Part shown: one piece after another, positions 1-61,516 of the stretch
Position numbering within the stretch: position 1 is the stretch's first letter
How the letters are laid out: each line of letters opens with the position of its first letter
Assembly (NCBI GenBank): GCA_021808525.1
Contig: JAKBBK010000005.1
Location: forward strand, 1 to 61,516
Source: Pseudomonadota bacterium
GTDB taxonomy: Bacteria; Pseudomonadota; Gammaproteobacteria; Burkholderiales; Burkholderiaceae_C
DNA: 61,516 nucleotides
Direction: 5' to 3'
The notes under the pieces: generated by a model
The model's database searches: none
What the model was told of the DNA's origin: nothing
What the model saw: only the letters and a program-made list of their open reading frames with translations
Program-made: the position numbers and the translations under genes

Positions 1-102
1 GCGCGCCACTTCGCTGGCGACACGACCGAGGACCTTGTCCGTGGCGTCGATCACAAACCATTCATGCTTCACTTCGGCCGGCTTGGCGCTGAAGGTTTTC
101 AT
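1..102 (-). CDS. rplM: 50S ribosomal protein L13, N-terminal part (cut by window edge)
   Basis: The first 34 codons on the minus strand read [20 protein letters not shown] followed by [14 protein letters not shown], the conserved N-terminus of bacterial L13. L13 is an early-assembly protein of the large ribosomal subunit. The gene continues beyond base 1, so only the start is visible; rpsI normally follows and would lie outside. The start is the ATG at 102. No good Shine-Dalgarno precedes it, which is common for ribosomal-protein leaders. Confidence is high because the N-terminal motif is diagnostic even though the piece is short. Confidence 0.9.
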
Positions 103-395
103 GGTGGTGGATACGATGGTTCGATGGAGCCGTTTTTCCCGCTCTTGGAAAGGCGGGCTCTACCCTGGCTTGCGGATCGGCGCGGACCGGCGGGCAGGAA
201 GCCGGTCCTCGTGCAGGCGGCATGGGGGAGCCCCTGCCGTCGTGCAATGCGCGCACATGCATGTTCCGCATGTTCGGCATGTTCCCAAGCGTTTTTCCGG
301 TGGCCAAAAACCGGAACCCCTCATTCTACGCCCATTCGCCGGCAATCCCAAATCGCCCTGACTCCGCGGAGCATGCCGGGCGGGCTGGCGTCGGT
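103..395. other. Intergenic leader/promoter region of rplM; no gene seen
   Basis: This stretch separates rplM from the 3' end of the aldehyde dehydrogenase gene. On the minus strand it must hold the rplM promoter and leader. A short possible leader hairpin is formed by CCCGC at 138-142 and GCGGG at 153-157. Bases 261-287 hold three tandem 9-base units starting with ATGTTC. Open frames across it have no family resemblance and were not called. Confidence 0.5.
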
Positions 396-1820
396 TCAGG
401 CCCAGCGTTTCATCGCCGCGATCAGGCGCGCGAAGGTCTTTCCGTAGGGAGGGCGCACCAGCGCGGTGCCCGCCAGGCGGCGCTGCGCCAGGACCGGCTT
501 GAGCTTGCTGAAGGTGTCGAAGCCCCAGCGGCCGTGGTAATGGCCCATGCCGGAGGGGCCGACGCCGCCGAAGGGCAGTTCGTCCTGCGCCACGTGCATC
601 AGCGTGTCGTTCAGGGTCACGCCGCCGGAATGGGTCGTGCGCAGCATCCGCTCGATGCGCCGGTCGTCGTCGTCGAACCAGTACAGGGCCAGCGGGCGCG
701 GCTGCTCGTTGATGCGTGCGATCACCTCGTCGGTCGATTCGTAGCCCAGCAGCGGCAGCAGGGGGCCGAAGATCTCCTCCTGCATGGCCTGCAGGCGCGC
801 CGGCGGGTCCAGCACGAGCGCGGGCGCCAGGCGGTGGCGCCCATCCTGCGCCTGCTCGCCCTCGAACAAGGGCACCACCGGCACGCCGGCCTCGCGTGCC
901 TGCTCGAGCATGGAAGCCAGGCGCACGTAGTGCCGGGTATCGATGATGCTGCAGTAATCGGCGCTGAGCAGTCCTTGCGGGTACATTTCCCGAGCCGCGA
1001 GCACGCACTCGTCGGCAAAGGCCTGCAACTGCGCGCGGGGAACGTGCACATGGTCCGGCGCCACGCAGGTCTGGCCGGCGTTGACCAGCTTGCCGTAGAC
1101 GATGCGCCGCGCGGCCAGGCGCAGGTCGCAGCCCGGGGCCAGCACGGCGGGCGATTTTCCCCCCAGTTCCAGGGTGACGGGCACGAGCCGGGCACTCGCG
1201 GCGCTCATCACCCGGCGCCCGACCGCGGTGGAGCCCGTGAACAGCAGGTGGTCCAGGGGCAGCGAGGAAAAGGCAGCCGCCTGCTCGGCGCCGCCGGCGA
1301 ACACGGCCAGCTCGTCGGGGTCGAAGCGCTCGCGCACGAGTTCGCCGAACAGCCCCGCGAAGGCCGGTGCGTACTCGGAAAGCTTGAGCATCGCCCGGTT
1401 GCCCGCCACCAGCGCCGAGGCCAGCGGCCCCACGGCCAGGTACAGCGGGTAGTTCCACGGCGCGATGATGCCCACCACGCCCAGCGGCTGCGGCAGCACG
1501 CGGGCGCCGGCCGGGCGGAACCAGATGCCCGGGCTGGCCCGGCGCGCGCGCATCCAGGCGCGCCCGTGGCGCAGCGCGTGGCGCAGCGCCGACAGCGAGG
1601 GCACCAGCTCCAGGGCCTGGGTCTCGGCATGGGCGCGCTGGCCGAAGTCGGAGGCGATGGCCTCGCAGATGCGCGACTCGGCTTCGCCCAGCAGGCTCAG
1701 CAGGCGACGCAGGCGGTCGGCGCGCAATTCCCACGGCGGGTAGGGATCGGCGCGGAACGCATCGCGTTGCAAGGCGTACGCGGCATGCAGGTCCGAGGAG
1801 AAAGGCTGGGCGCGTTCCAT
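396..1820 (-). CDS. Aldehyde dehydrogenase, coniferyl-aldehyde dehydrogenase type
   Basis: This is a 474-residue NAD(P)-dependent aldehyde dehydrogenase. The Asn of the WNYP motif, the general-base Glu in LELGGKSP and the nucleophilic Cys in NAGQTCVAPD are all present, followed by EEIFGP and the C-terminal FGGVGPSGMG signature. The short N-terminus and the C-terminal KTFARLI-type tail fit the coniferyl-aldehyde/fatty-aldehyde subgroup of class 3-like enzymes. The start chosen is the ATG at 1820 (MERAQPF); the frame stays open upstream but is arginine-rich and unlike the family. The gene is divergent from the MBL hydrolase with about 125 bp between them. The exact aldehyde substrate cannot be told. 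Confidence 0.88.
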   Translation of the reverse strand: MERAQPFSSDLHAAYALQRDAFRADPYPPWELRADRLRRLLSLLGEAESRICEAIASDFGQRAHAETQALELVPSLSALRHALRHGRAWMRARRASPGIWFRPAGARVLPQPLGVVGIIAPWNYPLYLAVGPLASALVAGNRAMLKLSEYAPAFAGLFGELVRERFDPDELAVFAGGAEQAAAFSSLPLDHLLFTGSTAVGRRVMSAASARLVPVTLELGGKSPAVLAPGCDLRLAARRIVYGKLVNAGQTCVAPDHVHVPRAQLQAFADECVLAAREMYPQGLLSADYCSIIDTRHYVRLASMLEQAREAGVPVVPLFEGEQAQDGRHRLAPALVLDPPARLQAMQEEIFGPLLPLLGYESTDEVIARINEQPRPLALYWFDDDDRRIERMLRTTHSGGVTLNDTLMHVAQDELPFGGVGPSGMGHYHGRWGFDTFSKLKPVLAQRRLAGTALVRPPYGKTFARLIAAMKRWA

Positions 1821-1945
1821 GCTGGATGGCCGCACGAGCGGCAGGGTGGGCGTGGCCTGCTGCAATGCTAGGCCACGCGCGCCGGGACGCCAAACCCGGC
1901 GTGCGAGGCGGCTGCGCCAGCGCCGCCGTATGCTGCGCAATCACC

Positions 1946-2899
1946 ATGGATCCCAAGCCGCAACCCCAGCTTCCTCCCGGCGTGCACGTGCTGGTGCATG
2001 ACTGGTTGAGCGCCAACGCCGTCGTCCTGTGGGACGACGAGCACACGGCCAGCGTGGTCGACACCGGCCACGTGACACGCGCGCGCGCCACCTGCGACGG
2101 CGTGGCCGGAGCGCTCGCCGGCCGCCGCCTGCGACGCATCGTCAACACCCACCTGCACTCGGACCACTGCGGCGGCAACGCGCGCCTGCAGCGCGAGCAC
2201 GGCGCCGGCGCGCAGTGCGCCATCGTCGTGCCGGCCGGAGAGCTCCCGGGCGCCGGCGCCTGGGAACAGCCCGAGTCGGCGGTGGCCCAGGCGGGCCAGC
2301 AGGCCGAGCCTTTCCGCGCCGATGCCGGCTACGCGGCGGGCGACACCCTCTGGATGGGCGGCCTGCCCTGGCAGGCGCATGCGGCGCCAGGGCACGACGA
2401 CCACGCGCTGATGCTGTTCCAGCCCGACGCGGGGGTGCTGATCAGCGGCGACGCCCTGTGGGAGCATGGTTTCGGAGTGCTGTTCCCGGAAATCGACGGC
2501 GGCGACGGCTTCGCCGCCCAGCGCCGCACCTTGCTGCGCATCGAGCAACTGGCGCCGCGCCTGGTGATTCCAGGCCACGGCCCGGTGTTCGCGCAACCCG
2601 GCGCCGCGCTGGAGCGCGCGCATACGCGCCTGGACGTGTTCGAGGCCGACCCGCCCCGGCACGCGGCGCACGCGCTGCGGGTGTTGCTCAAGTTCCACGT
2701 GATGGAACAGGCGCACCCGCCGACCCGGGGGGCCCTGGCCCGCTGGTTCGCATCCACCGCCATGGTGGGCCGCGCGCTGCGCCGTTTCTGGCCCGGCCAG
2801 TCCGAGTCCGAGGTGTTCGAGCAGACCCTGGACGCGCTGGCCCGCGTGGGCGCGCTCCTGCCGCGCGGCGAACGCGTGGCCGATCCCGACCTGCACTGA
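1946..2899 (+). CDS. MBL-fold metallo-hydrolase
   Basis: The protein has 317 residues with the metallo-beta-lactamase fold signatures: HLHSDHC (the HxHxDH metal motif), APGHDDHALML, SGDALWEHG with the bridging Asp, and IPGHGPVF. A C-terminal helical extension of about 100 residues follows (FEADPPRHAAHAL onward), as in LACTB2/glyoxalase II-like hydrolases with a winged-helix tail. It is predicted cytosolic, hydrolysing a thioester or ester. The start is the ATG at 1946 (MDPKPQP); upstream in-frame codons look non-coding. It stands divergent from the aldehyde dehydrogenase and 70 bp before recG, with no clear functional link to either. Confidence 0.82.
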   Translation: MDPKPQPQLPPGVHVLVHDWLSANAVVLWDDEHTASVVDTGHVTRARATCDGVAGALAGRRLRRIVNTHLHSDHCGGNARLQREHGAGAQCAIVVPAGELPGAGAWEQPESAVAQAGQQAEPFRADAGYAAGDTLWMGGLPWQAHAAPGHDDHALMLFQPDAGVLISGDALWEHGFGVLFPEIDGGDGFAAQRRTLLRIEQLAPRLVIPGHGPVFAQPGAALERAHTRLDVFEADPPRHAAHALRVLLKFHVMEQAHPPTRGALARWFASTAMVGRALRRFWPGQSESEVFEQTLDALARVGALLPRGERVADPDLH

Positions 2900-2969
2900 T
2901 CGGCACCAGGCCGCGCCGATCCCCAGGATCTCCAGAACCCACCCGGACCCTGCGCACAGCGAGCCCCCG

Positions 2970-5141
2970 ATGCCCGCCGCCGCTCCCTTACCCCCCGCCA
3001 AGCGCGCGGCGCCGGCCGGCGCCGGCGCGAAGGCCGCGCCCACCTCGCCGGGCGAGCGCCTGGGCTTGCGCAGCGACTGGGATTTCGCGCTGCATCTGCC
3101 GCTGCACTACGTCGATGAAACCCGCATCACGCCCATCGCCCAACTGCGCGAGGGGCGCATCGCCGTGGTGCAGGCGCAGGTGCTGCAGGCCGAACTCATG
3201 GCGGCGCGGCGCCGCGTGCTGCGCGTCACGGTGGAGGATGGCAGCGGGCGCCTGGAATTGCGGTTTTTCCATTTCTATCCCAACTGGTCGCGCCAGTACG
3301 CACCCGGCAAGGAGTTGCGCATCCGCGGCGAGCCGCGGCGCGGCCTGTTCGGCTTCGAGATGGTGCACCCGGTGTGCAGGGTGGCCGCGCCGGGCGAGGC
3401 CCTGCCCCAGAGCCTGACGCCGATCTACCCGGCTGGTGCGGGCATCAGCCAGGCCTGGCTGCGCAAGGCGGTGGCGGCGGCATTGCGCCGCCTGGACGCA
3501 CGCGAATGGCTGCCGGCCGATCTGCTGGAGCGGCTGCAGCTGCCCCCCATCGCGCAGGCGCTGCAACTGTTGCACGCGCCACCGCCCCAGCTGGCGCTGG
3601 AAGCGCTGGAGCAGCGCAGCCACCCGGCCTGGCGCCGCGTGAAATTCGATGAACTGCTGGCCCAGCAACTGGCCCAGCAGATGGCGCGCTCGCGCCGCGC
3701 CGAGCAGCGCGCCTGGCCCATGCCCGAGCGCGGCGGCGGCCTGGTGCAGAGCCTGCTGCGGGCGCTGCCCTTCGCCTTGACGGCCGACCAGGCCGGCTGT
3801 GTCGCCGAGATCGCGCTCGATCTGCAACGCGAGCAGCCGATGCACCGTCTGCTGCAGGGCGACGTGGGCTGCGGCAAGACCGTGGTGGCCGCGCTGGCGG
3901 CGGCGCAGGCCATCGACAACGGCTTTCAGTGCGCGCTGATGGCGCCCACCGACATCCTCGCCGCCCAGCACTTGCAGCGCCTGGCCGGCTGGCTGCAGCC
4001 CCTGGGCGTGGGCGTGGCCTGGCTCAGCGGCGCCCAGCGCAAGCGCGAGCGCGAGGCGGAACTCGCCCGCGCGGCCAGCGGCGAGGCGGCGCTGGTCATC
4101 GGCACCCACGCGGTGATCCAGGACAAGGTGCAGTTCGCCCGCCTGGGCCTGGCGCTGGTCGACGAGCAGCACCGCTTCGGGGTGGCGCAGCGCCTGAGCC
4201 TGCGCGCCAAGGGCGCCGGCGAGCAGCGCCAGCCCCATCTGTTGATGATGACCGCCACGCCGATTCCCCGCACCCTGGCGATGGCCGTGTTCGGGGACCT
4301 GGATATTTCCACCATCGCGCACAGTCCGCCGGGCCGGCAGCCGGTGCGCACCCGCGTGTTCTCCTCCGACCAGCGCCGCGAGGCCGTCAAGCAGCGGGTG
4401 CGCGAGCTCGTGCTGCAGGGGCGGCAGGTCTATTGGGTGTGCCCGCTGATCGAACCCAGCGAGCCCGGCGAAGGCGAGGCAGGGGGCGAGGGCGGCGAGG
4501 GCGGCCAGCTCGGTGCGCGCCCGCGCGCCGGGGCGCGCGGCGGCCAGCCCGAGCTGCGCGCCGCGCTGGAGGCCCACGCCGAGCTGCAGGCGCTGCTGGG
4601 CGAACAGGCCGGATGCGTGGGCCTGCTGCACGGGCGCATGCCCTCGGCGCACAAGGCGCAGGTGATGGAGGACTTCGCGGCCGGTCGCCTGCGCCTGCTG
4701 GTGGCCACCACGGTCATCGAAGTGGGGGTGGACGTGCCCTCGGCCAGCCTGATGGTCATCGAGCATGCCGAGCGCTTCGGGCTCTCGCAACTGCATCAGT
4801 TGCGGGGCCGCGTGGGACGCGGCAGCCAGGCCGCGCAATGCCTGCTGCTGTTTTCCGAGCCGCTGTCGCAGACCGCGAGGGCGCGCCTGCAGGCCATGCA
4901 CGAAAGCAGTGATGGATTCGTGCTCGCCCAGAAGGACCTGGAGCTGCGCGGCCCCGGCGAACTCCTGGGGCAGCGCCAGTCGGGCCTGCAGGGCCTGCGT
5001 CACGCCGACCTGCGCGAGGACGAGGACCTGCTGGAGCTGGCGCGCGAGGCCGCGGCTTCGCTGCTGCGCGAGCATCCCCTGGCCGCGCGCGAGCACCTGC
5101 AGCGATGGCTGGGAGCCGGCATGGACTGGCTGGCCGCCTGA
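2970..5141 (+). CDS. recG: ATP-dependent DNA helicase RecG
   Basis: RecG remodels stalled replication forks and Holliday junctions. The 723-residue protein has the N-terminal wedge/OB domain (LPLHYVDETRI, about residues 45-170), Walker A GDVGCGKTVV near residue 295, the DEQH helicase box in LVDEQHRFGV, motif III TATPIPRTLA, and motif VI QLRGRVGRG. It is slightly longer than the usual ~690 residues because of an alanine/proline-rich N-terminus and a low-complexity Gly/Glu insert near residues 495-515. It is followed at 97-105 bp by oxyR, an order common in Burkholderiales. A GC-rich hairpin (5163-5178) follows the stop. Confidence 0.97.
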   Translation: MPAAAPLPPAKRAAPAGAGAKAAPTSPGERLGLRSDWDFALHLPLHYVDETRITPIAQLREGRIAVVQAQVLQAELMAARRRVLRVTVEDGSGRLELRFFHFYPNWSRQYAPGKELRIRGEPRRGLFGFEMVHPVCRVAAPGEALPQSLTPIYPAGAGISQAWLRKAVAAALRRLDAREWLPADLLERLQLPPIAQALQLLHAPPPQLALEALEQRSHPAWRRVKFDELLAQQLAQQMARSRRAEQRAWPMPERGGGLVQSLLRALPFALTADQAGCVAEIALDLQREQPMHRLLQGDVGCGKTVVAALAAAQAIDNGFQCALMAPTDILAAQHLQRLAGWLQPLGVGVAWLSGAQRKREREAELARAASGEAALVIGTHAVIQDKVQFARLGLALVDEQHRFGVAQRLSLRAKGAGEQRQPHLLMMTATPIPRTLAMAVFGDLDISTIAHSPPGRQPVRTRVFSSDQRREAVKQRVRELVLQGRQVYWVCPLIEPSEPGEGEAGGEGGEGGQLGARPRAGARGGQPELRAALEAHAELQALLGEQAGCVGLLHGRMPSAHKAQVMEDFAAGRLRLLVATTVIEVGVDVPSASLMVIEHAERFGLSQLHQLRGRVGRGSQAAQCLLLFSEPLSQTARARLQAMHESSDGFVLAQKDLELRGPGELLGQRQSGLQGLRHADLREDEDLLELAREAAASLLREHPLAAREHLQRWLGAGMDWLAA

Positions 5142-5162
5142 GCCCTTGCGGAACATCGCGAG

Positions 5163-5178
5163 GGGCGCGCCGGCGCCC
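5163..5178 (+). terminator. GC-rich hairpin after recG (possible weak terminator)
   Basis: GGGCGC and GCGCCC flank a GCCG loop 21 bases after the recG stop. It is followed by a G run, not a T tract, so it is at best a Rho-assisted or processing hairpin. Confidence 0.3.
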
Positions 5179-5202
5179 GGGGGGGATGCAGCCCGAGGTT
5201 TG

Positions 5203-5248
5203 ATAGCTTTCAATCATTCAGCACGAAACGTGCTTTAATGGAAGCTAT
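5203..5248 (+). promoter_or_regulatory. Inverted repeat spanning the oxyR translation start
   Basis: ATAGCTT (5203-5209) and AAGCTAT (5242-5248) form a 7-bp inverted repeat around a central GCACG-AAA-CGTGC hairpin (5221-5233). OxyR sites contain ATAG/CTAT elements and OxyR is typically autoregulated, so this may be a self-binding site. The quarter-site spacing does not fit the full consensus, so the assignment is tentative. Confidence 0.3.
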
Positions 5249-6311
5249 GACACTGACCGAACTGCGTTACATCGTCGCCGTCGCCCGCGAGCGCCATTTC
5301 GGACGCGCCGCGGAGGCCTGCTTCGTGAGTCAGCCAACCCTCTCGGTGGCCATCAAGAAGCTGGAGGAAGAGCTCGACGTGAAATTGTTCGAGCGCGGCG
5401 GCAGCGAGGTCAGCATCACGCCCATCGGGGCCGAGATCATCGAACAGGCGCAACGGGTGCTGGAGCAATCCTCGGCCATTCGCGAAATCGCCAAGCGAGG
5501 CAAGGACCCCCTGGCGGGTCCCCTGCGCGTGGGGGTGATCTACACGGTGGCGCCCTACCTGCTGCCTCCGCTGGTGCGCCGGGTGATCGAGCTGACGCCG
5601 CAGATGCCCCTGCTGCTGCAGGAACAGCTCACGGTGCGCCTGCTGGAAATGCTGCGCAACGGGGAACTCGACGTGGCGGTGCTGGCCGAGCCCTTCCCCG
5701 ATCACGGGCTCGCCACGGCACCTCTGTACGACGAACCCTTCCTGGTGGCCGTGCCTCGCGGACACCGACTGGCGCAGGCCAAGCCGGTGCGCAGCGAGGA
5801 GATCCGTGACGAAACCATGCTCCTGCTCGGCACCGGGCATTGCTTCCGCGACCACGTGCTGGAAGTCTGCCCCGAGTTCGCGCGGTTCTCGCCGGGCTCG
5901 GATGGCATCCGCAAGAGCTTCGAGGGCTCGTCGCTGGAGACCATCAAGCACATGGTCGCCTCCGGCATGGGCATCACCATCCTGCCGCGCATGTCGGCGC
6001 AGGTCGAGGCCGACGCCAAGGGCAGCGGCCCCATCTGCTACGTGCCTTTCCTCGACCCGGTGCCCACGCGGCGCGTGGTGCTGGCCTGGCGCAAGACCTT
6101 CACGCGCACCCTGGCCATCGAGGCGCTGAGGCGGGCCGTGCTGGAATGCGAGTTGCCCGGCGTGCACAAGCTCGAGCAGCCCATGGGCGGCATTCCCCAG
6201 GCGCAGGGCTCGGTGCAGGTGTCCGAGCAGGCCCAGGGGGCCGTACCCGCGCTGGCGGCGGCGACCAACCTTTCCGGTCGCCAGCGCGCCGCGGCGCAGG
6301 CAAGGCGCTGA
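5247..6311 (+). CDS. oxyR: Hydrogen-peroxide sensor and transcriptional regulator OxyR
   Basis: This is a LysR-family regulator: N-terminal helix-turn-helix (FGRAAEACFVSQPTLSVAIK) and a periplasmic-binding-like sensor domain. With the start at ATG 5247, the redox cysteines of HCFRDHVLEVC fall at residues 199 and 208, the positions used by E. coli OxyR for the peroxide-induced disulfide. This is the reason for preferring 5247 over the in-frame ATG at 5238. The C-terminus carries about 50 extra Ala/Gln-rich residues (from LEQPMGG on) that are not part of the fold. katG, msrA and msrB lie 2-4 kb downstream and are plausible targets. Confidence 0.95.
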   Translation: MTLTELRYIVAVARERHFGRAAEACFVSQPTLSVAIKKLEEELDVKLFERGGSEVSITPIGAEIIEQAQRVLEQSSAIREIAKRGKDPLAGPLRVGVIYTVAPYLLPPLVRRVIELTPQMPLLLQEQLTVRLLEMLRNGELDVAVLAEPFPDHGLATAPLYDEPFLVAVPRGHRLAQAKPVRSEEIRDETMLLLGTGHCFRDHVLEVCPEFARFSPGSDGIRKSFEGSSLETIKHMVASGMGITILPRMSAQVEADAKGSGPICYVPFLDPVPTRRVVLAWRKTFTRTLAIEALRRAVLECELPGVHKLEQPMGGIPQAQGSVQVSEQAQGAVPALAAATNLSGRQRAAAQARR

Positions 6312-6338
6312 ACGCCCGCGCCGACACGCGGCGCGGGC

Positions 6339-6815
6339 TCATTCCACCTGCAGGGCCTGGGTGTTCTTGATTTCCTCCATCACCACGTAGGTGCGGGTTT
6401 CGCGCACGCCGGGAAGGCTGAGCAGGACCTTGTTGAGGAATTCGCGATAGGCGTCCATGTCGCTGACGCGGGTCTTCAGCAGGTAGTCGAACCCCCCTGC
6501 CACCAGGTAGCACTCGAGGATTTCCGGGCGCTCGCGAGCGGCGTCCTTGAAGCGCTCGAAGGCCTCCGGGGTGCTGCGGTCCAGCAGCACCTCGATGCAC
6601 ACCAGCAGTGACGCACCCAGCTTGTGGGGGTTCAGGCGCGCTTCGTAGCCGAGGATGTACTGTTCGCGCACCAGACGCCGCACCCGCTCGAGCACCGCCG
6701 TCGGCGAAAGGTGCACCGCTTGCGCCAGTGCCAGATTGGACATGCGGCCATCGCCCTGCAGCAGGGCGAGAATGCGCCGGTCGACGCGATCGAGGGCGCT
6801 GGCGGCATCTTTCAT
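6339..6815 (-). CDS. Lrp/AsnC-family transcriptional regulator
   Basis: This 158-residue protein has an N-terminal winged HTH (LDRVDRRILALLQGDGRMS, then SPTAVLERVRRL) and a C-terminal ligand-binding RAM domain (GASLLVCIEV, YLVAGGFDYLLKTRV, LPGVRETRTYVVMEEIK), the closest pattern being leucine-responsive Lrp. The start is the ATG at 6815: CGGAGG lies 9 bases upstream, whereas a TTG three codons earlier overlaps that Shine-Dalgarno. It faces a long, partly AT-rich upstream region shared with proC, so autoregulation or control of proC is possible. It converges with oxyR. Confidence 0.9.
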   Translation of the reverse strand: MKDAASALDRVDRRILALLQGDGRMSNLALAQAVHLSPTAVLERVRRLVREQYILGYEARLNPHKLGASLLVCIEVLLDRSTPEAFERFKDAARERPEILECYLVAGGFDYLLKTRVSDMDAYREFLNKVLLSLPGVRETRTYVVMEEIKNTQALQVE

Positions 6816-7300
6816 GGTTGGCAACCTCCGGAAGTCGGGTTGATCACGTCAGTGCGGCATGGCCGGCCTTACGGCCGAACGCATCGGCCGGGCAAGTCGC
6901 CTGACTGCGCGCCGCGCGAAGCCGGCGGCGACAAGGGCAAGCGTGTATTGTCGCCCAGGAAATCATTGAGCGACATATTGAGCCTGTGCAATGTGTGCCC
7001 TTGTGGGGCTGCCCGCGGCCTGGACGGTTGTTGCACGAAGGTGTCGGGCGGCGGTGGATCGGCACGCGATCCCACGCCGGGACGCGTGGCAAGGCGCTCG
7101 CGCGCCGCCTGCGCCTGCGCGAAGCCAGTTTCGCTTGAAACTTGTTGATATGTCGAGAACTTGCGCCAACGCCTTGGACAATCAGTGAAAAAGTCAACAA
7201 TTATGAAGGGAATGTTCATTTCAAAAGCGAAACCATACGTATCAAGAGAGTACTATATGTGTTGCAGGACCCCTCGGAGGTCCCGGTGCGAACGGCGATA
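6816..7300. other. 485-bp intergenic region between the Lrp-type gene and proC
   Basis: No convincing gene is seen. TGTCGC and GCGACA (about 6950-6976) form an inverted repeat with a 15-base spacer. Bases 7140-7260 are AT-rich compared with everything around them and contain TTGTTGA (7143-7149) matched by TCAACAA (7195-7201). A 32-codon ORF (7203-7301) ends in TAATG overlapping the proC ATG at 7301. It has no visible Shine-Dalgarno and is treated as a leader-peptide candidate only. Confidence 0.45.
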
Positions 7301-8143
7301 ATGCAATCCATGCAACCCATCACCATCGGATTCATCGGCGGCGGCACCATGGCCGGCGCCATCCTTGGCGGCCTGCGTGCCGCCGGCGTCGCGGCCTCGA
7401 GCCTGCACGTGGTCGAACCCTTCGAGGCCCAGCGCCAGCGCCTGCGCGAGCAGTTCGGCGTCGAGGCCATCGCCGAGCCCGATGCGAGCCTGGACGCCGT
7501 GGACGTGGTGGTCTGGGCGGTCAAGCCGCAGCAATTCGCCCAGGCGGCGGAGTCCCTGCGCGAACGCAGCCCCCGGGCCGCGGAGATGTTGCAATTAAGC
7601 ATCATGGCCGGAGTGCGCTGCGCCGCGATCGCCGCGCGCAGCGGGGCCAGACGGGTCGTGCGCACCATGCCCAACACGCCGGCGCTGATCGGCCGCGGCG
7701 TGACCGGGCTGTACGCCAGCCCGGCCTGTGGCGCGGCCGAGCGTGAGCTGGCCGAGCGCGTGTTGGGGGCCACCGGGCAGCTCACCTGGGTGGACGAGGA
7801 GGCGCAACTCGATGCCGTCACCGCCGTGTCCGGCTCCGGCCCCGCCTATGTGTTCTACGTGCTCGAAGCCATGGTCGCCGCCGGCGTGCGCCTGGGCCTG
7901 CCCGAGGCCACCGCGAAACGCCTGGCGCTGGGCACCATCGCGGGCGCCGCGGCGCTGGCCGAGTCCTCGCCGCTGAGCGCCGGCAAGCTGCGCGAGCAGG
8001 TCACCAGCAAGGGAGGCACCACGGCCGCCGCGCTGGAGGTGTTGAACGCGCGCGACGTCGCCGGCGCCTTCGACCAGGCCTTGCAGGCGGCCGCCCGCCG
8101 GGCCGGCGAGCTCGCCGACGCGCTCGAGCGCGAGGTCTCCTGA
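7301..8143 (+). CDS. proC: Pyrroline-5-carboxylate reductase (proline biosynthesis)
   Basis: ProC reduces pyrroline-5-carboxylate to proline with NAD(P)H, the last step of proline synthesis. About 280 residues: Rossmann loop IGFIGGGTMAGAILGGL, WAVKPQQ, VRTMPNTPALIGRGVTGLY, and the C-terminal dimer domain with VTAVSGSGPAYVFYVLEAM and REQVTSKGGTTAAALEVL. Three starts are possible: GTG 7286, which has GGAGG 5 bases upstream; ATG 7301; and ATG 7310. Homologues usually begin just before IGFIGGG, so 7301 is given. The GGAGG sits in a GGACC/GGTCC inverted repeat. The tRNA-Ser gene follows. Confidence 0.95.
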   Translation: MQSMQPITIGFIGGGTMAGAILGGLRAAGVAASSLHVVEPFEAQRQRLREQFGVEAIAEPDASLDAVDVVVWAVKPQQFAQAAESLRERSPRAAEMLQLSIMAGVRCAAIAARSGARRVVRTMPNTPALIGRGVTGLYASPACGAAERELAERVLGATGQLTWVDEEAQLDAVTAVSGSGPAYVFYVLEAMVAAGVRLGLPEATAKRLALGTIAGAAALAESSPLSAGKLREQVTSKGGTTAAALEVLNARDVAGAFDQALQAAARRAGELADALEREVS

Positions 8144-8205
8144 AGCCTGGCGCATCGTCCGCGCGACACTGGCGGCCGGGCTGCTGCTAGGATGTCGGGC
8201 TTCCC

Positions 8206-8296
8206 GGAGAGATGGATGAGCGGTTTAAGTCGCACGCCTGGAAAGCGTGTAAGGGTTAACAGCCCTTCGGGGGTTCGAATCCCCCTCTCTCCGCCA
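8206..8296 (+). tRNA. tRNA-Ser (anticodon GGA)
   Basis: The acceptor stem GGAGAGA (8206-8212) pairs with TCTCTCC (8286-8292), followed by discriminator G and an encoded CCA (8294-8296). The anticodon stem CACGC/GCGTG encloses the loop CTGGAAA with anticodon GGA, decoding UCC/UCU. A long variable arm (AGGGTTAACAGCCCTT) marks it as a class II serine tRNA, and the T-arm GGGGGTTCGAATCCCCC is canonical. No integrase gene or attachment-site duplication is seen beside it. Confidence 0.97.
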
Positions 8297-8379
8297 GAAT
8301 TCCCATGCACGCGTTTCAATGCCCGCGAAAGCGGGCATTGTCGTTTTGCCCGCGAACGCGGGCATTGTCGTTTTCGCGT

Positions 8380-8877
8380 TCAAGCTTCCTCCGGCAGCTT
8401 CCAGTCGGGGCGAGGGTAGTGGCAGGTGTAGCCCATCGGGTTGCGCCGCAGGTAGTCCTGATGCTCGGGCTCCGCGGGCCAGAACGCGCCGGCGGGCTTG
8501 AGTTCGGTCACGATCCTGCCGGGCCACACACCGCTCGCATCCATTCGCGCGATGAGCTGGCGCGCGGTTTCGCGCTGCTCCTCGCTTCGATACAGGATGG
8601 CCGAGCGGTACGAACTTCCGATGTCGTTGCCCTGGCGGTCGCGGGTGGTCGGGTCGTGAATCTGGAAGAACACCTTCAGCAACTCGCGCAAACCCAGTCG
8701 ATCCGCATCGAAGCGCACCTCGACTGCCTCGGCGTGGCGGCCGTGGTTCCGGTAGGTGGCATTGGCCGTGTCGCCCCCGCAGTAGCCCACGCGCGTCGAC
8801 AGCACGCCGGGTACGCGGCGCAGCAGCTCCTGCATGCCCCAGAAGCAGCCTCCGGCCAGGATCACGGTCTGTTCCAT
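8380..8877 (-). CDS. msrA: Peptide methionine (S)-S-oxide reductase
   Basis: MsrA repairs the S-epimer of oxidised methionine. The 165-residue protein has the catalytic GGCFWGMQ motif at its N-terminus, [22 protein letters not shown]-type substrate-binding residues, and FFQIHDPT. The ATG at 8877 shares its A with the msrB stop (TGATG), so the two are translationally coupled in one msrB-msrA operon, transcribed away from katG. A GTG one codon earlier is possible. With OxyR and KatG nearby it forms an oxidative-damage block. Confidence 0.96.
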
Positions 8878-9323
8878 CACTTGTCCTCCAGCAGCGGCAG
8901 ATAGTCCTCGTAGCCTTGCGCGGCCATGTCCTCACGGGCAATGAAGCGCAGCGACGCGGAGTTGATGCAATAGCGCAGCCCGCCACGCTCGGGCGGCCCA
9001 TCGTCGAACACGTGGCCGAGGTGGCTGCCGGCATCGGCCGAGCGCAACTCGGTGCGGATCATGCCGAAGCTCGTGTCCCGGTGCTCCTGGATGCGCCCCG
9101 CTTCGATCGGCCGGCTGAAGCTCGGCCATCCGCATCCGCTGTCGAACTTGTCCCTCGATGCGAACAGCGGCTCGCCCGACACGACGTCGACATAGATGCC
9201 GGGCTCGCGGTGATGCAGGTAGGCACCGGTGCCCGGCGGCTCGGTGGCGGCCTGCTGGGTCACGCGCCGGGCCATCGGGTCGAGGGCCGCGATGGCTTCG
9301 GGGCGGACGGGGTAGTGCTTCAT
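8877..9323 (-). CDS. msrB: Peptide methionine (R)-S-oxide reductase
   Basis: MsrB reduces the R-epimer of methionine sulfoxide. 148 residues with [21 protein letters not shown] and the catalytic Cys in [11 protein letters not shown]. The two CxxC pairs that bind zinc in many MsrB proteins are absent, so this is a zinc-free form. The start is the ATG at 9323, with AAGGAG 9 bases upstream; the open frame extends further but is not MsrB-like. First gene of the msrB-msrA operon. Confidence 0.96.
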
Positions 9324-9420
9324 GACGGTCTCCTTGCGGGGCGCTGAACATGCGCCGACCGTCCTTGGTCGCATCCAGGCGGGATTCCTGACGACGACAT
9401 GACAAGCCCGGCTATCCATG

Positions 9421-11767
<2,347 letters not shown>

Positions 11768-11845
11768 ACGGCCGGGCGCCTCCGCCCTGCGGGTGCCATT
11801 TCCCTGACGCAGCGGACTAGCATGGAGCCTTTGCCTGGAGACTCC

Positions 11846-12700
11846 ATGCAGTTCCTTGCCCTCGCCGTGTGTTTCAGCGTCGCCGTTTCCCTGTGGCTGC
11901 GCCAGGCGCCCGCCTGGCGCCTGGACCTCGGGCAGATGGTGCTGTGGAACTACGCCGTCGCCTCGCTGCTGTGCCTGTTGCTGCTGCATCCACGCATGGA
12001 TGCGGCGAGCCTGGCGCGCATGCCCTGGGGAATCGCCCTGGCGTTGGGGGTGGTGCTGCCGGGCTTGTTCGTGATCATGGGCCGGGCCGTGCGAAGCGCG
12101 GGCATCGTGCGCGCGGACATCGCCCAGCGCCTGTCCCTGCTGTTGTCGCTGGCGGCGGCCTTCAGCCTGTTCGGCCAGAAGGTCGATGCCTGGCAGGTGC
12201 TGGGCATGGCGCTCGGATCGCTGGCCATGCTGGCCCTGCTGGCGCGCCCGGCGGCGCGCGCCCTGCGCGGCGACGCGGCGGTGTGGCTGCTCGCGGTGTG
12301 GTTCGGTTACGCCCTGGTCGACGTGCTGCTCAAGCTGCTGGCCCTGCGCGGCGCGAACTTCGGCACCGCGCTGCAGAGCAGCTTCCTGCTCGCCTTTGTC
12401 TGCATGGCCGTGGCGCAGGTCCTGCGCCTGGCGCGCGGCACCCGCCTCGATGCGCGCAGCCTGGGCGGCGGCCTGGTGCTGGGCCTGCTCAACTATGCCA
12501 ACATCGACCTGTACATACGCGCGCACCAGAGCCTGAGCGCCAACCCGGCCGTGGTGTTCGCCGGCATGAATCTGGGCGTGGTGGCGCTGAGCTCGCTGGT
12601 GGGCATGCTGTGGCTGCGCGAGCCGACCAGCAGGGTCAACCGAGCGGGCATCGTGCTGGCGGGGCTGGCCATCGCCGCGCTGACTCGCGCGGCCGCCTGA
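11846..12700 (+). CDS. EamA/DMT-superfamily membrane transporter
   Basis: About 284 residues with roughly ten hydrophobic segments arranged as two repeats, ending in the typical LREPTSRVNRAGIVLAGLAIAAL helix pair of DMT permeases. These proteins export or import small metabolites across the inner membrane; the substrate is unknown. The ATG at 11846 has TGGAG 8 bases upstream and starts directly into the first helix; an earlier ATG at 11822 is less likely. It converges with the anti-sigma gene, 22 bp apart. Confidence 0.8.
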   Translation: MQFLALAVCFSVAVSLWLRQAPAWRLDLGQMVLWNYAVASLLCLLLLHPRMDAASLARMPWGIALALGVVLPGLFVIMGRAVRSAGIVRADIAQRLSLLLSLAAAFSLFGQKVDAWQVLGMALGSLAMLALLARPAARALRGDAAVWLLAVWFGYALVDVLLKLLALRGANFGTALQSSFLLAFVCMAVAQVLRLARGTRLDARSLGGGLVLGLLNYANIDLYIRAHQSLSANPAVVFAGMNLGVVALSSLVGMLWLREPTSRVNRAGIVLAGLAIAALTRAAA

Positions 12701-12722
12701 AGCCGCGGCCCGACCCGGTCGA

Positions 12723-13469
12723 TCAGCCCGCCGCCTGCTCCGGCCCGGCGCTGGCGAGCTGGCGGCCGACGTAGGTGACGGGGCCCGTGGGCTGCCCGGT
12801 GGGCGATCCGCCCAGCGGCTCCACACTGATCGCGAAGCCCTTGGCCTGTACCGCCGCATCCACCAGCCTGGGTGGCATGGGCATGTGCTGGGTTCCCTGC
12901 AGGCTCACCACGCCGGCGGCGATGGGCTTGCCCTGGCGCGGCAGCACCCAGAGTTCGAAGGACTTGCCGGGCGGCGCCGCCTGCGCGCCCACCGCGGTCA
13001 GCGCGGCCTGGGTGCCGCGCACCTGCAGTACCGCGGCATGGCCTGCCGGGCCGTCGAGAACCGCCACCAGTTGCAGTGGCGCGGGCGCCTGAGCCGGGCC
13101 GCGCAGGAACAGGGCCACCAGCAGCGCCAGGAAGACGGCGGCGGTGGCGCCCAGACCCATCGCCAGGCCGCGCCAAGCGCGCAGGCCCCAGCCGAGCAAG
13201 CCGCTGGCGGCGGAGTTCGCGGAGCCGGCGGGCGCGCCCGGCCGCGGCGCGTCGATGCGACGCTGCACGGCCTCCCATACGGCCTCGGGGGTGTGTTGCG
13301 GCAGCAGCCCCTGGTCCAGGTGCATGCGCCAGTGTTCCAGCGCGCGGGCCAGTTCCGGACGATCGCCCAGCAGAGCCTCGTAGCGGCGGCGCGCGGCGGC
13401 GCTCATGCCGCCGGTAAGGTAGTCGGCGGCCAGGCGTTCCAGCAGTTCGGGGTGGCGTTCGAGCCTCAT
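12723..13469 (-). CDS. Anti-sigma factor, RskA/anti-sigma-K type
   Basis: 248 residues: an N-terminal cytosolic anti-sigma segment (MRLERHPELLERLAADYLTG, residues 1-90), one membrane helix (LAMGLGATAAVFLALLVALF, about 107-127) and a periplasmic RskA-type domain (VAVLDGPAGHAAVLQ, KSFELWVLPRQGKPIAAGVV, FAISVEPLGGSPTGQPTGP). Such proteins hold their cognate ECF sigma factor at the membrane until proteolysis or reduction releases it. The ATG overlaps the sigma factor stop (ATGA at 13466-13469), showing translational coupling. Confidence 0.9.
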   Translation of the reverse strand: MRLERHPELLERLAADYLTGGMSAAARRRYEALLGDRPELARALEHWRMHLDQGLLPQHTPEAVWEAVQRRIDAPRPGAPAGSANSAASGLLGWGLRAWRGLAMGLGATAAVFLALLVALFLRGPAQAPAPLQLVAVLDGPAGHAAVLQVRGTQAALTAVGAQAAPPGKSFELWVLPRQGKPIAAGVVSLQGTQHMPMPPRLVDAAVQAKGFAISVEPLGGSPTGQPTGPVTYVGRQLASAGPEQAAG

Positions 13470-14023
13470 GAGGCCGCTCCCCGCGCGAGGCACTCGCGCA
13501 GTGCCAGCACCGAGCGACGGATCACGGTCTTCACGGTGCCCAGGGCCATGCCGAAGCGCTGGGAGATTTCGGAATGGCTCAGGCCCAGCACGTAGGACTC
13601 GGTCAGCAGCTCGCGCTGCCGGGCTTGCAACTGACCGAAGCAATCGAGCAGGTTTCCCTGCGACAGGCTGGCCTCCAGGCGTTGCTCGGGATTGGGGGCC
13701 GGGTCGGCGTACTCGGCGGCCTCGGGCAGTTCCTCGAGGCTGTCGGCCGGGTCGCGGCGCTGCGCGCGCAGGCGGTCGCGGCAGGTGTTGCGCACCACCG
13801 CGGCCAGCCAGGCCTCGGCGGCGCCCGAAGCCGGACGGTAGCTGGCGGCCTGGTGCCAGATTTTCACGTAGGCGTCCTGCATGGCGTCCTCGGCCTGGGT
13901 GGAGTCGCGCAGCAGGCGCAGGCAGATGGCCCAGGCGCGGCGGCGCGTGGCTTCGTACAAACGCGAGAAGGCTTCGCGGTCGCCGAGTGCGGTGAAGGCC
14001 AGCAGTTTTTCCAGGTCGGGCAT
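13466..14023 (-). CDS. ECF RNA polymerase sigma factor
   Basis: 185 residues with sigma region 2 (LYEATRRRAWAICLRLLRDS, AEDAMQDAYVKIWHQA) and region 4 (QRELLTESYVLGLSHSEISQ, LGTVKTVIRRSVLALRE). Paired with an RskA-type anti-sigma factor, it fits the SigK-like ECF group. The start is the ATG at 14023 (MPDLEKL); upstream frame is GC-repeat sequence. It lies 137 bp behind a ferritin-like gene whose upstream region carries TGAATCC-N16-CGTAAG, a likely self-recognised promoter; the same motif recurs before the lipid cluster at 38.0 kb. Confidence 0.93.
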   Translation of the reverse strand: MPDLEKLLAFTALGDREAFSRLYEATRRRAWAICLRLLRDSTQAEDAMQDAYVKIWHQAASYRPASGAAEAWLAAVVRNTCRDRLRAQRRDPADSLEELPEAAEYADPAPNPEQRLEASLSQGNLLDCFGQLQARQRELLTESYVLGLSHSEISQRFGMALGTVKTVIRRSVLALRECLARGAAS

Positions 14024-14043
14024 GCCAGGCGGCGTCGTGCTGT

Positions 14044-14072
14044 CCCGCGCGCGGCGGGGCGCCGCGCGCGGG
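14044..14072 (-). terminator. Strong GC hairpin between the ferritin-like gene and the ECF sigma gene
   Basis: Perfect 12-bp arms (14044-14055 and 14061-14072) around a 5-base loop lie 21 bases before the sigma ATG. There is no T tract. In the transcript it would form a very stable stem that could lower sigma expression relative to the upstream gene, or stop RNA decay. Confidence 0.4.
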
Positions 14073-14159
14073 GTCCACGGCCGGCCGGGAGCGGCCATGG
14101 TGGCAGGCATCTTAGCTGCTGGCGCGCTTCGGCTGGCGCCGGCCCTCGGGCGCCGGAGA

Positions 14160-14738
14160 TCAGGCGATGAAGGCCGCCGGCACCGGGTTCTCGCCCAGCG
14201 CGTTGAGCAGGATCGCCCAGTGCATGGTCTCGTCGCCGAGAATGCTCGCGGCCGCCTTGGCCAGGTCGCGGTTGTGGAACTGCGGCACCGTGCCCAGGTA
14301 GGCGCTGGCGGCCCCCTTTTCCAGTCCCGCGGCAAAGCGCAGCACGTCGGCCTGGTTTTTCAGCTTGTCGGTGGGGAAACCGTAGTCCGCGGGCTTTTTC
14401 GCCATCACCGCAGTGCCGCCCAGCTTGGAGATGGTGGCCTCGAGGATGCCGGCGTGCGCCTTGTGCTGGCCCTGGAATTCCACGGCAACCGCGAGCACGG
14501 GCTTTTGCAGCAGGCCTGATTCGGCCCCCACCTGGTAGGCGGCGATGGCCTGGTATTCCAGGCCCAGCGCCACGTTGAGCATGTCGATGTCGCCTTGCGT
14601 GGACATCGACGCGGCGAAGCTGCGGGTGGGCAGGGCCAGCGCCGAGGCGGCGCTCAGCCCGGCCACGAACAAGCCTCCGCGCTTGAACCAGTCACGGCGA
14701 TCGAGGGCGGGGAGCTTGCGCTCATCGGATGCGTTCAT
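14160..14738 (-). CDS. Tat-exported ferritin-like domain protein
   Basis: 192 residues. The N-terminus carries a twin-arginine motif RRDWFKRG followed by a hydrophobic stretch and ALPTRSFA cleavage region, so export in folded form is likely. The mature part is a ferritin-like four-helix bundle (GLEYQAIAAYQVGAESGLL, EFQGQHKAHAGILEATISKL, ASILGDETMHWAILLNALGE) with the Glu and ExxH residues that could bind a di-iron centre. Start is ATG 14738 with CAGGAG upstream. It appears to be the first gene of the ferritin/ECF sigma/anti-sigma unit, suggesting a role in the stress the sigma factor answers. Confidence 0.82.
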   Translation of the reverse strand: MNASDERKLPALDRRDWFKRGGLFVAGLSAASALALPTRSFAASMSTQGDIDMLNVALGLEYQAIAAYQVGAESGLLQKPVLAVAVEFQGQHKAHAGILEATISKLGGTAVMAKKPADYGFPTDKLKNQADVLRFAAGLEKGAASAYLGTVPQFHNRDLAKAAASILGDETMHWAILLNALGENPVPAAFIA

Positions 14739-14804
14739 GGAATGCTCCTGAGAGTTGGGGTTGAGGTCCAGGGCGAGAGGCCTTTCGCCGCTCGCCTGTC
14801 TGGA

Positions 14805-14833
14805 CTTACGCGCCAACCGGAGAATCGGATTCA
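14805..14833 (-). promoter_or_regulatory. Candidate ECF-sigma promoter TGAATCC-N16-CGTAAG
   Basis: On the minus strand TGAATCC (14833-14827) and CGTAAG (14810-14805) are separated by 16 bases, about 65 bases upstream of the ferritin-like ATG. The bipartite GC-type -35/-10 layout is typical of ECF-dependent promoters. A nearly identical element occurs at 38039-38067. Autoregulation by the sigma factor two genes downstream is inferred. Confidence 0.55.
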
Positions 14834-14876
14834 CATCCCTCGCGCGTGGTCCGAGCGCAAGGCCCCGCGCGCGCCG

Positions 14877-15584
14877 TCAACGATCCGGCAGGTCGAACAC
14901 CAGCACCTCGGCGCCCTCGGCCTGGCGCAGTTGCAGCCGGTCGGCGTGGCGCAGCATCAGCGCATCGCCCGCGCCCAGTTCGAGGGCATTGACGTGCAGC
15001 CTTCCGCGCACCAGGTGCACGTAGGCCCGACGCGCCGGATCCAGGGTCAGCTCCGCGTGCTCGCCCGCGTCGAACAGGCCGGCGTACAGGCTCGCATCCT
15101 GGTGCATGCCCAGCGCGCCGTCGCGCGCCTGGCCGTCCACGATGCGGCACAGGCGGCCGCGACGCGCCTGCGCCCCGAAGTGCTTCTGTTCGTATGCCGG
15201 GGCGATGCCCGTCGAGCGCGGCTTGATCCAGATCTGCAGGAAATGCACCGCCTGGGTTTTCGAGGGGTTGAACTCGCTGTGCAGCACCCCCGTGCCCGCG
15301 CTCATGCGCTGTACGTCGCCGGGGCGCAGCGTGGAGCCATTGCCCAGGGAGTCCTGGTGGGCGAGTTCTCCCTCCAGCACGTAGCTGATGATCTCCATGT
15401 CGCGGTGGCCGTGCTCGCCGAATCCCGCACCAGGCTGCACGCGGTCTTCGTTGATCACCCGAAGCGGGCCGAAGTCGATGTGCTGCGGGTCGTAGTAGGA
15501 CGCGAAACTGAAGCTGTGGAAGGACTCCAGCCAACCATGGCTGGCGTGGCCTCGCTGCTCGGACCTGCGAATCTGCTGCAACAT
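14877..15584 (-). CDS. Pirin-family cupin protein
   Basis: 235 residues with two cupin folds. The N-terminal cupin has the pirin metal pattern in GEHGHRDMEIISYVLEG and the signature MSAGTGVLHSEFNPS; the C-terminal half (YVHLVRGRLHVN onward) is the second cupin. This YhaK/pirin group includes quercetin 2,3-dioxygenase-like enzymes and redox-sensitive regulators; the real substrate is unknown. Start at ATG 15584 gives the usual family length. It lies 138 bp upstream of, and is read in the same direction as, the ferritin-like gene, but the ECF promoter lies between them. Confidence 0.88.
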   Translation of the reverse strand: MLQQIRRSEQRGHASHGWLESFHSFSFASYYDPQHIDFGPLRVINEDRVQPGAGFGEHGHRDMEIISYVLEGELAHQDSLGNGSTLRPGDVQRMSAGTGVLHSEFNPSKTQAVHFLQIWIKPRSTGIAPAYEQKHFGAQARRGRLCRIVDGQARDGALGMHQDASLYAGLFDAGEHAELTLDPARRAYVHLVRGRLHVNALELGAGDALMLRHADRLQLRQAEGAEVLVFDLPDR

Positions 15585-15754
15585 GGCTGGAAAGCTGGTG
15601 ATGTACCGGAGGATGTCGGGTGTGCTCAACCATAATCCAATTCCGGTGGATTCGGTACGGCGTGGACGGCGCGCGAGGTGCGCCGTCCGGCTCCGCGGGG
15701 GGATCGGGGCGGCGAATTCGTACACTGTGGCGGCCGCAGCCCCCATGTCGCCGG

Positions 15755-16492
15755 ATGAAGCACCTGCTCGAAAGTCTGTTCTCGGAAAAACACCGCCTGA
15801 CCGCGCGAAGGCGCGCCATGGCGGTGTTGCACGAGATCTGCCGCAACCACGAGAGGTTGAACCTGTTCGCCGACGGTGCGCCGCGCGAGATGCCATCCAT
15901 CCTGCTGGATGTGGACGAGGATGCCGGCACGGTGGTCTTCGATATTCCCCCGGAGGTGGAGGGGGTCCGGTGGGACCAGCGCGAGCCGGTGCTCGCCGTG
16001 GCGCGTTTCGAGGGGGTTTTCGTCGGTTTCGAGCTGGACGATATCGAACCCGTGCCCTGGAACGACGCCCAGGCGCTGCAGGCCGCGTTGCCGCCAAGGG
16101 TGTACTACCTGCAACGGCGCCAGTATTTCCGCGTGCCGGTGGGCAGCGGCGACATCAGCGCCGTGGTGCTGGTGCGCCAGGGCGCGGCGGCGGTCAACGG
16201 ACGCTGCCACGACATCAGCGCCGGCGGCATGCGCGTGCTGGTCAGCCCGGTGGGTGGGGATTTCCCGCTGCGCGCCGGCGAGCTGCTGCAGGAGCTGCGT
16301 TTCCAGCTCAAGGGCACGGCGCTGCAGACGGCGGCGCGCATTCAGCACGTGGATGAGCCGGTGCAGTTGCCCAACGGGAAGAGCCTGGTGCCGCTGGGCC
16401 TGGAGTTTTGCGAAAAGACCTTCGCCTTCGACCAGGCGGTGGTGCGCTATGTGCAGCAGCGCGACCGCGACCTGCTCAGCGGGCGCACTTGA
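15755..16492 (+). CDS. YcgR-like flagellar brake protein with PilZ domain (c-di-GMP receptor)
   Basis: 245 residues: an N-terminal YcgR/PilZN domain (residues 1-120) and a C-terminal PilZ domain with the c-di-GMP-binding RRQYFRVPV (RxxxR) and CHDISAGGM ((D/N)xSxxG) motifs. YcgR slows the flagellar motor when c-di-GMP is high. The ATG at 15755 matches the family start. It precedes a GGDEF-EAL gene in the same direction by 257 bp, so an effector and a c-di-GMP-metabolising enzyme are neighbours. Confidence 0.87.
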   Translation: MKHLLESLFSEKHRLTARRRAMAVLHEICRNHERLNLFADGAPREMPSILLDVDEDAGTVVFDIPPEVEGVRWDQREPVLAVARFEGVFVGFELDDIEPVPWNDAQALQAALPPRVYYLQRRQYFRVPVGSGDISAVVLVRQGAAAVNGRCHDISAGGMRVLVSPVGGDFPLRAGELLQELRFQLKGTALQTAARIQHVDEPVQLPNGKSLVPLGLEFCEKTFAFDQAVVRYVQQRDRDLLSGRT

Positions 16493-16588
16493 GCACGGCC
16501 CCGGCGATGGCCGCCGGATGTGGGGAAATTGTCATAAGTTGCGGGAAATTTCTTCCCTTTGCAGGCTGACCTGGGGGAAGGTCGCCGA

Positions 16589-16616
16589 ATCACGGCACAA
16601 TCACGCCAACATCACG
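16589..16616 (+). repeat. Three direct ATCACG repeats at 11-bp period upstream of the GGDEF-EAL gene
   Basis: ATCACG occurs at 16589, 16600 and 16611, each 11 bases apart, about one helical turn. The flanks are similar too (A/C before, C/A-rich after). The position, 134-161 bases before the start at 16750, suits a binding array for a transcription factor. The surrounding 257-bp gap shows no gene. Confidence 0.45.
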
Positions 16617-16749
16617 ACACCAACACGTCCTCTGCCCTCCGGGCCCCTTGCGCGGGGGCGCAAGGCGGCGTGCCCGCGGGGGCCGTCGCCGCAGCGCGGG
16701 GTCGGCCGGTCCATGAAGTTCCGCATTCCAGCTTTGCCAGCGCCCGTCG

Positions 16750-19700
16750 ATGCCGTCCGAGCCGTCCCGCCAACGCCAGTGGCTTGAATTCGCCACCTCC
16801 ATCCTGCGCGAACTCGTCGCCGGACATGAGCCGTCCGCGCTGGCCCAGCGCCTGTGCCGGCTGGCCGAAAGCCATGCGCCGGGGCGCGTGGCCAGCATCA
16901 TGGTGCTGGGCGAGGATCGGCGCCTGTACGTGTTCGCCGCGCCCGGCGCGCCGCCGGCGCTGCTGGCCGAGTTCGACGGGCTGCGCCCCGGCCAGGGCAG
17001 CGGATCCTGCGGCAACGTCGCCTTGTACGAGCAGCCGGCGCTGGTCGACGACATCGCCTCCGATACCCGCTGGGAGGACCTGCGCGCGCCGGCACAGCGC
17101 TGGGGCCTCGGGTCCTGCCATTCCTACCCCGTCTGGCACGAAGGCGAGCTCATCGGCACCTTCGCCCTGACCGCCACGGCGGCCGGTCCGGCGGCCGCCG
17201 AGGAACTGGAGTTGCTCGAGTTCGCGGCCACCATGGCCGGCACGCTTCTGGGTTTCGAGCGCCTGCGCCGGCGCGGCGAGCGCGAGCAGGCGCTGCACGC
17301 GGCGATGCTGGACAACGCGCTGGTGGGCATGGCCCTGCTGCGGGGGCGCAGCATCCGCGCCGCCAATACCACGCTGGCCCAGATGCTGGGCCATGCCGAT
17401 GCGCGGGAGCTGGTCGGGCGGGGCGTGGACGAGCTCTATGCCGCCTCGGGCGAATTCAGGCGCTGGCGCCAGCAACTGGAAGGGCCGTTGCGCGAGGCCG
17501 GCCAGGCTCGCGCGGAGGTCTGCGTGCGCCGCGCCGACGGCGAAACCGCCTGGTGGGAGATCGCCGGCCGGCGCATCGACCACGACGACGGTGATTTCGA
17601 TTCCGTGTGGTCGGCCGTGGACATCACCCAGCGCCGGCAGGCGCAGGAGCGCCTGCGCTGGCAGGCTCGGCACGATGCGCTGACCCAGTTGCCCAACCGC
17701 CACGGCCTGGACCACTTCCTGCAGCGCGAGCTCGAGCAGGTGGCCCAGGAGGGCGCGCACCTGGCGCTGGGCTGGCTGGACCTGGACGACTTCGCCGCCG
17801 TCAACGAACGCTGGGGCCACCTGGTGGGCGACGCCGTGCTGCGCCAGGTGGCGCAGCGCCTGGGCGGCGCGCTGGGCCCGCGCGACCTGCTCGCGCGCAT
17901 CGGCGGGGACGAGTTCGTGCTGGTGCTCAACCGCGTGGAAGGAGCGGAGCAACTCGCGTCGCGCCTGCGGGCCTTCGAGCAGGCCATGCAGGCCGAGTTC
18001 GGCACCGGCTCCTCGGCGCTGCGCCTGGGCATGAGCCTGGGCCTGGCGATGTTTCCCGACGACGAGACCAGCGTGGACGGCCTGCTGCGCCAGGCCGACG
18101 CCGCGCTGCTGAGCTGCAAGATGCGCAAGGCCGAGCGCGACAACTGGTGGTTGCGCTGGGGCGAGTCCATGCGCGGCGAGCTCTCGGCGCTGGCCGCCGC
18201 GCGCGCGCCCCAGGCCTATGGGGAGGCCGCCGCGCATCTCCTGGCCGAAGCCCAGGCGCAGGGGCTGGGCCTGGACGACGCGCTGCTGCGGGCCTATTTC
18301 GCAAGACTCCACGAGGATGGGCAGACCGCCGCCGCGCTGCAAGCGCTGGACGCGGGCACGCGTGCGCGCCTGCGCGAGCGCGAGACGGCGCAATTGCGCG
18401 CCTTGCTCGAACCCGGCGCGGTCGAGCACGAACGCGGCGACGTGGCCCTGCGCGCGGGACGCAGGCACGCGCTGGTGGGCGTGGCCTCCGCCGCCCTGAC
18501 CCGAGCCCTGTTCGGGCTGCACCATGAGCTCGCCGAGCGCATCGGTCAGCTTCCCATGCACAGCCTGCGTCGCCTGCAACTCCTGGACGTGCTGGCGCAG
18601 CGGGTGAGCCGCGAATTGCAGCAGCGCATCCTGGGGGCCGACGAGGTCACGCGCGCCTACCGGGAATGGGCCACGCAGGCCCTGGGCGAGCTCGAGCGCT
18701 TCGGGGTGTGGGCGGATTTCGTCGGCCATGTCGGCCGCGCGCTGGAGGGCCTGCCCGGCATCGTCGGCGTGGCGCTGGCGCGCCCGCGCGAGGACGGCCG
18801 CTTCGTGTTCGAGTATCACAGCGCGGCCTTGCAGGCGCTGGTGGACATGGGCGCCGAGGTCAGCGGCGAGGGCACCCTGGCGCGCTGCTGGATGCAGGGC
18901 CGGGTGCAGATGACCGTGGTGCATGCCCTCGACCCCACGGTGGCGCGCTGGCACGAGGCCGCGGCCGCTGCCGGCGTGCGCAGCAGCGCGGCCATTCCGG
19001 TGCTCGACGCCCACGGCCGCCCGGTGGCCGTGGTGTCGCTGTTCGCGCGCAATCCCGGCCAGTTCGGGCCCCAGGCCGTCGGCCCCTGGCTGGACACCGT
19101 GATGCAGATCTTCCGCCAGGCCTGGGCGCGCTTCGAGGCCGCCGCGCTCACGCCGCCCATGTCCGGCGCCGCCATGGCGCGCTCGCGCGAGCTGATCGGC
19201 GCGCAGAAGGTGTGCATGCTGTACCAGCCCATCATCGACCTGCGCAATGCCGGCTGCACCAAGGTGGAGGCGCTCGCGCGCCTGAGCGACGGCGAGCGTC
19301 TGCGCACGCCCGACGAATTCCTTCCCGCCTGCGGCAGCGTGGAACTGGGCCAGGTGTTCAGCCAGGGCCTGACCCAGGTGCTGCGCCAGCTGGGCGAATG
19401 GGAACGCGAAGGGCTGCGCGTCGACGCCTCGATCAACCTGCCCCCCAGCGTGCTGCGCCAGCGCGATCTGTGCCTGGTGGTGGAGCGCGCGCTGCTGGCG
19501 CATGGCATCGAGCCCTCGCGCCTGACCTTCGAGCTGCTCGAGACCGAGCAGTGGATCGGCGACTCCAGCATCGACCGCACGGTGGAGTCGCTCAAGGCCC
19601 TGGGCACGCGCATGGCCATGGACGACATGGGGGCCGGGCATTCCACCCTGTTGCGCCTGCGCCAGCTGCAGTTCGACCTGGTGAAGATCGACCGCGGCCT

Positions 19701-19959
19701 GGTGCGCGACATGCCCTCGAACCCGCAGGCGGTGGCGGCCATCGTCGGAGGGCTCACCGAGCTCATGCACCGCCTGGGCCTGGCCGTGGTGGTCGAGGGC
19801 CTGGAAACCCCCGAGCTGGTGCGCCTGGCCGCCGATCTGGGGGCCGACGCCGGGCAGGGCTACGCCATTGCCCGCCCGCTGGGGCCGCTGCAGCTGCTGC
19901 AGTGGTTCCGGGCACGCGGCGTCTCCGAGGGACGGCGAGAGCTCGAGCCGGCCTTATAA
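16750..19959 (+). CDS. GAF-PAS-GGDEF-globin-like-GAF-EAL c-di-GMP turnover protein
   Basis: 1069 residues, soluble. Order: GAF (about 15-175), PAS (about 185-300), GGDEF (GGDEF intact at 385-389), a helical domain (about 490-650), a second GAF (about 655-790) and EAL (EAL at 840-842). The EAL part keeps N in SINLPPS, E in FELLETE, DD in AMDDMGAGHS, K in VKIDRGL, E in VVEGLET and Q in AGQGY, so both cyclase and phosphodiesterase may be active. The helical domain resembles sensor globins: FARL, RLRERETAQLRALLEP and RAGRRHALVGV with candidate proximal haem ligand His573. That suggests oxygen or NO sensing; it is an inference from pattern only. Confidence 0.88.
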   Translation: MPSEPSRQRQWLEFATSILRELVAGHEPSALAQRLCRLAESHAPGRVASIMVLGEDRRLYVFAAPGAPPALLAEFDGLRPGQGSGSCGNVALYEQPALVDDIASDTRWEDLRAPAQRWGLGSCHSYPVWHEGELIGTFALTATAAGPAAAEELELLEFAATMAGTLLGFERLRRRGEREQALHAAMLDNALVGMALLRGRSIRAANTTLAQMLGHADARELVGRGVDELYAASGEFRRWRQQLEGPLREAGQARAEVCVRRADGETAWWEIAGRRIDHDDGDFDSVWSAVDITQRRQAQERLRWQARHDALTQLPNRHGLDHFLQRELEQVAQEGAHLALGWLDLDDFAAVNERWGHLVGDAVLRQVAQRLGGALGPRDLLARIGGDEFVLVLNRVEGAEQLASRLRAFEQAMQAEFGTGSSALRLGMSLGLAMFPDDETSVDGLLRQADAALLSCKMRKAERDNWWLRWGESMRGELSALAAARAPQAYGEAAAHLLAEAQAQGLGLDDALLRAYFARLHEDGQTAAALQALDAGTRARLRERETAQLRALLEPGAVEHERGDVALRAGRRHALVGVASAALTRALFGLHHELAERIGQLPMHSLRRLQLLDVLAQRVSRELQQRILGADEVTRAYREWATQALGELERFGVWADFVGHVGRALEGLPGIVGVALARPREDGRFVFEYHSAALQALVDMGAEVSGEGTLARCWMQGRVQMTVVHALDPTVARWHEAAAAAGVRSSAAIPVLDAHGRPVAVVSLFARNPGQFGPQAVGPWLDTVMQIFRQAWARFEAAALTPPMSGAAMARSRELIGAQKVCMLYQPIIDLRNAGCTKVEALARLSDGERLRTPDEFLPACGSVELGQVFSQGLTQVLRQLGEWEREGLRVDASINLPPSVLRQRDLCLVVERALLAHGIEPSRLTFELLETEQWIGDSSIDRTVESLKALGTRMAMDDMGAGHSTLLRLRQLQFDLVKIDRGLVRDMPSNPQAVAAIVGGLTELMHRLGLAVVVEGLETPELVRLAADLGADAGQGYAIARPLGPLQLLQWFRARGVSEGRRELEPAL

Positions 19960-19991
19960 CCGGCGAGCCTATGGGTATCACCACACGGTAG

Positions 19992-20020
19992 TTGGGATTG
20001 CGGGGGGGCCTGCCTAGCAT
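19992..20020 (+). promoter_or_regulatory. Candidate promoter of the sulfur-assimilation operon
   Basis: TTGGGA (19992-19997) and TAGCAT (20015-20020) are 17 bases apart, 61 bases before the sulfite reductase start. The -10 box sits in the loop of GCCTGC/GCAGGC (20008-20013, 20021-20026), so a protein binding that repeat could block or open it. Confidence 0.45.
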
Positions 20021-20080
20021 GCAGGCTGTGTCGAACCCTGCACGAGCGCCGCAGCCCGGTGTCGTGCGAACCCCCGCCCC

Positions 20081-21799
20081 ATGTACCGCTACAGTGCATT
20101 CGACCGCGCCTTCGTGCATGCGCGCGCGGCCCAGTACCGAGACCAGTTGCGCCGGCACCTGGAAGGCTCGCTGGCCGACGAGGAATTCAAGCCTCTGCGC
20201 CTGCAGAACGGCTGGTACATCCAGCGCCACGCCCCGATGCTGCGCGTGGCCGTGCCCTACGGCGCGCTGGCGACCCGCCAGCTGCGCGCGCTGGCGGACA
20301 TCGCCGAGCGCTTCGACCGCGGCTATGCCCATTTCACGACGCGCCAGAACGTCCAGTACAACTGGATCGAGCTGCCGCGCAGCGCCGACGTCATGGACCT
20401 GCTGGCCGAGGTGGACATGCATGGCATCCAGACCAGCGGCAACTGCGTGCGCAACATCACCACCGACGCGCTGGCCGGGGTGGCCCCGGACGAGATCGCC
20501 GACCCGCGCCCCTATTGCGAGATCCTGCGCCAGTGGAGCACCCTGCACCCCGAATTCGCCTTCCTGCCGCGCAAGTTCAAGATCGCCGTGGGCGGCTCGC
20601 TGGAAGACCGCGTGGCCTCCGGCTGGTACGACATCGGCATGCACCTGGTGCGTGATGGCGCGGGCGAGCTCGGCCTGCGCGTGCTGGTGGGCGGGGGCAT
20701 GGGCCGCACGCCGCTGATCGGCAGCGTGGTGCGCGAATTCCTGCCGGTTCGCCACATGCTGCACTACACCGAGGCCATCCTGCGGGTCTACAACCTGTAC
20801 GGACGCCGTGACAACCTGTGGAAGGCGCGCATCAAGATTCTCGTGCGATCCGAGGGCCAGGGCTTCGTGGACGCGGTGGAGCGCGAATTCGCCACCATGC
20901 TCGAGCGCGACGTGGGGGCCGAGGCCCTGCTGGTGACCGAGGCCCAGGTGCAGGCGATGGCCGAGCATTTCGAGGCGCCGCCCGAGCAGGAGCCGACGCC
21001 GGCGCAGGTCGCCGAAGCGGCCGAAGCCAGGCGTCGCGCCGCGGCCGACCCGGCGCACGCCCGCTGGATCGCGCGCAACGTGCGGGCGCATCGTCTGGCC
21101 GACCACCGCGTGGTCACGCTGTCGCTCAAGCGACCGGGGCAGGCGCCGGGCAACGCGACGGCGCAGCAGATGCGCGCCGCCGCGGCACTGGCCGAGCGCT
21201 TCGGGCGCGGCGAGTTGCGCGTGAGCCACGAGCAGAACCTGGTGCTGCCGTGGGTGCGCGAATCCGAGCTGGCCCTGCTCTGGGAGCAGGCTCGCGAGGC
21301 CGGCATGGCCACCCCCAACATCGGCTTGCTGGGCGACATCATCGCCTGCCCCGGCGGCGACTTCTGCGCCCTGGCGAATGCACGCTCGCTGCCGGTGGCC
21401 GAGGACATCGCCCAGCGCTTCCAGGACCTCGATGAAATGTTCGACATCGGCGACCTGGACCTGAACATCAGCGGTTGCATCAACTCCTGCGGGCACCACC
21501 ACAGCGGCCACATCGGCATCCTCGGCGTCGACAAGGACGGCTCCGAGTGGTACCAGATCACGGTCGGCGGCGGCGATGGGTCCGCCCACGGCGGCAGCGC
21601 CTCGCCCGGACGCATCATCGGCGCATCCTTCGCCGCCGACGAAGTGGCCGACGCGGTGGAGGCGCTGATCGAGGTGTACCGGGAACAGCGCCTGCAGGGC
21701 GAACGTTTCATCGACACGGCGCGCCGGCTCGGTCCGGCGCCTTTCGCGGCGGCCGCTGACGCGGTGCGACGCAGCACGGCACGCAAGGTGGCAGCATGA
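20081..21799 (+). CDS. cysI: Assimilatory sulfite reductase haemoprotein (nitrite/sulfite reductase family)
   Basis: 572 residues. It carries the sirohaem/[4Fe-4S] cysteines C423 and C429 in CPGGDFC and C466 and C470 in SGCINSCGHH, plus FTTRQNVQYNW and TSGNCVRNITTD sirohaem-binding motifs. It reduces sulfite to sulfide in the cytosol. The gene order with DUF934, cysH, cysD, cysN and a SUMT supports sulfite rather than nitrite as the substrate. First gene of a six-gene operon; its stop overlaps the next ATG (ATGA at 21796). No flavoprotein partner (cysJ) is present, as usual in this lineage. Confidence 0.92.
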   Translation: MYRYSAFDRAFVHARAAQYRDQLRRHLEGSLADEEFKPLRLQNGWYIQRHAPMLRVAVPYGALATRQLRALADIAERFDRGYAHFTTRQNVQYNWIELPRSADVMDLLAEVDMHGIQTSGNCVRNITTDALAGVAPDEIADPRPYCEILRQWSTLHPEFAFLPRKFKIAVGGSLEDRVASGWYDIGMHLVRDGAGELGLRVLVGGGMGRTPLIGSVVREFLPVRHMLHYTEAILRVYNLYGRRDNLWKARIKILVRSEGQGFVDAVEREFATMLERDVGAEALLVTEAQVQAMAEHFEAPPEQEPTPAQVAEAAEARRRAAADPAHARWIARNVRAHRLADHRVVTLSLKRPGQAPGNATAQQMRAAAALAERFGRGELRVSHEQNLVLPWVRESELALLWEQAREAGMATPNIGLLGDIIACPGGDFCALANARSLPVAEDIAQRFQDLDEMFDIGDLDLNISGCINSCGHHHSGHIGILGVDKDGSEWYQITVGGGDGSAHGGSASPGRIIGASFAADEVADAVEALIEVYREQRLQGERFIDTARRLGPAPFAAAADAVRRSTARKVAA

Positions 21800-22311
21800 A
21801 ATTCATCGATTCCTCCCGCGATCCCTGGCGCGCCCACCAGCCCGCGGACCCCGCGGCCCAGGCGGCTCCCACGCACGCCCTGCTGGCCCTTCAGGACTGG
21901 CTGGATCTCGATTCCTCGGCGCGCGAGCGCCTGGCCCGAGGCTCGCGCATCGGTTTGCTGCTGCCCAACGATTTCGAGCTCGAGGCACTGGCCCCCGAGT
22001 TGCCCCGCCTGAGCCTGCTGGCGCTGCAGTTTCCCAAATGGACCGACGGCCGCGCCTACACCCAGGCCAGGCTGCTGCGCCTGCGTCATCGCTACACCGG
22101 CGAACTGCGGGCCACCGGCCAGGTGCTGGTCGACATGCTGCTGCCGCTGGCACGCAGCGGTTTCGATGCCGCCCAGCTGCGCGAGGACCAGGATCCGCTG
22201 GCGGCGCGGCGCGCGCTGGAATTCTTCCCCGGACACTACCAGGCCGATGCGCGGCAGCCGCTGCAGCGACCCGCCGGCCTGGGCTGGGCGGCCCTGGGGG
22301 TCGCGGCATGA
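21796..22311 (+). CDS. DUF934 protein of the sulfite-reduction operon
   Basis: 171 residues, DUF934 family. The recognisable core is RIGLLLPNDFELEALAPELP, FPKWTDGRAYTQARLLR, ATGQVLVDML, and FDAAQLREDQDP. Members are encoded next to sulfite reductase in many beta- and alphaproteobacteria and are assumed to assist it, possibly in electron transfer or assembly; no reaction is established from this sequence. ATGA overlaps at both ends tie its translation to its neighbours. Confidence 0.88.
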   Translation: MKFIDSSRDPWRAHQPADPAAQAAPTHALLALQDWLDLDSSARERLARGSRIGLLLPNDFELEALAPELPRLSLLALQFPKWTDGRAYTQARLLRLRHRYTGELRATGQVLVDMLLPLARSGFDAAQLREDQDPLAARRALEFFPGHYQADARQPLQRPAGLGWAALGVAA

Positions 22312-23105
22312 GCACGGCGGCGGCCTTCGACTCCATCGACCAGCACGCCGCGGCGGACGCCCCGGTGCTGCCGGCGGCGCTGCGCCATGCGCGCGCCAGC
22401 GCGGGTTACGAGCAGGGGCTGGCGCGGGCCGTGGAGCTGCTGCGCCAGGCCGCCGCCGAGCATGCGGGCGCGGTGGTGCAGGCGAGCAGCCTGGGCGTGG
22501 AGGACATGGTGCTCAGCGATCTGATCCATCGCCACGGCCTGGACATCCGCGTGGCCACGCTGGACACCGGGGCCCTGCACCTGGAAACCCTGGAGCTGAT
22601 CGAGCGCGCGCGCCGCCATTACGGCATGGACATCGAGATCTGGCGCCCGGGGCAGGAAGCGGTGGTCGAATTCCTCCGACGCAACGGCCCGGACGCGATG
22701 TATCGCAGCGTGGAATTGCGCAAGGCCTGCTGCGCCGTGCGCAAGCTGGAGCCCCTGGGACGCATGCTCGACGGGCGCAGCGCCTGGATCACCGGCCTGC
22801 GGCGCGAGCAATCCGCGCAGCGAGGCGGCGTGCGCGAGCGCGAGGTCGGCGCGGATGGTCGCGTGAAGTTCAGTCCCCTCGCGCAGTGGAGCCTGGGCGA
22901 CGTGTGGCACTACGTGGCCCGGCATGGCGTGCCCTACAACCCCTTGCACGATCGCTTCTACCCCAGCATCGGCTGCGCGCCCTGTACGCGCGCGGTGGCC
23001 GTGGGCGAGGACCAGCGGGCTGGCCGCTGGTGGTGGGAGCTGGAGGGAGCCAAGGAGTGCGGCCTGCACCCCGAGGGTCGGCATGCCGTGGGAGCGGACA
23101 CATGA
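22308..23105 (+). CDS. cysH: Adenylyl-sulfate (APS/PAPS) reductase CysH
   Basis: CysH reduces activated sulfate to sulfite with thioredoxin. 265 residues with the PP-loop-like ASSLGVEDMVL, the cysteine pairs C141-C142 (KACCAVRK) and C223/C226 (IGCAPCTR) that hold a [4Fe-4S] cluster, and the catalytic C251 in KECGLHPE. The cluster cysteines mark it as the APS-using type, which fits the absence of cysC here. Start is the ATG at 22308, overlapping the DUF934 stop. Confidence 0.95.
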   Translation: MSTAAAFDSIDQHAAADAPVLPAALRHARASAGYEQGLARAVELLRQAAAEHAGAVVQASSLGVEDMVLSDLIHRHGLDIRVATLDTGALHLETLELIERARRHYGMDIEIWRPGQEAVVEFLRRNGPDAMYRSVELRKACCAVRKLEPLGRMLDGRSAWITGLRREQSAQRGGVREREVGADGRVKFSPLAQWSLGDVWHYVARHGVPYNPLHDRFYPSIGCAPCTRAVAVGEDQRAGRWWWELEGAKECGLHPEGRHAVGADT

Positions 23106-24133
23106 ACGCCATCGTGCAACAAGAGCAGCAAGAGCAGCAAGAGCAGCAAGAGCAGCGGGAGCAAGGAGCCAGGCCGGCGCGATCGGCACAGCTTGAACGC
23201 ATGGTTCCCGCGGTGGATCGACGTCATCTGGACGCGCTGGAGGAAGAGGCCATCTTCATCCTGCGCGAGGTGGCCGGTGCCTTCGAGCGTCCGGCCCTGC
23301 TGTTTTCCGGGGGCAAGGACTCCTGCGTGGTGCTGCGCCTGGCGCACAAGGCCTTTCGCGAGCGCCGTGCCGACGGCGGCTTCGACGGACGCCTGCCCTT
23401 TCCCCTGCTGCACGTCGACACCGGGCACAACTTCCCGGAGGTGCTCGAATTCCGTGACCATGAGGTGGCCCGTCATGGCGACGAGCTGATCGTGGCCCAC
23501 ATGGAGGACTCGATCCGCCGCGGCAGCGTACGCCTGCGCGACCCGCTGGAGTCACGCAACGCGCACCAGAGCGTGACCCTGCTCGAGGCCATCGAGCAGC
23601 AGCGCTTCGACTGCCTCATCGGGGGTGCCCGACGCGACGAGGAGAAGGCGCGCGCCAAGGAGCGCATCTTCAGCCACCGCGATGCCTTCGGGCAGTGGCA
23701 GCCCAAGGAGCAGCGCGCGGAACTGTGGTCGCTGTTCAACACCCGCCTGCGCCCGGGCGAGCATTTCCGGGCCTTCCCCATCAGCAACTGGACCGAGCTC
23801 GATGTGTGGATGTACATCGCCCGGGAGAACATCCCGCTGCCGTCGCTGTACTACAGCCACCCCCGGGACGTGGTGGCCCGCGACGGTCTGTTCGTGCCGG
23901 TGACCGAATGCACGCCGCCGCGCCCCGGCGAGGTCGTGGAGGTGGCGCAAGTGCGCTTTCGCACCGTCGGGGACATGAGCTGCACCTGCCCGGTGGCCAG
24001 CCGCGCGGCCAACGCCGCGGAGGTGGTGGCGGAGACGCTCACGGTGACCCTGAGCGAGCGCGGGGCCACGCGCATGGACGATCGCAGCAGCCAGGCCGCG
24101 ATGGAGCGGCGCAAGAAAGAGGGGTACTTCTGA
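23102..24133 (+). CDS. cysD: Sulfate adenylyltransferase subunit 2
   Basis: CysD with CysN makes APS from sulfate and ATP. 343 residues; LFSGGKDSCVVLRLAHKAF is the PP-loop, followed by FPLLHVDTGHNFPEVLEFRD, GGARRDEEKARAKERIFS, FPISNWTELDVWMYI and a basic C-terminus ending KKEGYF. The coupled ATG at 23102 overlaps the cysH stop and adds about 33 unusual residues, including four QEQ repeats, before the normal CysD start near HLDALEEEAIFILREV. The ATG at 23201 is the alternative start and would remove the whole repeat. Confidence 0.95.
   Translation: MNAIVQQEQQEQQEQQEQREQGARPARSAQLERMVPAVDRRHLDALEEEAIFILREVAGAFERPALLFSGGKDSCVVLRLAHKAFRERRADGGFDGRLPFPLLHVDTGHNFPEVLEFRDHEVARHGDELIVAHMEDSIRRGSVRLRDPLESRNAHQSVTLLEAIEQQRFDCLIGGARRDEEKARAKERIFSHRDAFGQWQPKEQRAELWSLFNTRLRPGEHFRAFPISNWTELDVWMYIARENIPLPSLYYSHPRDVVARDGLFVPVTECTPPRPGEVVEVAQVRFRTVGDMSCTCPVASRAANAAEVVAETLTVTLSERGATRMDDRSSQAAMERRKKEGYF
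23120..23155 (+). repeat. Four tandem CAAGAGCAG units in the 5' end of cysD
   Basis: The 9-base unit CAAGAGCAG occurs four times without change and encodes Gln-Glu-Gln. As a multiple of three, gain or loss by slippage would lengthen or shorten the CysD N-terminus without frameshift. Confidence 0.85.
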
Positions 24134-25437
24134 TGCGAGCCGAACACGACATCCTGGCGCAGGCCCCGGCGCAACTCCCGGCCCTGCGCTTTCTCACCGC
24201 GGGCAGCGTCGACGACGGCAAGAGCACGCTGATCGGCCGCCTGCTGCTGGACAGCCGCGCGCTGCTGGCCGACCAGCTCGACGCCGTGGGCCACGGCAGC
24301 GACGCCTCGCTGCTGGCCCAGCTCACCGACGGCCTGGAGGCCGAGCGCGAGCAGGGCATCACCATCGACGTGGCCTACCGCTATTTCGCGACGCCGCGAC
24401 GCAAGTTCATCATCGCCGACGCTCCCGGGCACGAACAGTACACGCGAAACATGGTCACCGCCGCCGCGGGCAGCGACTGCGCGGTGGTGCTGGTGGACGT
24501 GACCAAGCTGGATTTCACACGGGGTCGGCCGCGGCTGCTGGCGCAGACCCGCCGCCATGCGCTGCTGGCGCAGCTGCTGCGCGTGCGCTCCATCGTGTTC
24601 GCGGTGAACAAGCTGGATGCCGTGGAACAGGCCCGCGAGGTATTCGAGGCGGTGCGCGATGCGCTGCTGGAATTCGCGAACGGCGCCGGCATCGTTCCCG
24701 CGGGGGTGATTCCCCTGTCGGCGCTGCGGGCGGACAACGTGGCCGCGCCGAGCCAGCATTGGCCCTGGTGGAAGGGGCCGACGCTGCTGCGCCTGCTCGA
24801 GGGGCTGCCGGCCGGAGAAGACCCCAGCGACGGCTCTCTGCTGCTGCCGGTGCAGTACGTGGCGCGCGGGCACGATGCCGCGGGGCATCCGCGGCGCGTG
24901 TTCTGGGGCCGCCTCGCGCGTGGGGGCCTGCGCCTGGGCCAGCGTGTGCGCGTGCATTCCAGCGGACAGACCGCGCAGTTGCGCGAACTCTGGCAGGCGG
25001 GCGAACGCATCGAGGAAGGCCTGCCGGGGAGCTCGGTCGGCCTGGTGCTCGATCAGCACGTGGACATCTCCCGCGGCGACTGGATCACGGATGCGCAGAA
25101 GCCCCAAGCCGCGGCCAGCGAGTTCGACGCCACGCTGGCGTGGCTGGACCGGGATCCCGCGGTGGTTGGTCGCAAGTACTGGATCCGACACGGGCATGCC
25201 TGGGTCGCCGCGCGCATCGTGCAGGTGCACGACCGGCTGGACATCCACAGCCTCGAGAAGGTGGAGGCCCAGACCCTGGGGCCCAACGAGATCGGGCGGG
25301 TGCGCGTGCAGGCGCAGCAGGAGCTGCCCCTGGCCGGCTACGCGCACAGCCGCGTGGCCGGGGGCATGATCCTGGTCGATCCGCATACGCACCGCACCAG
25401 CGGCGCTCTGCTCGTGGGCGCCGCGGCGCAAGCGTGA
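24133..25437 (+). CDS. cysN: Sulfate adenylyltransferase subunit 1, GTPase CysN
   Basis: CysN is the GTPase that drives sulfate adenylation by CysD. 434 residues with G1 TAGSVDDGKSTL, the EREQGITIDVAYR switch region, G3 ADAPGHEQYTRNM and G4 AVNKLDAVE, then EF-Tu-like beta-barrel domains. There is no C-terminal APS kinase (CysC) domain, so APS is passed directly to CysH. The ATG shares its base with the cysD stop (TGATG at 24131-24135). Confidence 0.96.
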   Translation: MRAEHDILAQAPAQLPALRFLTAGSVDDGKSTLIGRLLLDSRALLADQLDAVGHGSDASLLAQLTDGLEAEREQGITIDVAYRYFATPRRKFIIADAPGHEQYTRNMVTAAAGSDCAVVLVDVTKLDFTRGRPRLLAQTRRHALLAQLLRVRSIVFAVNKLDAVEQAREVFEAVRDALLEFANGAGIVPAGVIPLSALRADNVAAPSQHWPWWKGPTLLRLLEGLPAGEDPSDGSLLLPVQYVARGHDAAGHPRRVFWGRLARGGLRLGQRVRVHSSGQTAQLRELWQAGERIEEGLPGSSVGLVLDQHVDISRGDWITDAQKPQAAASEFDATLAWLDRDPAVVGRKYWIRHGHAWVAARIVQVHDRLDIHSLEKVEAQTLGPNEIGRVRVQAQQELPLAGYAHSRVAGGMILVDPHTHRTSGALLVGAAAQA

Positions 25438-26180
25438 TGGGCCGCGTCGCTTTCGTCGGAGCCGGGCCGGGCGCGGCCGACCTGCTCACGCTGCGCGCGG
25501 CGCGCCTGCTCGCGCAGGCCGATGTGGTGCTGGTCGACGCGCTCGCCGGGCCGGAGCTGCGTGAGCTGGCTCCCGACGCCCGCTGGATCGACGTGGGCAA
25601 GCGGGGCTTTCGTGCCAGCACCGCGCAGGACGTGATCTGCGCGCTGCTGGTGCGCATGGCGCGGGAGCATGCGCTGGTGGTGCGGCTCAAGGGCGGAGAC
25701 CCCGGCGTGTTCGGCCGCCTGGACGAGGAACTGCAGGCGCTGCACGCCGCCGGCATCGGATTCGAGATCGTGCCGGGGGTCAGCGCGGCGCTGGCCGCCG
25801 CTGCCGACACCGCGCGGCCCCTGACCCGCAGGGGCAGGGGGCGCAGCGTGGCGCTGTGTACCGCGATGACCCGGGAGGGGCGGGTGCGCGCGGCCCGCCT
25901 GGCCGACACCGAGGTCTATTACATGGCCGGTTGCCGCCTCGGCGCATTGTCGCGCGAACTGCAGGCCGCGGGCTGGCCCGCCGGCACGGCGGTCAGCGTG
26001 GTTTCGCGCGCGGGTTGCCCCGACATGCTGCAGAGCGACCACGTGGTGGCCGATCTCGGGCGCGCCGCGCTGCTGCACGCGGGGCGGCCGAGCGTGGTGG
26101 TGGTGGGCGTGGGCGCCGAGCCGCTGCAGGCCCGCCCGGCCGCGATGCTCCTGAGCGACCAGGCCACGGCCGGCCATTGA
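25437..26180 (+). CDS. cobA: Uroporphyrinogen-III C-methyltransferase (SUMT)
   Basis: SUMT methylates uroporphyrinogen III to precorrin-2, the first step of sirohaem synthesis, supplying the cofactor of the sulfite reductase at the start of the operon. 247 residues with VGAGPGAADLLTLRAARLL, VVRLKGGDPGVFGR, FEIVPGVSAALAAAA and the C-terminal VVVVGVGAEPL. No CysG dehydrogenase/chelatase domain is fused. The ATG overlaps the cysN stop by one base. It is the last gene of the operon; the next gene is 153 bp away. Confidence 0.93.
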   Translation: MGRVAFVGAGPGAADLLTLRAARLLAQADVVLVDALAGPELRELAPDARWIDVGKRGFRASTAQDVICALLVRMAREHALVVRLKGGDPGVFGRLDEELQALHAAGIGFEIVPGVSAALAAAADTARPLTRRGRGRSVALCTAMTREGRVRAARLADTEVYYMAGCRLGALSRELQAAGWPAGTAVSVVSRAGCPDMLQSDHVVADLGRAALLHAGRPSVVVVGVGAEPLQARPAAMLLSDQATAGH

Positions 26181-26333
26181 GCGCGCGGCCTCTGGCCGCC
26201 TCTCGCCCACGGGGGGCGCCTGACTCACGCGGCGCCACGGTAGCACGCTGAAGGAACTCTTACGCCTCGGGCATGGAGCCCGCGGTGCTCGACCGGTAGT
26301 CTGGCAGACCCGCGTCCTCATCCGCCTGCCGTC

Positions 26334-26831
26334 TTGTTCGCGCGCCTCCGACTCGTCGTCCCATCCGCAGGGCCGCGCTCGCGCCTGCCGCGGTGCGCCT
26401 TGCCCTGGCCGATGGCCGCCCTGTGCCTGGGCTTGTCGCTCCTGGCGGGCAGTGCGTGCGCGGCGCTGCCGCCGCCGGTGTCGTGGAGCGCCGCCCAACA
26501 GCGTGCATCGGGGCTGCGCATCGCTCGTCTGGCGCCGGCGGAGTTCCGGCATGCGCGGCGGCCGCCGGTGCGCGCGGTCCGGGTTCCCGACTCCGCCGTA
26601 TTGTTCGTGGATGGCCGGGCCCTGGCCTTCGTGGCATCGCCGGCCGCCGCCGGCGGCGACCGCCAGTTCACCCCACGGGTGATTTCCACGGACTGGCCCT
26701 CCGACGGCGGCTATGTGCAGCCGGGCTGGCAGGCGCTGGAGGTGGTCACCGGGGGCGCCGAGCTGCTGCTCACGCCGCCGCCGGAGGCGCACACCCTGCC
26801 ACCGGCCGGCGGCGCCTGGAACCGGCGCTGA
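26334..26831 (+). CDS. Exported stub resembling the C-terminal end of an RND adaptor protein
   Basis: About 165 residues. After a signal-like segment (MAALCLGLSLLAGSACA) comes a short domain with SAVLFVDGRALAFVASP, QFTPRVIS and GYVQPGWQALEVVTGGAELLL, a pattern like the membrane-proximal end of CzcB/MFP adaptors. The hairpin, lipoyl and beta-barrel parts of a normal 350-residue adaptor are missing. The start is uncertain: TTG 26334 gives a basic N-region, ATG 26412 starts inside the hydrophobic part. The stop overlaps the RND permease ATG (TGATG at 26829-26833), which supports a shared function. Confidence 0.6.
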   Translation: MFARLRLVVPSAGPRSRLPRCALPWPMAALCLGLSLLAGSACAALPPPVSWSAAQQRASGLRIARLAPAEFRHARRPPVRAVRVPDSAVLFVDGRALAFVASPAAAGGDRQFTPRVISTDWPSDGGYVQPGWQALEVVTGGAELLLTPPPEAHTLPPAGGAWNRR

Positions 26832-29800
26832 TGGTGCGAGCGCGCGGCCCGCAGGCGCTCCTGGCGCAGGCCTGCATCCGCCACGCCGGCCTGGTGGTGG
26901 CGCTGGCCGCGCTGGCCGCGCTGTGTGCACTGCGCGCCCTGCTCGGGGCGGACGTCGAGGCCCTGCCGCGCATCCACTCCCGCCTGGTCGAGGTGCGCGC
27001 GCGGGTACCGGGACTGGGACCGCGCAGGGTCGAGTCGCTGGCCACCGCGCCGATGGAGCGCGCACTCGCGGGGCTGCCCGGGCTGCAGCGCATGACCTCG
27101 CGCAGCACGCCGGGGCTTGCGCTGCTGCGACTTCGCTTCGCGCCGTCGGTCACCGCGTCCGGGGCGCGCGCGGGGGTGCGCTCACGCCTGGATTCGCTGC
27201 ACCTGGGCGTGCTCGGGCGGTCGCCTCGGGTCGGCCCTGCGCGTCGGGATCGCGCCTTGGTGCTGGCCTTCGGATTGACGGCACCCGCTCTGGGGCCCAT
27301 GCGCCTGCGCGGCATCGCGCGCTGGCAACTGCGCCCGCGCCTGCTCGCGGTGCCCGGCGTGGCCTCGGTGCGCATGTTCGGCGGTCGCGACCGGGCCTTG
27401 ATGGTGCGGGTGCGGGCGCGCAGCTTGCAGCGCTTCGGCGTGGGCATCGAGCAGGTGCTGCGAGTCGCCCGGCAGGCCGTGGCCGAGCCGGGCGCTGGTT
27501 GCGTCGAGACGGCGCAGCAACGCCTGCTGCTGCGAGCCGAGCCGCCGGGAGGCGGTGCGCGGGGGCTGGCCGAGGCGGTGCTGCGCGTCACGCCCTCCCG
27601 GGTGCTTACCCTGGCCGATGTGGCCAAGGTGGGGTTCGGGCCCTTGCCGGCGCGCAGCGCGGCGACCATCGGCGCCACGCCCGGCATGGAGCTGGTCGTG
27701 CGCGCGCAGCCAGGTGCCTCGACCCTGCGGGTCACCCGGGGCGTGGAGCGCACGCTGGGGCGCCTGCGCGCCCTGCTGACTCGCGAAGGCGTGGTGCTGC
27801 ACGCGCCGGTGCTGCGTCCGGCGGATCTGCTGCGAAGAGCCTTGCGCGAGCTGGCGTGGAGCCTGGCCCTCGGCCTGGTGCTCGCGCTGGGGGTGTTGCG
27901 CCTGCTGCTGCCGGATTGGCGCCTCGCGGGGCTGTGCGCCAGCGCCTCGGCACTGACCCTGCTGTTCGCGCTCGGGCTCACGGCGGCCCTTGGCTGGACC
28001 CTGGACCTGCAGCGCCTGGCGGCCGCCGGGTTCGGCGCGCTCCTGGCCGGAGCGGACGCGCTTTGGCTGCTGGATACCTGGCGAAGGCGGCCCCGCGACG
28101 CGAGGCAAGTGCCGGGTGCTGCCCGAGCCAGCTTGTGCGAAGCCGCCGTGCACGCGCAGCGGTCCAGCCTGCCCGCCGGGGCGGCCTTGCTGCTCGTGCT
28201 GCTGCTCCCGCAACTGGTGCCTGGCGCGACAAGCCGGCTGCTCGGCGCCGTGGCGCAGGCCGCGGCGCTGTCGCTGCTGGTCTGCCTGCTCGTGGGCGCA
28301 ACGCTCACGCCGGCGCTGGCGGCACTTGTGCTCGGCTCCCGTCCCAGCCGCGCCAGCGCCACGCCGATGCTGCGAGGCCTGCGGCGTCGATACATGGCCC
28401 TGCAGGCACGTCTCATGACCCGCTGGAGGGCCGGGGCGCTGCTCGCCGCGGCCCTGGTCGCGGCGGGAGCATGGGCCGCACTGCACAGTCGCGACGCCTT
28501 GCTGGCCGGCCCGCGCGAAGGGCCGTTCATCGTGCGCATGCGCCTGGCGCCCGGCTCCTCGCTGCAGGCTTCGATGCTCATGGGGGCTCGCGTGGCCGAG
28601 GCCTTGCAAGGCCTGCCCCAGGTTCGCCTGGCGACCCATCGTGTCGCCGATGCGGGCCCGTCCGGCGGCGGCGAGGGTGCCGCGCACAGCCGCTTCGAGA
28701 TCGCCCTGCGCGTGGGCGCGGATCCGGCCCAGGCCCTGCAGCGCATCCGCGAGGTGCTGGCCGGCTTCGCCGGCGCCACCTTCCGGATCGACAGCCTGTT
28801 CGCGCGTCGCCTGCGGGAACTGGGGGGGGCGGGGCGCGACGCCGACGCCGATGTCGTGGTGGACCTCAGCGGCGCTCACCTGGGCCGCATCGAGTTGGCC
28901 GCGAAGCGTGCGGCGGCGGTACTGCGTGCCGTGCCGGGGGCCACGGGCGTGCAGCTCGCCGTCCCGCCGCGCCTGCCGCAGCTGCGCCTGCGCTTGCGCG
29001 CGCAGGCCCTGCGCGCGAGCGGCTCGCGGGCGCTGGGGGTGCTGCGCCAGGTGCGCACGGCGCTGGTCGGCGGCGATGCCGGGCACGTGTTCGTAGGCGC
29101 GCAGCCCGTGCCGGTGCGCGTGGTGCTGGGTGCCGGGGAGCACGGGGGACCTCAATTGCTGGGAGCCTTGCCCATCAGCACCCCGCGGCGTGGCATGGTC
29201 CCGCTGGGCAGTCTGGGGGCGATGCACCTGGGCACGGCGCCGGCGCGCATCGAGCATGTGGACGGCGTGCGCACCCTGCGTGTGCTCGCGTCCACGAGCT
29301 CGGCCCACCCGACGCGCTTCGTGCGCGCGGCGAGCCTCGCCTTGCGCAGCCAGTTGCGCCTTCCGCCGGGGGTGACGCTGCGCCTGCGCCTGCCCGCGGC
29401 TCGGCATGCGCGGCAGCGAGCCCACGGGCTCGCCGGCGCCATGCTGGCAGGCGCCGCCGTGCTGCTGTTGCTGGGCCTGCGCCTGCGCCAGGGCCGCCAG
29501 CTGTTCCTGGCGTTGCTGGGGCTGGCGGTGGCCTGGGCCGGGGCCTTGCTCCTGAGCTGGTTGAGCGCCACCCGCCTCGGCCTGGGCACCGGGCTCGGGA
29601 TGCTCGCGCTGGGCGGCGTGGCCTTGCGCAACACCCTGGCGATGTTCGCGCAGGCGGATTCGCGCATGGGCTCGCAGGTCTCGGCCTGGGATGCCGACGC
29701 CGGACTGCGCCTTGCCGGCGAAGGTCTCGAGGCCTTGCTGACGGTCAGCTTCGCATGGGGCTTCGGCGTGCTCGCGCTGGCCCTGACTCCCCAGCTCGGG

Positions 29801-29953
29801 GGCTGGGCCGTCGCCGGGCCCATGGCGCGGGCCCTGCTGGGAGGGCTGGGCGCCTGGCTGGCCTACGAGTTGTTCGTGCTGCCCCCGCTGGCGCTGCGCC
29901 TGGGGGTCTTCAGCCCACCGCGCAGATCGACGCCGACAGGCTCCAGTCGTTGA
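26831..29953 (+). CDS. Divergent RND-family permease lacking the proton-relay acids
   Basis: 1040 residues with RND topology: a membrane helix, a periplasmic porter loop, a helix bundle, a second loop (IDSLFARRLRELGGAG matches the CzcA-type region) and final helices. It aligns by eye with HAE/HME-type CzcA pumps. In the fourth-helix motif, where CzcA reads DFGIIVDGAVIIVEN, this protein reads GFGALLAGADALWLLD: the relay Asp, Asp and Glu become Gly400, Ala406 and Leu413. Asp409 and Asp415 are shifted alternatives. It follows the stub adaptor with a one-base overlap and overlaps xdhC by 44 bases at its 3' end. Function and activity are open. Confidence 0.75.
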   Translation: MVRARGPQALLAQACIRHAGLVVALAALAALCALRALLGADVEALPRIHSRLVEVRARVPGLGPRRVESLATAPMERALAGLPGLQRMTSRSTPGLALLRLRFAPSVTASGARAGVRSRLDSLHLGVLGRSPRVGPARRDRALVLAFGLTAPALGPMRLRGIARWQLRPRLLAVPGVASVRMFGGRDRALMVRVRARSLQRFGVGIEQVLRVARQAVAEPGAGCVETAQQRLLLRAEPPGGGARGLAEAVLRVTPSRVLTLADVAKVGFGPLPARSAATIGATPGMELVVRAQPGASTLRVTRGVERTLGRLRALLTREGVVLHAPVLRPADLLRRALRELAWSLALGLVLALGVLRLLLPDWRLAGLCASASALTLLFALGLTAALGWTLDLQRLAAAGFGALLAGADALWLLDTWRRRPRDARQVPGAARASLCEAAVHAQRSSLPAGAALLLVLLLPQLVPGATSRLLGAVAQAAALSLLVCLLVGATLTPALAALVLGSRPSRASATPMLRGLRRRYMALQARLMTRWRAGALLAAALVAAGAWAALHSRDALLAGPREGPFIVRMRLAPGSSLQASMLMGARVAEALQGLPQVRLATHRVADAGPSGGGEGAAHSRFEIALRVGADPAQALQRIREVLAGFAGATFRIDSLFARRLRELGGAGRDADADVVVDLSGAHLGRIELAAKRAAAVLRAVPGATGVQLAVPPRLPQLRLRLRAQALRASGSRALGVLRQVRTALVGGDAGHVFVGAQPVPVRVVLGAGEHGGPQLLGALPISTPRRGMVPLGSLGAMHLGTAPARIEHVDGVRTLRVLASTSSAHPTRFVRAASLALRSQLRLPPGVTLRLRLPAARHARQRAHGLAGAMLAGAAVLLLLGLRLRQGRQLFLALLGLAVAWAGALLLSWLSATRLGLGTGLGMLALGGVALRNTLAMFAQADSRMGSQVSAWDADAGLRLAGEGLEALLTVSFAWGFGVLALALTPQLGGWAVAGPMARALLGGLGAWLAYELFVLPPLALRLGVFSPPRRSTPTGSSR

Positions 29954-30911
29954 GCGGCTGGGACACGTCGGCCCCGCGCCGGATGGCAGTCATCTCGGCC
30001 ACGATGCTGGCGGCGATCTCGGGCGGGGTCAGCGCGCCCAGGCGCAGCCCCACCGGCCCGCGCAGGCGCGCGGCCTGCTCGGGGCTGACGTCGAATTGCA
30101 GCAGTCGTTCGCGGCGCCTCTCGTTGTTCACACGCGATCCCAGCGCGCCGACGTAGAAGGCCGGCGTGCGCAGGGCTTCCATCAGCGCCAGATCGTCCAG
30201 CTTGGGGTCGTGGGTCAGCGCCACCACCGCGCTGGCCTCGTCGAGCTGCATGGCCAGCACCTCGTCGTCGGGCATGCGCGTGGACAACTCCACGCCGGCG
30301 AGTGCGTCCCAGCCTTCGTGGTATTCGCTGCGCGGCTCGCACACGGTCACGCGGTAGTCCAGCATCACCGCCATCGTGGCCAGGTAGCGCGAGAGCTGTC
30401 CGCCGCCGATGATCAGCAGACGCTGGCGCGGGCCATGCACGGTGCGCAATTCGCGCCCGTCGTAGAACAGGGCATCGGCCCGCGTGGCGCGCCGCAGGCG
30501 CACCGCCCCGGACGCCAGGTCGACCACGCGCTCGGTGCGTTCGGCGGCCTCCACGCGGCGCAGCAGGTCGGCGGGCCAGGCGCTGTCGACCATGGGCTCG
30601 AGCACCACCTGCACGCTGCCGCCGCAGGGTAGCCCGAAGCGCTGGGCCTCCTCGGCGTTGCTGCCGTAGACGGTGGCCTCGGGACGGTGCAGCGCCAGCT
30701 CGCCGGCGGCCACGCGCCGGATGAGATCGTCCTCGATGCAGCCCCCGGACAGCGAGCCGGCGACCTGCCCGTCGTCGCGGATGATCATCAGCGAGCCCGG
30801 AGGACGCGGGGCCGATCCCCAGGTGCGCACGACCGTGCCGAGCACCACCCGCCTGCCCGTCGCCAGCCAATCCAGCGCTGTACGCAGCACTTCGATGTCG
30901 ATGCTGTTCAT
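29910..30911 (-). CDS. XdhC/CoxI-family molybdo-hydroxylase maturation factor
   Basis: 333 residues. The N-terminal XdhC_CoxI part has TWGSAPRPPGSLMIIRDDG and GSLSGGCIEDDL; the C-terminal Rossmann part has RLLIIGGGQLSRYLA, FYVGALGSR and LTPPEIAASIVAEM. XdhC proteins insert sulfurated molybdenum cofactor into xanthine/CO/aldehyde dehydrogenases. The gene ends inside the 3' end of the convergent RND gene (44-base overlap). It follows a CoxG gene in one operon, but the hydroxylase subunits are not in the window. Confidence 0.9.
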   Translation of the reverse strand: MNSIDIEVLRTALDWLATGRRVVLGTVVRTWGSAPRPPGSLMIIRDDGQVAGSLSGGCIEDDLIRRVAAGELALHRPEATVYGSNAEEAQRFGLPCGGSVQVVLEPMVDSAWPADLLRRVEAAERTERVVDLASGAVRLRRATRADALFYDGRELRTVHGPRQRLLIIGGGQLSRYLATMAVMLDYRVTVCEPRSEYHEGWDALAGVELSTRMPDDEVLAMQLDEASAVVALTHDPKLDDLALMEALRTPAFYVGALGSRVNNERRRERLLQFDVSPEQAARLRGPVGLRLGALTPPEIAASIVAEMTAIRRGADVSQPLNDWSLSASICAVG

Positions 30912-30926
30912 CGCGACTCCCAGGTC

Positions 30927-31598
30927 TCAATGCTTGCCACGGCCGAACAGGCCGGCCAACCAGGACTTGAGCAGGGCCCACAGGATGGCCAGCCCGTTGA
31001 GTTCGCCCGCGGAGGCGCGCGGCGCGGCCGCGGAGTTCGGCTGCGCGCCCGGGCGCGCATCGGTCGTGGAAGAGGGCGCCTGCGGCGAAGGGGTCCTCGC
31101 CTCGGGCGCGGCGCCTTCCGGGGCTGCCGAGGCCGAGGGCAGTTGCTGGGCCGCGGCCTGGAAGTTCGCCACGAACTGGCTCAGCAGCAGTTCCGAGACC
31201 GGCATCATCATGCGCGCGCCGAATTGCGCGAATTTGCCCGTGACCACCACGCGGGCGTCACCATGCAGCGTGACCTGGCCCGGAGCGTCGGCGCCAGGTT
31301 CGAGCTCGGCGTGCAGTTCCATCGAGGCCGAGGAACCGCTCTTGTCGGCGCCCTTGCCGCGCAGGCCCAGGCGGCGGGCGCCGGCGTCCAGTTCGAGCAC
31401 CTCCACCGTGCCGCCGAACTGGGCCTGCGCCGGGCCCACCTTCACCTTCATCAGCCCCTGGTAGTTCGTCTCGGACAACTGCTCGGTGATCTGCGCGCCC
31501 GGCATGCAGCCGGCCACGGCGCGAATATCGCTGAGCAGGGCCCATGCGCGTTCGGGGTCCACCTGCAGCGGGTAACGCTTGTCGATTTGGACTTCCAT
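30927..31598 (-). CDS. CoxG-like SRPBCC protein
   Basis: 223 residues. Residues 1-150 form the CO dehydrogenase subunit G (CoxG) SRPBCC fold (MEVQIDKRYPLQVDPERAWA, MPGAQITEQL, QFVANFQAAAQQL). A Pro/Ala-rich linker follows and then a short amphipathic tail (LAILWALLKSWLAGLFGRG), which in CoxG tethers the molybdo-hydroxylase to the membrane. It is directly upstream of xdhC (15 bp) and divergent from a purine permease by 146 bp, so a membrane-linked xanthine or aldehyde oxidoreductase elsewhere in the genome is likely. Confidence 0.88.
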   Translation of the reverse strand: MEVQIDKRYPLQVDPERAWALLSDIRAVAGCMPGAQITEQLSETNYQGLMKVKVGPAQAQFGGTVEVLELDAGARRLGLRGKGADKSGSSASMELHAELEPGADAPGQVTLHGDARVVVTGKFAQFGARMMMPVSELLLSQFVANFQAAAQQLPSASAAPEGAAPEARTPSPQAPSSTTDARPGAQPNSAAAPRASAGELNGLAILWALLKSWLAGLFGRGKH

Positions 31599-31744
31599 GA
31601 TGGTTCCGCAACCAGAAGTTGGCGCCGCCCAGGAGCCGGCGACGGGCCCAAGAATAAATGGGCCGGGTGCAAGTTTGCATCCAATCCCGCAATTTCGCAG
31701 GCTGCTAGGCTACGCCTGGCCCGCGAAACCGGAGGAGAACAACC

Positions 31745-33043
31745 ATGAATCTGCAATCCCTGTTCAAGTTGGGGGAGCACGGAACCGACGTACGCACCGA
31801 GGTGATGGCCGGCGTGACGACCTTCCTGACCATGTCGTACATCATTTTCGTCAACCCGTCGATCCTGTCCACCACGGGCATGGACCACAACGCCGTGTTC
31901 GTCGCCACCTGCCTGGCCGCGGCCGTGGGTACCTTCATCATGGCTTTCGTCGCCAACTGGCCGGTGGGGCTGGCTCCGGGCATGGGTCTGAATGCCTTTT
32001 TCGCCTTCACCGTGGTCAAGGGCATGGGTTTCACCTGGCAGCAGGCGCTGGGTGCGGTGTTCATTTCCGGCTGCGTGTTCGTCGCGCTGACCATCACCGG
32101 CCTGCGACGCTGGCTGGTGGCGGGAATCCCGAGTTCCCTGCGCAGCGCCATCGCCGCCGGCATCGGCATGTTCCTGGCGATCATCGCGCTGTCGGGCGCC
32201 GGCATCGTGGTGGCCAACCCGGCCACCAAGGTCGGCCTGGGCAACCTGCACAGCCTGCCGGTGCTGCTCGCGGCGCTGGGCTTCCTGCTGATCGCCGTGC
32301 TGGACTATTTCCGCCTGCGCGGAGCGATCCTCATCGGCATCCTGGCGGTGACCGTGGCCAGCATGCTGCTGGGCCTGACCCATTTCCAGGGCATCGTGTC
32401 CACCCCGCCGAGCATCTCCCCGACCCTGCTCAAGCTGGATATCCCCGGGGCGCTGCGCGGGGGCTTTTTCCACATCATCCTGGTGTTCGTGCTGGTGGAG
32501 ATCTTCGACGCCACGGGCACCCTGACCGGGCTGGCGCGCAAGGCGGGCCTGCTCGACGGGGCGCGCGAGGAAGGCCTGGGCAGGGCCCTGTTCGCCGACA
32601 GCCTGGCGATCTTCTCCGGCTCGCTGCTGGGCACCAGCAGCACCACCGCCTACATCGAGAGCGCCTCCGGCGTGCAGGCGGGAGGGCGCACCGGACTGAC
32701 GGCGCTGACCGTGGGCCTGCTGTTCCTGGCCGCGCTGTTCTTCGCCCCGCTGGCCGCGGTGGTGCCGCCATGGGCCACCGCGCCGGCCCTGCTGTACGTG
32801 GCCGGGCTGATGATGCGCGAGTTGCTGCAGATCGACTGGAGCGACGTCACCGAGGCCGTGCCCTCGGCGCTGGCCGCGCTGGTCATGCCCTTCACCTACT
32901 CCATCGCCAACGGTCTGGCCTTCGGCTTCATCGCCTACGCGGCCCTCAAGCTGTTCACCGGACGCGCGCGCGAGGTGCACCCGGCGCTGTGGGTGGTGGC
33001 GGCGCTTTTCGTGCTGCGTTTCGCCCTGTTCCCCGCCGATTGA
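31745..33043 (+). CDS. NCS2-family purine permease (AzgA-like)
   Basis: 432 residues and about 12-14 membrane segments. Diagnostic pieces are EVMAGVTTFLTMSYIIFVNP, PGMGLNAFFAF, EIFDATGTLTGLARKAGL, GTSSTTAYIESASGV and the C-terminal TYSIANGLAFGFIAY, typical of the AzgA/GhxP adenine-guanine-hypoxanthine branch. It imports purines with protons. GGAGGAG precedes the ATG by 7 bases. Its divergent neighbour operon (CoxG-XdhC) concerns molybdo-hydroxylases, which fits purine oxidation. No purine riboswitch structure is visible in the 146-bp leader. Confidence 0.93.
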   Translation: MNLQSLFKLGEHGTDVRTEVMAGVTTFLTMSYIIFVNPSILSTTGMDHNAVFVATCLAAAVGTFIMAFVANWPVGLAPGMGLNAFFAFTVVKGMGFTWQQALGAVFISGCVFVALTITGLRRWLVAGIPSSLRSAIAAGIGMFLAIIALSGAGIVVANPATKVGLGNLHSLPVLLAALGFLLIAVLDYFRLRGAILIGILAVTVASMLLGLTHFQGIVSTPPSISPTLLKLDIPGALRGGFFHIILVFVLVEIFDATGTLTGLARKAGLLDGAREEGLGRALFADSLAIFSGSLLGTSSTTAYIESASGVQAGGRTGLTALTVGLLFLAALFFAPLAAVVPPWATAPALLYVAGLMMRELLQIDWSDVTEAVPSALAALVMPFTYSIANGLAFGFIAYAALKLFTGRAREVHPALWVVAALFVLRFALFPAD

Positions 33044-33078
33044 AGCGCTCGAGCCCCGCGGCGCGCCGCGGGGCTGCC

Positions 33079-34320
33079 TCAGGACAGGCTGTCGTAGCGC
33101 GCCAGGGCCGGGAACATGCGGCGCCACAGCAGCACGATGCCCAGGGTTCCCAGCCCGCCCAGAACCACCGCGGGCACGGCGCCGAACCAGGCCGCGGTGA
33201 AGCCGGACTCGAATTCCCCGAGCTGGTTGGAGGCGCCGATGAACAGGGAGTTCACCGCGTTCACCCGCCCGCGCAGCGCATCCGGGGTCTGCAGCTGCAC
33301 CAGGGTGCCGCGGATCACCACGCTGATCAGGTCCGAGCCTCCCAGCACGGCCAGGGCCAGCATCGACAAGCCCGTCCAGCGCGACAGGCCGAACACCACG
33401 GTGGCCAGGCCGAACACCGCGACGGTGGAGAACATCAGGCGCCCGGCGTGGCGCTGGACCGGGTGGCGCGCCAGCCAGGCCGCAGTGAGCAGGGCGCCGA
33501 CCGCCGGGCAGGCGCGCAGCATGCCCAGGCCCCAGGGGCCGATGTGCAGGATGTCCCGCGCGTACACCGGCAACAGCGCCGTGGCGCCACCCAGCAGCAC
33601 CGCGAACAGATCCAGCGAAATGGCCCCGAGCACGACCGGGTGCGCGCGGATGTAGCGCACGCCCTCCAGCATGGAGTCCAGGGTGATGCGCGCGCGCGTG
33701 GCGGCGTGCACGCGCGGCAGGCTCAGCAGCAAGGCCGCGCCGAGCAGGTCGATCACGCAGGCCAGGCCGTAGCCCAGCCCCGGGCCCAGGGCGATGAGCA
33801 GGCCGCCCAGCGCCGGCGCGATCACGCTGGCGGCCTGGGTGGCCGAGGCGGCCAGCGCGATGGCGCGGGCCAGCAGGTCCTGCGGCACCAGCGCCGGCAG
33901 CATGGCCTGCATGCCCGGGGTGTCGAAGGCGCGGCAGGCGCCCACCAGCGCCGACAGGCCCAGGATCAGTGCCCGCCCGGGCTGCAGGCCCCAGCCCTGG
34001 GTCGCGGCGACCAGCACCCCGGCGGCAAGGGCCTGCAAGGCCATGCTGAGCGCGACCACGTCCCGGCGTTCGAAACGGTCGACCACGCTGCCGGCGACCA
34101 GCACCAGCGCCATGCGCGGCAGGAACTGCAGCAGGCCGACGAGGCCCAGGTCGAAGGCGCTGCCGGTGATCGCGTACATCTGCCAGGCGATGGCCACGCT
34201 GAGCATCTGGTAGGCACCGGTCAGCGCGACGCGGGCCAGCCAGAACCGGGCGAAACCGGGAATGCTCCAGACCGAGACTTCGGAGGGCACGGAGGGCGCG
34301 GGGGGCGGGGTGGGAGGCAT
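33079..34320 (-). CDS. MFS transporter, EntS/exporter-like
   Basis: 413 residues with twelve predicted helices; FARFWLARVALTGAYQMLSVAI, VVDRFERRDVV after helix 2 and DALRGRVNAVNSLFIGASNQLGEFESG match the enterobactin-exporter (EntS)-like MFS group. Substrate unknown. Start taken at ATG 34320 (MPPTPPPAP); an ATG 14 codons upstream is possible. It is divergent from the ModE-like regulator with a long palindrome between them, and converges with the purine permease gene. Confidence 0.85.
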   Translation of the reverse strand: MPPTPPPAPSVPSEVSVWSIPGFARFWLARVALTGAYQMLSVAIAWQMYAITGSAFDLGLVGLLQFLPRMALVLVAGSVVDRFERRDVVALSMALQALAAGVLVAATQGWGLQPGRALILGLSALVGACRAFDTPGMQAMLPALVPQDLLARAIALAASATQAASVIAPALGGLLIALGPGLGYGLACVIDLLGAALLLSLPRVHAATRARITLDSMLEGVRYIRAHPVVLGAISLDLFAVLLGGATALLPVYARDILHIGPWGLGMLRACPAVGALLTAAWLARHPVQRHAGRLMFSTVAVFGLATVVFGLSRWTGLSMLALAVLGGSDLISVVIRGTLVQLQTPDALRGRVNAVNSLFIGASNQLGEFESGFTAAWFGAVPAVVLGGLGTLGIVLLWRRMFPALARYDSLS

Positions 34321-34395
34321 CGATCGGCGGCGGCTGCCACGCGGTGGCGCGAAGCTCCACATTGTCGGAGGGAACGGCCGGCGCTGCAGGGTGTC

Positions 34396-34429
34396 GGCCG
34401 CCGCGCGGTCCACGGACCGCGCGGCGGCC
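34396..34429. repeat. Perfect 16-bp-arm palindrome between the MFS and ModE-like genes
   Basis: Arms at 34396-34411 and 34414-34429 are exact reverse complements with a 2-base centre. It lies 76 bp from the MFS start and 57 bp from the regulator start, so it is a natural operator candidate for the ModE-like protein. It has no T tract in either direction. It is unlike the AT-rich ModE boxes of E. coli. Confidence 0.7.
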
Positions 34430-34486
34430 CTATGCTGTGGGCCGGGTGGCGCACGTGGTGCCGCCTTCGCAACCTCCCGGCTTCGC

Positions 34487-34894
34487 ATGCCCGACCCCGC
34501 TGCCCGCAAGGCTCCACAACCCGCCACCTCGCAGGCGTCCGAGTACGCCCCCGAGGTGCGTTTTCGGCTGCGCCTGACCCAGGGCGCACGCATCGCCGTG
34601 GGGCCCGGCAGGATCGAGCTGCTGGAAGCCGTGCGCGAGGCCGGCTCGATCACCGCGGCGGCGCGCGGCCTGGGCATGTCCTACCGGCGTGCCTGGATGC
34701 TGCTCGATGATCTCAATCGCTGCCTGCGCGCGCCGGTGGTGGAGTCGGTGCACGGAGGCGCCCAGGGTGGAGGCAGCCGCCTGACCGACACGGGCCTGGA
34801 GCTCGTGCGCCTGTACCGGCACATCGAGCAGACCGCCCAGCGAGCTTGCGGCGAGGACATCGAGGCCCTGAAGGGCCTGCTGGCCAGGCCCTAG
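34487..34894 (+). CDS. ModE-like single-domain winged-HTH regulator
   Basis: 135 residues corresponding to the N-terminal DNA-binding domain of ModE: RIELLEAVREAGSITAAARG, MSYRRAWMLLDDLNRCL, and VVESVHGGAQGGGSRLTDTG. The molybdate-binding (TOBE/MOP) domains are absent, as in the family of short ModE-like regulators. It probably regulates the divergent MFS gene or itself. Proximity to XdhC/CoxG suggests a molybdenum theme but this is inference. ATG 34487 is the first Met that gives a normal N-terminus. Confidence 0.87.
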   Translation: MPDPAARKAPQPATSQASEYAPEVRFRLRLTQGARIAVGPGRIELLEAVREAGSITAAARGLGMSYRRAWMLLDDLNRCLRAPVVESVHGGAQGGGSRLTDTGLELVRLYRHIEQTAQRACGEDIEALKGLLARP

Positions 34895-34904
34895 CAGGCC
34901 GTTC

Positions 34905-36995
34905 CTAGGCGGTGCCCGGCGCCTGGCTCCGCGCCTGGTTCTGGAGCATCCATTCGCTGGCCGCCTGCGCGTCCAGCGGACGCGCGTACAGATAGCCCTG
35001 CCCGAAATCGCAGTCGATGTCGCGCACGCGGGCCAGCTCCTCCTCGGTCTCGATGCCCTCGGCGATGACGCCGATTCCCAGGCGGTGCGCCATGGCGACG
35101 ATGGCCTCGCAGATCGCGTGCTTGCGCGTATCCCCGGGAAGCCTGCGCACCAGGGACTGGTCGATCTTCAGGTAATCCACCTCCACCCGGCTGAGCGAGG
35201 CCAGGTTGGAGTGGCCGGTGCCGAAGTCGTCCACCGCGACCTGCAGCCCGCGCGCGCGCAGATCCCGCAGGCGCTGCGCGATGCGCGGGGATTCGTCCAG
35301 GATCACCGTTTCGGTCACTTCCACCACCAGGCGCTGCGGCGGCAGCCCGATGCGCTCCAGGTAGTCGATCCAGCCCGGCGTGGGGTCGCGGTCGGCGGCC
35401 AATTGCACCGGCGAGACGTTGAAACTCAACTGCGGCCCCTGGCCGTCCGGGCCCTGCCAGCGCAGCGCCTGCTCGGCGGTGCTGCGAAACACCCATTCGC
35501 CGATCTCCACGATCAGCCCGCTTTCCTCGGCCAGCGCGATGAATCGCGCGGGTTGCACCACGCCGAAGGCCGGGTGCCGCCAGCGCAGCAGGGCCTCGAA
35601 CTTGGCCAGCGAGCCGTCCGCGGTGCGCACCACCGGCTGGTACAGCAGGTACAGCTCGCCCAGCCGGGATGCGCGGCGCAGGTCCCCGACCAGCACCAGG
35701 CGCCCGCGCGCGCGCTGGTCCATCGACGCCTCGTAGACCACCGTGCGGTTGCGACCGGCGTGCTTGGCCTCGTACATGGCCAGATCGGCGCAGCGCAGCA
35801 GGTCCTCCGGGGCGCCGGCATCCTGCGGAAACACCGCCAGGCCGATGCTGGCGGAGATATGGATGGCATGGCCGTCGATCGGGAAGGGGGAGGCCAGCGC
35901 CTCGAGCAGCTTGACGCCGACCCGGCGCGCCGTGCGCGCATCGGCCGGCGCGGGCAGCAGCACGCTGAACTCGTCGCCGCCCAGGCGAGCCAGCACGTCG
36001 GAGGCGCGCAGCGCCGAGCGCAGGCGCTCGGCCACCGCGCCCAGCAGCGCATCGCCAGCCCCATGCCCCAGCGAATCGTTGACCGACTTGAAGTGATCGA
36101 GATCCACGTAGAGCAGGGCGAAGGCGAGCTGGTCGCGCTGCGCGCGCTGGGCCTCCAGGCCCAGGCGCTGGCCGAAGGCATGGCGGTTGGGAAGCCCGGT
36201 CAGCGTGTCCTGGTTGGCCTGGCGCCAGATGGTCTGCGCGGCCCGGATGCGTTCGCCGATGTCGCGCGCGATCTTGGACGCGCCGACGATGCGTCCGGCG
36301 GCGTCGCGCAGCGGGGAGATGGTCACGGAGACGTGCACGAGGTGACCGTCGCGGTGCACGCGCACGGTCTCGAAATGCTCGACGCGTTCGCCGTCGGCGA
36401 TGCGCTGCAGGATCATTTCCTCCTCGTGCAGGCGCTCCACCGGGATCAGCTTGGTGATCGGCTCGCCGATCATGTCCGCCGCGCTGTAGCCGAAGATGCG
36501 CTGGGCCCCGGGATTCCAGCTCAGCACGATGCCCCCGAGGGTCTTGGTGACGATGGCGTCGTCGGTGGACTCGACCAGGGATTCGTACACATTGATCGGC
36601 TGCGTCCTGGGCCCGGACTCCTGGACCGCGGACAGGGCCTGGCGCAGCGGATGCACCGTCACCAGCGTGCCCACGGCGCCAAGCCGGGAATCCTGCAGCG
36701 GGCGCCGTGTCACCAGCGCCGAGATCAGGGTGCCCCCCGCACCGCGCACCAGCGCCGGGGAACTCAGGGCTTTCACGGCCTCGGAGTCGCGACCCGGCAG
36801 GGGCGGGTTGTGCTGCACCAGCAGCGCCTCGATCGGCTGCCCCAGCGCCTGGGGTGCCGAGTGCCCGAACAGGCGCTGCGCGGCGGGATTCCAGCTGCTG
36901 ACCCGCCCGTCGGGCGTGAGGCTGACCATGGCGTCGTCGTGCGATGCGACGATGGCCTCGAACAGGCAGACCTTGGCTCGTGACTGCGGGTCCAT
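34905..36995 (-). CDS. PAS-PAS-GGDEF-EAL bifunctional c-di-GMP protein
   Basis: 696 residues, no membrane helix. Two PAS domains (about 10-125, with SSWNPAAQRLFGHS, and 135-260, with LSWNPGAQRIFGYS), then GGDEF (intact at residues 339-343) and EAL (EAL at 467-469). All EAL catalytic positions are kept: N in SFNVSP, E in EVTETV, DDFGTGHSN, K in YLKIDQSL, E in AEGIET and Q in FGQGY. Both synthesis and hydrolysis of c-di-GMP are possible. It is convergent with the ModE-like gene (10 bp) and is a likely partner of the PilZ receptor at 15.8 kb. Confidence 0.94.
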   Translation of the reverse strand: MDPQSRAKVCLFEAIVASHDDAMVSLTPDGRVSSWNPAAQRLFGHSAPQALGQPIEALLVQHNPPLPGRDSEAVKALSSPALVRGAGGTLISALVTRRPLQDSRLGAVGTLVTVHPLRQALSAVQESGPRTQPINVYESLVESTDDAIVTKTLGGIVLSWNPGAQRIFGYSAADMIGEPITKLIPVERLHEEEMILQRIADGERVEHFETVRVHRDGHLVHVSVTISPLRDAAGRIVGASKIARDIGERIRAAQTIWRQANQDTLTGLPNRHAFGQRLGLEAQRAQRDQLAFALLYVDLDHFKSVNDSLGHGAGDALLGAVAERLRSALRASDVLARLGGDEFSVLLPAPADARTARRVGVKLLEALASPFPIDGHAIHISASIGLAVFPQDAGAPEDLLRCADLAMYEAKHAGRNRTVVYEASMDQRARGRLVLVGDLRRASRLGELYLLYQPVVRTADGSLAKFEALLRWRHPAFGVVQPARFIALAEESGLIVEIGEWVFRSTAEQALRWQGPDGQGPQLSFNVSPVQLAADRDPTPGWIDYLERIGLPPQRLVVEVTETVILDESPRIAQRLRDLRARGLQVAVDDFGTGHSNLASLSRVEVDYLKIDQSLVRRLPGDTRKHAICEAIVAMAHRLGIGVIAEGIETEEELARVRDIDCDFGQGYLYARPLDAQAASEWMLQNQARSQAPGTA

Positions 36996-37052
36996 GGCGC
37001 GGATCTCCCATTGCGCGACACGATGATGTTCGCCGCGCCCAGGATAGCCCTT

Positions 37053-37853
37053 TCAGGCGCGCCTGAACACTCCGCGCAGCAACTGCGCGGCGCCGCCGCC
37101 CGAGGCGAAGGCGACGTGGCCCAGCGCGGCGGCGCTGAGGGCGCCGACCATGGCCAGGAAGTAGGCGCCCGGCAGTCCGCCGCGCTGCAGCCACAGCGCC
37201 ACGACCAGGTTGAAGGTGGCGGCTCCCAGGCAGCCGACGATGATGCCACGCAGCAGGGCGCGTGCCGCCTCGGGGCCCGCCTGCCGGTGCGTGAAACCCC
37301 CCATGGTCGCCGACAGCACCGGAAGCGCGGCCAGCATGCCGCTCCAGGTGGGGCCCAGGTGCAGCGAGGCCGCCGTGATGCCCAGCACCACGGCCAGGGC
37401 GAAGGCCATGCGCGCCGGCAGGTCCCACCAGGGGTGCGGCGTCTGCAGGATCGGTCCCTGCCGGCCCGCCAGCAGCGCCAGCGCCACCAGGGCCGGAAAC
37501 ACCATCGCGGCGGCCATGCCGGGGCGCTGGGGCAGGCGTGCCAGCACCAGGAACAGGCATCCGCTGGCCAGGCTTGCCAGCAGCAGGGCGGGGGCCCAGC
37601 GGCGCCCCCGCGCGGCGCGCGCATAGGTCGCGCAGAAACCGGCCGTGCCGGTCAGTCCCAGCAGGGTGCCCACCGCCGCGCGCGAAGCGAAATCGGGGCC
37701 GTTCTGCACCGCCAGGAACACCGACAGCGGCGCGGAGGTCAGCGGCAGGCCGGTCAGCAGCCCGCCGATGGACCCCCCGAAGCGTCGCTGCAGCAGGGTC
37801 GCGCCGAGGACCAGCAGCGGGGTGATCGCGATCTTGAACAGCAGCAGGCTCAT
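37053..37853 (-). CDS. Integral membrane protein of unknown function
   Basis: 266 residues with about 8-9 hydrophobic segments, starting MSLLLFKIAITPLLVLGATL and containing GGLLTGLPLTSAPLSVFLAV and GMLAALPVLSATMGGFTH. The two GGxLxGLPLxxxP-like segments in each half hint at an internal duplication, as in small transporters. The family was not recognised with certainty. It starts 250 bp from the lipid cluster and is divergent from it, sharing the region with the TGTC-N3-GACA repeats. Confidence 0.7.
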   Translation of the reverse strand: MSLLLFKIAITPLLVLGATLLQRRFGGSIGGLLTGLPLTSAPLSVFLAVQNGPDFASRAAVGTLLGLTGTAGFCATYARAARGRRWAPALLLASLASGCLFLVLARLPQRPGMAAAMVFPALVALALLAGRQGPILQTPHPWWDLPARMAFALAVVLGITAASLHLGPTWSGMLAALPVLSATMGGFTHRQAGPEAARALLRGIIVGCLGAATFNLVVALWLQRGGLPGAYFLAMVGALSAAALGHVAFASGGGAAQLLRGVFRRA

Positions 37854-37898
37854 GGTGAACCCGCAGTCTAGGGGTTTGCGAGCGCCCCGGCATGGGGA

Positions 37899-37926
37899 TT
37901 GCAAGATTTTGCGTCGAGGGTATGGC
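37899..37926 (+). promoter_or_regulatory. Possible housekeeping-type promoter upstream of the lipid cluster
   Basis: TTGCAA (37899-37904) and TATGGC (37921-37926) with a 16-base spacer. The first TGTC-N3-GACA palindrome begins 6 bases downstream, over the expected start site. The match is moderate and the distance to the first gene is about 170 bases. Confidence 0.3.
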
Positions 37927-37931
37927 GCGCG

Positions 37932-38001
37932 TGTCCATGACAAACATGGGATTGTGTGCAGAATGACCCAGTGCATCCTGCATCTGTCCTGGACAAACAT
38001 G
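37932..38001 (+). repeat. Two operator-like 17-bp repeats with TGTC-N3-GACA cores, 53 bp apart
   Basis: TGTCCATGACAAACATG (37932-37948) and TGTCCTGGACAAACATG (37985-38001) differ at two bases. Each core is a palindrome (TGTC-CAT-GACA and TGTC-CTG-GACA). The centre spacing of 53 bp is five helical turns, as expected for a dimeric regulator bound twice on one face. They lie upstream of the ECF-type promoter of the lipid cluster and also upstream of the divergent membrane protein. Confidence 0.65.
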
Positions 38002-38038
38002 CGACAATGCGCAGGAAAGGCATCCCGCACGGGAATCC

Positions 38039-38067
38039 TGAATCCGTTGCGGCTCGCGCAGCGTATG
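38039..38067 (+). promoter_or_regulatory. Candidate ECF-sigma promoter TGAATCC-N16-CGTATG of the lipid cluster
   Basis: TGAATCC (38039-38045) and CGTATG (38062-38067) have a 16-base spacer and end 37 bases before the ATG at 38104. The same -35 sequence, spacer length and CGTA core occur at 14805-14833 upstream of the ferritin-like/ECF sigma unit. Shared recognition by that sigma factor is inferred. Confidence 0.6.
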
Positions 38068-38103
38068 CAAGGCAGGCCCCTCCATTCCCCTTCGAGCGCA
38101 ACC

Positions 38104-39474
38104 ATGTCCCAGCCGAACCCCTCGCGCCGCGATCGCGGCGAGCAGCAACCCAGGGTCGCCATCGTCGGCAGCGGCATCGCCGGGCTGGCCGCCGCCTGGG
38201 CGCTGAAAGACCATGCCCGGCTCACGGTATTCGAGGCGGGCTCGCATTTCGGCGGCCATGTGCACACCGTGGATGCCACCGTGGACGGCATCAGCTACCC
38301 GGTGGACACCGGCTTCCTGGTGCTCAACGAGCGCACCTATCCGGGGTTGCTCGGGCTGTTCGCCGAACTCGACGTGGAGCTGGCGAAGTCGGACATGTCC
38401 TTTTCCGTGCAGCGGCCCCTGCAGGGGGGCGCCCGCCTGGAGTGGAGCGGCTCCAGCCTGGACACCGTGTTCGCCCAGCGCGCCAACCTGCTGCGCCCGC
38501 GGTTCTGGGGCATGCTGCGCGACATCCTGCGCTTCAACCGCGAGGCCACGGCGCTGGCGCAGGCGGGCCTGCGGGGCGAGCAGCGCAGCGTGGGCCAGTT
38601 CCTGCGCGACGGGGCCTATGGCGAGGCCTTCGTGCAGGACTACCTGCTGCCGATGGTCGCCTGCATCTGGTCCTGCCCGGCGCGGCGCATGCTGGAGTTT
38701 CCCCTGGCTTCGATGGTGCGCTTCTGCCACAACCACGGCTTGTTGCAGGTCGAGGGCCGGCCCCAGTGGTTCACGGTGCGCGGCGGCGCCCGTCGCTACG
38801 TGCAGCGCATCGTGGAGCAACTGCCCGACACCCGGCTGCACTGCCCGGTGCGCAGGGTCAAGCGCTACGAGGTGGGCGTGGAAGTGAGCACCGACGCCGG
38901 CACCGAATGGTTCGACCACGTGGTGCTGGCCTGCCACAGCGACCAGGCCTTGGAGCTGCTGGTCGATGCCGACGACACCGAGCGCGAGGTGCTGGGTGCC
39001 GTGCGCTATCAATCCAACCGCGCCCTGTTGCACACCGACGCCGCGCTGCTGCCACGCAGCCGCAAGGCCTGGGCGGCGTGGAATTTCGAGAGCGGGCAGC
39101 CCCGCGGCGAGGGCTCGGAAGCCGCCGAGGCCTCCTCGGTGTGCCTGCATTACCTGATCAACAAGCTGCAGCCCGTGCCCTTCAAGCGCCCCTTGCTGGT
39201 GTCCCTCAACCCCTTGCGCGAGCCCGATCCGGCCCAGGTGCTGCAGGAAATGCACTACGCCCATCCGGTGTTCGACGCCGCCGCCATCGCCGCGCAGGCC
39301 AGGGTGCCGGCGCTGCAGGGCCGGCGTCGCAGCTACTTCTGCGGAGCCTGGTGCGGCCACGGCTTTCACGAGGACGGCCTGCGAGCCGGGCGGGCCGCCG
39401 CCCAGGCCTGGCTGGACCAGCAGCGGGCACACGCCTCGCGCGGCTTCGAAGAAGTCCTGGAGCTGCTGGCATGA
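38104..39474 (+). CDS. FAD-dependent oxidoreductase (amine-oxidase-like) of the lipid cluster
   Basis: 456 residues. The N-terminal FAD site VAIVGSGIAGLAAAWALKD is followed by FEAGSHFGGHVHTVDATVDG and YPVDTGFLVLNERTYPGL; the C-terminus has YFCGAWCGHGFHEDGLRAG, which closes the flavin site. This subfamily is consistently found with DUF1365 and a CFA-type methyltransferase, and includes flavoproteins needed for desaturation in bacterial furan fatty-acid synthesis. It is the first gene of the cluster, behind the ECF-type promoter. Its stop overlaps the next ATG (ATGA at 39471). Confidence 0.88.
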   Translation: MSQPNPSRRDRGEQQPRVAIVGSGIAGLAAAWALKDHARLTVFEAGSHFGGHVHTVDATVDGISYPVDTGFLVLNERTYPGLLGLFAELDVELAKSDMSFSVQRPLQGGARLEWSGSSLDTVFAQRANLLRPRFWGMLRDILRFNREATALAQAGLRGEQRSVGQFLRDGAYGEAFVQDYLLPMVACIWSCPARRMLEFPLASMVRFCHNHGLLQVEGRPQWFTVRGGARRYVQRIVEQLPDTRLHCPVRRVKRYEVGVEVSTDAGTEWFDHVVLACHSDQALELLVDADDTEREVLGAVRYQSNRALLHTDAALLPRSRKAWAAWNFESGQPRGEGSEAAEASSVCLHYLINKLQPVPFKRPLLVSLNPLREPDPAQVLQEMHYAHPVFDAAAIAAQARVPALQGRRRSYFCGAWCGHGFHEDGLRAGRAAAQAWLDQQRAHASRGFEEVLELLA

Positions 39475-40244
39475 GCGACGCGCTGATCGGCCGCGGCGTG
39501 GTGCACCACACGCGCCTGCGCCCGGCTCGCCATGCCTTCGCCTACCGCGTGTTCTTTCTCCTGCTTCCCATGCGGGCGCTGGCGCGGGGAGAGGCCAGGC
39601 TGGCGATCGCGCGCAATCGCCCCGCCTGGTTGAGCTTTCACGACGCCGACCATGGCGAGGGTGGTGAGGACAGCCTGGCCTGGATCGAGGGCCTGCTGCG
39701 CGAACAAGGCGTGCACGACGCCCAGGGCGAGATCTGGCTGCAGACCTTCGCCCGCGTGCTGGGCTACGTGTTCAAGCCGGTGAGCTTCTGGTATTGCCAC
39801 CGCGCGGACGGTTCGCTGGCCGCCGTGGTGGCCGAGGTCAACAGCACCTTTGGCGAGCGCCACTGCTACGTGCTGCGTTCCGGCGCCGCGGGCGGCGTGG
39901 CCTGGGGCGAGGAGCTGCGCGCCGACAAGGCCATGCATGTGTCGCCCTTTTGCCGCATCGAGGGCGGCTACCGCTTCCGTTTCCTGCGCTGCACCCGCGA
40001 CGGCACCGAGCGCGTGGTCGCCCGCGTGGACCACGACGATGCCCTGGGGCCCCTGCTGCGCACCAGCATCGCCGGCAGCCTGCAGCCCCTGACGCCCGGC
40101 TCGGCTCGGCGCGCGCTGCTGACGCATCCCCTGCACAGCTTCGGGGTCATCGCGCGCATCCACTGGCAGGCGCTGGGCCTGTGGCGCAAGCGCGTGCCCT
40201 TTTTTTCCAGGCCCCAGGCCTCCCGAGATCCCCTCACACCATGA
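39471..40244 (+). CDS. DUF1365 protein
   Basis: 257 residues, DUF1365 family: RGVVHHTRLRPARHAFAYRV, VLGYVFKPVSFWYCHRADG, VAEVNSTFGERHCYVL, MHVSPFCRIEGGYRFRF, and the C-terminal THPLHSFGVIARIHWQAL. The biochemical role is not established; members accompany the FAD oxidoreductase and the CFA-like methyltransferase in lipid-modification operons. A run of seven T bases (40200-40206) lies near its 3' end. ATGA overlaps at both ends. Confidence 0.92.
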   Translation: MSDALIGRGVVHHTRLRPARHAFAYRVFFLLLPMRALARGEARLAIARNRPAWLSFHDADHGEGGEDSLAWIEGLLREQGVHDAQGEIWLQTFARVLGYVFKPVSFWYCHRADGSLAAVVAEVNSTFGERHCYVLRSGAAGGVAWGEELRADKAMHVSPFCRIEGGYRFRFLRCTRDGTERVVARVDHDDALGPLLRTSIAGSLQPLTPGSARRALLTHPLHSFGVIARIHWQALGLWRKRVPFFSRPQASRDPLTP

Positions 40245-41515
40245 ACGCCCGCTCCGACTCCTCTCGCACAGGCGCCCTGCACGGCGGCGCCGCCTCCCTG
40301 CCTCGCCGAGGTCCCGCCGGCGTGCCGCTGGCGGCGCGCAGCGTGCTGGCCATGTTGCGCAAGCTGCGCCACGGGCGCCTCGAGCTGCGCCTGCCCGACG
40401 GCCGCCTGCTGTCGCTGGGACAGGGCGAGTCCGACCATCTGCAGGCGCAGGCGCAGGTGCACGACTGGGCCGTGTTCGGCGCCGTGCTGCGCCGCGGGGA
40501 CATCGGATTCGCCGAGGGCTATTTCCGTGGCCAGTGGAGCAGCCCGGACCTTCCGGCCCTGCTCGGTCTGCTGCTGGCCAACCGCGCCGTGGTGGAGCGG
40601 GCGCTGCATGGCAGCCCGCTGGGCACCTTGATGGCGCGCCTGCGCCACCTCCTGCTGCGGCGCAACACGCGGCGTGGCAGCCGGGACAACATCCATGCCC
40701 ACTACGACCTCGGCAACGACTTCTACCGGCTGTGGCTGGATCCCGGCATGAACTATTCCTCGGCGCTGTTCACGCAGCCCGGCATGAGCCTGGAGCAGGC
40801 GCAACAGGCCAAGATCGACCGCGTGCTGGGCGAACTGCAGCCGCGCCCCGGCCAGCACGTGGTCGAGCTGGGTTGCGGCTGGGGAGGCTTCGCCGAGACC
40901 GCGGCGCGCGCCGGCCTGCAGGTGGACGGCATCACGCTGTCCCAGCGACAGCTGGAGTTCGCGCAGGCGCGCCTGCGCGGCGCCGGGCTGGAGGAGCTGG
41001 CCCGGGTGCACCTGTGCGATTACCGCGACGCGCGGCGACTGGCGCCCGCGGGGGGCTTCGACGCGCTCGCCTCCATCGAGATGTTCGAGGCCGTGGGAGA
41101 GGCCTACTGGCCCACCTATTTCCGCAGCGTCGCGGAGCTGCTTCGGCCCGGCGGGCGCGCCTGCATCCAGACCATCGTCATCGACGAGGCCTTGTTCGAG
41201 ACCTACCGGCGCGGCACAGACTTCATCCAGCGCTACGTGTTCCCGGGCGGCATGCTGCCCAGTCGCAGCGCCTTCGTCGAGCAGGCACGCGGGGCCGGCC
41301 TGGAGCTGCTGGCCAGCCACGCTTTCGGCGCCGACTACGCCAGCACGCTGGCCCAGTGGCGGGAGCGATTCCTGGCCCGACTGCCCGCGGTGCGCGAGCA
41401 GGGCTTCGATCGCCGCTTCGAACTTCTGTGGGACTTCTACCTGGCCTATTGCGAGGCCGGCTTCGCGCATGGCAGCATCGATGTCGTCCAGTTCACCCTG
41501 CGCCGCCCGGCCTGA
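40241..41515 (+). CDS. Cyclopropane-fatty-acyl-phospholipid synthase family methyltransferase
   Basis: 424 residues. The CFA-type SAM site is VVELGCGWGGFAETAA, with the family motifs HAHYDLGNDFYRLWLDPGM, YSSALF, GITLSQRQLEFAQ, SIEMFEAVGEAYWPTYF and IQRYVFPGGMLPS. It transfers a methylene or methyl group from SAM to the double bond of membrane lipid acyl chains. In this operon context it may be the methylating enzyme for branched or furan fatty acids rather than plain cyclopropane formation; sequence alone does not decide. ATG overlaps the DUF1365 stop. Confidence 0.93.
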   Translation: MNARSDSSRTGALHGGAASLPRRGPAGVPLAARSVLAMLRKLRHGRLELRLPDGRLLSLGQGESDHLQAQAQVHDWAVFGAVLRRGDIGFAEGYFRGQWSSPDLPALLGLLLANRAVVERALHGSPLGTLMARLRHLLLRRNTRRGSRDNIHAHYDLGNDFYRLWLDPGMNYSSALFTQPGMSLEQAQQAKIDRVLGELQPRPGQHVVELGCGWGGFAETAARAGLQVDGITLSQRQLEFAQARLRGAGLEELARVHLCDYRDARRLAPAGGFDALASIEMFEAVGEAYWPTYFRSVAELLRPGGRACIQTIVIDEALFETYRRGTDFIQRYVFPGGMLPSRSAFVEQARGAGLELLASHAFGADYASTLAQWRERFLARLPAVREQGFDRRFELLWDFYLAYCEAGFAHGSIDVVQFTLRRPA

Positions 41516-42098
41516 GCCGTCGGCGCGACGGGTCGCGCTGCTCGCGGGCGCGGGCTGGCTGGCCTGGGCCTCGGTGCCTTGTCGTGCCGACCCACCGCAC
41601 CCAGTCCCGCCCAGCGTGGAGCGCGCCCTGGGCGCTGCCCGCCTGAGCGGCAGCGCCGAGCTGCGCTGGTGGGGGCTGGACATCTATCGTGCCTGGCTGT
41701 GGGTAGGCCCCGAAGGGCTGGATTCCGACCATCTCGGCGCCCAGCCCTTCGCGCTGGAGCTGCGCTATGCACGCAGCCTGCGCGGGGCCGACATCGCCGA
41801 CAAGTCGGCCGAGCTGATCGCCCGGCTCGGCCTGGGCAGCCCGGCGCAGCTTCGGGCCTGGCGCGCACGCATGCGCGCGGTGTTTCCCGACGTGCGTGCC
41901 GGCGACACGCTGCTCGGCCTGTACCTGCCCGGCACGCCTTCGGGCGCGCGCACGCGCTTCCTGTTCGACGGTCGGCCCGTCGGCAGCATCGAGGGGCGGG
42001 ATTTCGCCCAGGCCTTCTTTTCCATCTGGTTGTCCGCGCGCAGCAGCGAACCGGCCTTGCGCCGCGCCCTGCTGGCCGGTGTGGAGCCGACGCGGTGA
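41469..42098 (+). CDS. Exported chalcone-isomerase-like protein
   Basis: 209 residues. A signal peptide is likely (RRVALLAGAGWLAWASVPCRA). The mature part has the chalcone isomerase-like fold cues LSGSAELRWWGLDIYRAWLW, FALELRYARSLRGADIADKS and FLFDGRPVGSIEGRDFAQAFFSIWLS. Bacterial members are periplasmic and may bind fatty acids; no isomerase activity is implied. The start (ATG 41469, or 41481) lies inside the preceding gene, a 47-base overlap, because the signal peptide needs those codons. Its stop overlaps the next GTG. Confidence 0.85.
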   Translation: MAASMSSSSPCAARPEPSARRVALLAGAGWLAWASVPCRADPPHPVPPSVERALGAARLSGSAELRWWGLDIYRAWLWVGPEGLDSDHLGAQPFALELRYARSLRGADIADKSAELIARLGLGSPAQLRAWRARMRAVFPDVRAGDTLLGLYLPGTPSGARTRFLFDGRPVGSIEGRDFAQAFFSIWLSARSSEPALRRALLAGVEPTR

Positions 42099-43423
42099 AT
42101 CCCTCACCCGAGGATCCGCGCGATCCCTCGCCCGCGCTGCTGGCGCGTTACGGCGCGGTCCAGTTCCCGCTGAATTTCGTCGCGCTGCCCCTGTACGTGT
42201 TCCTGCCCGCCTACTACGGCACGCGCCACGGCCTGCCCCTCGGGCTGCTCGGCGTGCTGCTGCTCGGCACCCGCCTGGCCGATGCCCTGGTCGATCCGGC
42301 GCTGGGTCGGCTGGCCGATCGCATGCTCGCGCGCAGGCGGGCCTGGGAACTCATCGCCGCGGCAAGCCTGGTCTCCCTCGCCGGCTTCGCCGTGCTGATG
42401 GCACTACCTGACTGGCTTGGCCGGGGCGTCGGCACCGCGGCCTTCGCCGGGGCCTTTGTCGCGGCCCTGTGGCTGGCCCAGGCCGGCGGCACCGCGGCCG
42501 GGGTCGCCCACCAGGCCTGGGGGGCGGCGCTGGGGCAGGGCGAGACCGCCCGCGCGCGCGTGTTCGCCTGGCGCGAGGCGCTGGGCCTGGGCGGGGTGCT
42601 CGCGGCCGCCGCCGCCACCCAGGCGGGAGGCGCCAGTGTGTTCACCCTGGGATTCGCGCTCAGCCTGGGCCTGGCGCTGGCCTTGCTGCGCGGGGTGGAA
42701 CTGCCCAGCCAGTTCGCGCCGCGCCCCGGCGCCATCGCCGGGCTTCGCGCCGTCGTCGAGCCGCTGCGCCACCCGGCCTTTCGCAGCCTGCTCGCCACCT
42801 ACGTGACCAGCGGCGTGGCGGCTTCGATCCCCGCCACGCTGGTGTTGTTTTTCGTGCGCGACCGCATCGGGGCGCCGCAATGGGCCGGGGCCTACCTGCT
42901 CCTGTATTTCGCGGCCGCCGCCGCCGGGGTTCCGCTGTGGCTGCGCGTCGTGCGCCGTCTTGGCGCCGCGCCGAGCTGGCTGGTCGGCATCGGCCTCACC
43001 GTGTGCAGCTTTGCCTGGGCCGCCGGCCTGCAACCCGGGCAGCGCCTGGGCTACGCCGCGCTGTGCGTGGCCTGCGGGCTGGCGCTGGGCTCGGATCTCA
43101 TCGTGCCGCCCGCCTTGCTGGCCGGCCTGATCCGCAGCCTGGGCCATGGAGGCAGGCTCGAGGGGGCGTACTTCGGCCTGTGGAGCCTGGCCGCCAAGTT
43201 CACCCTGGCGCTGGCCGCGGGCCTGGCCCTGCCCCTGCTGTCCGTGCTGGGCTATCGCCCGGGCACGCCGGCGACGGGGGCGCTGCCGGCGCTGGTGGTC
43301 GCCTACGCGCTGCTGCCCTGCGCGCTCAAGCTTCTTTCGGGGTGGATGCTGTGGCAGGGGTGGATGCGCCCCGCCGCGCGCGACCCCGCGTTCCTGCTGG
43401 ACTCGACAAGGAGAAATGCATGA
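42095..43423 (+). CDS. MFS transporter of the GPH/Na-melibiose-like type
   Basis: 442 residues with 11-12 hydrophobic helices. FVALPLYVFLPAYYGTRHGL, GTRLADALVDPALGRLADRM and HQAWGAALGQGETARARVFAWREALGLGG match the glycoside-pentoside-hexuronide branch of MFS. In the lipid cluster it may move a lipid precursor or modified acyl product, but substrate is unknown. Start is GTG 42095, coupled to the preceding stop (GTGA). Confidence 0.85.
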   Translation: MNPSPEDPRDPSPALLARYGAVQFPLNFVALPLYVFLPAYYGTRHGLPLGLLGVLLLGTRLADALVDPALGRLADRMLARRRAWELIAAASLVSLAGFAVLMALPDWLGRGVGTAAFAGAFVAALWLAQAGGTAAGVAHQAWGAALGQGETARARVFAWREALGLGGVLAAAAATQAGGASVFTLGFALSLGLALALLRGVELPSQFAPRPGAIAGLRAVVEPLRHPAFRSLLATYVTSGVAASIPATLVLFFVRDRIGAPQWAGAYLLLYFAAAAAGVPLWLRVVRRLGAAPSWLVGIGLTVCSFAWAAGLQPGQRLGYAALCVACGLALGSDLIVPPALLAGLIRSLGHGGRLEGAYFGLWSLAAKFTLALAAGLALPLLSVLGYRPGTPATGALPALVVAYALLPCALKLLSGWMLWQGWMRPAARDPAFLLDSTRRNA

Positions 43424-43980
43424 TGATCGCCTGGCTGAAGCCCCTGCGCCTTGCCGCGGGCACCTTGCTGGCCGCCGGCCTGCTGGCCGGTTGCGCGAGC
43501 GTGACACCGGCCGACTACCAGGGCCAGAAGCCCGAACTCGCGCTGGAGAACTATTTCAACGGCCCGCTGACCGCGGAGGGCCTGGTGTTCAACCGCTCCG
43601 GCAAGGTCATCAAGCGCTTCCACGTCGACATGGTCGGCGATTGGAAAGGCGACCAGGGCACGCTGACCGAACATTTCCTGTACAGCGACGGCACCCGCTC
43701 CGAGCGCATCTGGCATCTGCGCCGGCTTCCCGGCTCGGGGCCGCAGCGACGCTACGAAGGTGGCGCCGGCGACGTGGTGGGCACGGCCGCCGGCTATGCC
43801 GAAGGCAACGCCTTCCATTGGAGCTACACCCTGGCGCTGCCGGTCGACGGGCGGACCTACGACGTGCACATGGATGACTGGATGTACCTGATGAACAAGC
43901 ATGTGTTGCTCAACCGCACAAACATGAGCAAGTTCGGCATCCGGGTCGCCAGCATTTTCATCTCCTTCCACAAGCCTTGA
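43420..43980 (+). CDS. DUF3833 lipoprotein
   Basis: 186 residues. A lipoprotein signal peptide ends at LLAAGLLAGCAS. The body shows the DUF3833 pattern: PELALENYFNGPLTAEGLVF, GDWKGDQGTLTEHFLYSDG, and MDDWMYLMNKHVLLNRTNMSKFG. It is probably tethered to a membrane facing the periplasm; molecular function unknown. Its presence with a CFA-like enzyme and DUF1365 is a recurrent gene association. The ATG follows AAGGAG and overlaps the MFS stop. Confidence 0.9.
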   Translation: MMIAWLKPLRLAAGTLLAAGLLAGCASVTPADYQGQKPELALENYFNGPLTAEGLVFNRSGKVIKRFHVDMVGDWKGDQGTLTEHFLYSDGTRSERIWHLRRLPGSGPQRRYEGGAGDVVGTAAGYAEGNAFHWSYTLALPVDGRTYDVHMDDWMYLMNKHVLLNRTNMSKFGIRVASIFISFHKP

Positions 43981-44006
43981 GGGCGCCTGTACCGCCGGAG
44001 TCCCCG

Positions 44007-44768
44007 ATGGCCTGCAACCCCGTGATTCGCGACTGGTCGGCCCAACGCGTGTGGATCGTCGGCGCTTCCAGCGGCATCGGCGCGGCGCTGGCGCGCGAGC
44101 TGCTCGCGCGCGGCGCGCGCGTGGCCGTCTCGGCGCGCAATGCCGCCGCGCTGGCGAGCGTGCAGGGAGCCCTCGCTCTGCCGCTGGACGTGCGCGACCA
44201 GGCCGCGCTGGCGGCCGCCGCGGATCGCCTGCGGGTGGAGTTCGGGCAGCTCGACCTGGTCGTCTACTGCGCCGGCACCTACGCTCCCCAGCGCGCCACC
44301 CACTTCGACCTGGCCAGCGCCCTGGCCCACGACGAGATCAACTATCGCGGCGCGCTGCGGTGGCTGGACGTCGTGCTGCCGCTGCTGCTCGCGCAGGGGC
44401 GCGGGCATCTCAGCCTGGTATCCAGCGTGGCCGGCTGGCGCGGCCTGCCGCAGGCGCTGGCCTACGGGCCGACCAAGGCGGCGCTGATCAACCTCGCGCA
44501 GACCCTGTACCTGGACCTGCGCCCCCTGGGCATCGGCGTCAGCGTGGTCAACCCAGGTTTCGTCGACACGCCGCTGACGGCGGGCAATGGTTTCGCCATG
44601 CCCGCCTTGCTGCGCCCCGAGCAGGCCGCCTCGCGCATGCTGCGGGGTTGGGCGCGGGGGAGCTTCGACATCCACTTCCCGCGCCGCTTCACGCTGTGGC
44701 TGCGCTTGCTGCGTCTGCTGCCCGATCGCCTGTATTTCCGCGTGGTCCGGCGTTTCACGGGCCTGTAG
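44007..44768 (+). CDS. Short-chain dehydrogenase/reductase
   Basis: 253 residues, classical SDR: cofactor motif VGASSGIGAALARELLARG, LDVRD, CAGTY (NAG variant), catalytic Ser in LSLVSSVAGW and YxxxK in YGPTKAALIN, plus NPGFVDTPLTAGN. It ends with a basic amphipathic tail (FTLWLRLLRLLPDRLYFRVV) suggesting membrane contact. Last gene of the lipid cluster. Start at ATG 44007 with GGAG upstream. The stop codon is inside the left arm of a perfect 27-bp inverted repeat. Confidence 0.9.
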   Translation: MACNPVIRDWSAQRVWIVGASSGIGAALARELLARGARVAVSARNAAALASVQGALALPLDVRDQAALAAAADRLRVEFGQLDLVVYCAGTYAPQRATHFDLASALAHDEINYRGALRWLDVVLPLLLAQGRGHLSLVSSVAGWRGLPQALAYGPTKAALINLAQTLYLDLRPLGIGVSVVNPGFVDTPLTAGNGFAMPALLRPEQAASRMLRGWARGSFDIHFPRRFTLWLRLLRLLPDRLYFRVVRRFTGL

Positions 44769-44823
44769 CAGGCTGTTGAAATACCGGAGGGGGCGACCCC
44801 CTCCGGTATTTCAACAGCCTGCT
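44767..44823. repeat. Perfect 27-bp-arm inverted repeat after the lipid cluster
   Basis: Arms at 44767-44793 and 44797-44823 are exact reverse complements around CGA. The outer part (AGCAGGCTGTTGAAATACC) resembles terminal repeats of transposable elements placed back to back. As a terminator it would form an extremely stable stem, but no T tract follows on either strand. It overlaps the SDR stop codon. No second copy is present in this window. Confidence 0.85.
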
Positions 44824-44900
44824 CGTCGGCGCATGGCGTCTATAGTCGGCGCAGGGGCGGCGCACGAGGTGCCGCCTCGGCCCCCATCACGAGAACCGCC

Positions 44901-45191
44901 ATGGCTGCCTACCTGATCGCCGACACCCAGCTCACCGACCCCGAGGCCTACGAGGAATACAAGCGCAAGGCCAGGCCCCTGGCCGAGCAGCATGGAGGCG
45001 AGTATGTGGTGCGCGGAGGCGACATGACCCTCAAGGAATCGGAGCTGTGGAGTCCCTCGCGTCTGGTGGTGGTGCGCTTCCCCTCGGTCGAGAAGGCCCG
45101 GGCCTTCTACGAGTCCCCCGAGTACCAGCAGGCGCTGGGCATCAGCCGGCGCTCGGCGCGCAGGACGGTGGTGATCGTCGAGGGGGTGTGA
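44901..45191 (+). CDS. DUF1330 protein
   Basis: 96 residues, DUF1330 (dimeric alpha-beta barrel fold): YLIADTQLTDPEAYEEYKRK, GGEYVVRGGD, VVVRFPSVEKARAFYESPEY. Small cytosolic protein of unknown reaction, usually monocistronic. Start at ATG 44901. A hairpin with GGGCCGGGC/GCCCGGCCC follows the stop. No functional link with the lipid cluster is visible, and the large inverted repeat separates them. Confidence 0.9.
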   Translation: MAAYLIADTQLTDPEAYEEYKRKARPLAEQHGGEYVVRGGDMTLKESELWSPSRLVVVRFPSVEKARAFYESPEYQQALGISRRSARRTVVIVEGV

Positions 45192-45200
45192 ATACCCCCG

Positions 45201-45221
45201 GGGCCGGGCGTTGCCCGGCCC
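45201..45221 (+). terminator. GC-rich hairpin after the DUF1330 gene
   Basis: GGGCCGGGC (45201-45209) pairs perfectly with GCCCGGCCC (45213-45221) around GTT, starting 10 bases after the stop codon. It is followed by a C run rather than T, so termination would need help. Confidence 0.45.
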
Positions 45222-45441
45222 GCCCCCCCCGGCGCCCGCGAGACGCGCGCGTCGGGTACCCCGGTGCGTATGTCGGGATCAACCCTAGGACCCTGCAGGC
45301 GACGCCCACGCGCTGATACCCTGCGCCTGCAAGCCTCGCGGCGCCGGCGAGCAGGCGAGCAGGCGTTTGTCACAGCTACGCGGGAAAACCCGACTTATGG
45401 CGACGATGTCCCCGGCGTAGAGTCGCATCCGAAACAGGATT

Positions 45442-45465
45442 GGAACGAACGGTCGTTCCTTTTTT
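45442..45465 (+). terminator. Hairpin plus T6 just upstream of the GDSL gene (attenuator or operator)
   Basis: GGAACGA (45442-45448) and TCGTTCC (45453-45459) are perfect arms followed at once by six T, the form of an intrinsic terminator, only 34 bases before the esterase ATG. The inner GAACG-GT-CGTTC also looks like a TetR-type operator. Either reading implies control of the downstream gene. Confidence 0.5.
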
Positions 45466-45499
45466 CCGGTGCTTCTGCTTCTCCCGTGGAGAAATGTCA

Positions 45500-46729
45500 A
45501 TGAACAGGGGAATTACCTTCGCGGTCGCCGCAGGCGCCGCGCTGCTGATGGCCGGTTGCGGCGGCGGCGGCAACCCGAGCGCTCCGTCGCTGTCCACGGT
45601 GGCCAGTGTCAATGCGGCAAGCACCGCCCCGAGCACCGGTCCCACCGGGGGCTTCAAGAATTTCGTGGTCTTCGGCGACAGCCTGTCGGACGACGGCGCC
45701 TATACGCTGGCGGCCTGGAGCACCTACCACGCGCTGATCCCGCCGCTCAGCCTGCCCTTCGCGGACGGCGGGCAGTTCACCGTGAACGGCGCGGCCAGCG
45801 GAAACTGGACCGGAGACCTGGCCCAGACCCTGGGGCTGAGCCTCACGCCCAACGTGGTCGGCTACACCTCCGGCGGCACGACGACCTTCGTCACGCCCTC
45901 GGGGCCGGCCCCCTCGCAGGCCGCGGCCACCTGCGCCTTCAATAGCGCGCCGACCGGAAGCCCCGAGAACTGCACCGATTACGCCCAGGGCGGCTCGATG
46001 GTCGCCAACCCCGTCGGCATCGGCAACAGCACCGGCGCGCTGACCTTCCCGGTCACCCAGCAGTTGCAGAACTACCTCGGCGAGTTCGGCTCCTTCAACA
46101 GCTCGCAGCTGGTTTCGGTGCTGGCGGGCAACAACGACATCTTCACGGCCCTCAGCGCCGTGCAGACCGCCGTGGGCCAGGGCGTCCCGCAGGCCACCGC
46201 GGTGGCAACCGCCCAGGCGACCGTGGGCGTGGCCGCCGACGAGCTGGCCGGCGTGGTCCGGAGCATCCTGAGCCACGGCGGGCGCTACGTCATGGTCTAT
46301 ACCCTGCCGGATTCCTCGCTCACTCCCTTCGGCCAGAGCCTGGCCGGGGGCACCACCTGCAACAACCAGAACCCGCAGACCGCCTGCTACCTGTTGTCCA
46401 ACCTGGTGCAGGTGTTCAACCAGCGCCTGCTCAACGACCTGCAGGGCCAGCCGGTGAAGATGATCGACGGCTTCGCGCTGCTCAACCAGGAGATCGCCAG
46501 CCCCGCGAGCTTCGGGTTCACCAACGTCAGCACGCCCTGGTGCAACATCGCCGTGGTGCAGTCCTCCCTGCTGTGCAATGTGGGCACTCCCGCGACGAGC
46601 TACGGCGCGAGCACCTCCAACCTGGGCTCCTGGCTGTTCGCCGACACCGTGCACCCGACCCCGGCCGGATACCAGGTGATCGCCAACGCCACGCTGGCGC
46701 AGCTGCGCAGCTTCGGCTGGGTGTCCTGA
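45500..46729 (+). CDS. SGNH/GDSL-family esterase lipoprotein
   Basis: 409 residues. A lipobox lies in AALLMAGCGGGG. The SGNH blocks are present: nucleophile in VVFGDSLSDDGAY, Gly/Asn in VSVLAGNNDIF and the Asp-His pair in LFADTVHPTPAGYQVI. It resembles secreted lipases/phospholipases of the thermolabile-haemolysin group but has no autotransporter barrel. Expected at the outer membrane or cell surface, hydrolysing lipid or aryl esters. Start ATG 45500 has GGAG 8 bases upstream; ATG 45494 is too close to it. Upstream sits a hairpin-T6 element. Confidence 0.9.
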   Translation: MNRGITFAVAAGAALLMAGCGGGGNPSAPSLSTVASVNAASTAPSTGPTGGFKNFVVFGDSLSDDGAYTLAAWSTYHALIPPLSLPFADGGQFTVNGAASGNWTGDLAQTLGLSLTPNVVGYTSGGTTTFVTPSGPAPSQAAATCAFNSAPTGSPENCTDYAQGGSMVANPVGIGNSTGALTFPVTQQLQNYLGEFGSFNSSQLVSVLAGNNDIFTALSAVQTAVGQGVPQATAVATAQATVGVAADELAGVVRSILSHGGRYVMVYTLPDSSLTPFGQSLAGGTTCNNQNPQTACYLLSNLVQVFNQRLLNDLQGQPVKMIDGFALLNQEIASPASFGFTNVSTPWCNIAVVQSSLLCNVGTPATSYGASTSNLGSWLFADTVHPTPAGYQVIANATLAQLRSFGWVS

Positions 46730-46775
46730 CGCCCTCCGCACGCCTTCCGGTCCCACCTCTCTGGAGACTCCCCGC

Positions 46776-47552
46776 ATGATCCGCCAACTGTCCGATCGCG
46801 CCGGCGCGCGTGTTTGCCCGCCCGCCCTGCGCGCCGCCGCGGCCTCGCTGCTCGTCGCGGGCGCGGCCCTCGCGGGCGCCTGCGCCCATGCCGACACCCT
46901 GGGTGGGGCCGGCGAGAACACCATCTACGCCGGCGTGGCCGACCTGCAGAACCACGCCTCGCTGGGCGACCTGCACGGCCTGAACACCCCGCCCGGGCTG
47001 AACCTGGACATCGGCAACGCCACCACGCTGGGCCTGGGCTTCGTGCACAACATCACCGACCGCTGGAGCGTGGAGCTGGCTCTGGGGGCGCCGCCCACCG
47101 TGCATACCGCGGCGAAGGGGGCGAACTGGGCGTTGCTGGGCATCTCCCCGGGAACGCGCATCGCCGACGTGGACGTGCTGTCGCCGACCGTGTTCTTCAA
47201 CTGGCACCCGCTGACCACGCGCTCGCGCTGGGACCCCTTCGTCGGCCTCGGCCTGAACTACACGCGCTTCGCCAACACCAAGGCCCTGACCCCGCTGACC
47301 AACGCGCTGGGGCCCACCGAGCTCAGCCTGTCGGACTCCTGGGGGCCGGCGGCCCACGTGGGCCTGACCTACCATATCGATCAGCACTGGTCGGTGGTGG
47401 GCACGGTGGCCATCGCGGACGTCAAGAGCACCCTGACGGTGACCTCCTACTCGCCCGCGCAGGTCAGCCCGCGGATCGTGACCTCGCAGTCCAGCACGGA
47501 CATCAACTTCCATCCGGTGATCTACACCCTGGCGGTGGGCTACAGCTTCTGA
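46776..47552 (+). CDS. ompW: OmpW-family outer-membrane protein
   Basis: 258 residues with a signal peptide (AAAASLLVAGAALAGACAHA) and an eight-stranded beta-barrel pattern: NTIYAGVADLQNH, TTLGLGFVHNITDRWSVELAL, VFFNWHP, DPFVGLGLNYTRF, AAHVGLTYHIDQHWSVVGTV and a C-terminal strand ending YTLAVGYSF with terminal Phe. OmpW forms a narrow hydrophobic channel. Follows the esterase by 46 bp in the same direction, so co-transcription is likely. Its last 13 bases overlap the convergent aldo/keto reductase gene. Confidence 0.93.
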   Translation: MIRQLSDRAGARVCPPALRAAAASLLVAGAALAGACAHADTLGGAGENTIYAGVADLQNHASLGDLHGLNTPPGLNLDIGNATTLGLGFVHNITDRWSVELALGAPPTVHTAAKGANWALLGISPGTRIADVDVLSPTVFFNWHPLTTRSRWDPFVGLGLNYTRFANTKALTPLTNALGPTELSLSDSWGPAAHVGLTYHIDQHWSVVGTVAIADVKSTLTVTSYSPAQVSPRIVTSQSSTDINFHPVIYTLAVGYSF

Positions 47553-48436
47553 TTCCCTCCATGGCCCGCGATGGCGTCCAGCCGTCGCAGGCTGCCGGGG
47601 TCCAGGCGCAGCCGCGAGGCCGCGAGATTCTCGCGCAGATGCGCGCTGGAGGCCGTCCCCGGGATCAGCAGGATGTTGGGCGAGCGCTGCAGCAGCCAGG
47701 CCAGCGCCACCTGCATGGGCGTGGCGCCCAGCTCGCGCGCCACCTCCGTCAGGGTGCTCGACTGCAGGGGCGTGAAGCCTCCCAACGGGAAATAGGGCAC
47801 GTAGGCGATGCCTGCCGCGGCCAGTTCGTCGACCAGCGCATCGTCGTTCCGGTGGGCGAGGTTGTAATGGTTTTGCACGCAGGCCAGCTCGGTGATCGAG
47901 CGCGCAAGTCGCACTTGCGCGGGCGTCGCGTTGCTCAGGCCGATATGGCGCACCAGGCCCTCGCGCCGCATCTGCTCCAGGGCCAGCAGCGGCTGCTCGA
48001 TGGGGCCCTCGGCCGGGCCGTGCCTGTCGAACATCAGGCGCAGATTGACCACCTCCAGGCACTCCAGGCCCAGGTTGCGCAGGTTGTCGTGCACCGCGCC
48101 GCGCAATTCCTCGGTGGAGAAGGCCGGCTCCCAGGATCCGCCCAGCCCGCGTCGCGCTCCGATCTTGGTCACCAGGGTCAGCGAGTCGGCGTAGGGATGC
48201 AGGGCCTCCCGGATCAGCTGGTTGGTGATGTGCGGTCCGTAGAAGTCGCTGGTGTCGATATGTTCCACGCCGGCGGCCGCCACCTCGCGCAGCAGGTCCA
48301 GCGCGGCCCGCGGGTCGGCGGGCGGCCCGAACACGCCGGGGCCGGCCAGTTGCATGGCGCCGTAGCCCATGCGCGGGACCTCGCGGCTGCCGAGACGGTA
48401 GCGCGGGGAGTCGGAAGGTGCATTCGTTGAAGTCAT
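47540..48436 (-). CDS. Aldo/keto reductase
   Basis: 298 residues, TIM-barrel AKR. Catalytic tetrad residues: Asp and Tyr in HIDTSDFYGPHITNQLI, Lys in LTLVTKIGARRG, and the usual His replaced around LEVVNLRLMFD (the family normally has a His after DLxxxH here, in this oxidoreductase branch Arg/Met). The C-terminus has ILLIPGTASSAHLRENLAAS, the NADPH-binding stretch. Start is ATG 48436. It is divergent from a LysR regulator (96 bp) that is probably its controller. Confidence 0.9.
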   Translation of the reverse strand: MTSTNAPSDSPRYRLGSREVPRMGYGAMQLAGPGVFGPPADPRAALDLLREVAAAGVEHIDTSDFYGPHITNQLIREALHPYADSLTLVTKIGARRGLGGSWEPAFSTEELRGAVHDNLRNLGLECLEVVNLRLMFDRHGPAEGPIEQPLLALEQMRREGLVRHIGLSNATPAQVRLARSITELACVQNHYNLAHRNDDALVDELAAAGIAYVPYFPLGGFTPLQSSTLTEVARELGATPMQVALAWLLQRSPNILLIPGTASSAHLRENLAASRLRLDPGSLRRLDAIAGHGGNQKL

Positions 48437-48532
48437 GGGAAGCCTCCTGGATGGCGATGCGCAAACTCTAGAAGGCCTCGAAGTGTTCGACTAGCCGTAC
48501 TACCATGCACAGCCTGTGCGGAAAAGCGAACA

Positions 48533-49447
48533 ATGGATCCCCATCTAGAACCCAGGCTCGACGATCTCAGCGCCTTCGCCGCGGTCGCCCGTGCCGGGGG
48601 CTTTCGGGACGCCGCGCGAGCGCGCGGAACCAGCGCATCCAGTCTCAGCGAGGCCGTGCGCAGGCTGGAGACACGCCTGGGCCTGCGTCTGCTGCATCGC
48701 ACCACGCGCAGCGTCGCGCCCACCGAGGCGGGCCAGCAATTGCTGCGCCGCCTGGCTCCCGCGCTGGAGCAGATCGGCAGCGCCCTGGAACAGGCCCATG
48801 CCTCGGCCGACCAGCCCGCCGGCACGCTGCGCCTGAATGTTCCCGTGGCGGCCTCGCGCCTGGTGCTGCCGCGCATCCTGCCCGAGTTCCTGGCTGCCTA
48901 CCCCCACATTCGCCTGGAAATCCGCGCCGAGGACCGCTTCGTGGACATCCTGGCCGAAGGCTGCGACGCGGGCATTCGCTACGACGAGCGCCTGGAGCAG
49001 GACATGGTGGCGGTGCCCATCGGCCCGGCCCGCCAGCGCTTCGCCGCCGCCGCCTCGCCCGCCTACCTGCGCCGCGCGGGGAGGCCGCGACATCCGCGTG
49101 ACCTTCTGGGCCACGCGTGTCTGCGCGGGCGATTTTCCAGCGGGGCCACGCCGGCCTGGGAGTTCGCGCGGGACGGCGAGGTCCTGCGCCTCGAGCCCCA
49201 GGGGCCGCTGCTGGTGGGCATCGGAGGCGCCACCGACCTCGCGGTGGACGCCGCCTGTGCGGGCGTGGGCATCGTGTACCTGTTCGAGGACTGGCTGGCC
49301 CCGTATTTCGCGCGCGCGGAGCTCGAGCCGGTGCTGGCGCCCTGGTGGCCGAGTTTCACAGGCCCCTTCCTGTACTACCCGGGCCAGCGCCAGCTGCCGC
49401 CGGCCTTGCGGGCCCTGGTCGATTTCATCAAGACCCGTCGCTGGTGA
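48533..49447 (+). CDS. LysR-family transcriptional regulator
   Basis: 304 residues: N-terminal winged HTH (LDDLSAFAAVARAGGFRDAA, SSLSEAVRRLETRLGLRLLH) and the type 2 periplasmic-binding-like effector domain of the CrgA/AaeR branch (GTLRLNVPVAASRLVLPRIL, GCDAGIRYDERLEQDMVAVP). Divergent from the aldo/keto reductase gene, so likely its regulator. Effector unknown. The start at ATG 48533 matches the family. Confidence 0.92.
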   Translation: MDPHLEPRLDDLSAFAAVARAGGFRDAARARGTSASSLSEAVRRLETRLGLRLLHRTTRSVAPTEAGQQLLRRLAPALEQIGSALEQAHASADQPAGTLRLNVPVAASRLVLPRILPEFLAAYPHIRLEIRAEDRFVDILAEGCDAGIRYDERLEQDMVAVPIGPARQRFAAAASPAYLRRAGRPRHPRDLLGHACLRGRFSSGATPAWEFARDGEVLRLEPQGPLLVGIGGATDLAVDAACAGVGIVYLFEDWLAPYFARAELEPVLAPWWPSFTGPFLYYPGQRQLPPALRALVDFIKTRRW

Positions 49448-49527
49448 GCCACCGGGCAGCGCCTGCCGATAGCATGCGAGGCCCGAAGCTCGAACCGAGG
49501 AAGAACTTGAACCCGAACTTCTCTCCC

Positions 49528-50136
49528 ATGTCCCGTCGAGACCAAGCTTGCTGGGGCACCATGGCCTGCGTGCTGCTGTTCGCGGCGCTGGCCGTGCAGC
49601 CCGCGCAGGCGAGCTGGCGCCGCTCCGATGCCGGCGGGGTCGAGGGCGCGCAGGGGCACTACGGCGTCGTGTTCCCCGCCAGCAGCGCCGAGCCGCAACC
49701 CACGATCACGCCCGGAGCCCTCAATCCGCAGGTCACGCAGGCGAATATCCGCTCGACCATCTGCGTGCCGGGCTACACGCGCGGCATCCGCCCACCCGAG
49801 CGCTACACCGAGCGACTCAAGCGCGAGGGCATCCGGGCCTACGGCTACACGGATCGTCGCCTGCGTGATTACGAGGAGGACCACCTGATCAGCCTGGAGC
49901 TGGGGGGCTCCCCGGACTCGCCCCGCAACCTCTGGCCCGAGCCCCACCATGTGATCGGCGGCTGGGGCAGCTACGCGAAGGACCGTCTGGAAAACCGCCT
50001 GCACGCCCTGGTGTGCCGCGGGCGCCTGTCCCTGGCGCAGGCGCAATACGACATCCGCCATGACTGGATCGCGGCCTACGCGAAGTACGTGGGGCCCCGG
50101 CCGCAGGCGCGGCGCGGCCACGGCTATGGCGGCTGA
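49528..50136 (+). CDS. Exported protein with HNH-like motif, unknown function
   Basis: About 202 residues. A signal peptide is likely (TMACVLLFAALAVQPAQA). The conserved part is STICVPGYTRGIRPPERYT, LKREGIRAYGY and YEEDHLISLELGGSPDSPRN followed by LWPEP: the E/DH...N...H spacing is that of HNH nucleases. A TTG at 49507, with GAGGAAG a few bases upstream, is an alternative start to ATG 49528. Two Cys (CVPG, LVCRG) may form a disulfide in the periplasm. Nuclease activity is inferred from the motif only. Confidence 0.72.
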   Translation: MSRRDQACWGTMACVLLFAALAVQPAQASWRRSDAGGVEGAQGHYGVVFPASSAEPQPTITPGALNPQVTQANIRSTICVPGYTRGIRPPERYTERLKREGIRAYGYTDRRLRDYEEDHLISLELGGSPDSPRNLWPEPHHVIGGWGSYAKDRLENRLHALVCRGRLSLAQAQYDIRHDWIAAYAKYVGPRPQARRGHGYGG

Positions 50137-50145
50137 GGCACGGCC

Positions 50146-51720
50146 TCAGGTGATCGGCGCGGGATTGAACAAGGTCAGCGCGTTGTGCAGATTCCAGCGC
50201 TCGGCCCAGGTGCGGCGCTGCCCGCTGGCGACCTCGACGATGCAGGCGAAGATCTGCTCGCCGACCTCGGCGATGCTGCGCTCGGCGCGGGCGATGGGCC
50301 CGGCGTCCAGGTCGATCAGGTCGGGCCACTGCTCGGCGAGCTCGCTGCGCGTGGACACCTTGATCACCGGCACCGCGGCCAGCCCGTAGGGCGTGCCGCG
50401 GCCGGTGGTGAACACATGTACGTTCATGCCCGCGGCCGCCTGCAGGGTGCCGCAGACGAAATCGCTGGCCGGGGTGGCGGCGAAGCCCAGGCCGCGCTGC
50501 CCGGGAGCGAGTTTCTCGCCGGGGCCGAGCACGAAGTCGATGGGCAGGGTGCCCGACTTGACGATCGAGCCCATCGCCTTCTCGACGATGTTGGACAGGC
50601 CGCCCGCCTTGTTTCCAGGGGTCGTGTTGGCACTGCGGTCGGCGCCCCCGCGCCGCAGGTAGGCGTCGTACCAGTCGAGCTCGGCCACGAGGCGCCGCGC
50701 GACCTCGGCGTCGCGCGCGCGTGCGGTCAGCAGCGCCACGCCGTCGCGCACCTCGGTGACCTCGGAGAACAGCACCGTGGCGCCGGCGCGCACCAGCATG
50801 TCCACCGCATGGCCGAGTGCCGGGTTCGCCGTGACCCCGGAAAGCGCGTCGCTGCCTCCGCATTGCACTCCCACCACCAGGCCCGACAGATCCAGGGGTT
50901 CGCGCCGGCGTGCATCCAGGCGCCGCAAGTGCGGCTCGGCGGCCGCGACGATGGCGTCGAGCATGCCCGAGAAGCCGCCGTGCGCGGGGTCCTGCAGGCG
51001 CAGCACGTGCAGGCCGGAGGGCGCATCCTGCGCCCGCGCATCGCGTTCGTCACGCAGCGCGATGCTGCCGGGCGGGAGCAGGCGCTCGGGCTGCAGTTTC
51101 TCGCAGCCCAGGCTGACCACCATCACCTCGTCGCCGAAATTGGGATTGCGCGCCAGGTTGCGCAGGGTGCGGATCGGCACCTGCGCATCGGGGGCGTCGA
51201 TGGCCACGCCGCAGCCGTAGGCGTGGTCGATCGCGACCACGCCATCCACGTTGGGAAAGCGTGGCAGCAACTCGCGGCGAATGCGCTCGGCCGCCTGCGC
51301 CACGACCCCGGCCACGCATTGCACGGTGGTGGTGATGGCGAACAGGTTGCGTGTGCCGCAGCTGCCGTCGGCGTTGCGGTATCCCAGGAAGGACTTGCCG
51401 GGAAGCGGCGCCGCGCCGCGCAGTTCGGTGGCCACGGGCAGCTGCTCCAGCGCGCGCGCCTCGGGCATGCGCAGCAGGCCCTCGTGCACCCATGAGCCGG
51501 CCTCGACGGCGGACAGCGCGTAGCCGATGGCCACGCCGTAGCGCCGCACGGCCTCGCCGGCCTCGATGCGCCGCAGCGCGACCTTGTGCCCCTGGGGCAC
51601 GGCCTCGCGCAGCACCAGGCCCTCGTCGACGCGCGCGCCCGCCGGCAGGCCGGAACGCGTGGCGACCACCGCCACGTTGTCCGTCTCGTGCATGCGCACG
51701 AGCTGGGCTTGTTGTTCCAT
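50146..51720 (-). CDS. garD: Galactarate dehydratase (UxaA/GarD family)
   Basis: GarD dehydrates galactarate to 5-dehydro-4-deoxy-D-glucarate. 524 residues: an N-terminal SAF-like domain ([21 protein letters not shown] to about residue 90) and the large catalytic domain with [65 protein letters not shown] and the C-terminal [20 protein letters not shown]. The neighbours udh, kdgD and the semialdehyde dehydrogenase support this over altronate dehydratase. It is the last gene of the uronate operon, 2 bp after the lactonase-like gene. Confidence 0.9.
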
Positions 51721-51722
51721 GA

Positions 51723-52739
51723 TCAGCCATCCTCCAGTAGCAACTGCCCCGCGCTGCGCGTCGGCGGGAGCAGGAATTCGACCCACATCGGGCGCGCCCC
51801 GCAGTTCACGCGGGCGCGCTCGTGCCAACGGCCGTCGGCCCCGCGCGCATGCAGGCTGAGCGCGTCGGCGGTTTCCCCGCAGCACAGCAGCCAGTCGCCG
51901 TGGGCGGCGATGGCGCGAGGGGTGGCCGGCACCGGCAGGCTGGCGGTGGGCACCAGTCGGCTCCCCCGCAGGTCCACGCGCAGGCCGTGCACCATGCCTT
52001 GCCTGCGCTCGCTCAGCCAGAGCCAGGCGCCTTCGGCGTCGCAACGGATGTCGGCATACCAGGGGCGACCGTCGATGGCGTGGCCGAGCTCGCTGCTGAA
52101 CAGCGGTCGCAGCGCATTCGCCAGGGGGTCGTAGCGGCACACGTCGATCACGCCGTGCTCCTCATTGTCGATGAACACCAGGTCCCCGGCGACGGCGACG
52201 TGGCGCGGGCTGGCCTGGGCATGCAGGCGCAGGCGCTGCACGCGCCGCCGCGCCAGTGCAAGCCCGGGATCGTCCGCCGCCAGGCACAGGAGGCTGCCCT
52301 CGACGGTCTGCGTGGCCAGCAGCAGGCGCCCGCCCCCGAGCGCCACGCAGGCATGGGCGGGCCCGTCCGTGGGCAGGACCTCGACGCCGGCGTCGCGCAC
52401 CCAGGCGATGCAGCCCATGGTGTAGGAGGCGCACAGCAGGCCCTCCGCGCTGCCGTCCAGCCCGACATAGGCCATGTCCGCGGGCAGCTCGCGGCGTTGC
52501 GCATGGCTCAGGCTGCCGTCGGATTGAACACGCATGCGCAGCAGGGCATAGGGCTCGCCGCGCAGCGCAGCGTACAGGCTGCGGCGCTCGCGATCCCAGG
52601 CCAGCGGAGCCACCGGGCCGGCGCAGTCGAGCTGCTGCAGGCATTCCAGGCGGCCGCTCGCGCCGTGCAGCGCCCAGCGCTGCACCACCCCGTCGCCGGC
52701 GCAGGCGACGACGAATTCGAGCCTCGGGTCGGCCTTCAT
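51723..52739 (-). CDS. Seven-bladed beta-propeller lactonase-family protein
   Basis: 338 residues resembling the 6-phosphogluconolactonase/muconate-cyclase (YbhE) family: repeated blade pieces such as [56 protein letters not shown] and [20 protein letters not shown]. Uronate dehydrogenase makes an aldarolactone; a lactonase within the same operon is expected, and this is the candidate. No signal peptide. Its ATG overlaps the stop of the upstream permease gene (ATGA at 52736). Confidence 0.78.
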
Positions 52740-53548
52740 CGCCGGGCGCGGCTGACCATCTGCGTCGGGCTGACGAACTGCAGCGCGACGATCACCACGG
52801 CCAGGCTGACCAGCATGTAGACGATGGCCATGGCGTCGATGGCCTGGGGGGCGCGCACGCCGGCGCCGAACACCGCGTAGTACAGCGCCACCACCAGGGT
52901 CTGGGTGCCGGGGCCCGAGGTGAAGTAGGTCAGCTCGAACAGCCCGATGGTCTTGATCAGCAGCAGCAAGCCCGCCGCCAGGATGCCCGGCGCCAGCAAG
53001 GGCAGCAGCACGTGCAGGAAATAGCGTGGCAGGTTGGCTCCGAACACCCGCGCCGCCGACTCCAGGCGCGGGTCGATCTGCTCGATGAAGGGCACCAGCA
53101 CCAGGATCACGAAGGGCAGCGCCGGCACCAGGTTGGCCAGCCACACGCCGGAGAAGGTGCCCACCAGGCCGAAGCGATACATCACGCTGGACAGGGGGAT
53201 TCCGTAGGTCACGGGGGGAATGATGATGGGCAGCATGATCAGCAGGCTGACCGCGCGCTTGCCGGGGAATTCGCTGCGCGCCAGCGCGTAGGCGCAGGGA
53301 ACCCCCAGCGCCAGCGCGCCGAGCGTGACCAGCCCGACGATCCTCGCCGTGAACCACAGCACGTCGCCCAGCTGGAACTGGCTCCAGGCCTGCGCGTACC
53401 ACGACGGCGTGAATCCCTCGGGCAGCACGGTGGCGAACCAGCGCGTGGCGAAGGAATCGACCAGCACCGTCGCCAGGATGCCCAGGATGTTGAGCATGAA
53501 CAGTCCGACCACCGCCCACACCAGCCATTTCAGGATCTTTTGCACCAC
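52736..53548 (-). CDS. ABC transporter permease (POT/PotC-like)
   Basis: 270 residues and six membrane helices. The permease EAA-like loop ESAARVFGANLPRYFLHVLLP-type sequence lies near residue 160, and YGIPLSSVMYRFGLVGTFSG precedes it. The family is the class of PotB/PotC, thiamine and ferric-type importers. Paired with the second permease 25 bp upstream and with the ATPase and binding protein genes. The context is the uronate operon, which makes an acidic sugar the probable cargo. Confidence 0.9.
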   Translation of the reverse strand: MVQKILKWLVWAVVGLFMLNILGILATVLVDSFATRWFATVLPEGFTPSWYAQAWSQFQLGDVLWFTARIVGLVTLGALALGVPCAYALARSEFPGKRAVSLLIMLPIIIPPVTYGIPLSSVMYRFGLVGTFSGVWLANLVPALPFVILVLVPFIEQIDPRLESAARVFGANLPRYFLHVLLPLLAPGILAAGLLLLIKTIGLFELTYFTSGPGTQTLVVALYYAVFGAGVRAPQAIDAMAIVYMLVSLAVVIVALQFVSPTQMVSRARR

Positions 53549-53573
53549 ATTCTCCGCACCGACGGGGCCGGGA

Positions 53574-54419
53574 TCACTTGAACCCGGCCGAGGAGCCGCG
53601 AAAGGCCTTGCGCGTGGCCAGCAGCAGCAGGCCCACGGCGGCGAACTGGATCAAGCCCATCAGCACCGAGATGGCGTTGCCCATGGAGTAGTCGTAGTCC
53701 TCGAAGGCGGCGTGCGAGGCCGCGATGGACATCACGCGTGTCGCGCCCGCGGGGATGCCCAGCAGCACGGCGGAGGGGAACACGGTGAAGCACTGCACGA
53801 AGACCAGGATCGCGGTCATGCGCAATCCCGGCACCAGAAGGGGCGCCACCACGTAGCGGAACTGGCGCCAGGGCCCCGCTCCCAGCGTCGCCGCGGCGCG
53901 TTCCAGGTTGGGGTCGATGCCCGAGATGAAGGACAGCAGGAACAGGAAGGCGAAGGGAAAGCCCCCGATGACCAGGCTGATCAGCACGCTGGCGAAACTG
54001 TGGATCAGCGCCACCCGTGCATGGATGCCCAGCAGCGAGGCCAGTTGCCAGAACCAGCCATTGTTCGAGAAATAGCTCAGCATGCCGTCGGCGACCAGCA
54101 CCGAGCCGAAGGTGATGGGCAGCAGGAACACGATGGTGCTCAAGCGCTGCGCCCGCGAGGGCCGGCGCAGGAAATACGCGCAGGGCAGCGCCAGCGCGAG
54201 GCTCAGCACGGTGGCGGGAAGCGCCAGCCGGAAGGTGGTCCACACGGTGTCGCGCAACTCGGGGGTCGAGAAGAAACGCAGGTAGTTGTGCAGCGAGTAT
54301 CCGTGGGTGGTCGGGCGCAGCGAGCTTCCCAGGCCGGCCAGCATGGGGTAGGCGAAAAAGCCCAGCAGGAACAGCGTGGCCGGCAGCACCAGCAGCCAGG
54401 CCCTGTTGCGCGCCTTCAC
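53574..54419 (-). CDS. ABC transporter permease (PotB-like)
   Basis: 281 residues, six helices: WLLVLPATLFLLGFFAYPML first, then TFRLALPATVLSLALALPCA, and the EAA-like loop ERAAATLGAGPWRQFRYVVA that docks on the ATPase. Start is GTG 54419, coupled to the ATPase stop (GTGA at 54416-54419). An ATG start is not available nearby in frame. Confidence 0.9.
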   Translation of the reverse strand: MKARNRAWLLVLPATLFLLGFFAYPMLAGLGSSLRPTTHGYSLHNYLRFFSTPELRDTVWTTFRLALPATVLSLALALPCAYFLRRPSRAQRLSTIVFLLPITFGSVLVADGMLSYFSNNGWFWQLASLLGIHARVALIHSFASVLISLVIGGFPFAFLFLLSFISGIDPNLERAAATLGAGPWRQFRYVVAPLLVPGLRMTAILVFVQCFTVFPSAVLLGIPAGATRVMSIAASHAAFEDYDYSMGNAISVLMGLIQFAAVGLLLLATRKAFRGSSAGFK

Positions 54420-55498
54420 GATGCGCTCTCCGCGTAGCACAGGGCACGATCGGCCGGAACATGGAGCCGCAGGCGCGAGCCGATGGCGAAGCTGCCCTGC
54501 AGCTTGGCGTAGATCGTGCCCGCCGCGCTGTCGAGCACGACCAGGCTCTCGCGACCGTAATACTCGGCCGAGCGGACCTCGCCGCCGATCAGGTTGACGG
54601 ATTCCTCGCCGGCCACGCGGAACTCGTCCGGGCGGACGGCCACCACGGCGCGGTCCCCCACGCGGGGATCCATGCGCAGGCCTTGCAGCGTGCAGCCAGG
54701 GCCTACCTCGACCTGCAGGTGCTGCTCGTCGTCGGCTGGTCGGCACGCGCCACGCAACAGGGTGCGATAGCCCATGAACCGGGCCACGTCGAGGTCGCGG
54801 GGCAGGCTGAACAGTTCCTGCGGAGTGCCCACCTGGTGCGCCACGCCATCCTGGAGCACCACGATCTTGTCGGCCATGGACAGCGCCTCGTCCTGGTCGT
54901 GGGTGACGTAGATGGTGATGCGCCGCACGCGCTCGTGCAGGCGCCGGATCTCGGAGCGCATCTCGATGCGCAACTTGGCATCCAGGTTGGACAGTGGCTC
55001 GTCCATCAGCACGATGTCCGGCTCCACCACGATGGCGCGCGCGATCGCCACGCGCTGCTGCTGGCCTCCCGAGAGCTGGGCCGGGTGCTTGTGGGCATGC
55101 TGCTCGAGCTGCACCAGGCGGATCGCGTCCATGGCCTTGGCATGGCGTTGCGCCCGGGGCATGCCGCGCATGCGCAGCCCGAAGGCCACGTTGTCCAGAA
55201 TGGTCATGTGGGGGAACAAGGCGTAGTTCTGGAACACCACGCCCACGTTGCGCTTGTCCGGCGTGAGCTGGTCGATGCGCCGTCCCGCCACATGGATGCT
55301 GCCCGCGCTGATCTCGGTCAGCCCGGCGATGCAGTTCAGCGCGGTGGTCTTGCCGCAGCCCGAAGGCCCGAGAAGCGCCACGAACTCTCCCGGCGAAACC
55401 CGCAGGTTCAGCCTGGACAGGGCGCAGTGGACTCCGCCACCCTGCACCTCGTAGTGCCTCGTCACGTCTTCCAGCACGAGATCTTCGGTCCCGCTCAT
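54416..55498 (-). CDS. ABC transporter ATP-binding protein (PotA/UgpC-like)
   Basis: 360 residues. Walker [20 protein letters not shown]-loop [12 protein letters not shown], signature [15 protein letters not shown], Walker [17 protein letters not shown] and switch His [14 protein letters not shown], followed by a C-terminal TOBE regulatory domain ([18 protein letters not shown]). Powers the two permeases encoded downstream. Start at ATG 55498 (MSGTEDL). The binding-protein gene lies upstream, 82 bp away, with a strong hairpin between. Confidence 0.95.
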
Positions 55499-55524
55499 CG
55501 ACTTGTCTCCCACCGCAGGTCGAT

Positions 55525-55559
55525 CGCACCGGCGCCGCGCCACGCGGGGCGCCGGTGCG
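55525..55559 (-). terminator. Hairpin between the solute-binding-protein gene and the ABC ATPase gene
   Basis: Perfect 12-bp arms CGCACCGGCGCC (55525-55536) and its complement (55548-55559) enclose 11 bases. In the transcript it lies 22 bases past the binding-protein stop. Such stems commonly protect the binding-protein mRNA so that it is made in excess over the membrane parts. There is no T tract. Confidence 0.55.
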
Positions 55560-55580
55560 TCATTGCACGCGCCCCGGGCT

Positions 55581-56750
55581 TCAATGCTTCAGGGCACCGA
55601 TCTGCTGATTCCACATCTCGAAGGCCTTGACCATCGCGGATGCGTCCAGCGGCGTCTTGTTCGGATACTTGGCGATCCAGGCGTCATAGTCCTTGCGGCC
55701 GTATTCGCGGATCACCTGCTGGCTGCTCGCCGGGGCCATGCTCAGGCGGACCCCCGCGATCGCCGGACCCGGATAGAAGTAGCCGTCGTCGTAGGTCATC
55801 GCCTGTTGCGTGGGCTTCATCATGTAGCGCATGACCCGCAGGAGCATATCCACCTGCGCGGGAGACTGCCCCTTGGGGATCACCATGTACTGCGCGTCGT
55901 TCAGCCAGACCATGTGATCGAGCTTCTGGACCTGGAAGTCCTTGGGCACGATGCCCAGCTTGCGCGGGTTGATGTCCCAGCCGGTGATGGTGGGGGTCAT
56001 CCAGCGGGTTTGCTGGCCGAGTTCCTTCATCACGTCGCCCGTGCCGCTGGGGTAGTAGGCGATGCAGGCGTTGAGTTGCTTGAGGTAGGCCCAGGTCTTG
56101 GTCCATCCGTGCACCGGGTCGCGCGGATTGGAGTCGTGCAGCAGATAGGGAAGGGCCATCAGCCAGGCGCGCCCGGGGCCCGAGTTGTTCGGGCGGGCGT
56201 AGATGAACTTGCCCGGGTGCGCCTGGCACCAGCTCAGGAGTTGCTGCGGCGTGCGCGGCGGATGCTTGACCGTCTGCGGGTTGTACTCGAGCAGAGGGCC
56301 CGCGGGCGAGTACACGACCTCGACACCGTAGCCCTTGGCCAGGTCCTGCATGCGGGCGGCTCCGGGGCTGTAGTCCTGCGGAATGCCGGGCAGCTGCTTC
56401 GCTTGGGCCGGGAGCAGTTGCTGCCACAGTCCCTGCTGGATGCCGAAGGCCAGGTCGTCGGTGCCGGTCAGCACCATGTTGATGTCGGAGCGGCCCGCGT
56501 GTTCCATGGCGCGGATGCGCGGCAACAGCTGCGGCGCGGGGGAGGTGGAGTAGGTGAAGTGCACCAGGCCGGGATGGGTCTTCTCGAACTGCTCGAAGGC
56601 CTTCTGGGTCAGCGCCAGGTTGCCCGCGACGTCGACGATGTTGATGGTCATGGGCGCCGCCTGCGCGGCCTGTCCCCAGGACAGGGCGCTGGCTCCGATC
56701 AGCGAGCCGACGAGGACTCTCGCCAGCGGCGATGCGATGCGTTGGAACAC
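55581..56750 (-). CDS. ABC transporter periplasmic solute-binding protein
   Basis: 389 residues. Signal peptide PLARVLVGSLIGASALSWGQ with AQAA-type cleavage, then a class II binding-protein fold: INIVDVAGNLALTQKAFEQF, TGTDDLAFGIQQGLWQQL, LAKGYGVEVVYSPAGPLLEY and AGVRLSMAPASSQQVI. It is of the PotD/ferric-thiamine-like extracellular type. The start is GTG 56750, with GAGGAGA 7-9 bases upstream. Its place among uronate-catabolic genes suggests a uronate or aldarate ligand, which would be unusual for this transporter class. Confidence 0.88.
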   Translation of the reverse strand: MFQRIASPLARVLVGSLIGASALSWGQAAQAAPMTINIVDVAGNLALTQKAFEQFEKTHPGLVHFTYSTSPAPQLLPRIRAMEHAGRSDINMVLTGTDDLAFGIQQGLWQQLLPAQAKQLPGIPQDYSPGAARMQDLAKGYGVEVVYSPAGPLLEYNPQTVKHPPRTPQQLLSWCQAHPGKFIYARPNNSGPGRAWLMALPYLLHDSNPRDPVHGWTKTWAYLKQLNACIAYYPSGTGDVMKELGQQTRWMTPTITGWDINPRKLGIVPKDFQVQKLDHMVWLNDAQYMVIPKGQSPAQVDMLLRVMRYMMKPTQQAMTYDDGYFYPGPAIAGVRLSMAPASSQQVIREYGRKDYDAWIAKYPNKTPLDASAMVKAFEMWNQQIGALKH

Positions 56751-56824
56751 GGTGGTCTCCTCTTCGTGGTTTGGCTTGTATGTGGCAGGTGAACGCGGAC
56801 CTGCCCTTCCGCTCACGCTCCTTC

Positions 56825-57619
56825 TCAGGGTCCCAGCGCGGTTTCATCGACCTCGATGAAACCGCCGCCCTGTCGCTCGGGTTCGGGTTCGTCGCCGGAC
56901 AGCATGCCGGCACAGGCCGCGGAGGAGTCGAGCGCTCGGAAGCCGAGCACATTCGCGGGATCGGCGTCCCAGTAGCTCCGGGGGTTGTTCGAGACGCCAT
57001 AGACCACGGCGTGACCGACCTTCGGCGCCTGCAGAGCCCGCTCGACCAGACGCAGGAAGTCCGCGTGGCTCAGCCAGGTCTTGAGCATGCGGCGATCCCG
57101 CGGCCGCTCGTAGCATGAGCCGATGCGCAGGCCCACCGACTCGAGGCCGTACTTGTCCCAGTACAACTGGGCCAGGTCCTCGCCGAAAGCCTTGGACAGC
57201 CCATAGAAGGAGTCGGGCCGGTGCGGCATGTCGGGCCGCACACGCTCGCTGGAAGGGTAGTAGCCGGTCACGTGGTTGGAGCTGGCGTACACGACGCGGC
57301 GCATGCCGTGCCGGCGCGCGGCCTCGAACACGTGGAAGCTGCCGCAGATGTTGGCCGAGAGGATCGAGCCAAAGGGCGCCGTCGTGGAAATGCCGCCCAG
57401 ATGCACCACCGCGTCGGCTCCCTGCAGCGCGCGCATCGTGGCCTCGGCATCGCCGAGGTCGCAGCGCAGGAAGGTCTCGTTGTCGTGCACCCGCGAGGGC
57501 TCGCGCAGGTCCAGGCTCAGGGTGCGTACCCCCGAGCGGGCCAGCTCGGCGCGCAGCACGGTGCCCAGCGCGCCCGCGGCTCCCGTGACGGCCAGGCATG
57601 CCTGGAATTCGAAGCTCAT
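56825..57619 (-). CDS. udh: Uronate dehydrogenase (NAD-dependent epimerase/dehydratase fold)
   Basis: 264 residues, extended SDR: GAAGALGTVLRAELARSGVR binds NAD, HLGGIST, YASSNHVTGYYPSSERVR and the catalytic YGLSKAFGEDLAQLY. The length and the SSNHVxGYY segment match bacterial uronate dehydrogenases, which oxidise galacturonate and glucuronate to aldarolactones. The ATG overlaps the semialdehyde-dehydrogenase stop (ATGA at 57616). Together with GarD, KdgD and the downstream dehydrogenase it opens the oxidative uronate route. Confidence 0.9.
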   Translation of the reverse strand: MSFEFQACLAVTGAAGALGTVLRAELARSGVRTLSLDLREPSRVHDNETFLRCDLGDAEATMRALQGADAVVHLGGISTTAPFGSILSANICGSFHVFEAARRHGMRRVVYASSNHVTGYYPSSERVRPDMPHRPDSFYGLSKAFGEDLAQLYWDKYGLESVGLRIGSCYERPRDRRMLKTWLSHADFLRLVERALQAPKVGHAVVYGVSNNPRSYWDADPANVLGFRALDSSAACAGMLSGDEPEPERQGGGFIEVDETALGP

Positions 57620-59184
57620 GCTCGCGCTCCTTCCTTGTCTGTCGGGGCCTGTGCCCGGGGCGTGTGTCGCTGCAGCCAATCCGGCAGCAGGTCCTCGGCC
57701 ATGTTCTGGTAGCACACGGGTCGCAGGAAGCGGCGGATCGCCAGCGTCCCCACGCTGCTGAACCGGGGATCGCTGCAGGCGGGGTAGGGGCCGCCGTGCA
57801 CCATGGCCTCGCAGACTTCCACGCCGGTGGGCCAGCCGTTCATGAGCAGGCGCCCGGCGAGGGTCTCGAGCGTGCGCATCAGGGGCCTGGCGAGGGCGTG
57901 GTCGCCCGGCTCGACGACCACGGTGGCGGTGAGCTGCCCGCCCAGTTCATCCAGCAGGGCGGCGAGATCCCCGGGGCTCGCGCCGCGCACCACCACGGCG
58001 GCGGGTCCGAACATTTCCTCGCGCCAGGCCGCTTGCTCGGCGAACTCGCGCGGGCCCAGCACGAAGACCTGGGCCCGGGTGCCGTCGGGGGCAGGCGCGG
58101 CGCCCAGGGTTCGCAAGGTGGCGCGCGCGCAGGCCTGCTGCGTGGCCTGACGATAACGCGCGGCGATGCCGGCGCTGAGCAGCGCGGCGGTGCGGGTGGC
58201 CTGCAACTGGCGCTCCAGGGTGTCGAGAAACTCGTCCGCCCCCTCGTCGCCCAGCAGGAACACCAGGCCCGGCTTGGTGCAGAACTGCCCGCTGCCCAGG
58301 GTCATCGACTGCGCGAAGCCGGCGGCGATGGCCCGGGCGCGCTCGCGCAGCGCGCCCGGGAACACGAACACCGGGTTCACGCTGCTCATCTCCGCGAACA
58401 CGGGAATCGGCCGGGCCCGGGAGGCCGCGATGCGCGCCAGCGCGTCACCGGCGCCGCGCGAGCCGGTGAAACCCACGGCCTGGATGCGCGGGTGCGCCAC
58501 CAGCCAGGCGCCGATCTGTTCGTCGGCCCCGTACAGCAGGCTGAACACGCCATCGGGCATGCCGGTTTGGCGCGCGGCCGCCTGCACCGCGCGCCCCACC
58601 AGTTCGGAAGTTCCGGGATGGGCGCCGTGCGCCTTGACCACCACCGGGCAGCCGGCGGCCAGCGCCGACGCGGTGTCGCCGCCCGCCACCGAGAAGGCGA
58701 GCGGGAAATTGCTGGCACCGAACACGGCCACCGGGCCGATGCCCATATGGCCCATGCGCAGATCCGGGCGAGGCAGGGGCGCGCGATCCGGCAGGGCGGG
58801 GTCGTGGCGCGGCTCGACGTGGCGCCCTTCGCGCACCAGCTGCGCGAACATGCGCAGTTGCGCGGTGGTGCGTGCGCGCTCGCCGCGCAGGCGTGCGGCA
58901 TCCAGCGCGGTTTCCAGCGCGGCGCGGTCGATCAGTTCCTCGCCCAGGTCCTCGATGTGCGTGGCGATGGATTCGAGCAGCAGGGCGTGGGCGGGGGCCC
59001 CGAGCTCGCGGTAGGGTGCCCATGCCCGCCAGGCCAGCTCGCAGGCCTGGTCCAGCTGTTCCTGCGTGGCGCCGCCGTAGGCGGGCAGCAGCGACTGGCC
59101 GCTGACCGGGTCCACGCCCTGCAGCGCTGCGCGCGTGCCGCGCACCGCGCGCAGCCCCAGCAGGTTTTCGCCTCGAAGACCCAT
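57616..59184 (-). CDS. 2,5-dioxovalerate (alpha-ketoglutarate semialdehyde) dehydrogenase
   Basis: 522 residues, aldehyde dehydrogenase superfamily. FGASNFPLAFSVAGGDTASA, GFTGSRGAGDALA, the Glu in PVFAEMSSVNPVF and the nucleophilic Cys in SGQFCTKPGLV, with PYPACSDPRFSSVGTLAIRR at the C-terminus, are characteristic of the KGSADH-III/YkoJ-like branch. It oxidises ketoglutarate semialdehyde, the KdgD product, to 2-oxoglutarate. It starts at ATG 59184, 2 bp after the kdgD stop. Confidence 0.92.
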   Translation of the reverse strand: MGLRGENLLGLRAVRGTRAALQGVDPVSGQSLLPAYGGATQEQLDQACELAWRAWAPYRELGAPAHALLLESIATHIEDLGEELIDRAALETALDAARLRGERARTTAQLRMFAQLVREGRHVEPRHDPALPDRAPLPRPDLRMGHMGIGPVAVFGASNFPLAFSVAGGDTASALAAGCPVVVKAHGAHPGTSELVGRAVQAAARQTGMPDGVFSLLYGADEQIGAWLVAHPRIQAVGFTGSRGAGDALARIAASRARPIPVFAEMSSVNPVFVFPGALRERARAIAAGFAQSMTLGSGQFCTKPGLVFLLGDEGADEFLDTLERQLQATRTAALLSAGIAARYRQATQQACARATLRTLGAAPAPDGTRAQVFVLGPREFAEQAAWREEMFGPAAVVVRGASPGDLAALLDELGGQLTATVVVEPGDHALARPLMRTLETLAGRLLMNGWPTGVEVCEAMVHGGPYPACSDPRFSSVGTLAIRRFLRPVCYQNMAEDLLPDWLQRHTPRAQAPTDKEGARA

Positions 59185-59186
59185 GC

Positions 59187-60110
59187 TCAGCTCCGCGTGC
59201 CGACCAGGGCGCGCAGTTGCTCGACTTCGGCGGCTTCGAGGTCGGTGAGCGGGGGCCGCACGCCGCCGGCGTCGCGGCCCACCACGCGCATGCCCGCCTT
59301 GACGATGGACACCGCGTAGCCGCGGCGACGGTTGCGCAGAGCGGTGTAGGGCATGACGAATTCGCGCAGCTCCCGGTACACGTGCGCGTGGTCGCGACGC
59401 AGCACCGCCGCGTAGAACTCCTTGGCCCACCTGGGCAGGAAGTTGAAAATCGCCGAGGAGTAGGTGGTGACACCCATTTCCAGGTAGGGCAGGGCGAAGG
59501 TTTCGGCCGTCGGCAGCCCGCCCACGTAGGTGAGGCGATCGCCCATGGTCGTGTACACGCGGGTCATGAGCTCGATGTCGCCGATGCCGTCCTTGTAGCC
59601 GATGAGGTTGGGGCAGCGCTCGGCCAGGGCGGGCAGGCACTCCGCGCCGACCCGGGCGTTGCCGCGGCTGTAGACGATCACGCCCAGCCGGGTGGCCGCG
59701 CACACCTGTTCGATGTGGCGCGCCAGGCCCGCGGGGTCCGACTCGGTCAGGTAGGGGGGAAACAGCAGCAGCCCGTCGGCGCCGCTTTGCTCGGCCTGGC
59801 TCGCGAGCTCGCAGGCCAGGCGCGTGCCCATGCCCACGGGAGCGATCACCGGAACCCGTGCCCGCGCCATGTCCGCGCTGCGGCGCACCAGGCGTTGCAC
59901 CTCCTGCGGAGTCAGGGAAAAGAATTCCCCCGTGCCTCCCGCGACGAAGATGCCGGCCGGTGCGTGCTCCAGCACGATCTCGAAATTGCTGGAGTAGCGC
60001 GCCTCGTCGAGTTCCAGGCGGGCATCGAAGGCCGTCACGGGAAAGGACAGCAGGCCGCCGCCGATGGCGACCTTGAGTTCCTCGGGGGTCATGGGAGAGG
60101 GGTGCCGCAT
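59187..60110 (-). CDS. kdgD: 5-dehydro-4-deoxyglucarate dehydratase
   Basis: 307 residues, DHDPS-like TIM barrel. [53 protein letters not shown] with the conserved Tyr, and the Schiff-base Lys in [10 protein letters not shown]. It decarboxylates and dehydrates 5-dehydro-4-deoxyglucarate to ketoglutarate semialdehyde. First gene of the uronate operon, divergent from a LysR regulator by 103 bp. ATG 60092 (MTPEELK) is an alternative start closer to the usual N-terminus. Confidence 0.95.
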
Positions 60111-60188
60111 GGGAAATTCCGGGTCGGAGGGGAATGGCTGGAGCCCATCCTAGGAGGGCACTTCTTTCCTGTCCAAGCCATATACTGA

Positions 60189-60198
60189 ATGAATTCAT
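60189..60198. promoter_or_regulatory. Palindrome ATGAATTCAT in the kdgD/LysR divergent promoter
   Basis: A perfect 10-bp palindrome in an AT-rich island (TATACTGAATGAATTCATG) between the two divergent starts, 16 bases before the LysR GTG and 79 bases from the kdgD ATG. LysR proteins often bind such dyads to control both directions. The assignment to the adjacent regulator is inference. Confidence 0.5.
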
Positions 60199-60213
60199 GC
60201 GGAGATTGGATCA

Positions 60214-61125
60214 GTGTTCGAACTCAGCCAGATACGTTGTTTCGTCGCCGTCGCCGAGGAACTGCACTTCGGCAAGGCGGCCGCCCGGCTCAACATGACC
60301 CAGCCGCCGCTGAGCCGTCAGATCCAGTTGCTCGAACACGCGGTGGGCACGCCGCTGCTGTTTCGCAGCACTCGCGTGGTCGAGCTCACGCCGGCCGGCC
60401 GGCGCTTCCTGCACGAGGCGCGCGGGCTGCTGCGCAGCGCCGAGACCGCGGTGCTGGACGCGCGCCGGGTCGCCCAGGGCCATGCCGGCGAGCTCGCCAT
60501 CGGCTTCACCGCCGGCTCGAGCTACCGAGACGTGCCCGAGCTGGTGGCACGGTGTCGCGCCCTGATGCCCGATGTGAACCTCAAGTTGCGCGAAATGGTG
60601 TCGCAGGCCCAGCTGGAGGCCCTGCTGGCCGGCGGCATCGACCTCGCGCTGGTGCGCCCGCCCGTGGTGCAGCCGGCCCTGCAGTGGCGCCTCTTGCGCC
60701 GCGAGCGCCTGCTCGCGGTGCTGCCCCAGGGCCACCCCTATGCCGAGCGCCCGTCCATCGCGCTGGATGCGCTGGACGCGGTCGATTTCGTCATGTATTC
60801 CCCCGACGAGGCGCGCTATTTCTACGACCTGGTCTCCGACATCCTGCGGCGTGCCGGCGTGCGCCCGCGTCATGTGCAGTACGTCAGCCAGATCCACACC
60901 ATCCTGGCCCTGGTGCGCGCCGGGCTCGGGCTTTCGCTGGTGCCCGCAGGCACCACCGTCTTCCACTATGAAGGCGTGGTGTTCCGGGAACTCGCGGATC
61001 TGCGCCCCGGGAACCCGGTGGAGCTGGGCATCGTGGTCAAGCGCGACAACGACAACCCGGCGCTCTCGCGCCTGCTGGGCGAACTCACGCTGCAACAGGC
61101 CGCCACCGCCGCGCAGGGCGCCTGA
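60214..61125 (+). CDS. LysR-family regulator of the uronate operon
   Basis: 303 residues: HTH in FVAVAEELHFGKAAARLNMT and QPPLSRQIQLLEHAVGTPLL, with effector domain ELAIGFTAGSSYRDVPELVA, LRRERLLAVLPQGHPYAERP and GLGLSLVPAGTT, of the CatR/BenM-like branch. The GTG at 60214 follows CGGAG by 8 bases and gives the family N-terminus (FELSQIRCFVAVAEEL). Divergent orientation from kdgD suggests it controls uronate catabolism; the inducer is unknown, galactarate or a keto-intermediate being reasonable. Confidence 0.92.
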   Translation: MFELSQIRCFVAVAEELHFGKAAARLNMTQPPLSRQIQLLEHAVGTPLLFRSTRVVELTPAGRRFLHEARGLLRSAETAVLDARRVAQGHAGELAIGFTAGSSYRDVPELVARCRALMPDVNLKLREMVSQAQLEALLAGGIDLALVRPPVVQPALQWRLLRRERLLAVLPQGHPYAERPSIALDALDAVDFVMYSPDEARYFYDLVSDILRRAGVRPRHVQYVSQIHTILALVRAGLGLSLVPAGTTVFHYEGVVFRELADLRPGNPVELGIVVKRDNDNPALSRLLGELTLQQAATAAQGA

Positions 61126-61172
61126 GGCGCGCGCTCGCGGGGGCGACCGGGCCCCACGCAGCCCGGTCGGTC

Positions 61173-61516
61173 TCAGCCCTGCACGCTCAGGCGCAGGCGT
61201 CGCTCGAAGGTCCGCGGCCCGAGCTGGTGCACGGCGTCGAGCAGGGCGACCTGGAAACTGCCCAGGCCCGCGGGAACCTCGGCCTCGTCCGCGGCGGGCG
61301 ATGGGGCGCCCGTCCGCGCGGACCGACCGACCGTAGCCTCGGCGTCCCCATCGGCCACCCCTGCCCCGACTCGCTCGGCGGCCCATTCTCCCGCGACGCC
61401 CAGGTACGCCATGGCGGCCACGGTGGCGCGCCAGGGGTCCGGCTGCACGGCGGCGAAGGCGCCTGTCAGCGCGCTGGCCGAGCATCCCACGCCGGTCACC
61501 CGGGTCATCCAGGAAT
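61173..61516 (-). CDS. thiM: Hydroxyethylthiazole kinase ThiM, C-terminal part (cut by window edge)
   Basis: About 114 C-terminal residues on the minus strand; the gene enters from beyond the right edge. [20 protein letters not shown] carries the ThiM ATP-site/catalytic Cys motif, followed by [20 protein letters not shown] and a [15 protein letters not shown] end. ThiM phosphorylates hydroxyethylthiazole in thiamine salvage. A variable Ala/Gly-rich loop replaces part of the usual sequence before the last helix. Other thi genes would be expected outside the window. Confidence 0.87.

Follow-up and report, generated by a model that had tools for sequence, protein, structure and literature searches.

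Does a single sigma factor drive two separate gene sets in the stretch of DNA analyzed here (the window, 61,516 nucleotides long), namely a ferritin-like/sigma/anti-sigma unit and a lipid operon? The sequence-only reading had singled out two putative ECF promoters with the same -35 element, the same N16 spacer length and the same CGTA core, and pattern matching confirmed both of them, about 23 kb apart. On the minus strand, TGAATCC-N16-CGTAAG occupies positions 14833-14805 (TGAATCC-N16-CGTA, 14833-14807) in front of the ferritin-like gene, whose ATG at 14738 lies 66 bases past the -10 hexamer. On the plus strand, TGAATCC-N16-CGTATG occupies positions 38039-38067 (TGAATCC-N16-CGTA, 38039-38065). 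Its placement before the first lipid gene stood, but the distance, given earlier as 37 bases, was measured as 36 from the -10 hexamer to the ATG at 38104.

The window contains exactly two matches to TGAATCC-N15..17-CGTA, and none appeared in 100 dinucleotide shuffles. It holds six TGAATCC heptamers, and the four outside these two sites lack a properly spaced CGTA, as had been claimed. The scan of the whole genome (3.21 Mb in 144 contigs, 90% complete) likewise bore out the expectation of few matches, with four for the pattern and one for a reversed-pattern control. All three N16 sites are placed as promoters, in front of the ferritin gene, the lipid gene and, on contig C2, an HD-domain gene that lies 46 bases downstream. 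The fourth match, an N17 site on contig C140, has no same-strand gene start within 900 bases downstream. Across the three close genomes (this one, G032 and G049), N15 and N17 matches were rejected as promoters, being intragenic or not placed ahead of a gene.

The minus-strand site precedes a unit of three genes. The first (14160-14738) encodes a Ferritin_2 protein (Pfam PF13668, 9e-33) with a Tat-like signal recognized by eye; the second (13466-14023) encodes an ECF sigma factor and the third (12723-13469) an RskA-type anti-sigma (RskA_C, Pfam PF10099, 7.7e-21). Among solved structures the sigma factor matched SigK best (4nqw, 1.1e-22; RpoE 2q1z, 3.7e-12). It carries two cysteines 50 residues apart, Cys128 and Cys178, invariant in all nine aligned sigmas, the same spacing as that described for C133/C183 of M. 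tuberculosis SigK (PMC7509140). The anti-sigma has one hydrophobic stretch at about residues 101-124 (a 19-residue span from 104 has a mean hydropathy of 2.43). It contains no cysteine in the whole protein and hence no ChrR-type His/Cys zinc ligand set, and the Pfam search found RskA_C only and no cupin domain. The claim of an RskA-type rather than a ChrR-type partner is thus upheld. In these respects the pair resembles SigK-RskA of M. tuberculosis and Y. enterocolitica (ECF18-ECF19), and by sequence comparison it is SigK/RskA-like, not RpoE/ChrR-like. The sigma factor is best described as ECF18/19 type without a single group number; M. tuberculosis SigK itself is placed as ECF18 in one source (PMC7509140) and as AS19 in another (PMC7406223). 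The targets differ: those described for SigK are mpt70/mpt83 and that described for P. putida RpoT, likened here by name only, is the TtgGHI pump (PMC3597554), whereas here the putative target is a fatty-acid modification operon.

This operon, on the plus strand, would comprise seven genes: a FAD-dependent amine-oxidase-type oxidoreductase (38104-39474, PF01593), a DUF1365 protein (39471-40244, PF07103, 3e-76), a CFA/CMAS-type SAM methyltransferase (40241-41515, PF02353), a chalcone-isomerase-like protein (41469-42098, PF16036), an MFS_2 transporter (42095-43423, PF13347), a DUF3833 protein (43420-43980, PF12915) and a short-chain dehydrogenase (44007-44768, PF00106). In its gene order the operon resembles the furan-fatty-acid cluster ufaD-ufaO-ufaM. 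We infer the UfaD-like assignment of the oxidoreductase from this order, and the methyltransferase is UfaM-like by place; the UfaO-like assignment agrees with the DUF1365 domain described in UfaO (PMC7380195).

Upstream of the lipid promoter stand two TGTCCnnGACAAA palindromes, TGTCCATGACAAA at 37932-37944 and TGTCCTGGACAAA at 37985-37997 on the plus strand, the sole exact copies in the genome and putative LitR-type operators. The first overlaps a sigma-70-like promoter (ATGACA-16-CAGAAT, 37937-37964, plus strand), recognized by its match to the consensus only. These palindromes were absent from the sequence-only reading. The 13-base pattern TGTCYWKGACAAA, written after the loci had been inspected, gave two matches in each of the three close genomes and none for the control. 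Both lie at the lipid promoter in the window's genome and between the LitR-like gene and gpx in G032 and G049; in G032 a single palindrome, matched once on each strand, accounts for the pair. The LitR-like protein of the window's genome combines a MerR HTH with B12-binding domains (PF13411, PF02607, PF02310), as do the LitR/CarH B12-dependent photoregulators; its gene lies away from the lipid cluster here and adjoins the cluster in relatives.

Both window sites recur before orthologous genes in G032 and G049, the two closest genomes. At the lipid promoter, the -35 and -10 elements are identical in all three genomes, although only 3-4 of the 16 spacer positions agree, no more than by chance. 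The gene upstream of the operon differs between the window and the two relatives, and the distance from the site to the ATG is 36 bases in the window, 47 in G049 and 232 in G032. The footprint at the ferritin promoter is weaker, since the spacers there are more alike (6-8 of 16 identities). DUF3034 genes in G032 and G049 also have sites, and in loci of a distant subgroup DUF3034 genes lie near the sigma gene or its ferritin gene. Of 30 ferritin loci, eight have this sigma (at least 33% identity over 172 or more residues) within 1.5 kb, and all eight carry the strict site. It faces the sigma gene in two of them (L041 and L047) and the ferritin gene, or both, in the other six; a ninth locus with the sigma (G114) became visible in a larger stretch.

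Across 150 genomes of the family, the number of sites tracked the sigma group, which was delimited by a cutoff of E≤1e-67, chosen after seeing a gap between 4.7e-68 and 2.7e-57. The 34 sigma-positive genomes average 5.0 sites each, 170 in all against 12 for the reversed control, and the 116 without this group average 1.1, 127 in all against 46 for the control (Mann-Whitney p 8e-14). Four or more sites occur in 8 of the 116 sigma-negative genomes, and 4 of the 34 sigma-positive ones have zero or one. The mild excess over the control in the sigma-negative genomes and the scarcity of sites in a few sigma-positive ones may mean that similar sites are read by other factors as well, or that some sigma genes were missed. 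Looking up to 3 kb ahead of the lipid gene, we found a clear site in promoter position in 10 of the 31 sigma-positive genomes that have this gene and in none of the 26 sigma-negative genomes examined out of 83 (G003 and G046 counted as negative; Fisher 1e-3). These figures leave out a doubtful site in G134, 480 bases upstream and in a poor gene context, which would make them 11 of 31 and 5e-4. The promoter count excludes sites that fall inside LitR genes (G021, G062, G114) or inside the lipid gene itself (G113, G006). Across the wider family, the link between the sigma and the lipid gene is not a general one: no clear site was found in 21 of the 31 sigma-positive genomes.

What is directly observed is where the sites lie, that they recur, that they go together with the sigma group, and which families the genes belong to. 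These observations are in agreement with the proposal that one ECF factor serves both the lipid cluster and the operon in which it is encoded. The most likely explanation, to which we assign a probability of about 0.8 on these sequence comparisons, is that the RskA-controlled sigma and a LitR-type regulator drive the lipid operon and that the sigma also drives its own unit through the matching promoter. The sigma factor would be held by its membrane anti-sigma until released by an envelope signal, the presumed inducer. RNA polymerase carrying the released factor would then read TG[A/C]ATCC-N16-CGTA, both before the ferritin-like/sigma/anti-sigma unit, thus closing an autoregulatory loop, and before the lipid operon. 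The latter probably makes methylated or furan fatty acids, protecting the membrane against oxidants. A second, upstream control of this operon would be exerted at the palindromes, which are probably bound by the LitR-like MerR/B12 regulator whose gene lies in another part of the genome. A joint MerR and ChrR control is described for the blue-light response of V. cholerae (PMC5241685), but there the anti-sigma is ChrR.

It is unlikely that another sigma of the same cell, such as an RpoE/ChrR-type ECF11, reads the sites instead. The ECF11 promoter is described as TGATCC-N16-CGTA (PMC4336711, PMC5507510), which shares the spacing and the ATCC-N16-CGTA core. The described ECF11 targets include furan-fatty-acid genes, cfa and a periplasmic glutathione peroxidase (PMC7380195, PMC6852236, PMC4336711). 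The lipid cluster matches these kinds of target, with a gene content like that described for RSP1091-1087 and a CFA-type methylase, which supports the earlier suggestion of a different route to a Rhodobacter-like target. This parallel is also supported by true RpoE/ChrR pairs beside homologous lipid clusters in seven other genomes of the family (seven loci studied, of at least ten next to the lipid gene). Their sigma genes are all preceded by TGATCC (three) or TGATCT (four) followed by N16-CGTA, and their lipid genes by a looser site, mostly xAATCC, otherwise AGATCC-N16-CGTA, with one or two mismatches to TGATCC. The window's genome even contains a Cupin_7 (ChrR-cupin) protein and two matches to TGATCC-N16-CGTA, one of which, on contig C119, is followed 25 bases later by a gene on the same strand. 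However, cupin stretches occur twice in the Cupin_7 protein, and its contig, C37, shows no sigma match. The promoter at the sigma unit is TGAATCC and not the ECF11 form, and the partner is RskA instead of the zinc/cupin ChrR. The three close genomes gave 33 sigma-region-2 matches, of which 30 were compared (three weak ones without a locus were left out). In each genome the relatives' ECF11 matched the RskA-linked sigma best (30-33%), so that no ECF11 was seen among the 30. Given the Cupin_7 protein's context and the 30 sigma matches compared, an ECF11/ChrR pair in the window's genome was rejected.

Control of the lipid operon by the LitR-type regulator and sigma-70 only, with the TGAATCC site a chance match or a relic, also appears improbable. 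In favor of such an arrangement are the palindromes and the sigma-70-like promoter upstream, the several sigma-negative genomes that keep the LitR-like gene next to the cluster without an ECF site, and the 21 of 31 sigma-positive genomes that lack a clear lipid-gene site. Against it, the -35 and -10 elements are kept in three genomes despite diverged spacers and a different upstream gene, and the window shuffles gave no match. Mere coincidence, with both sites being chance hits in a genome that is large and GC-rich, to which the two further matches in this genome might be taken to point, is extremely improbable and largely refuted by the comparative data, given the shuffles, the reversed-pattern controls and the recurrence before orthologous genes.

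By sequence, some more distant relatives encode a different sigma with a very similar DNA target beside equivalent lipid genes. There is perhaps an even chance that, within a single family, two different sigma/anti-sigma pairs control the membrane-lipid oxidative-stress operon by way of nearly identical promoters. In some genomes the pair would be ECF11-ChrR, encoded beside the cluster, and in others a SigK/RskA-type pair acting from a distance. On this reading, the choice between zinc/cupin ChrR and membrane RskA as the sensor would hang on one or two -35 bases, with the LitR-type light regulator retained as second input. We rate this wiring no higher because of the mismatches in the lipid-facing ECF11 sites and because one of the eight stretches inspected, that of G046, showed no ECF or ChrR and is not an ECF11 locus. 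As the lipid proteins of the two sigma types are only about 44-52% alike, it may represent either true replacement or parallel recruitment.

Such loci form a natural series for testing a change of sigma factor in a stress regulon, in which the targets are homologous, spacing and -10 stay constant, the -35 differs by one or two bases, two sensing mechanisms are at work, and a single family offers genomes with one, the other or neither. Our literature search found no published ECF18/19 promoter consensus, and the present data suggest a candidate promoter and regulon for the little-studied proteobacterial RskA-type sigma group, with the ferritin-like protein, glutathione peroxidase, DUF3034, DUF3455 and the lipid operon as candidate members. 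The strict TGAATCC form occurs in 23 of 80 relatives' loci and is absent from 57, and TGCATCC-N16-CGTATATC is found in 6 of 9 Pseudomonas loci.

The window contains two TGAATCC-N15..17-CGTA matches, both with N16 spacers and both where the sequence-only reading had placed its linking promoters (14833-14805, minus strand, and 38039-38067). None arose in 100 dinucleotide shuffles, and the further claim that other TGAATCC heptamers in the window lack a spaced CGTA holds for all four that remain. The first site precedes consecutive minus-strand genes for a Ferritin_2 protein, an ECF sigma factor (13466-14023) and an RskA_C anti-sigma factor. The second precedes the lipid operon, which starts at 38104 and encodes, in order, a FAD amine-oxidase type protein, DUF1365, a CFA/CMAS methylase, a chalcone-isomerase-like protein, MFS_2, DUF3833 and an SDR. 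The furan-fatty-acid pathway is described in PMC7380195 as ufaD (RSP1091), ufaO (RSP1090, DUF1365) and ufaM, raised in a chrR mutant; the RSP1087-1091 set is described as including SDR and lipoprotein members (PMC5507510). Matched by gene order and family, the FAD protein would be UfaD and the CFA protein UfaM.

The whole-genome scan (3.21 Mb, 144 contigs, 90% complete) returned four matches and one for the pattern read backwards. The three N16 sites precede the ferritin-like gene, the lipid operon and an HD-domain gene on contig C2; the N17 site is not placed like a promoter. The C2 site (21709-21735) lies within the end of one gene, 46 bases before the start of the HD_5 gene. A TGATCC-N16-CGTA sequence on contig C119 (122208-122233) also lies within the end of a gene; 25 bases separate it from the next gene on that strand, by eye a transporter. 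Genes named by eye as msrA, msrB and katG (8380-11767) stand 1-6 kb from the sigma unit, with no TGAATCC-N16-CGTA type site nearby even when one -35 mismatch is allowed.

In the two closest genomes, G032 (same genus) and G049, the identical site occurs at both places, once ahead of the ferritin-sigma-anti-sigma unit and once ahead of the FAD gene. At the lipid promoter the TGAATCC and CGTATG elements are the same in all three genomes, with spacers identical at 3-4 of 16 positions; the ferritin-promoter footprint is weaker, because its spacers agree at 6-8 of 16. From the lipid site to the ATG the window has 36 bases, G049 has 47 and G032 has 232. On the 5' side the window has a divergent membrane protein gene (37053-37853); in G032 and G049 gpx-folE2 occupy that place and the adjoining sequence is the end of folE2. 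Neither gpx (glutathione peroxidase) nor folE2 has a tblastn match within the window. That pair is itself preceded by TGCATCC-N16-CGTA in G032 and TGAATCC-N16-CGTA in G049. Further N16 sites precede DUF3034 genes in both genomes. In G049 they also stand ahead of genes for an alpha/beta hydrolase and a DUF3455 protein, and one N16 site there is intragenic.

Across 30 fetched ferritin loci, a gene for this sigma (at least 33% identity over 172+ residues) lies within 1.5 kb at eight, all eight with the strict site. Three of the other 22 have the site and no such sigma in the stretch: in L048 (G114) the sigma appears in a larger fetch, in L043 (G064) it is about 5 kb away, and L040 is on a short contig. 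The remaining 19 have no site, and three of these show no more than weak or partial sigma matches. With a nine-sigma profile, the SigK/RskA-like group was found in 34 of 150 family genomes (E <=1e-67, next match 2.7e-57, a cut picked after viewing the list). In these 34 the sites number 170 (mean 5.0; control 12), and in the 116 sigma-negative genomes they number 127 (mean 1.1; control 46); a Mann-Whitney test gives p 8e-14. At least four sites occur in 8/116 sigma-negative genomes and none or one in 4/34 sigma-positive genomes; the association is therefore imperfect. At loci of named sigma relatives the strict site is present in 23 of 80 and absent from 57 (reversed control 0). In Pseudomonas, TGCATCC-N16-CGTATATC occurs at six of nine loci. 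In a distant sigma subgroup (L099, L100, L101), sites cluster around DUF3034, DUF3455 and, named by eye, hemoglobin-like and cupredoxin-like genes near the ferritin gene.

For the lipid genes, we counted as clear a promoter-placed TG[A/C]ATCC-N16-CGTA lying at most 3 kb upstream and immediately ahead of either FAD or a gpx that leads into it; some contigs stop short of 3 kb. Such a site is present in 10 of the 31 sigma-positive genomes having the FAD gene (G000, the window's own, G032, G049, G138, G131, G085, G099, G057, G047, G137; G134 left out as doubtful, G114 and G021 because their sites lie inside LitR, a MerR/B12-type regulator) and in 0 of 26 sigma-negative genomes examined, out of 83 having the gene (G062 excluded, its site also inside LitR). 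The difference gives Fisher p 1e-3, or 5e-4 counting G134. Hence the operon is not always under the SigK/RskA-like sigma; in the Thiomonas group it appears to be, judging from these sites.

A second wiring is seen at seven loci (G122, G105, G056, G069, G111, G088, G003), where genes for an ECF sigma and a ChrR-like protein adjoin a homologous FAD gene. The best solved relative of the G122 sigma is RpoE (2q1z, 2e-42) and its neighbour matches ChrR (2z2s, 5e-40) and Cupin_7; the proteins of the other six loci match this pair. The sigma-gene promoter is TGATC[C/T]-N16-CGTA at all seven (TGATCC 3, TGATCT 4). The best FAD-facing site among 430 positions scanned per locus lies 74-118 bases before the aligned start in 7/7, with CGTA exact and one or two mismatches to TGATCC (AATCC 6/7, AGATCC 1/7). 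These sites are consistent with the ECF11 (RpoE/ChrR type) promoter as described in PMC4336711 and PMC5507510. In an eighth stretch, from G046, a CFA-like gene is preceded by two exact TGATCC sites in divergent orientation, and no ECF pair lies within the stretch. The FAD proteins at the ECF11 loci share 44-52% identity with that of the window, so the two wirings may reflect either replacement of one sigma by the other or parallel recruitment. In the window's own genome, one protein (L019, 2319-3005) carries two stretches of Cupin_7 (ChrR-cupin) type and has no adjacent sigma gene.

Most likely, an oxidative signal at the envelope would cause the membrane anti-sigma to free the sigma, presumably through proteolysis, and the operon would then make its putative furan-type lipid. 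Two conserved cysteines of the sigma may add redox control (compare PMC7509140). Among the matches listed, no open-licence paper linked an RskA-type sigma with this lipid cluster. Joint MerR and ChrR control is described for the V. cholerae blue-light response (PMC5241685); in the window's genome, that partner would be of RskA type.

Two palindromes, a putative second regulatory input, lie upstream of the lipid operon, TGTCCATGACAAA at 37932, overlapped by a sigma-70-like promoter, and TGTCCTGGACAAA at 37985. The pattern TGTCYWKGACAAA, drafted after viewing the loci, matches twice in each of the three genomes (control 0): both upstream of the operon in the window, and both between a MerR/B12-type gene and gpx in G049. 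In G032 that same interval contains a single palindrome, which the pattern matches on either strand. The own-genome MerR/B12-type regulator (56-59% identical) is on contig C119, with a shorter similar palindrome at its start. At L298 (6329-7186), this LitR-like gene and an ORF resembling by eye a second DUF3833 protein are divergently oriented, with a TTGTCCTGGACAA palindrome between them.
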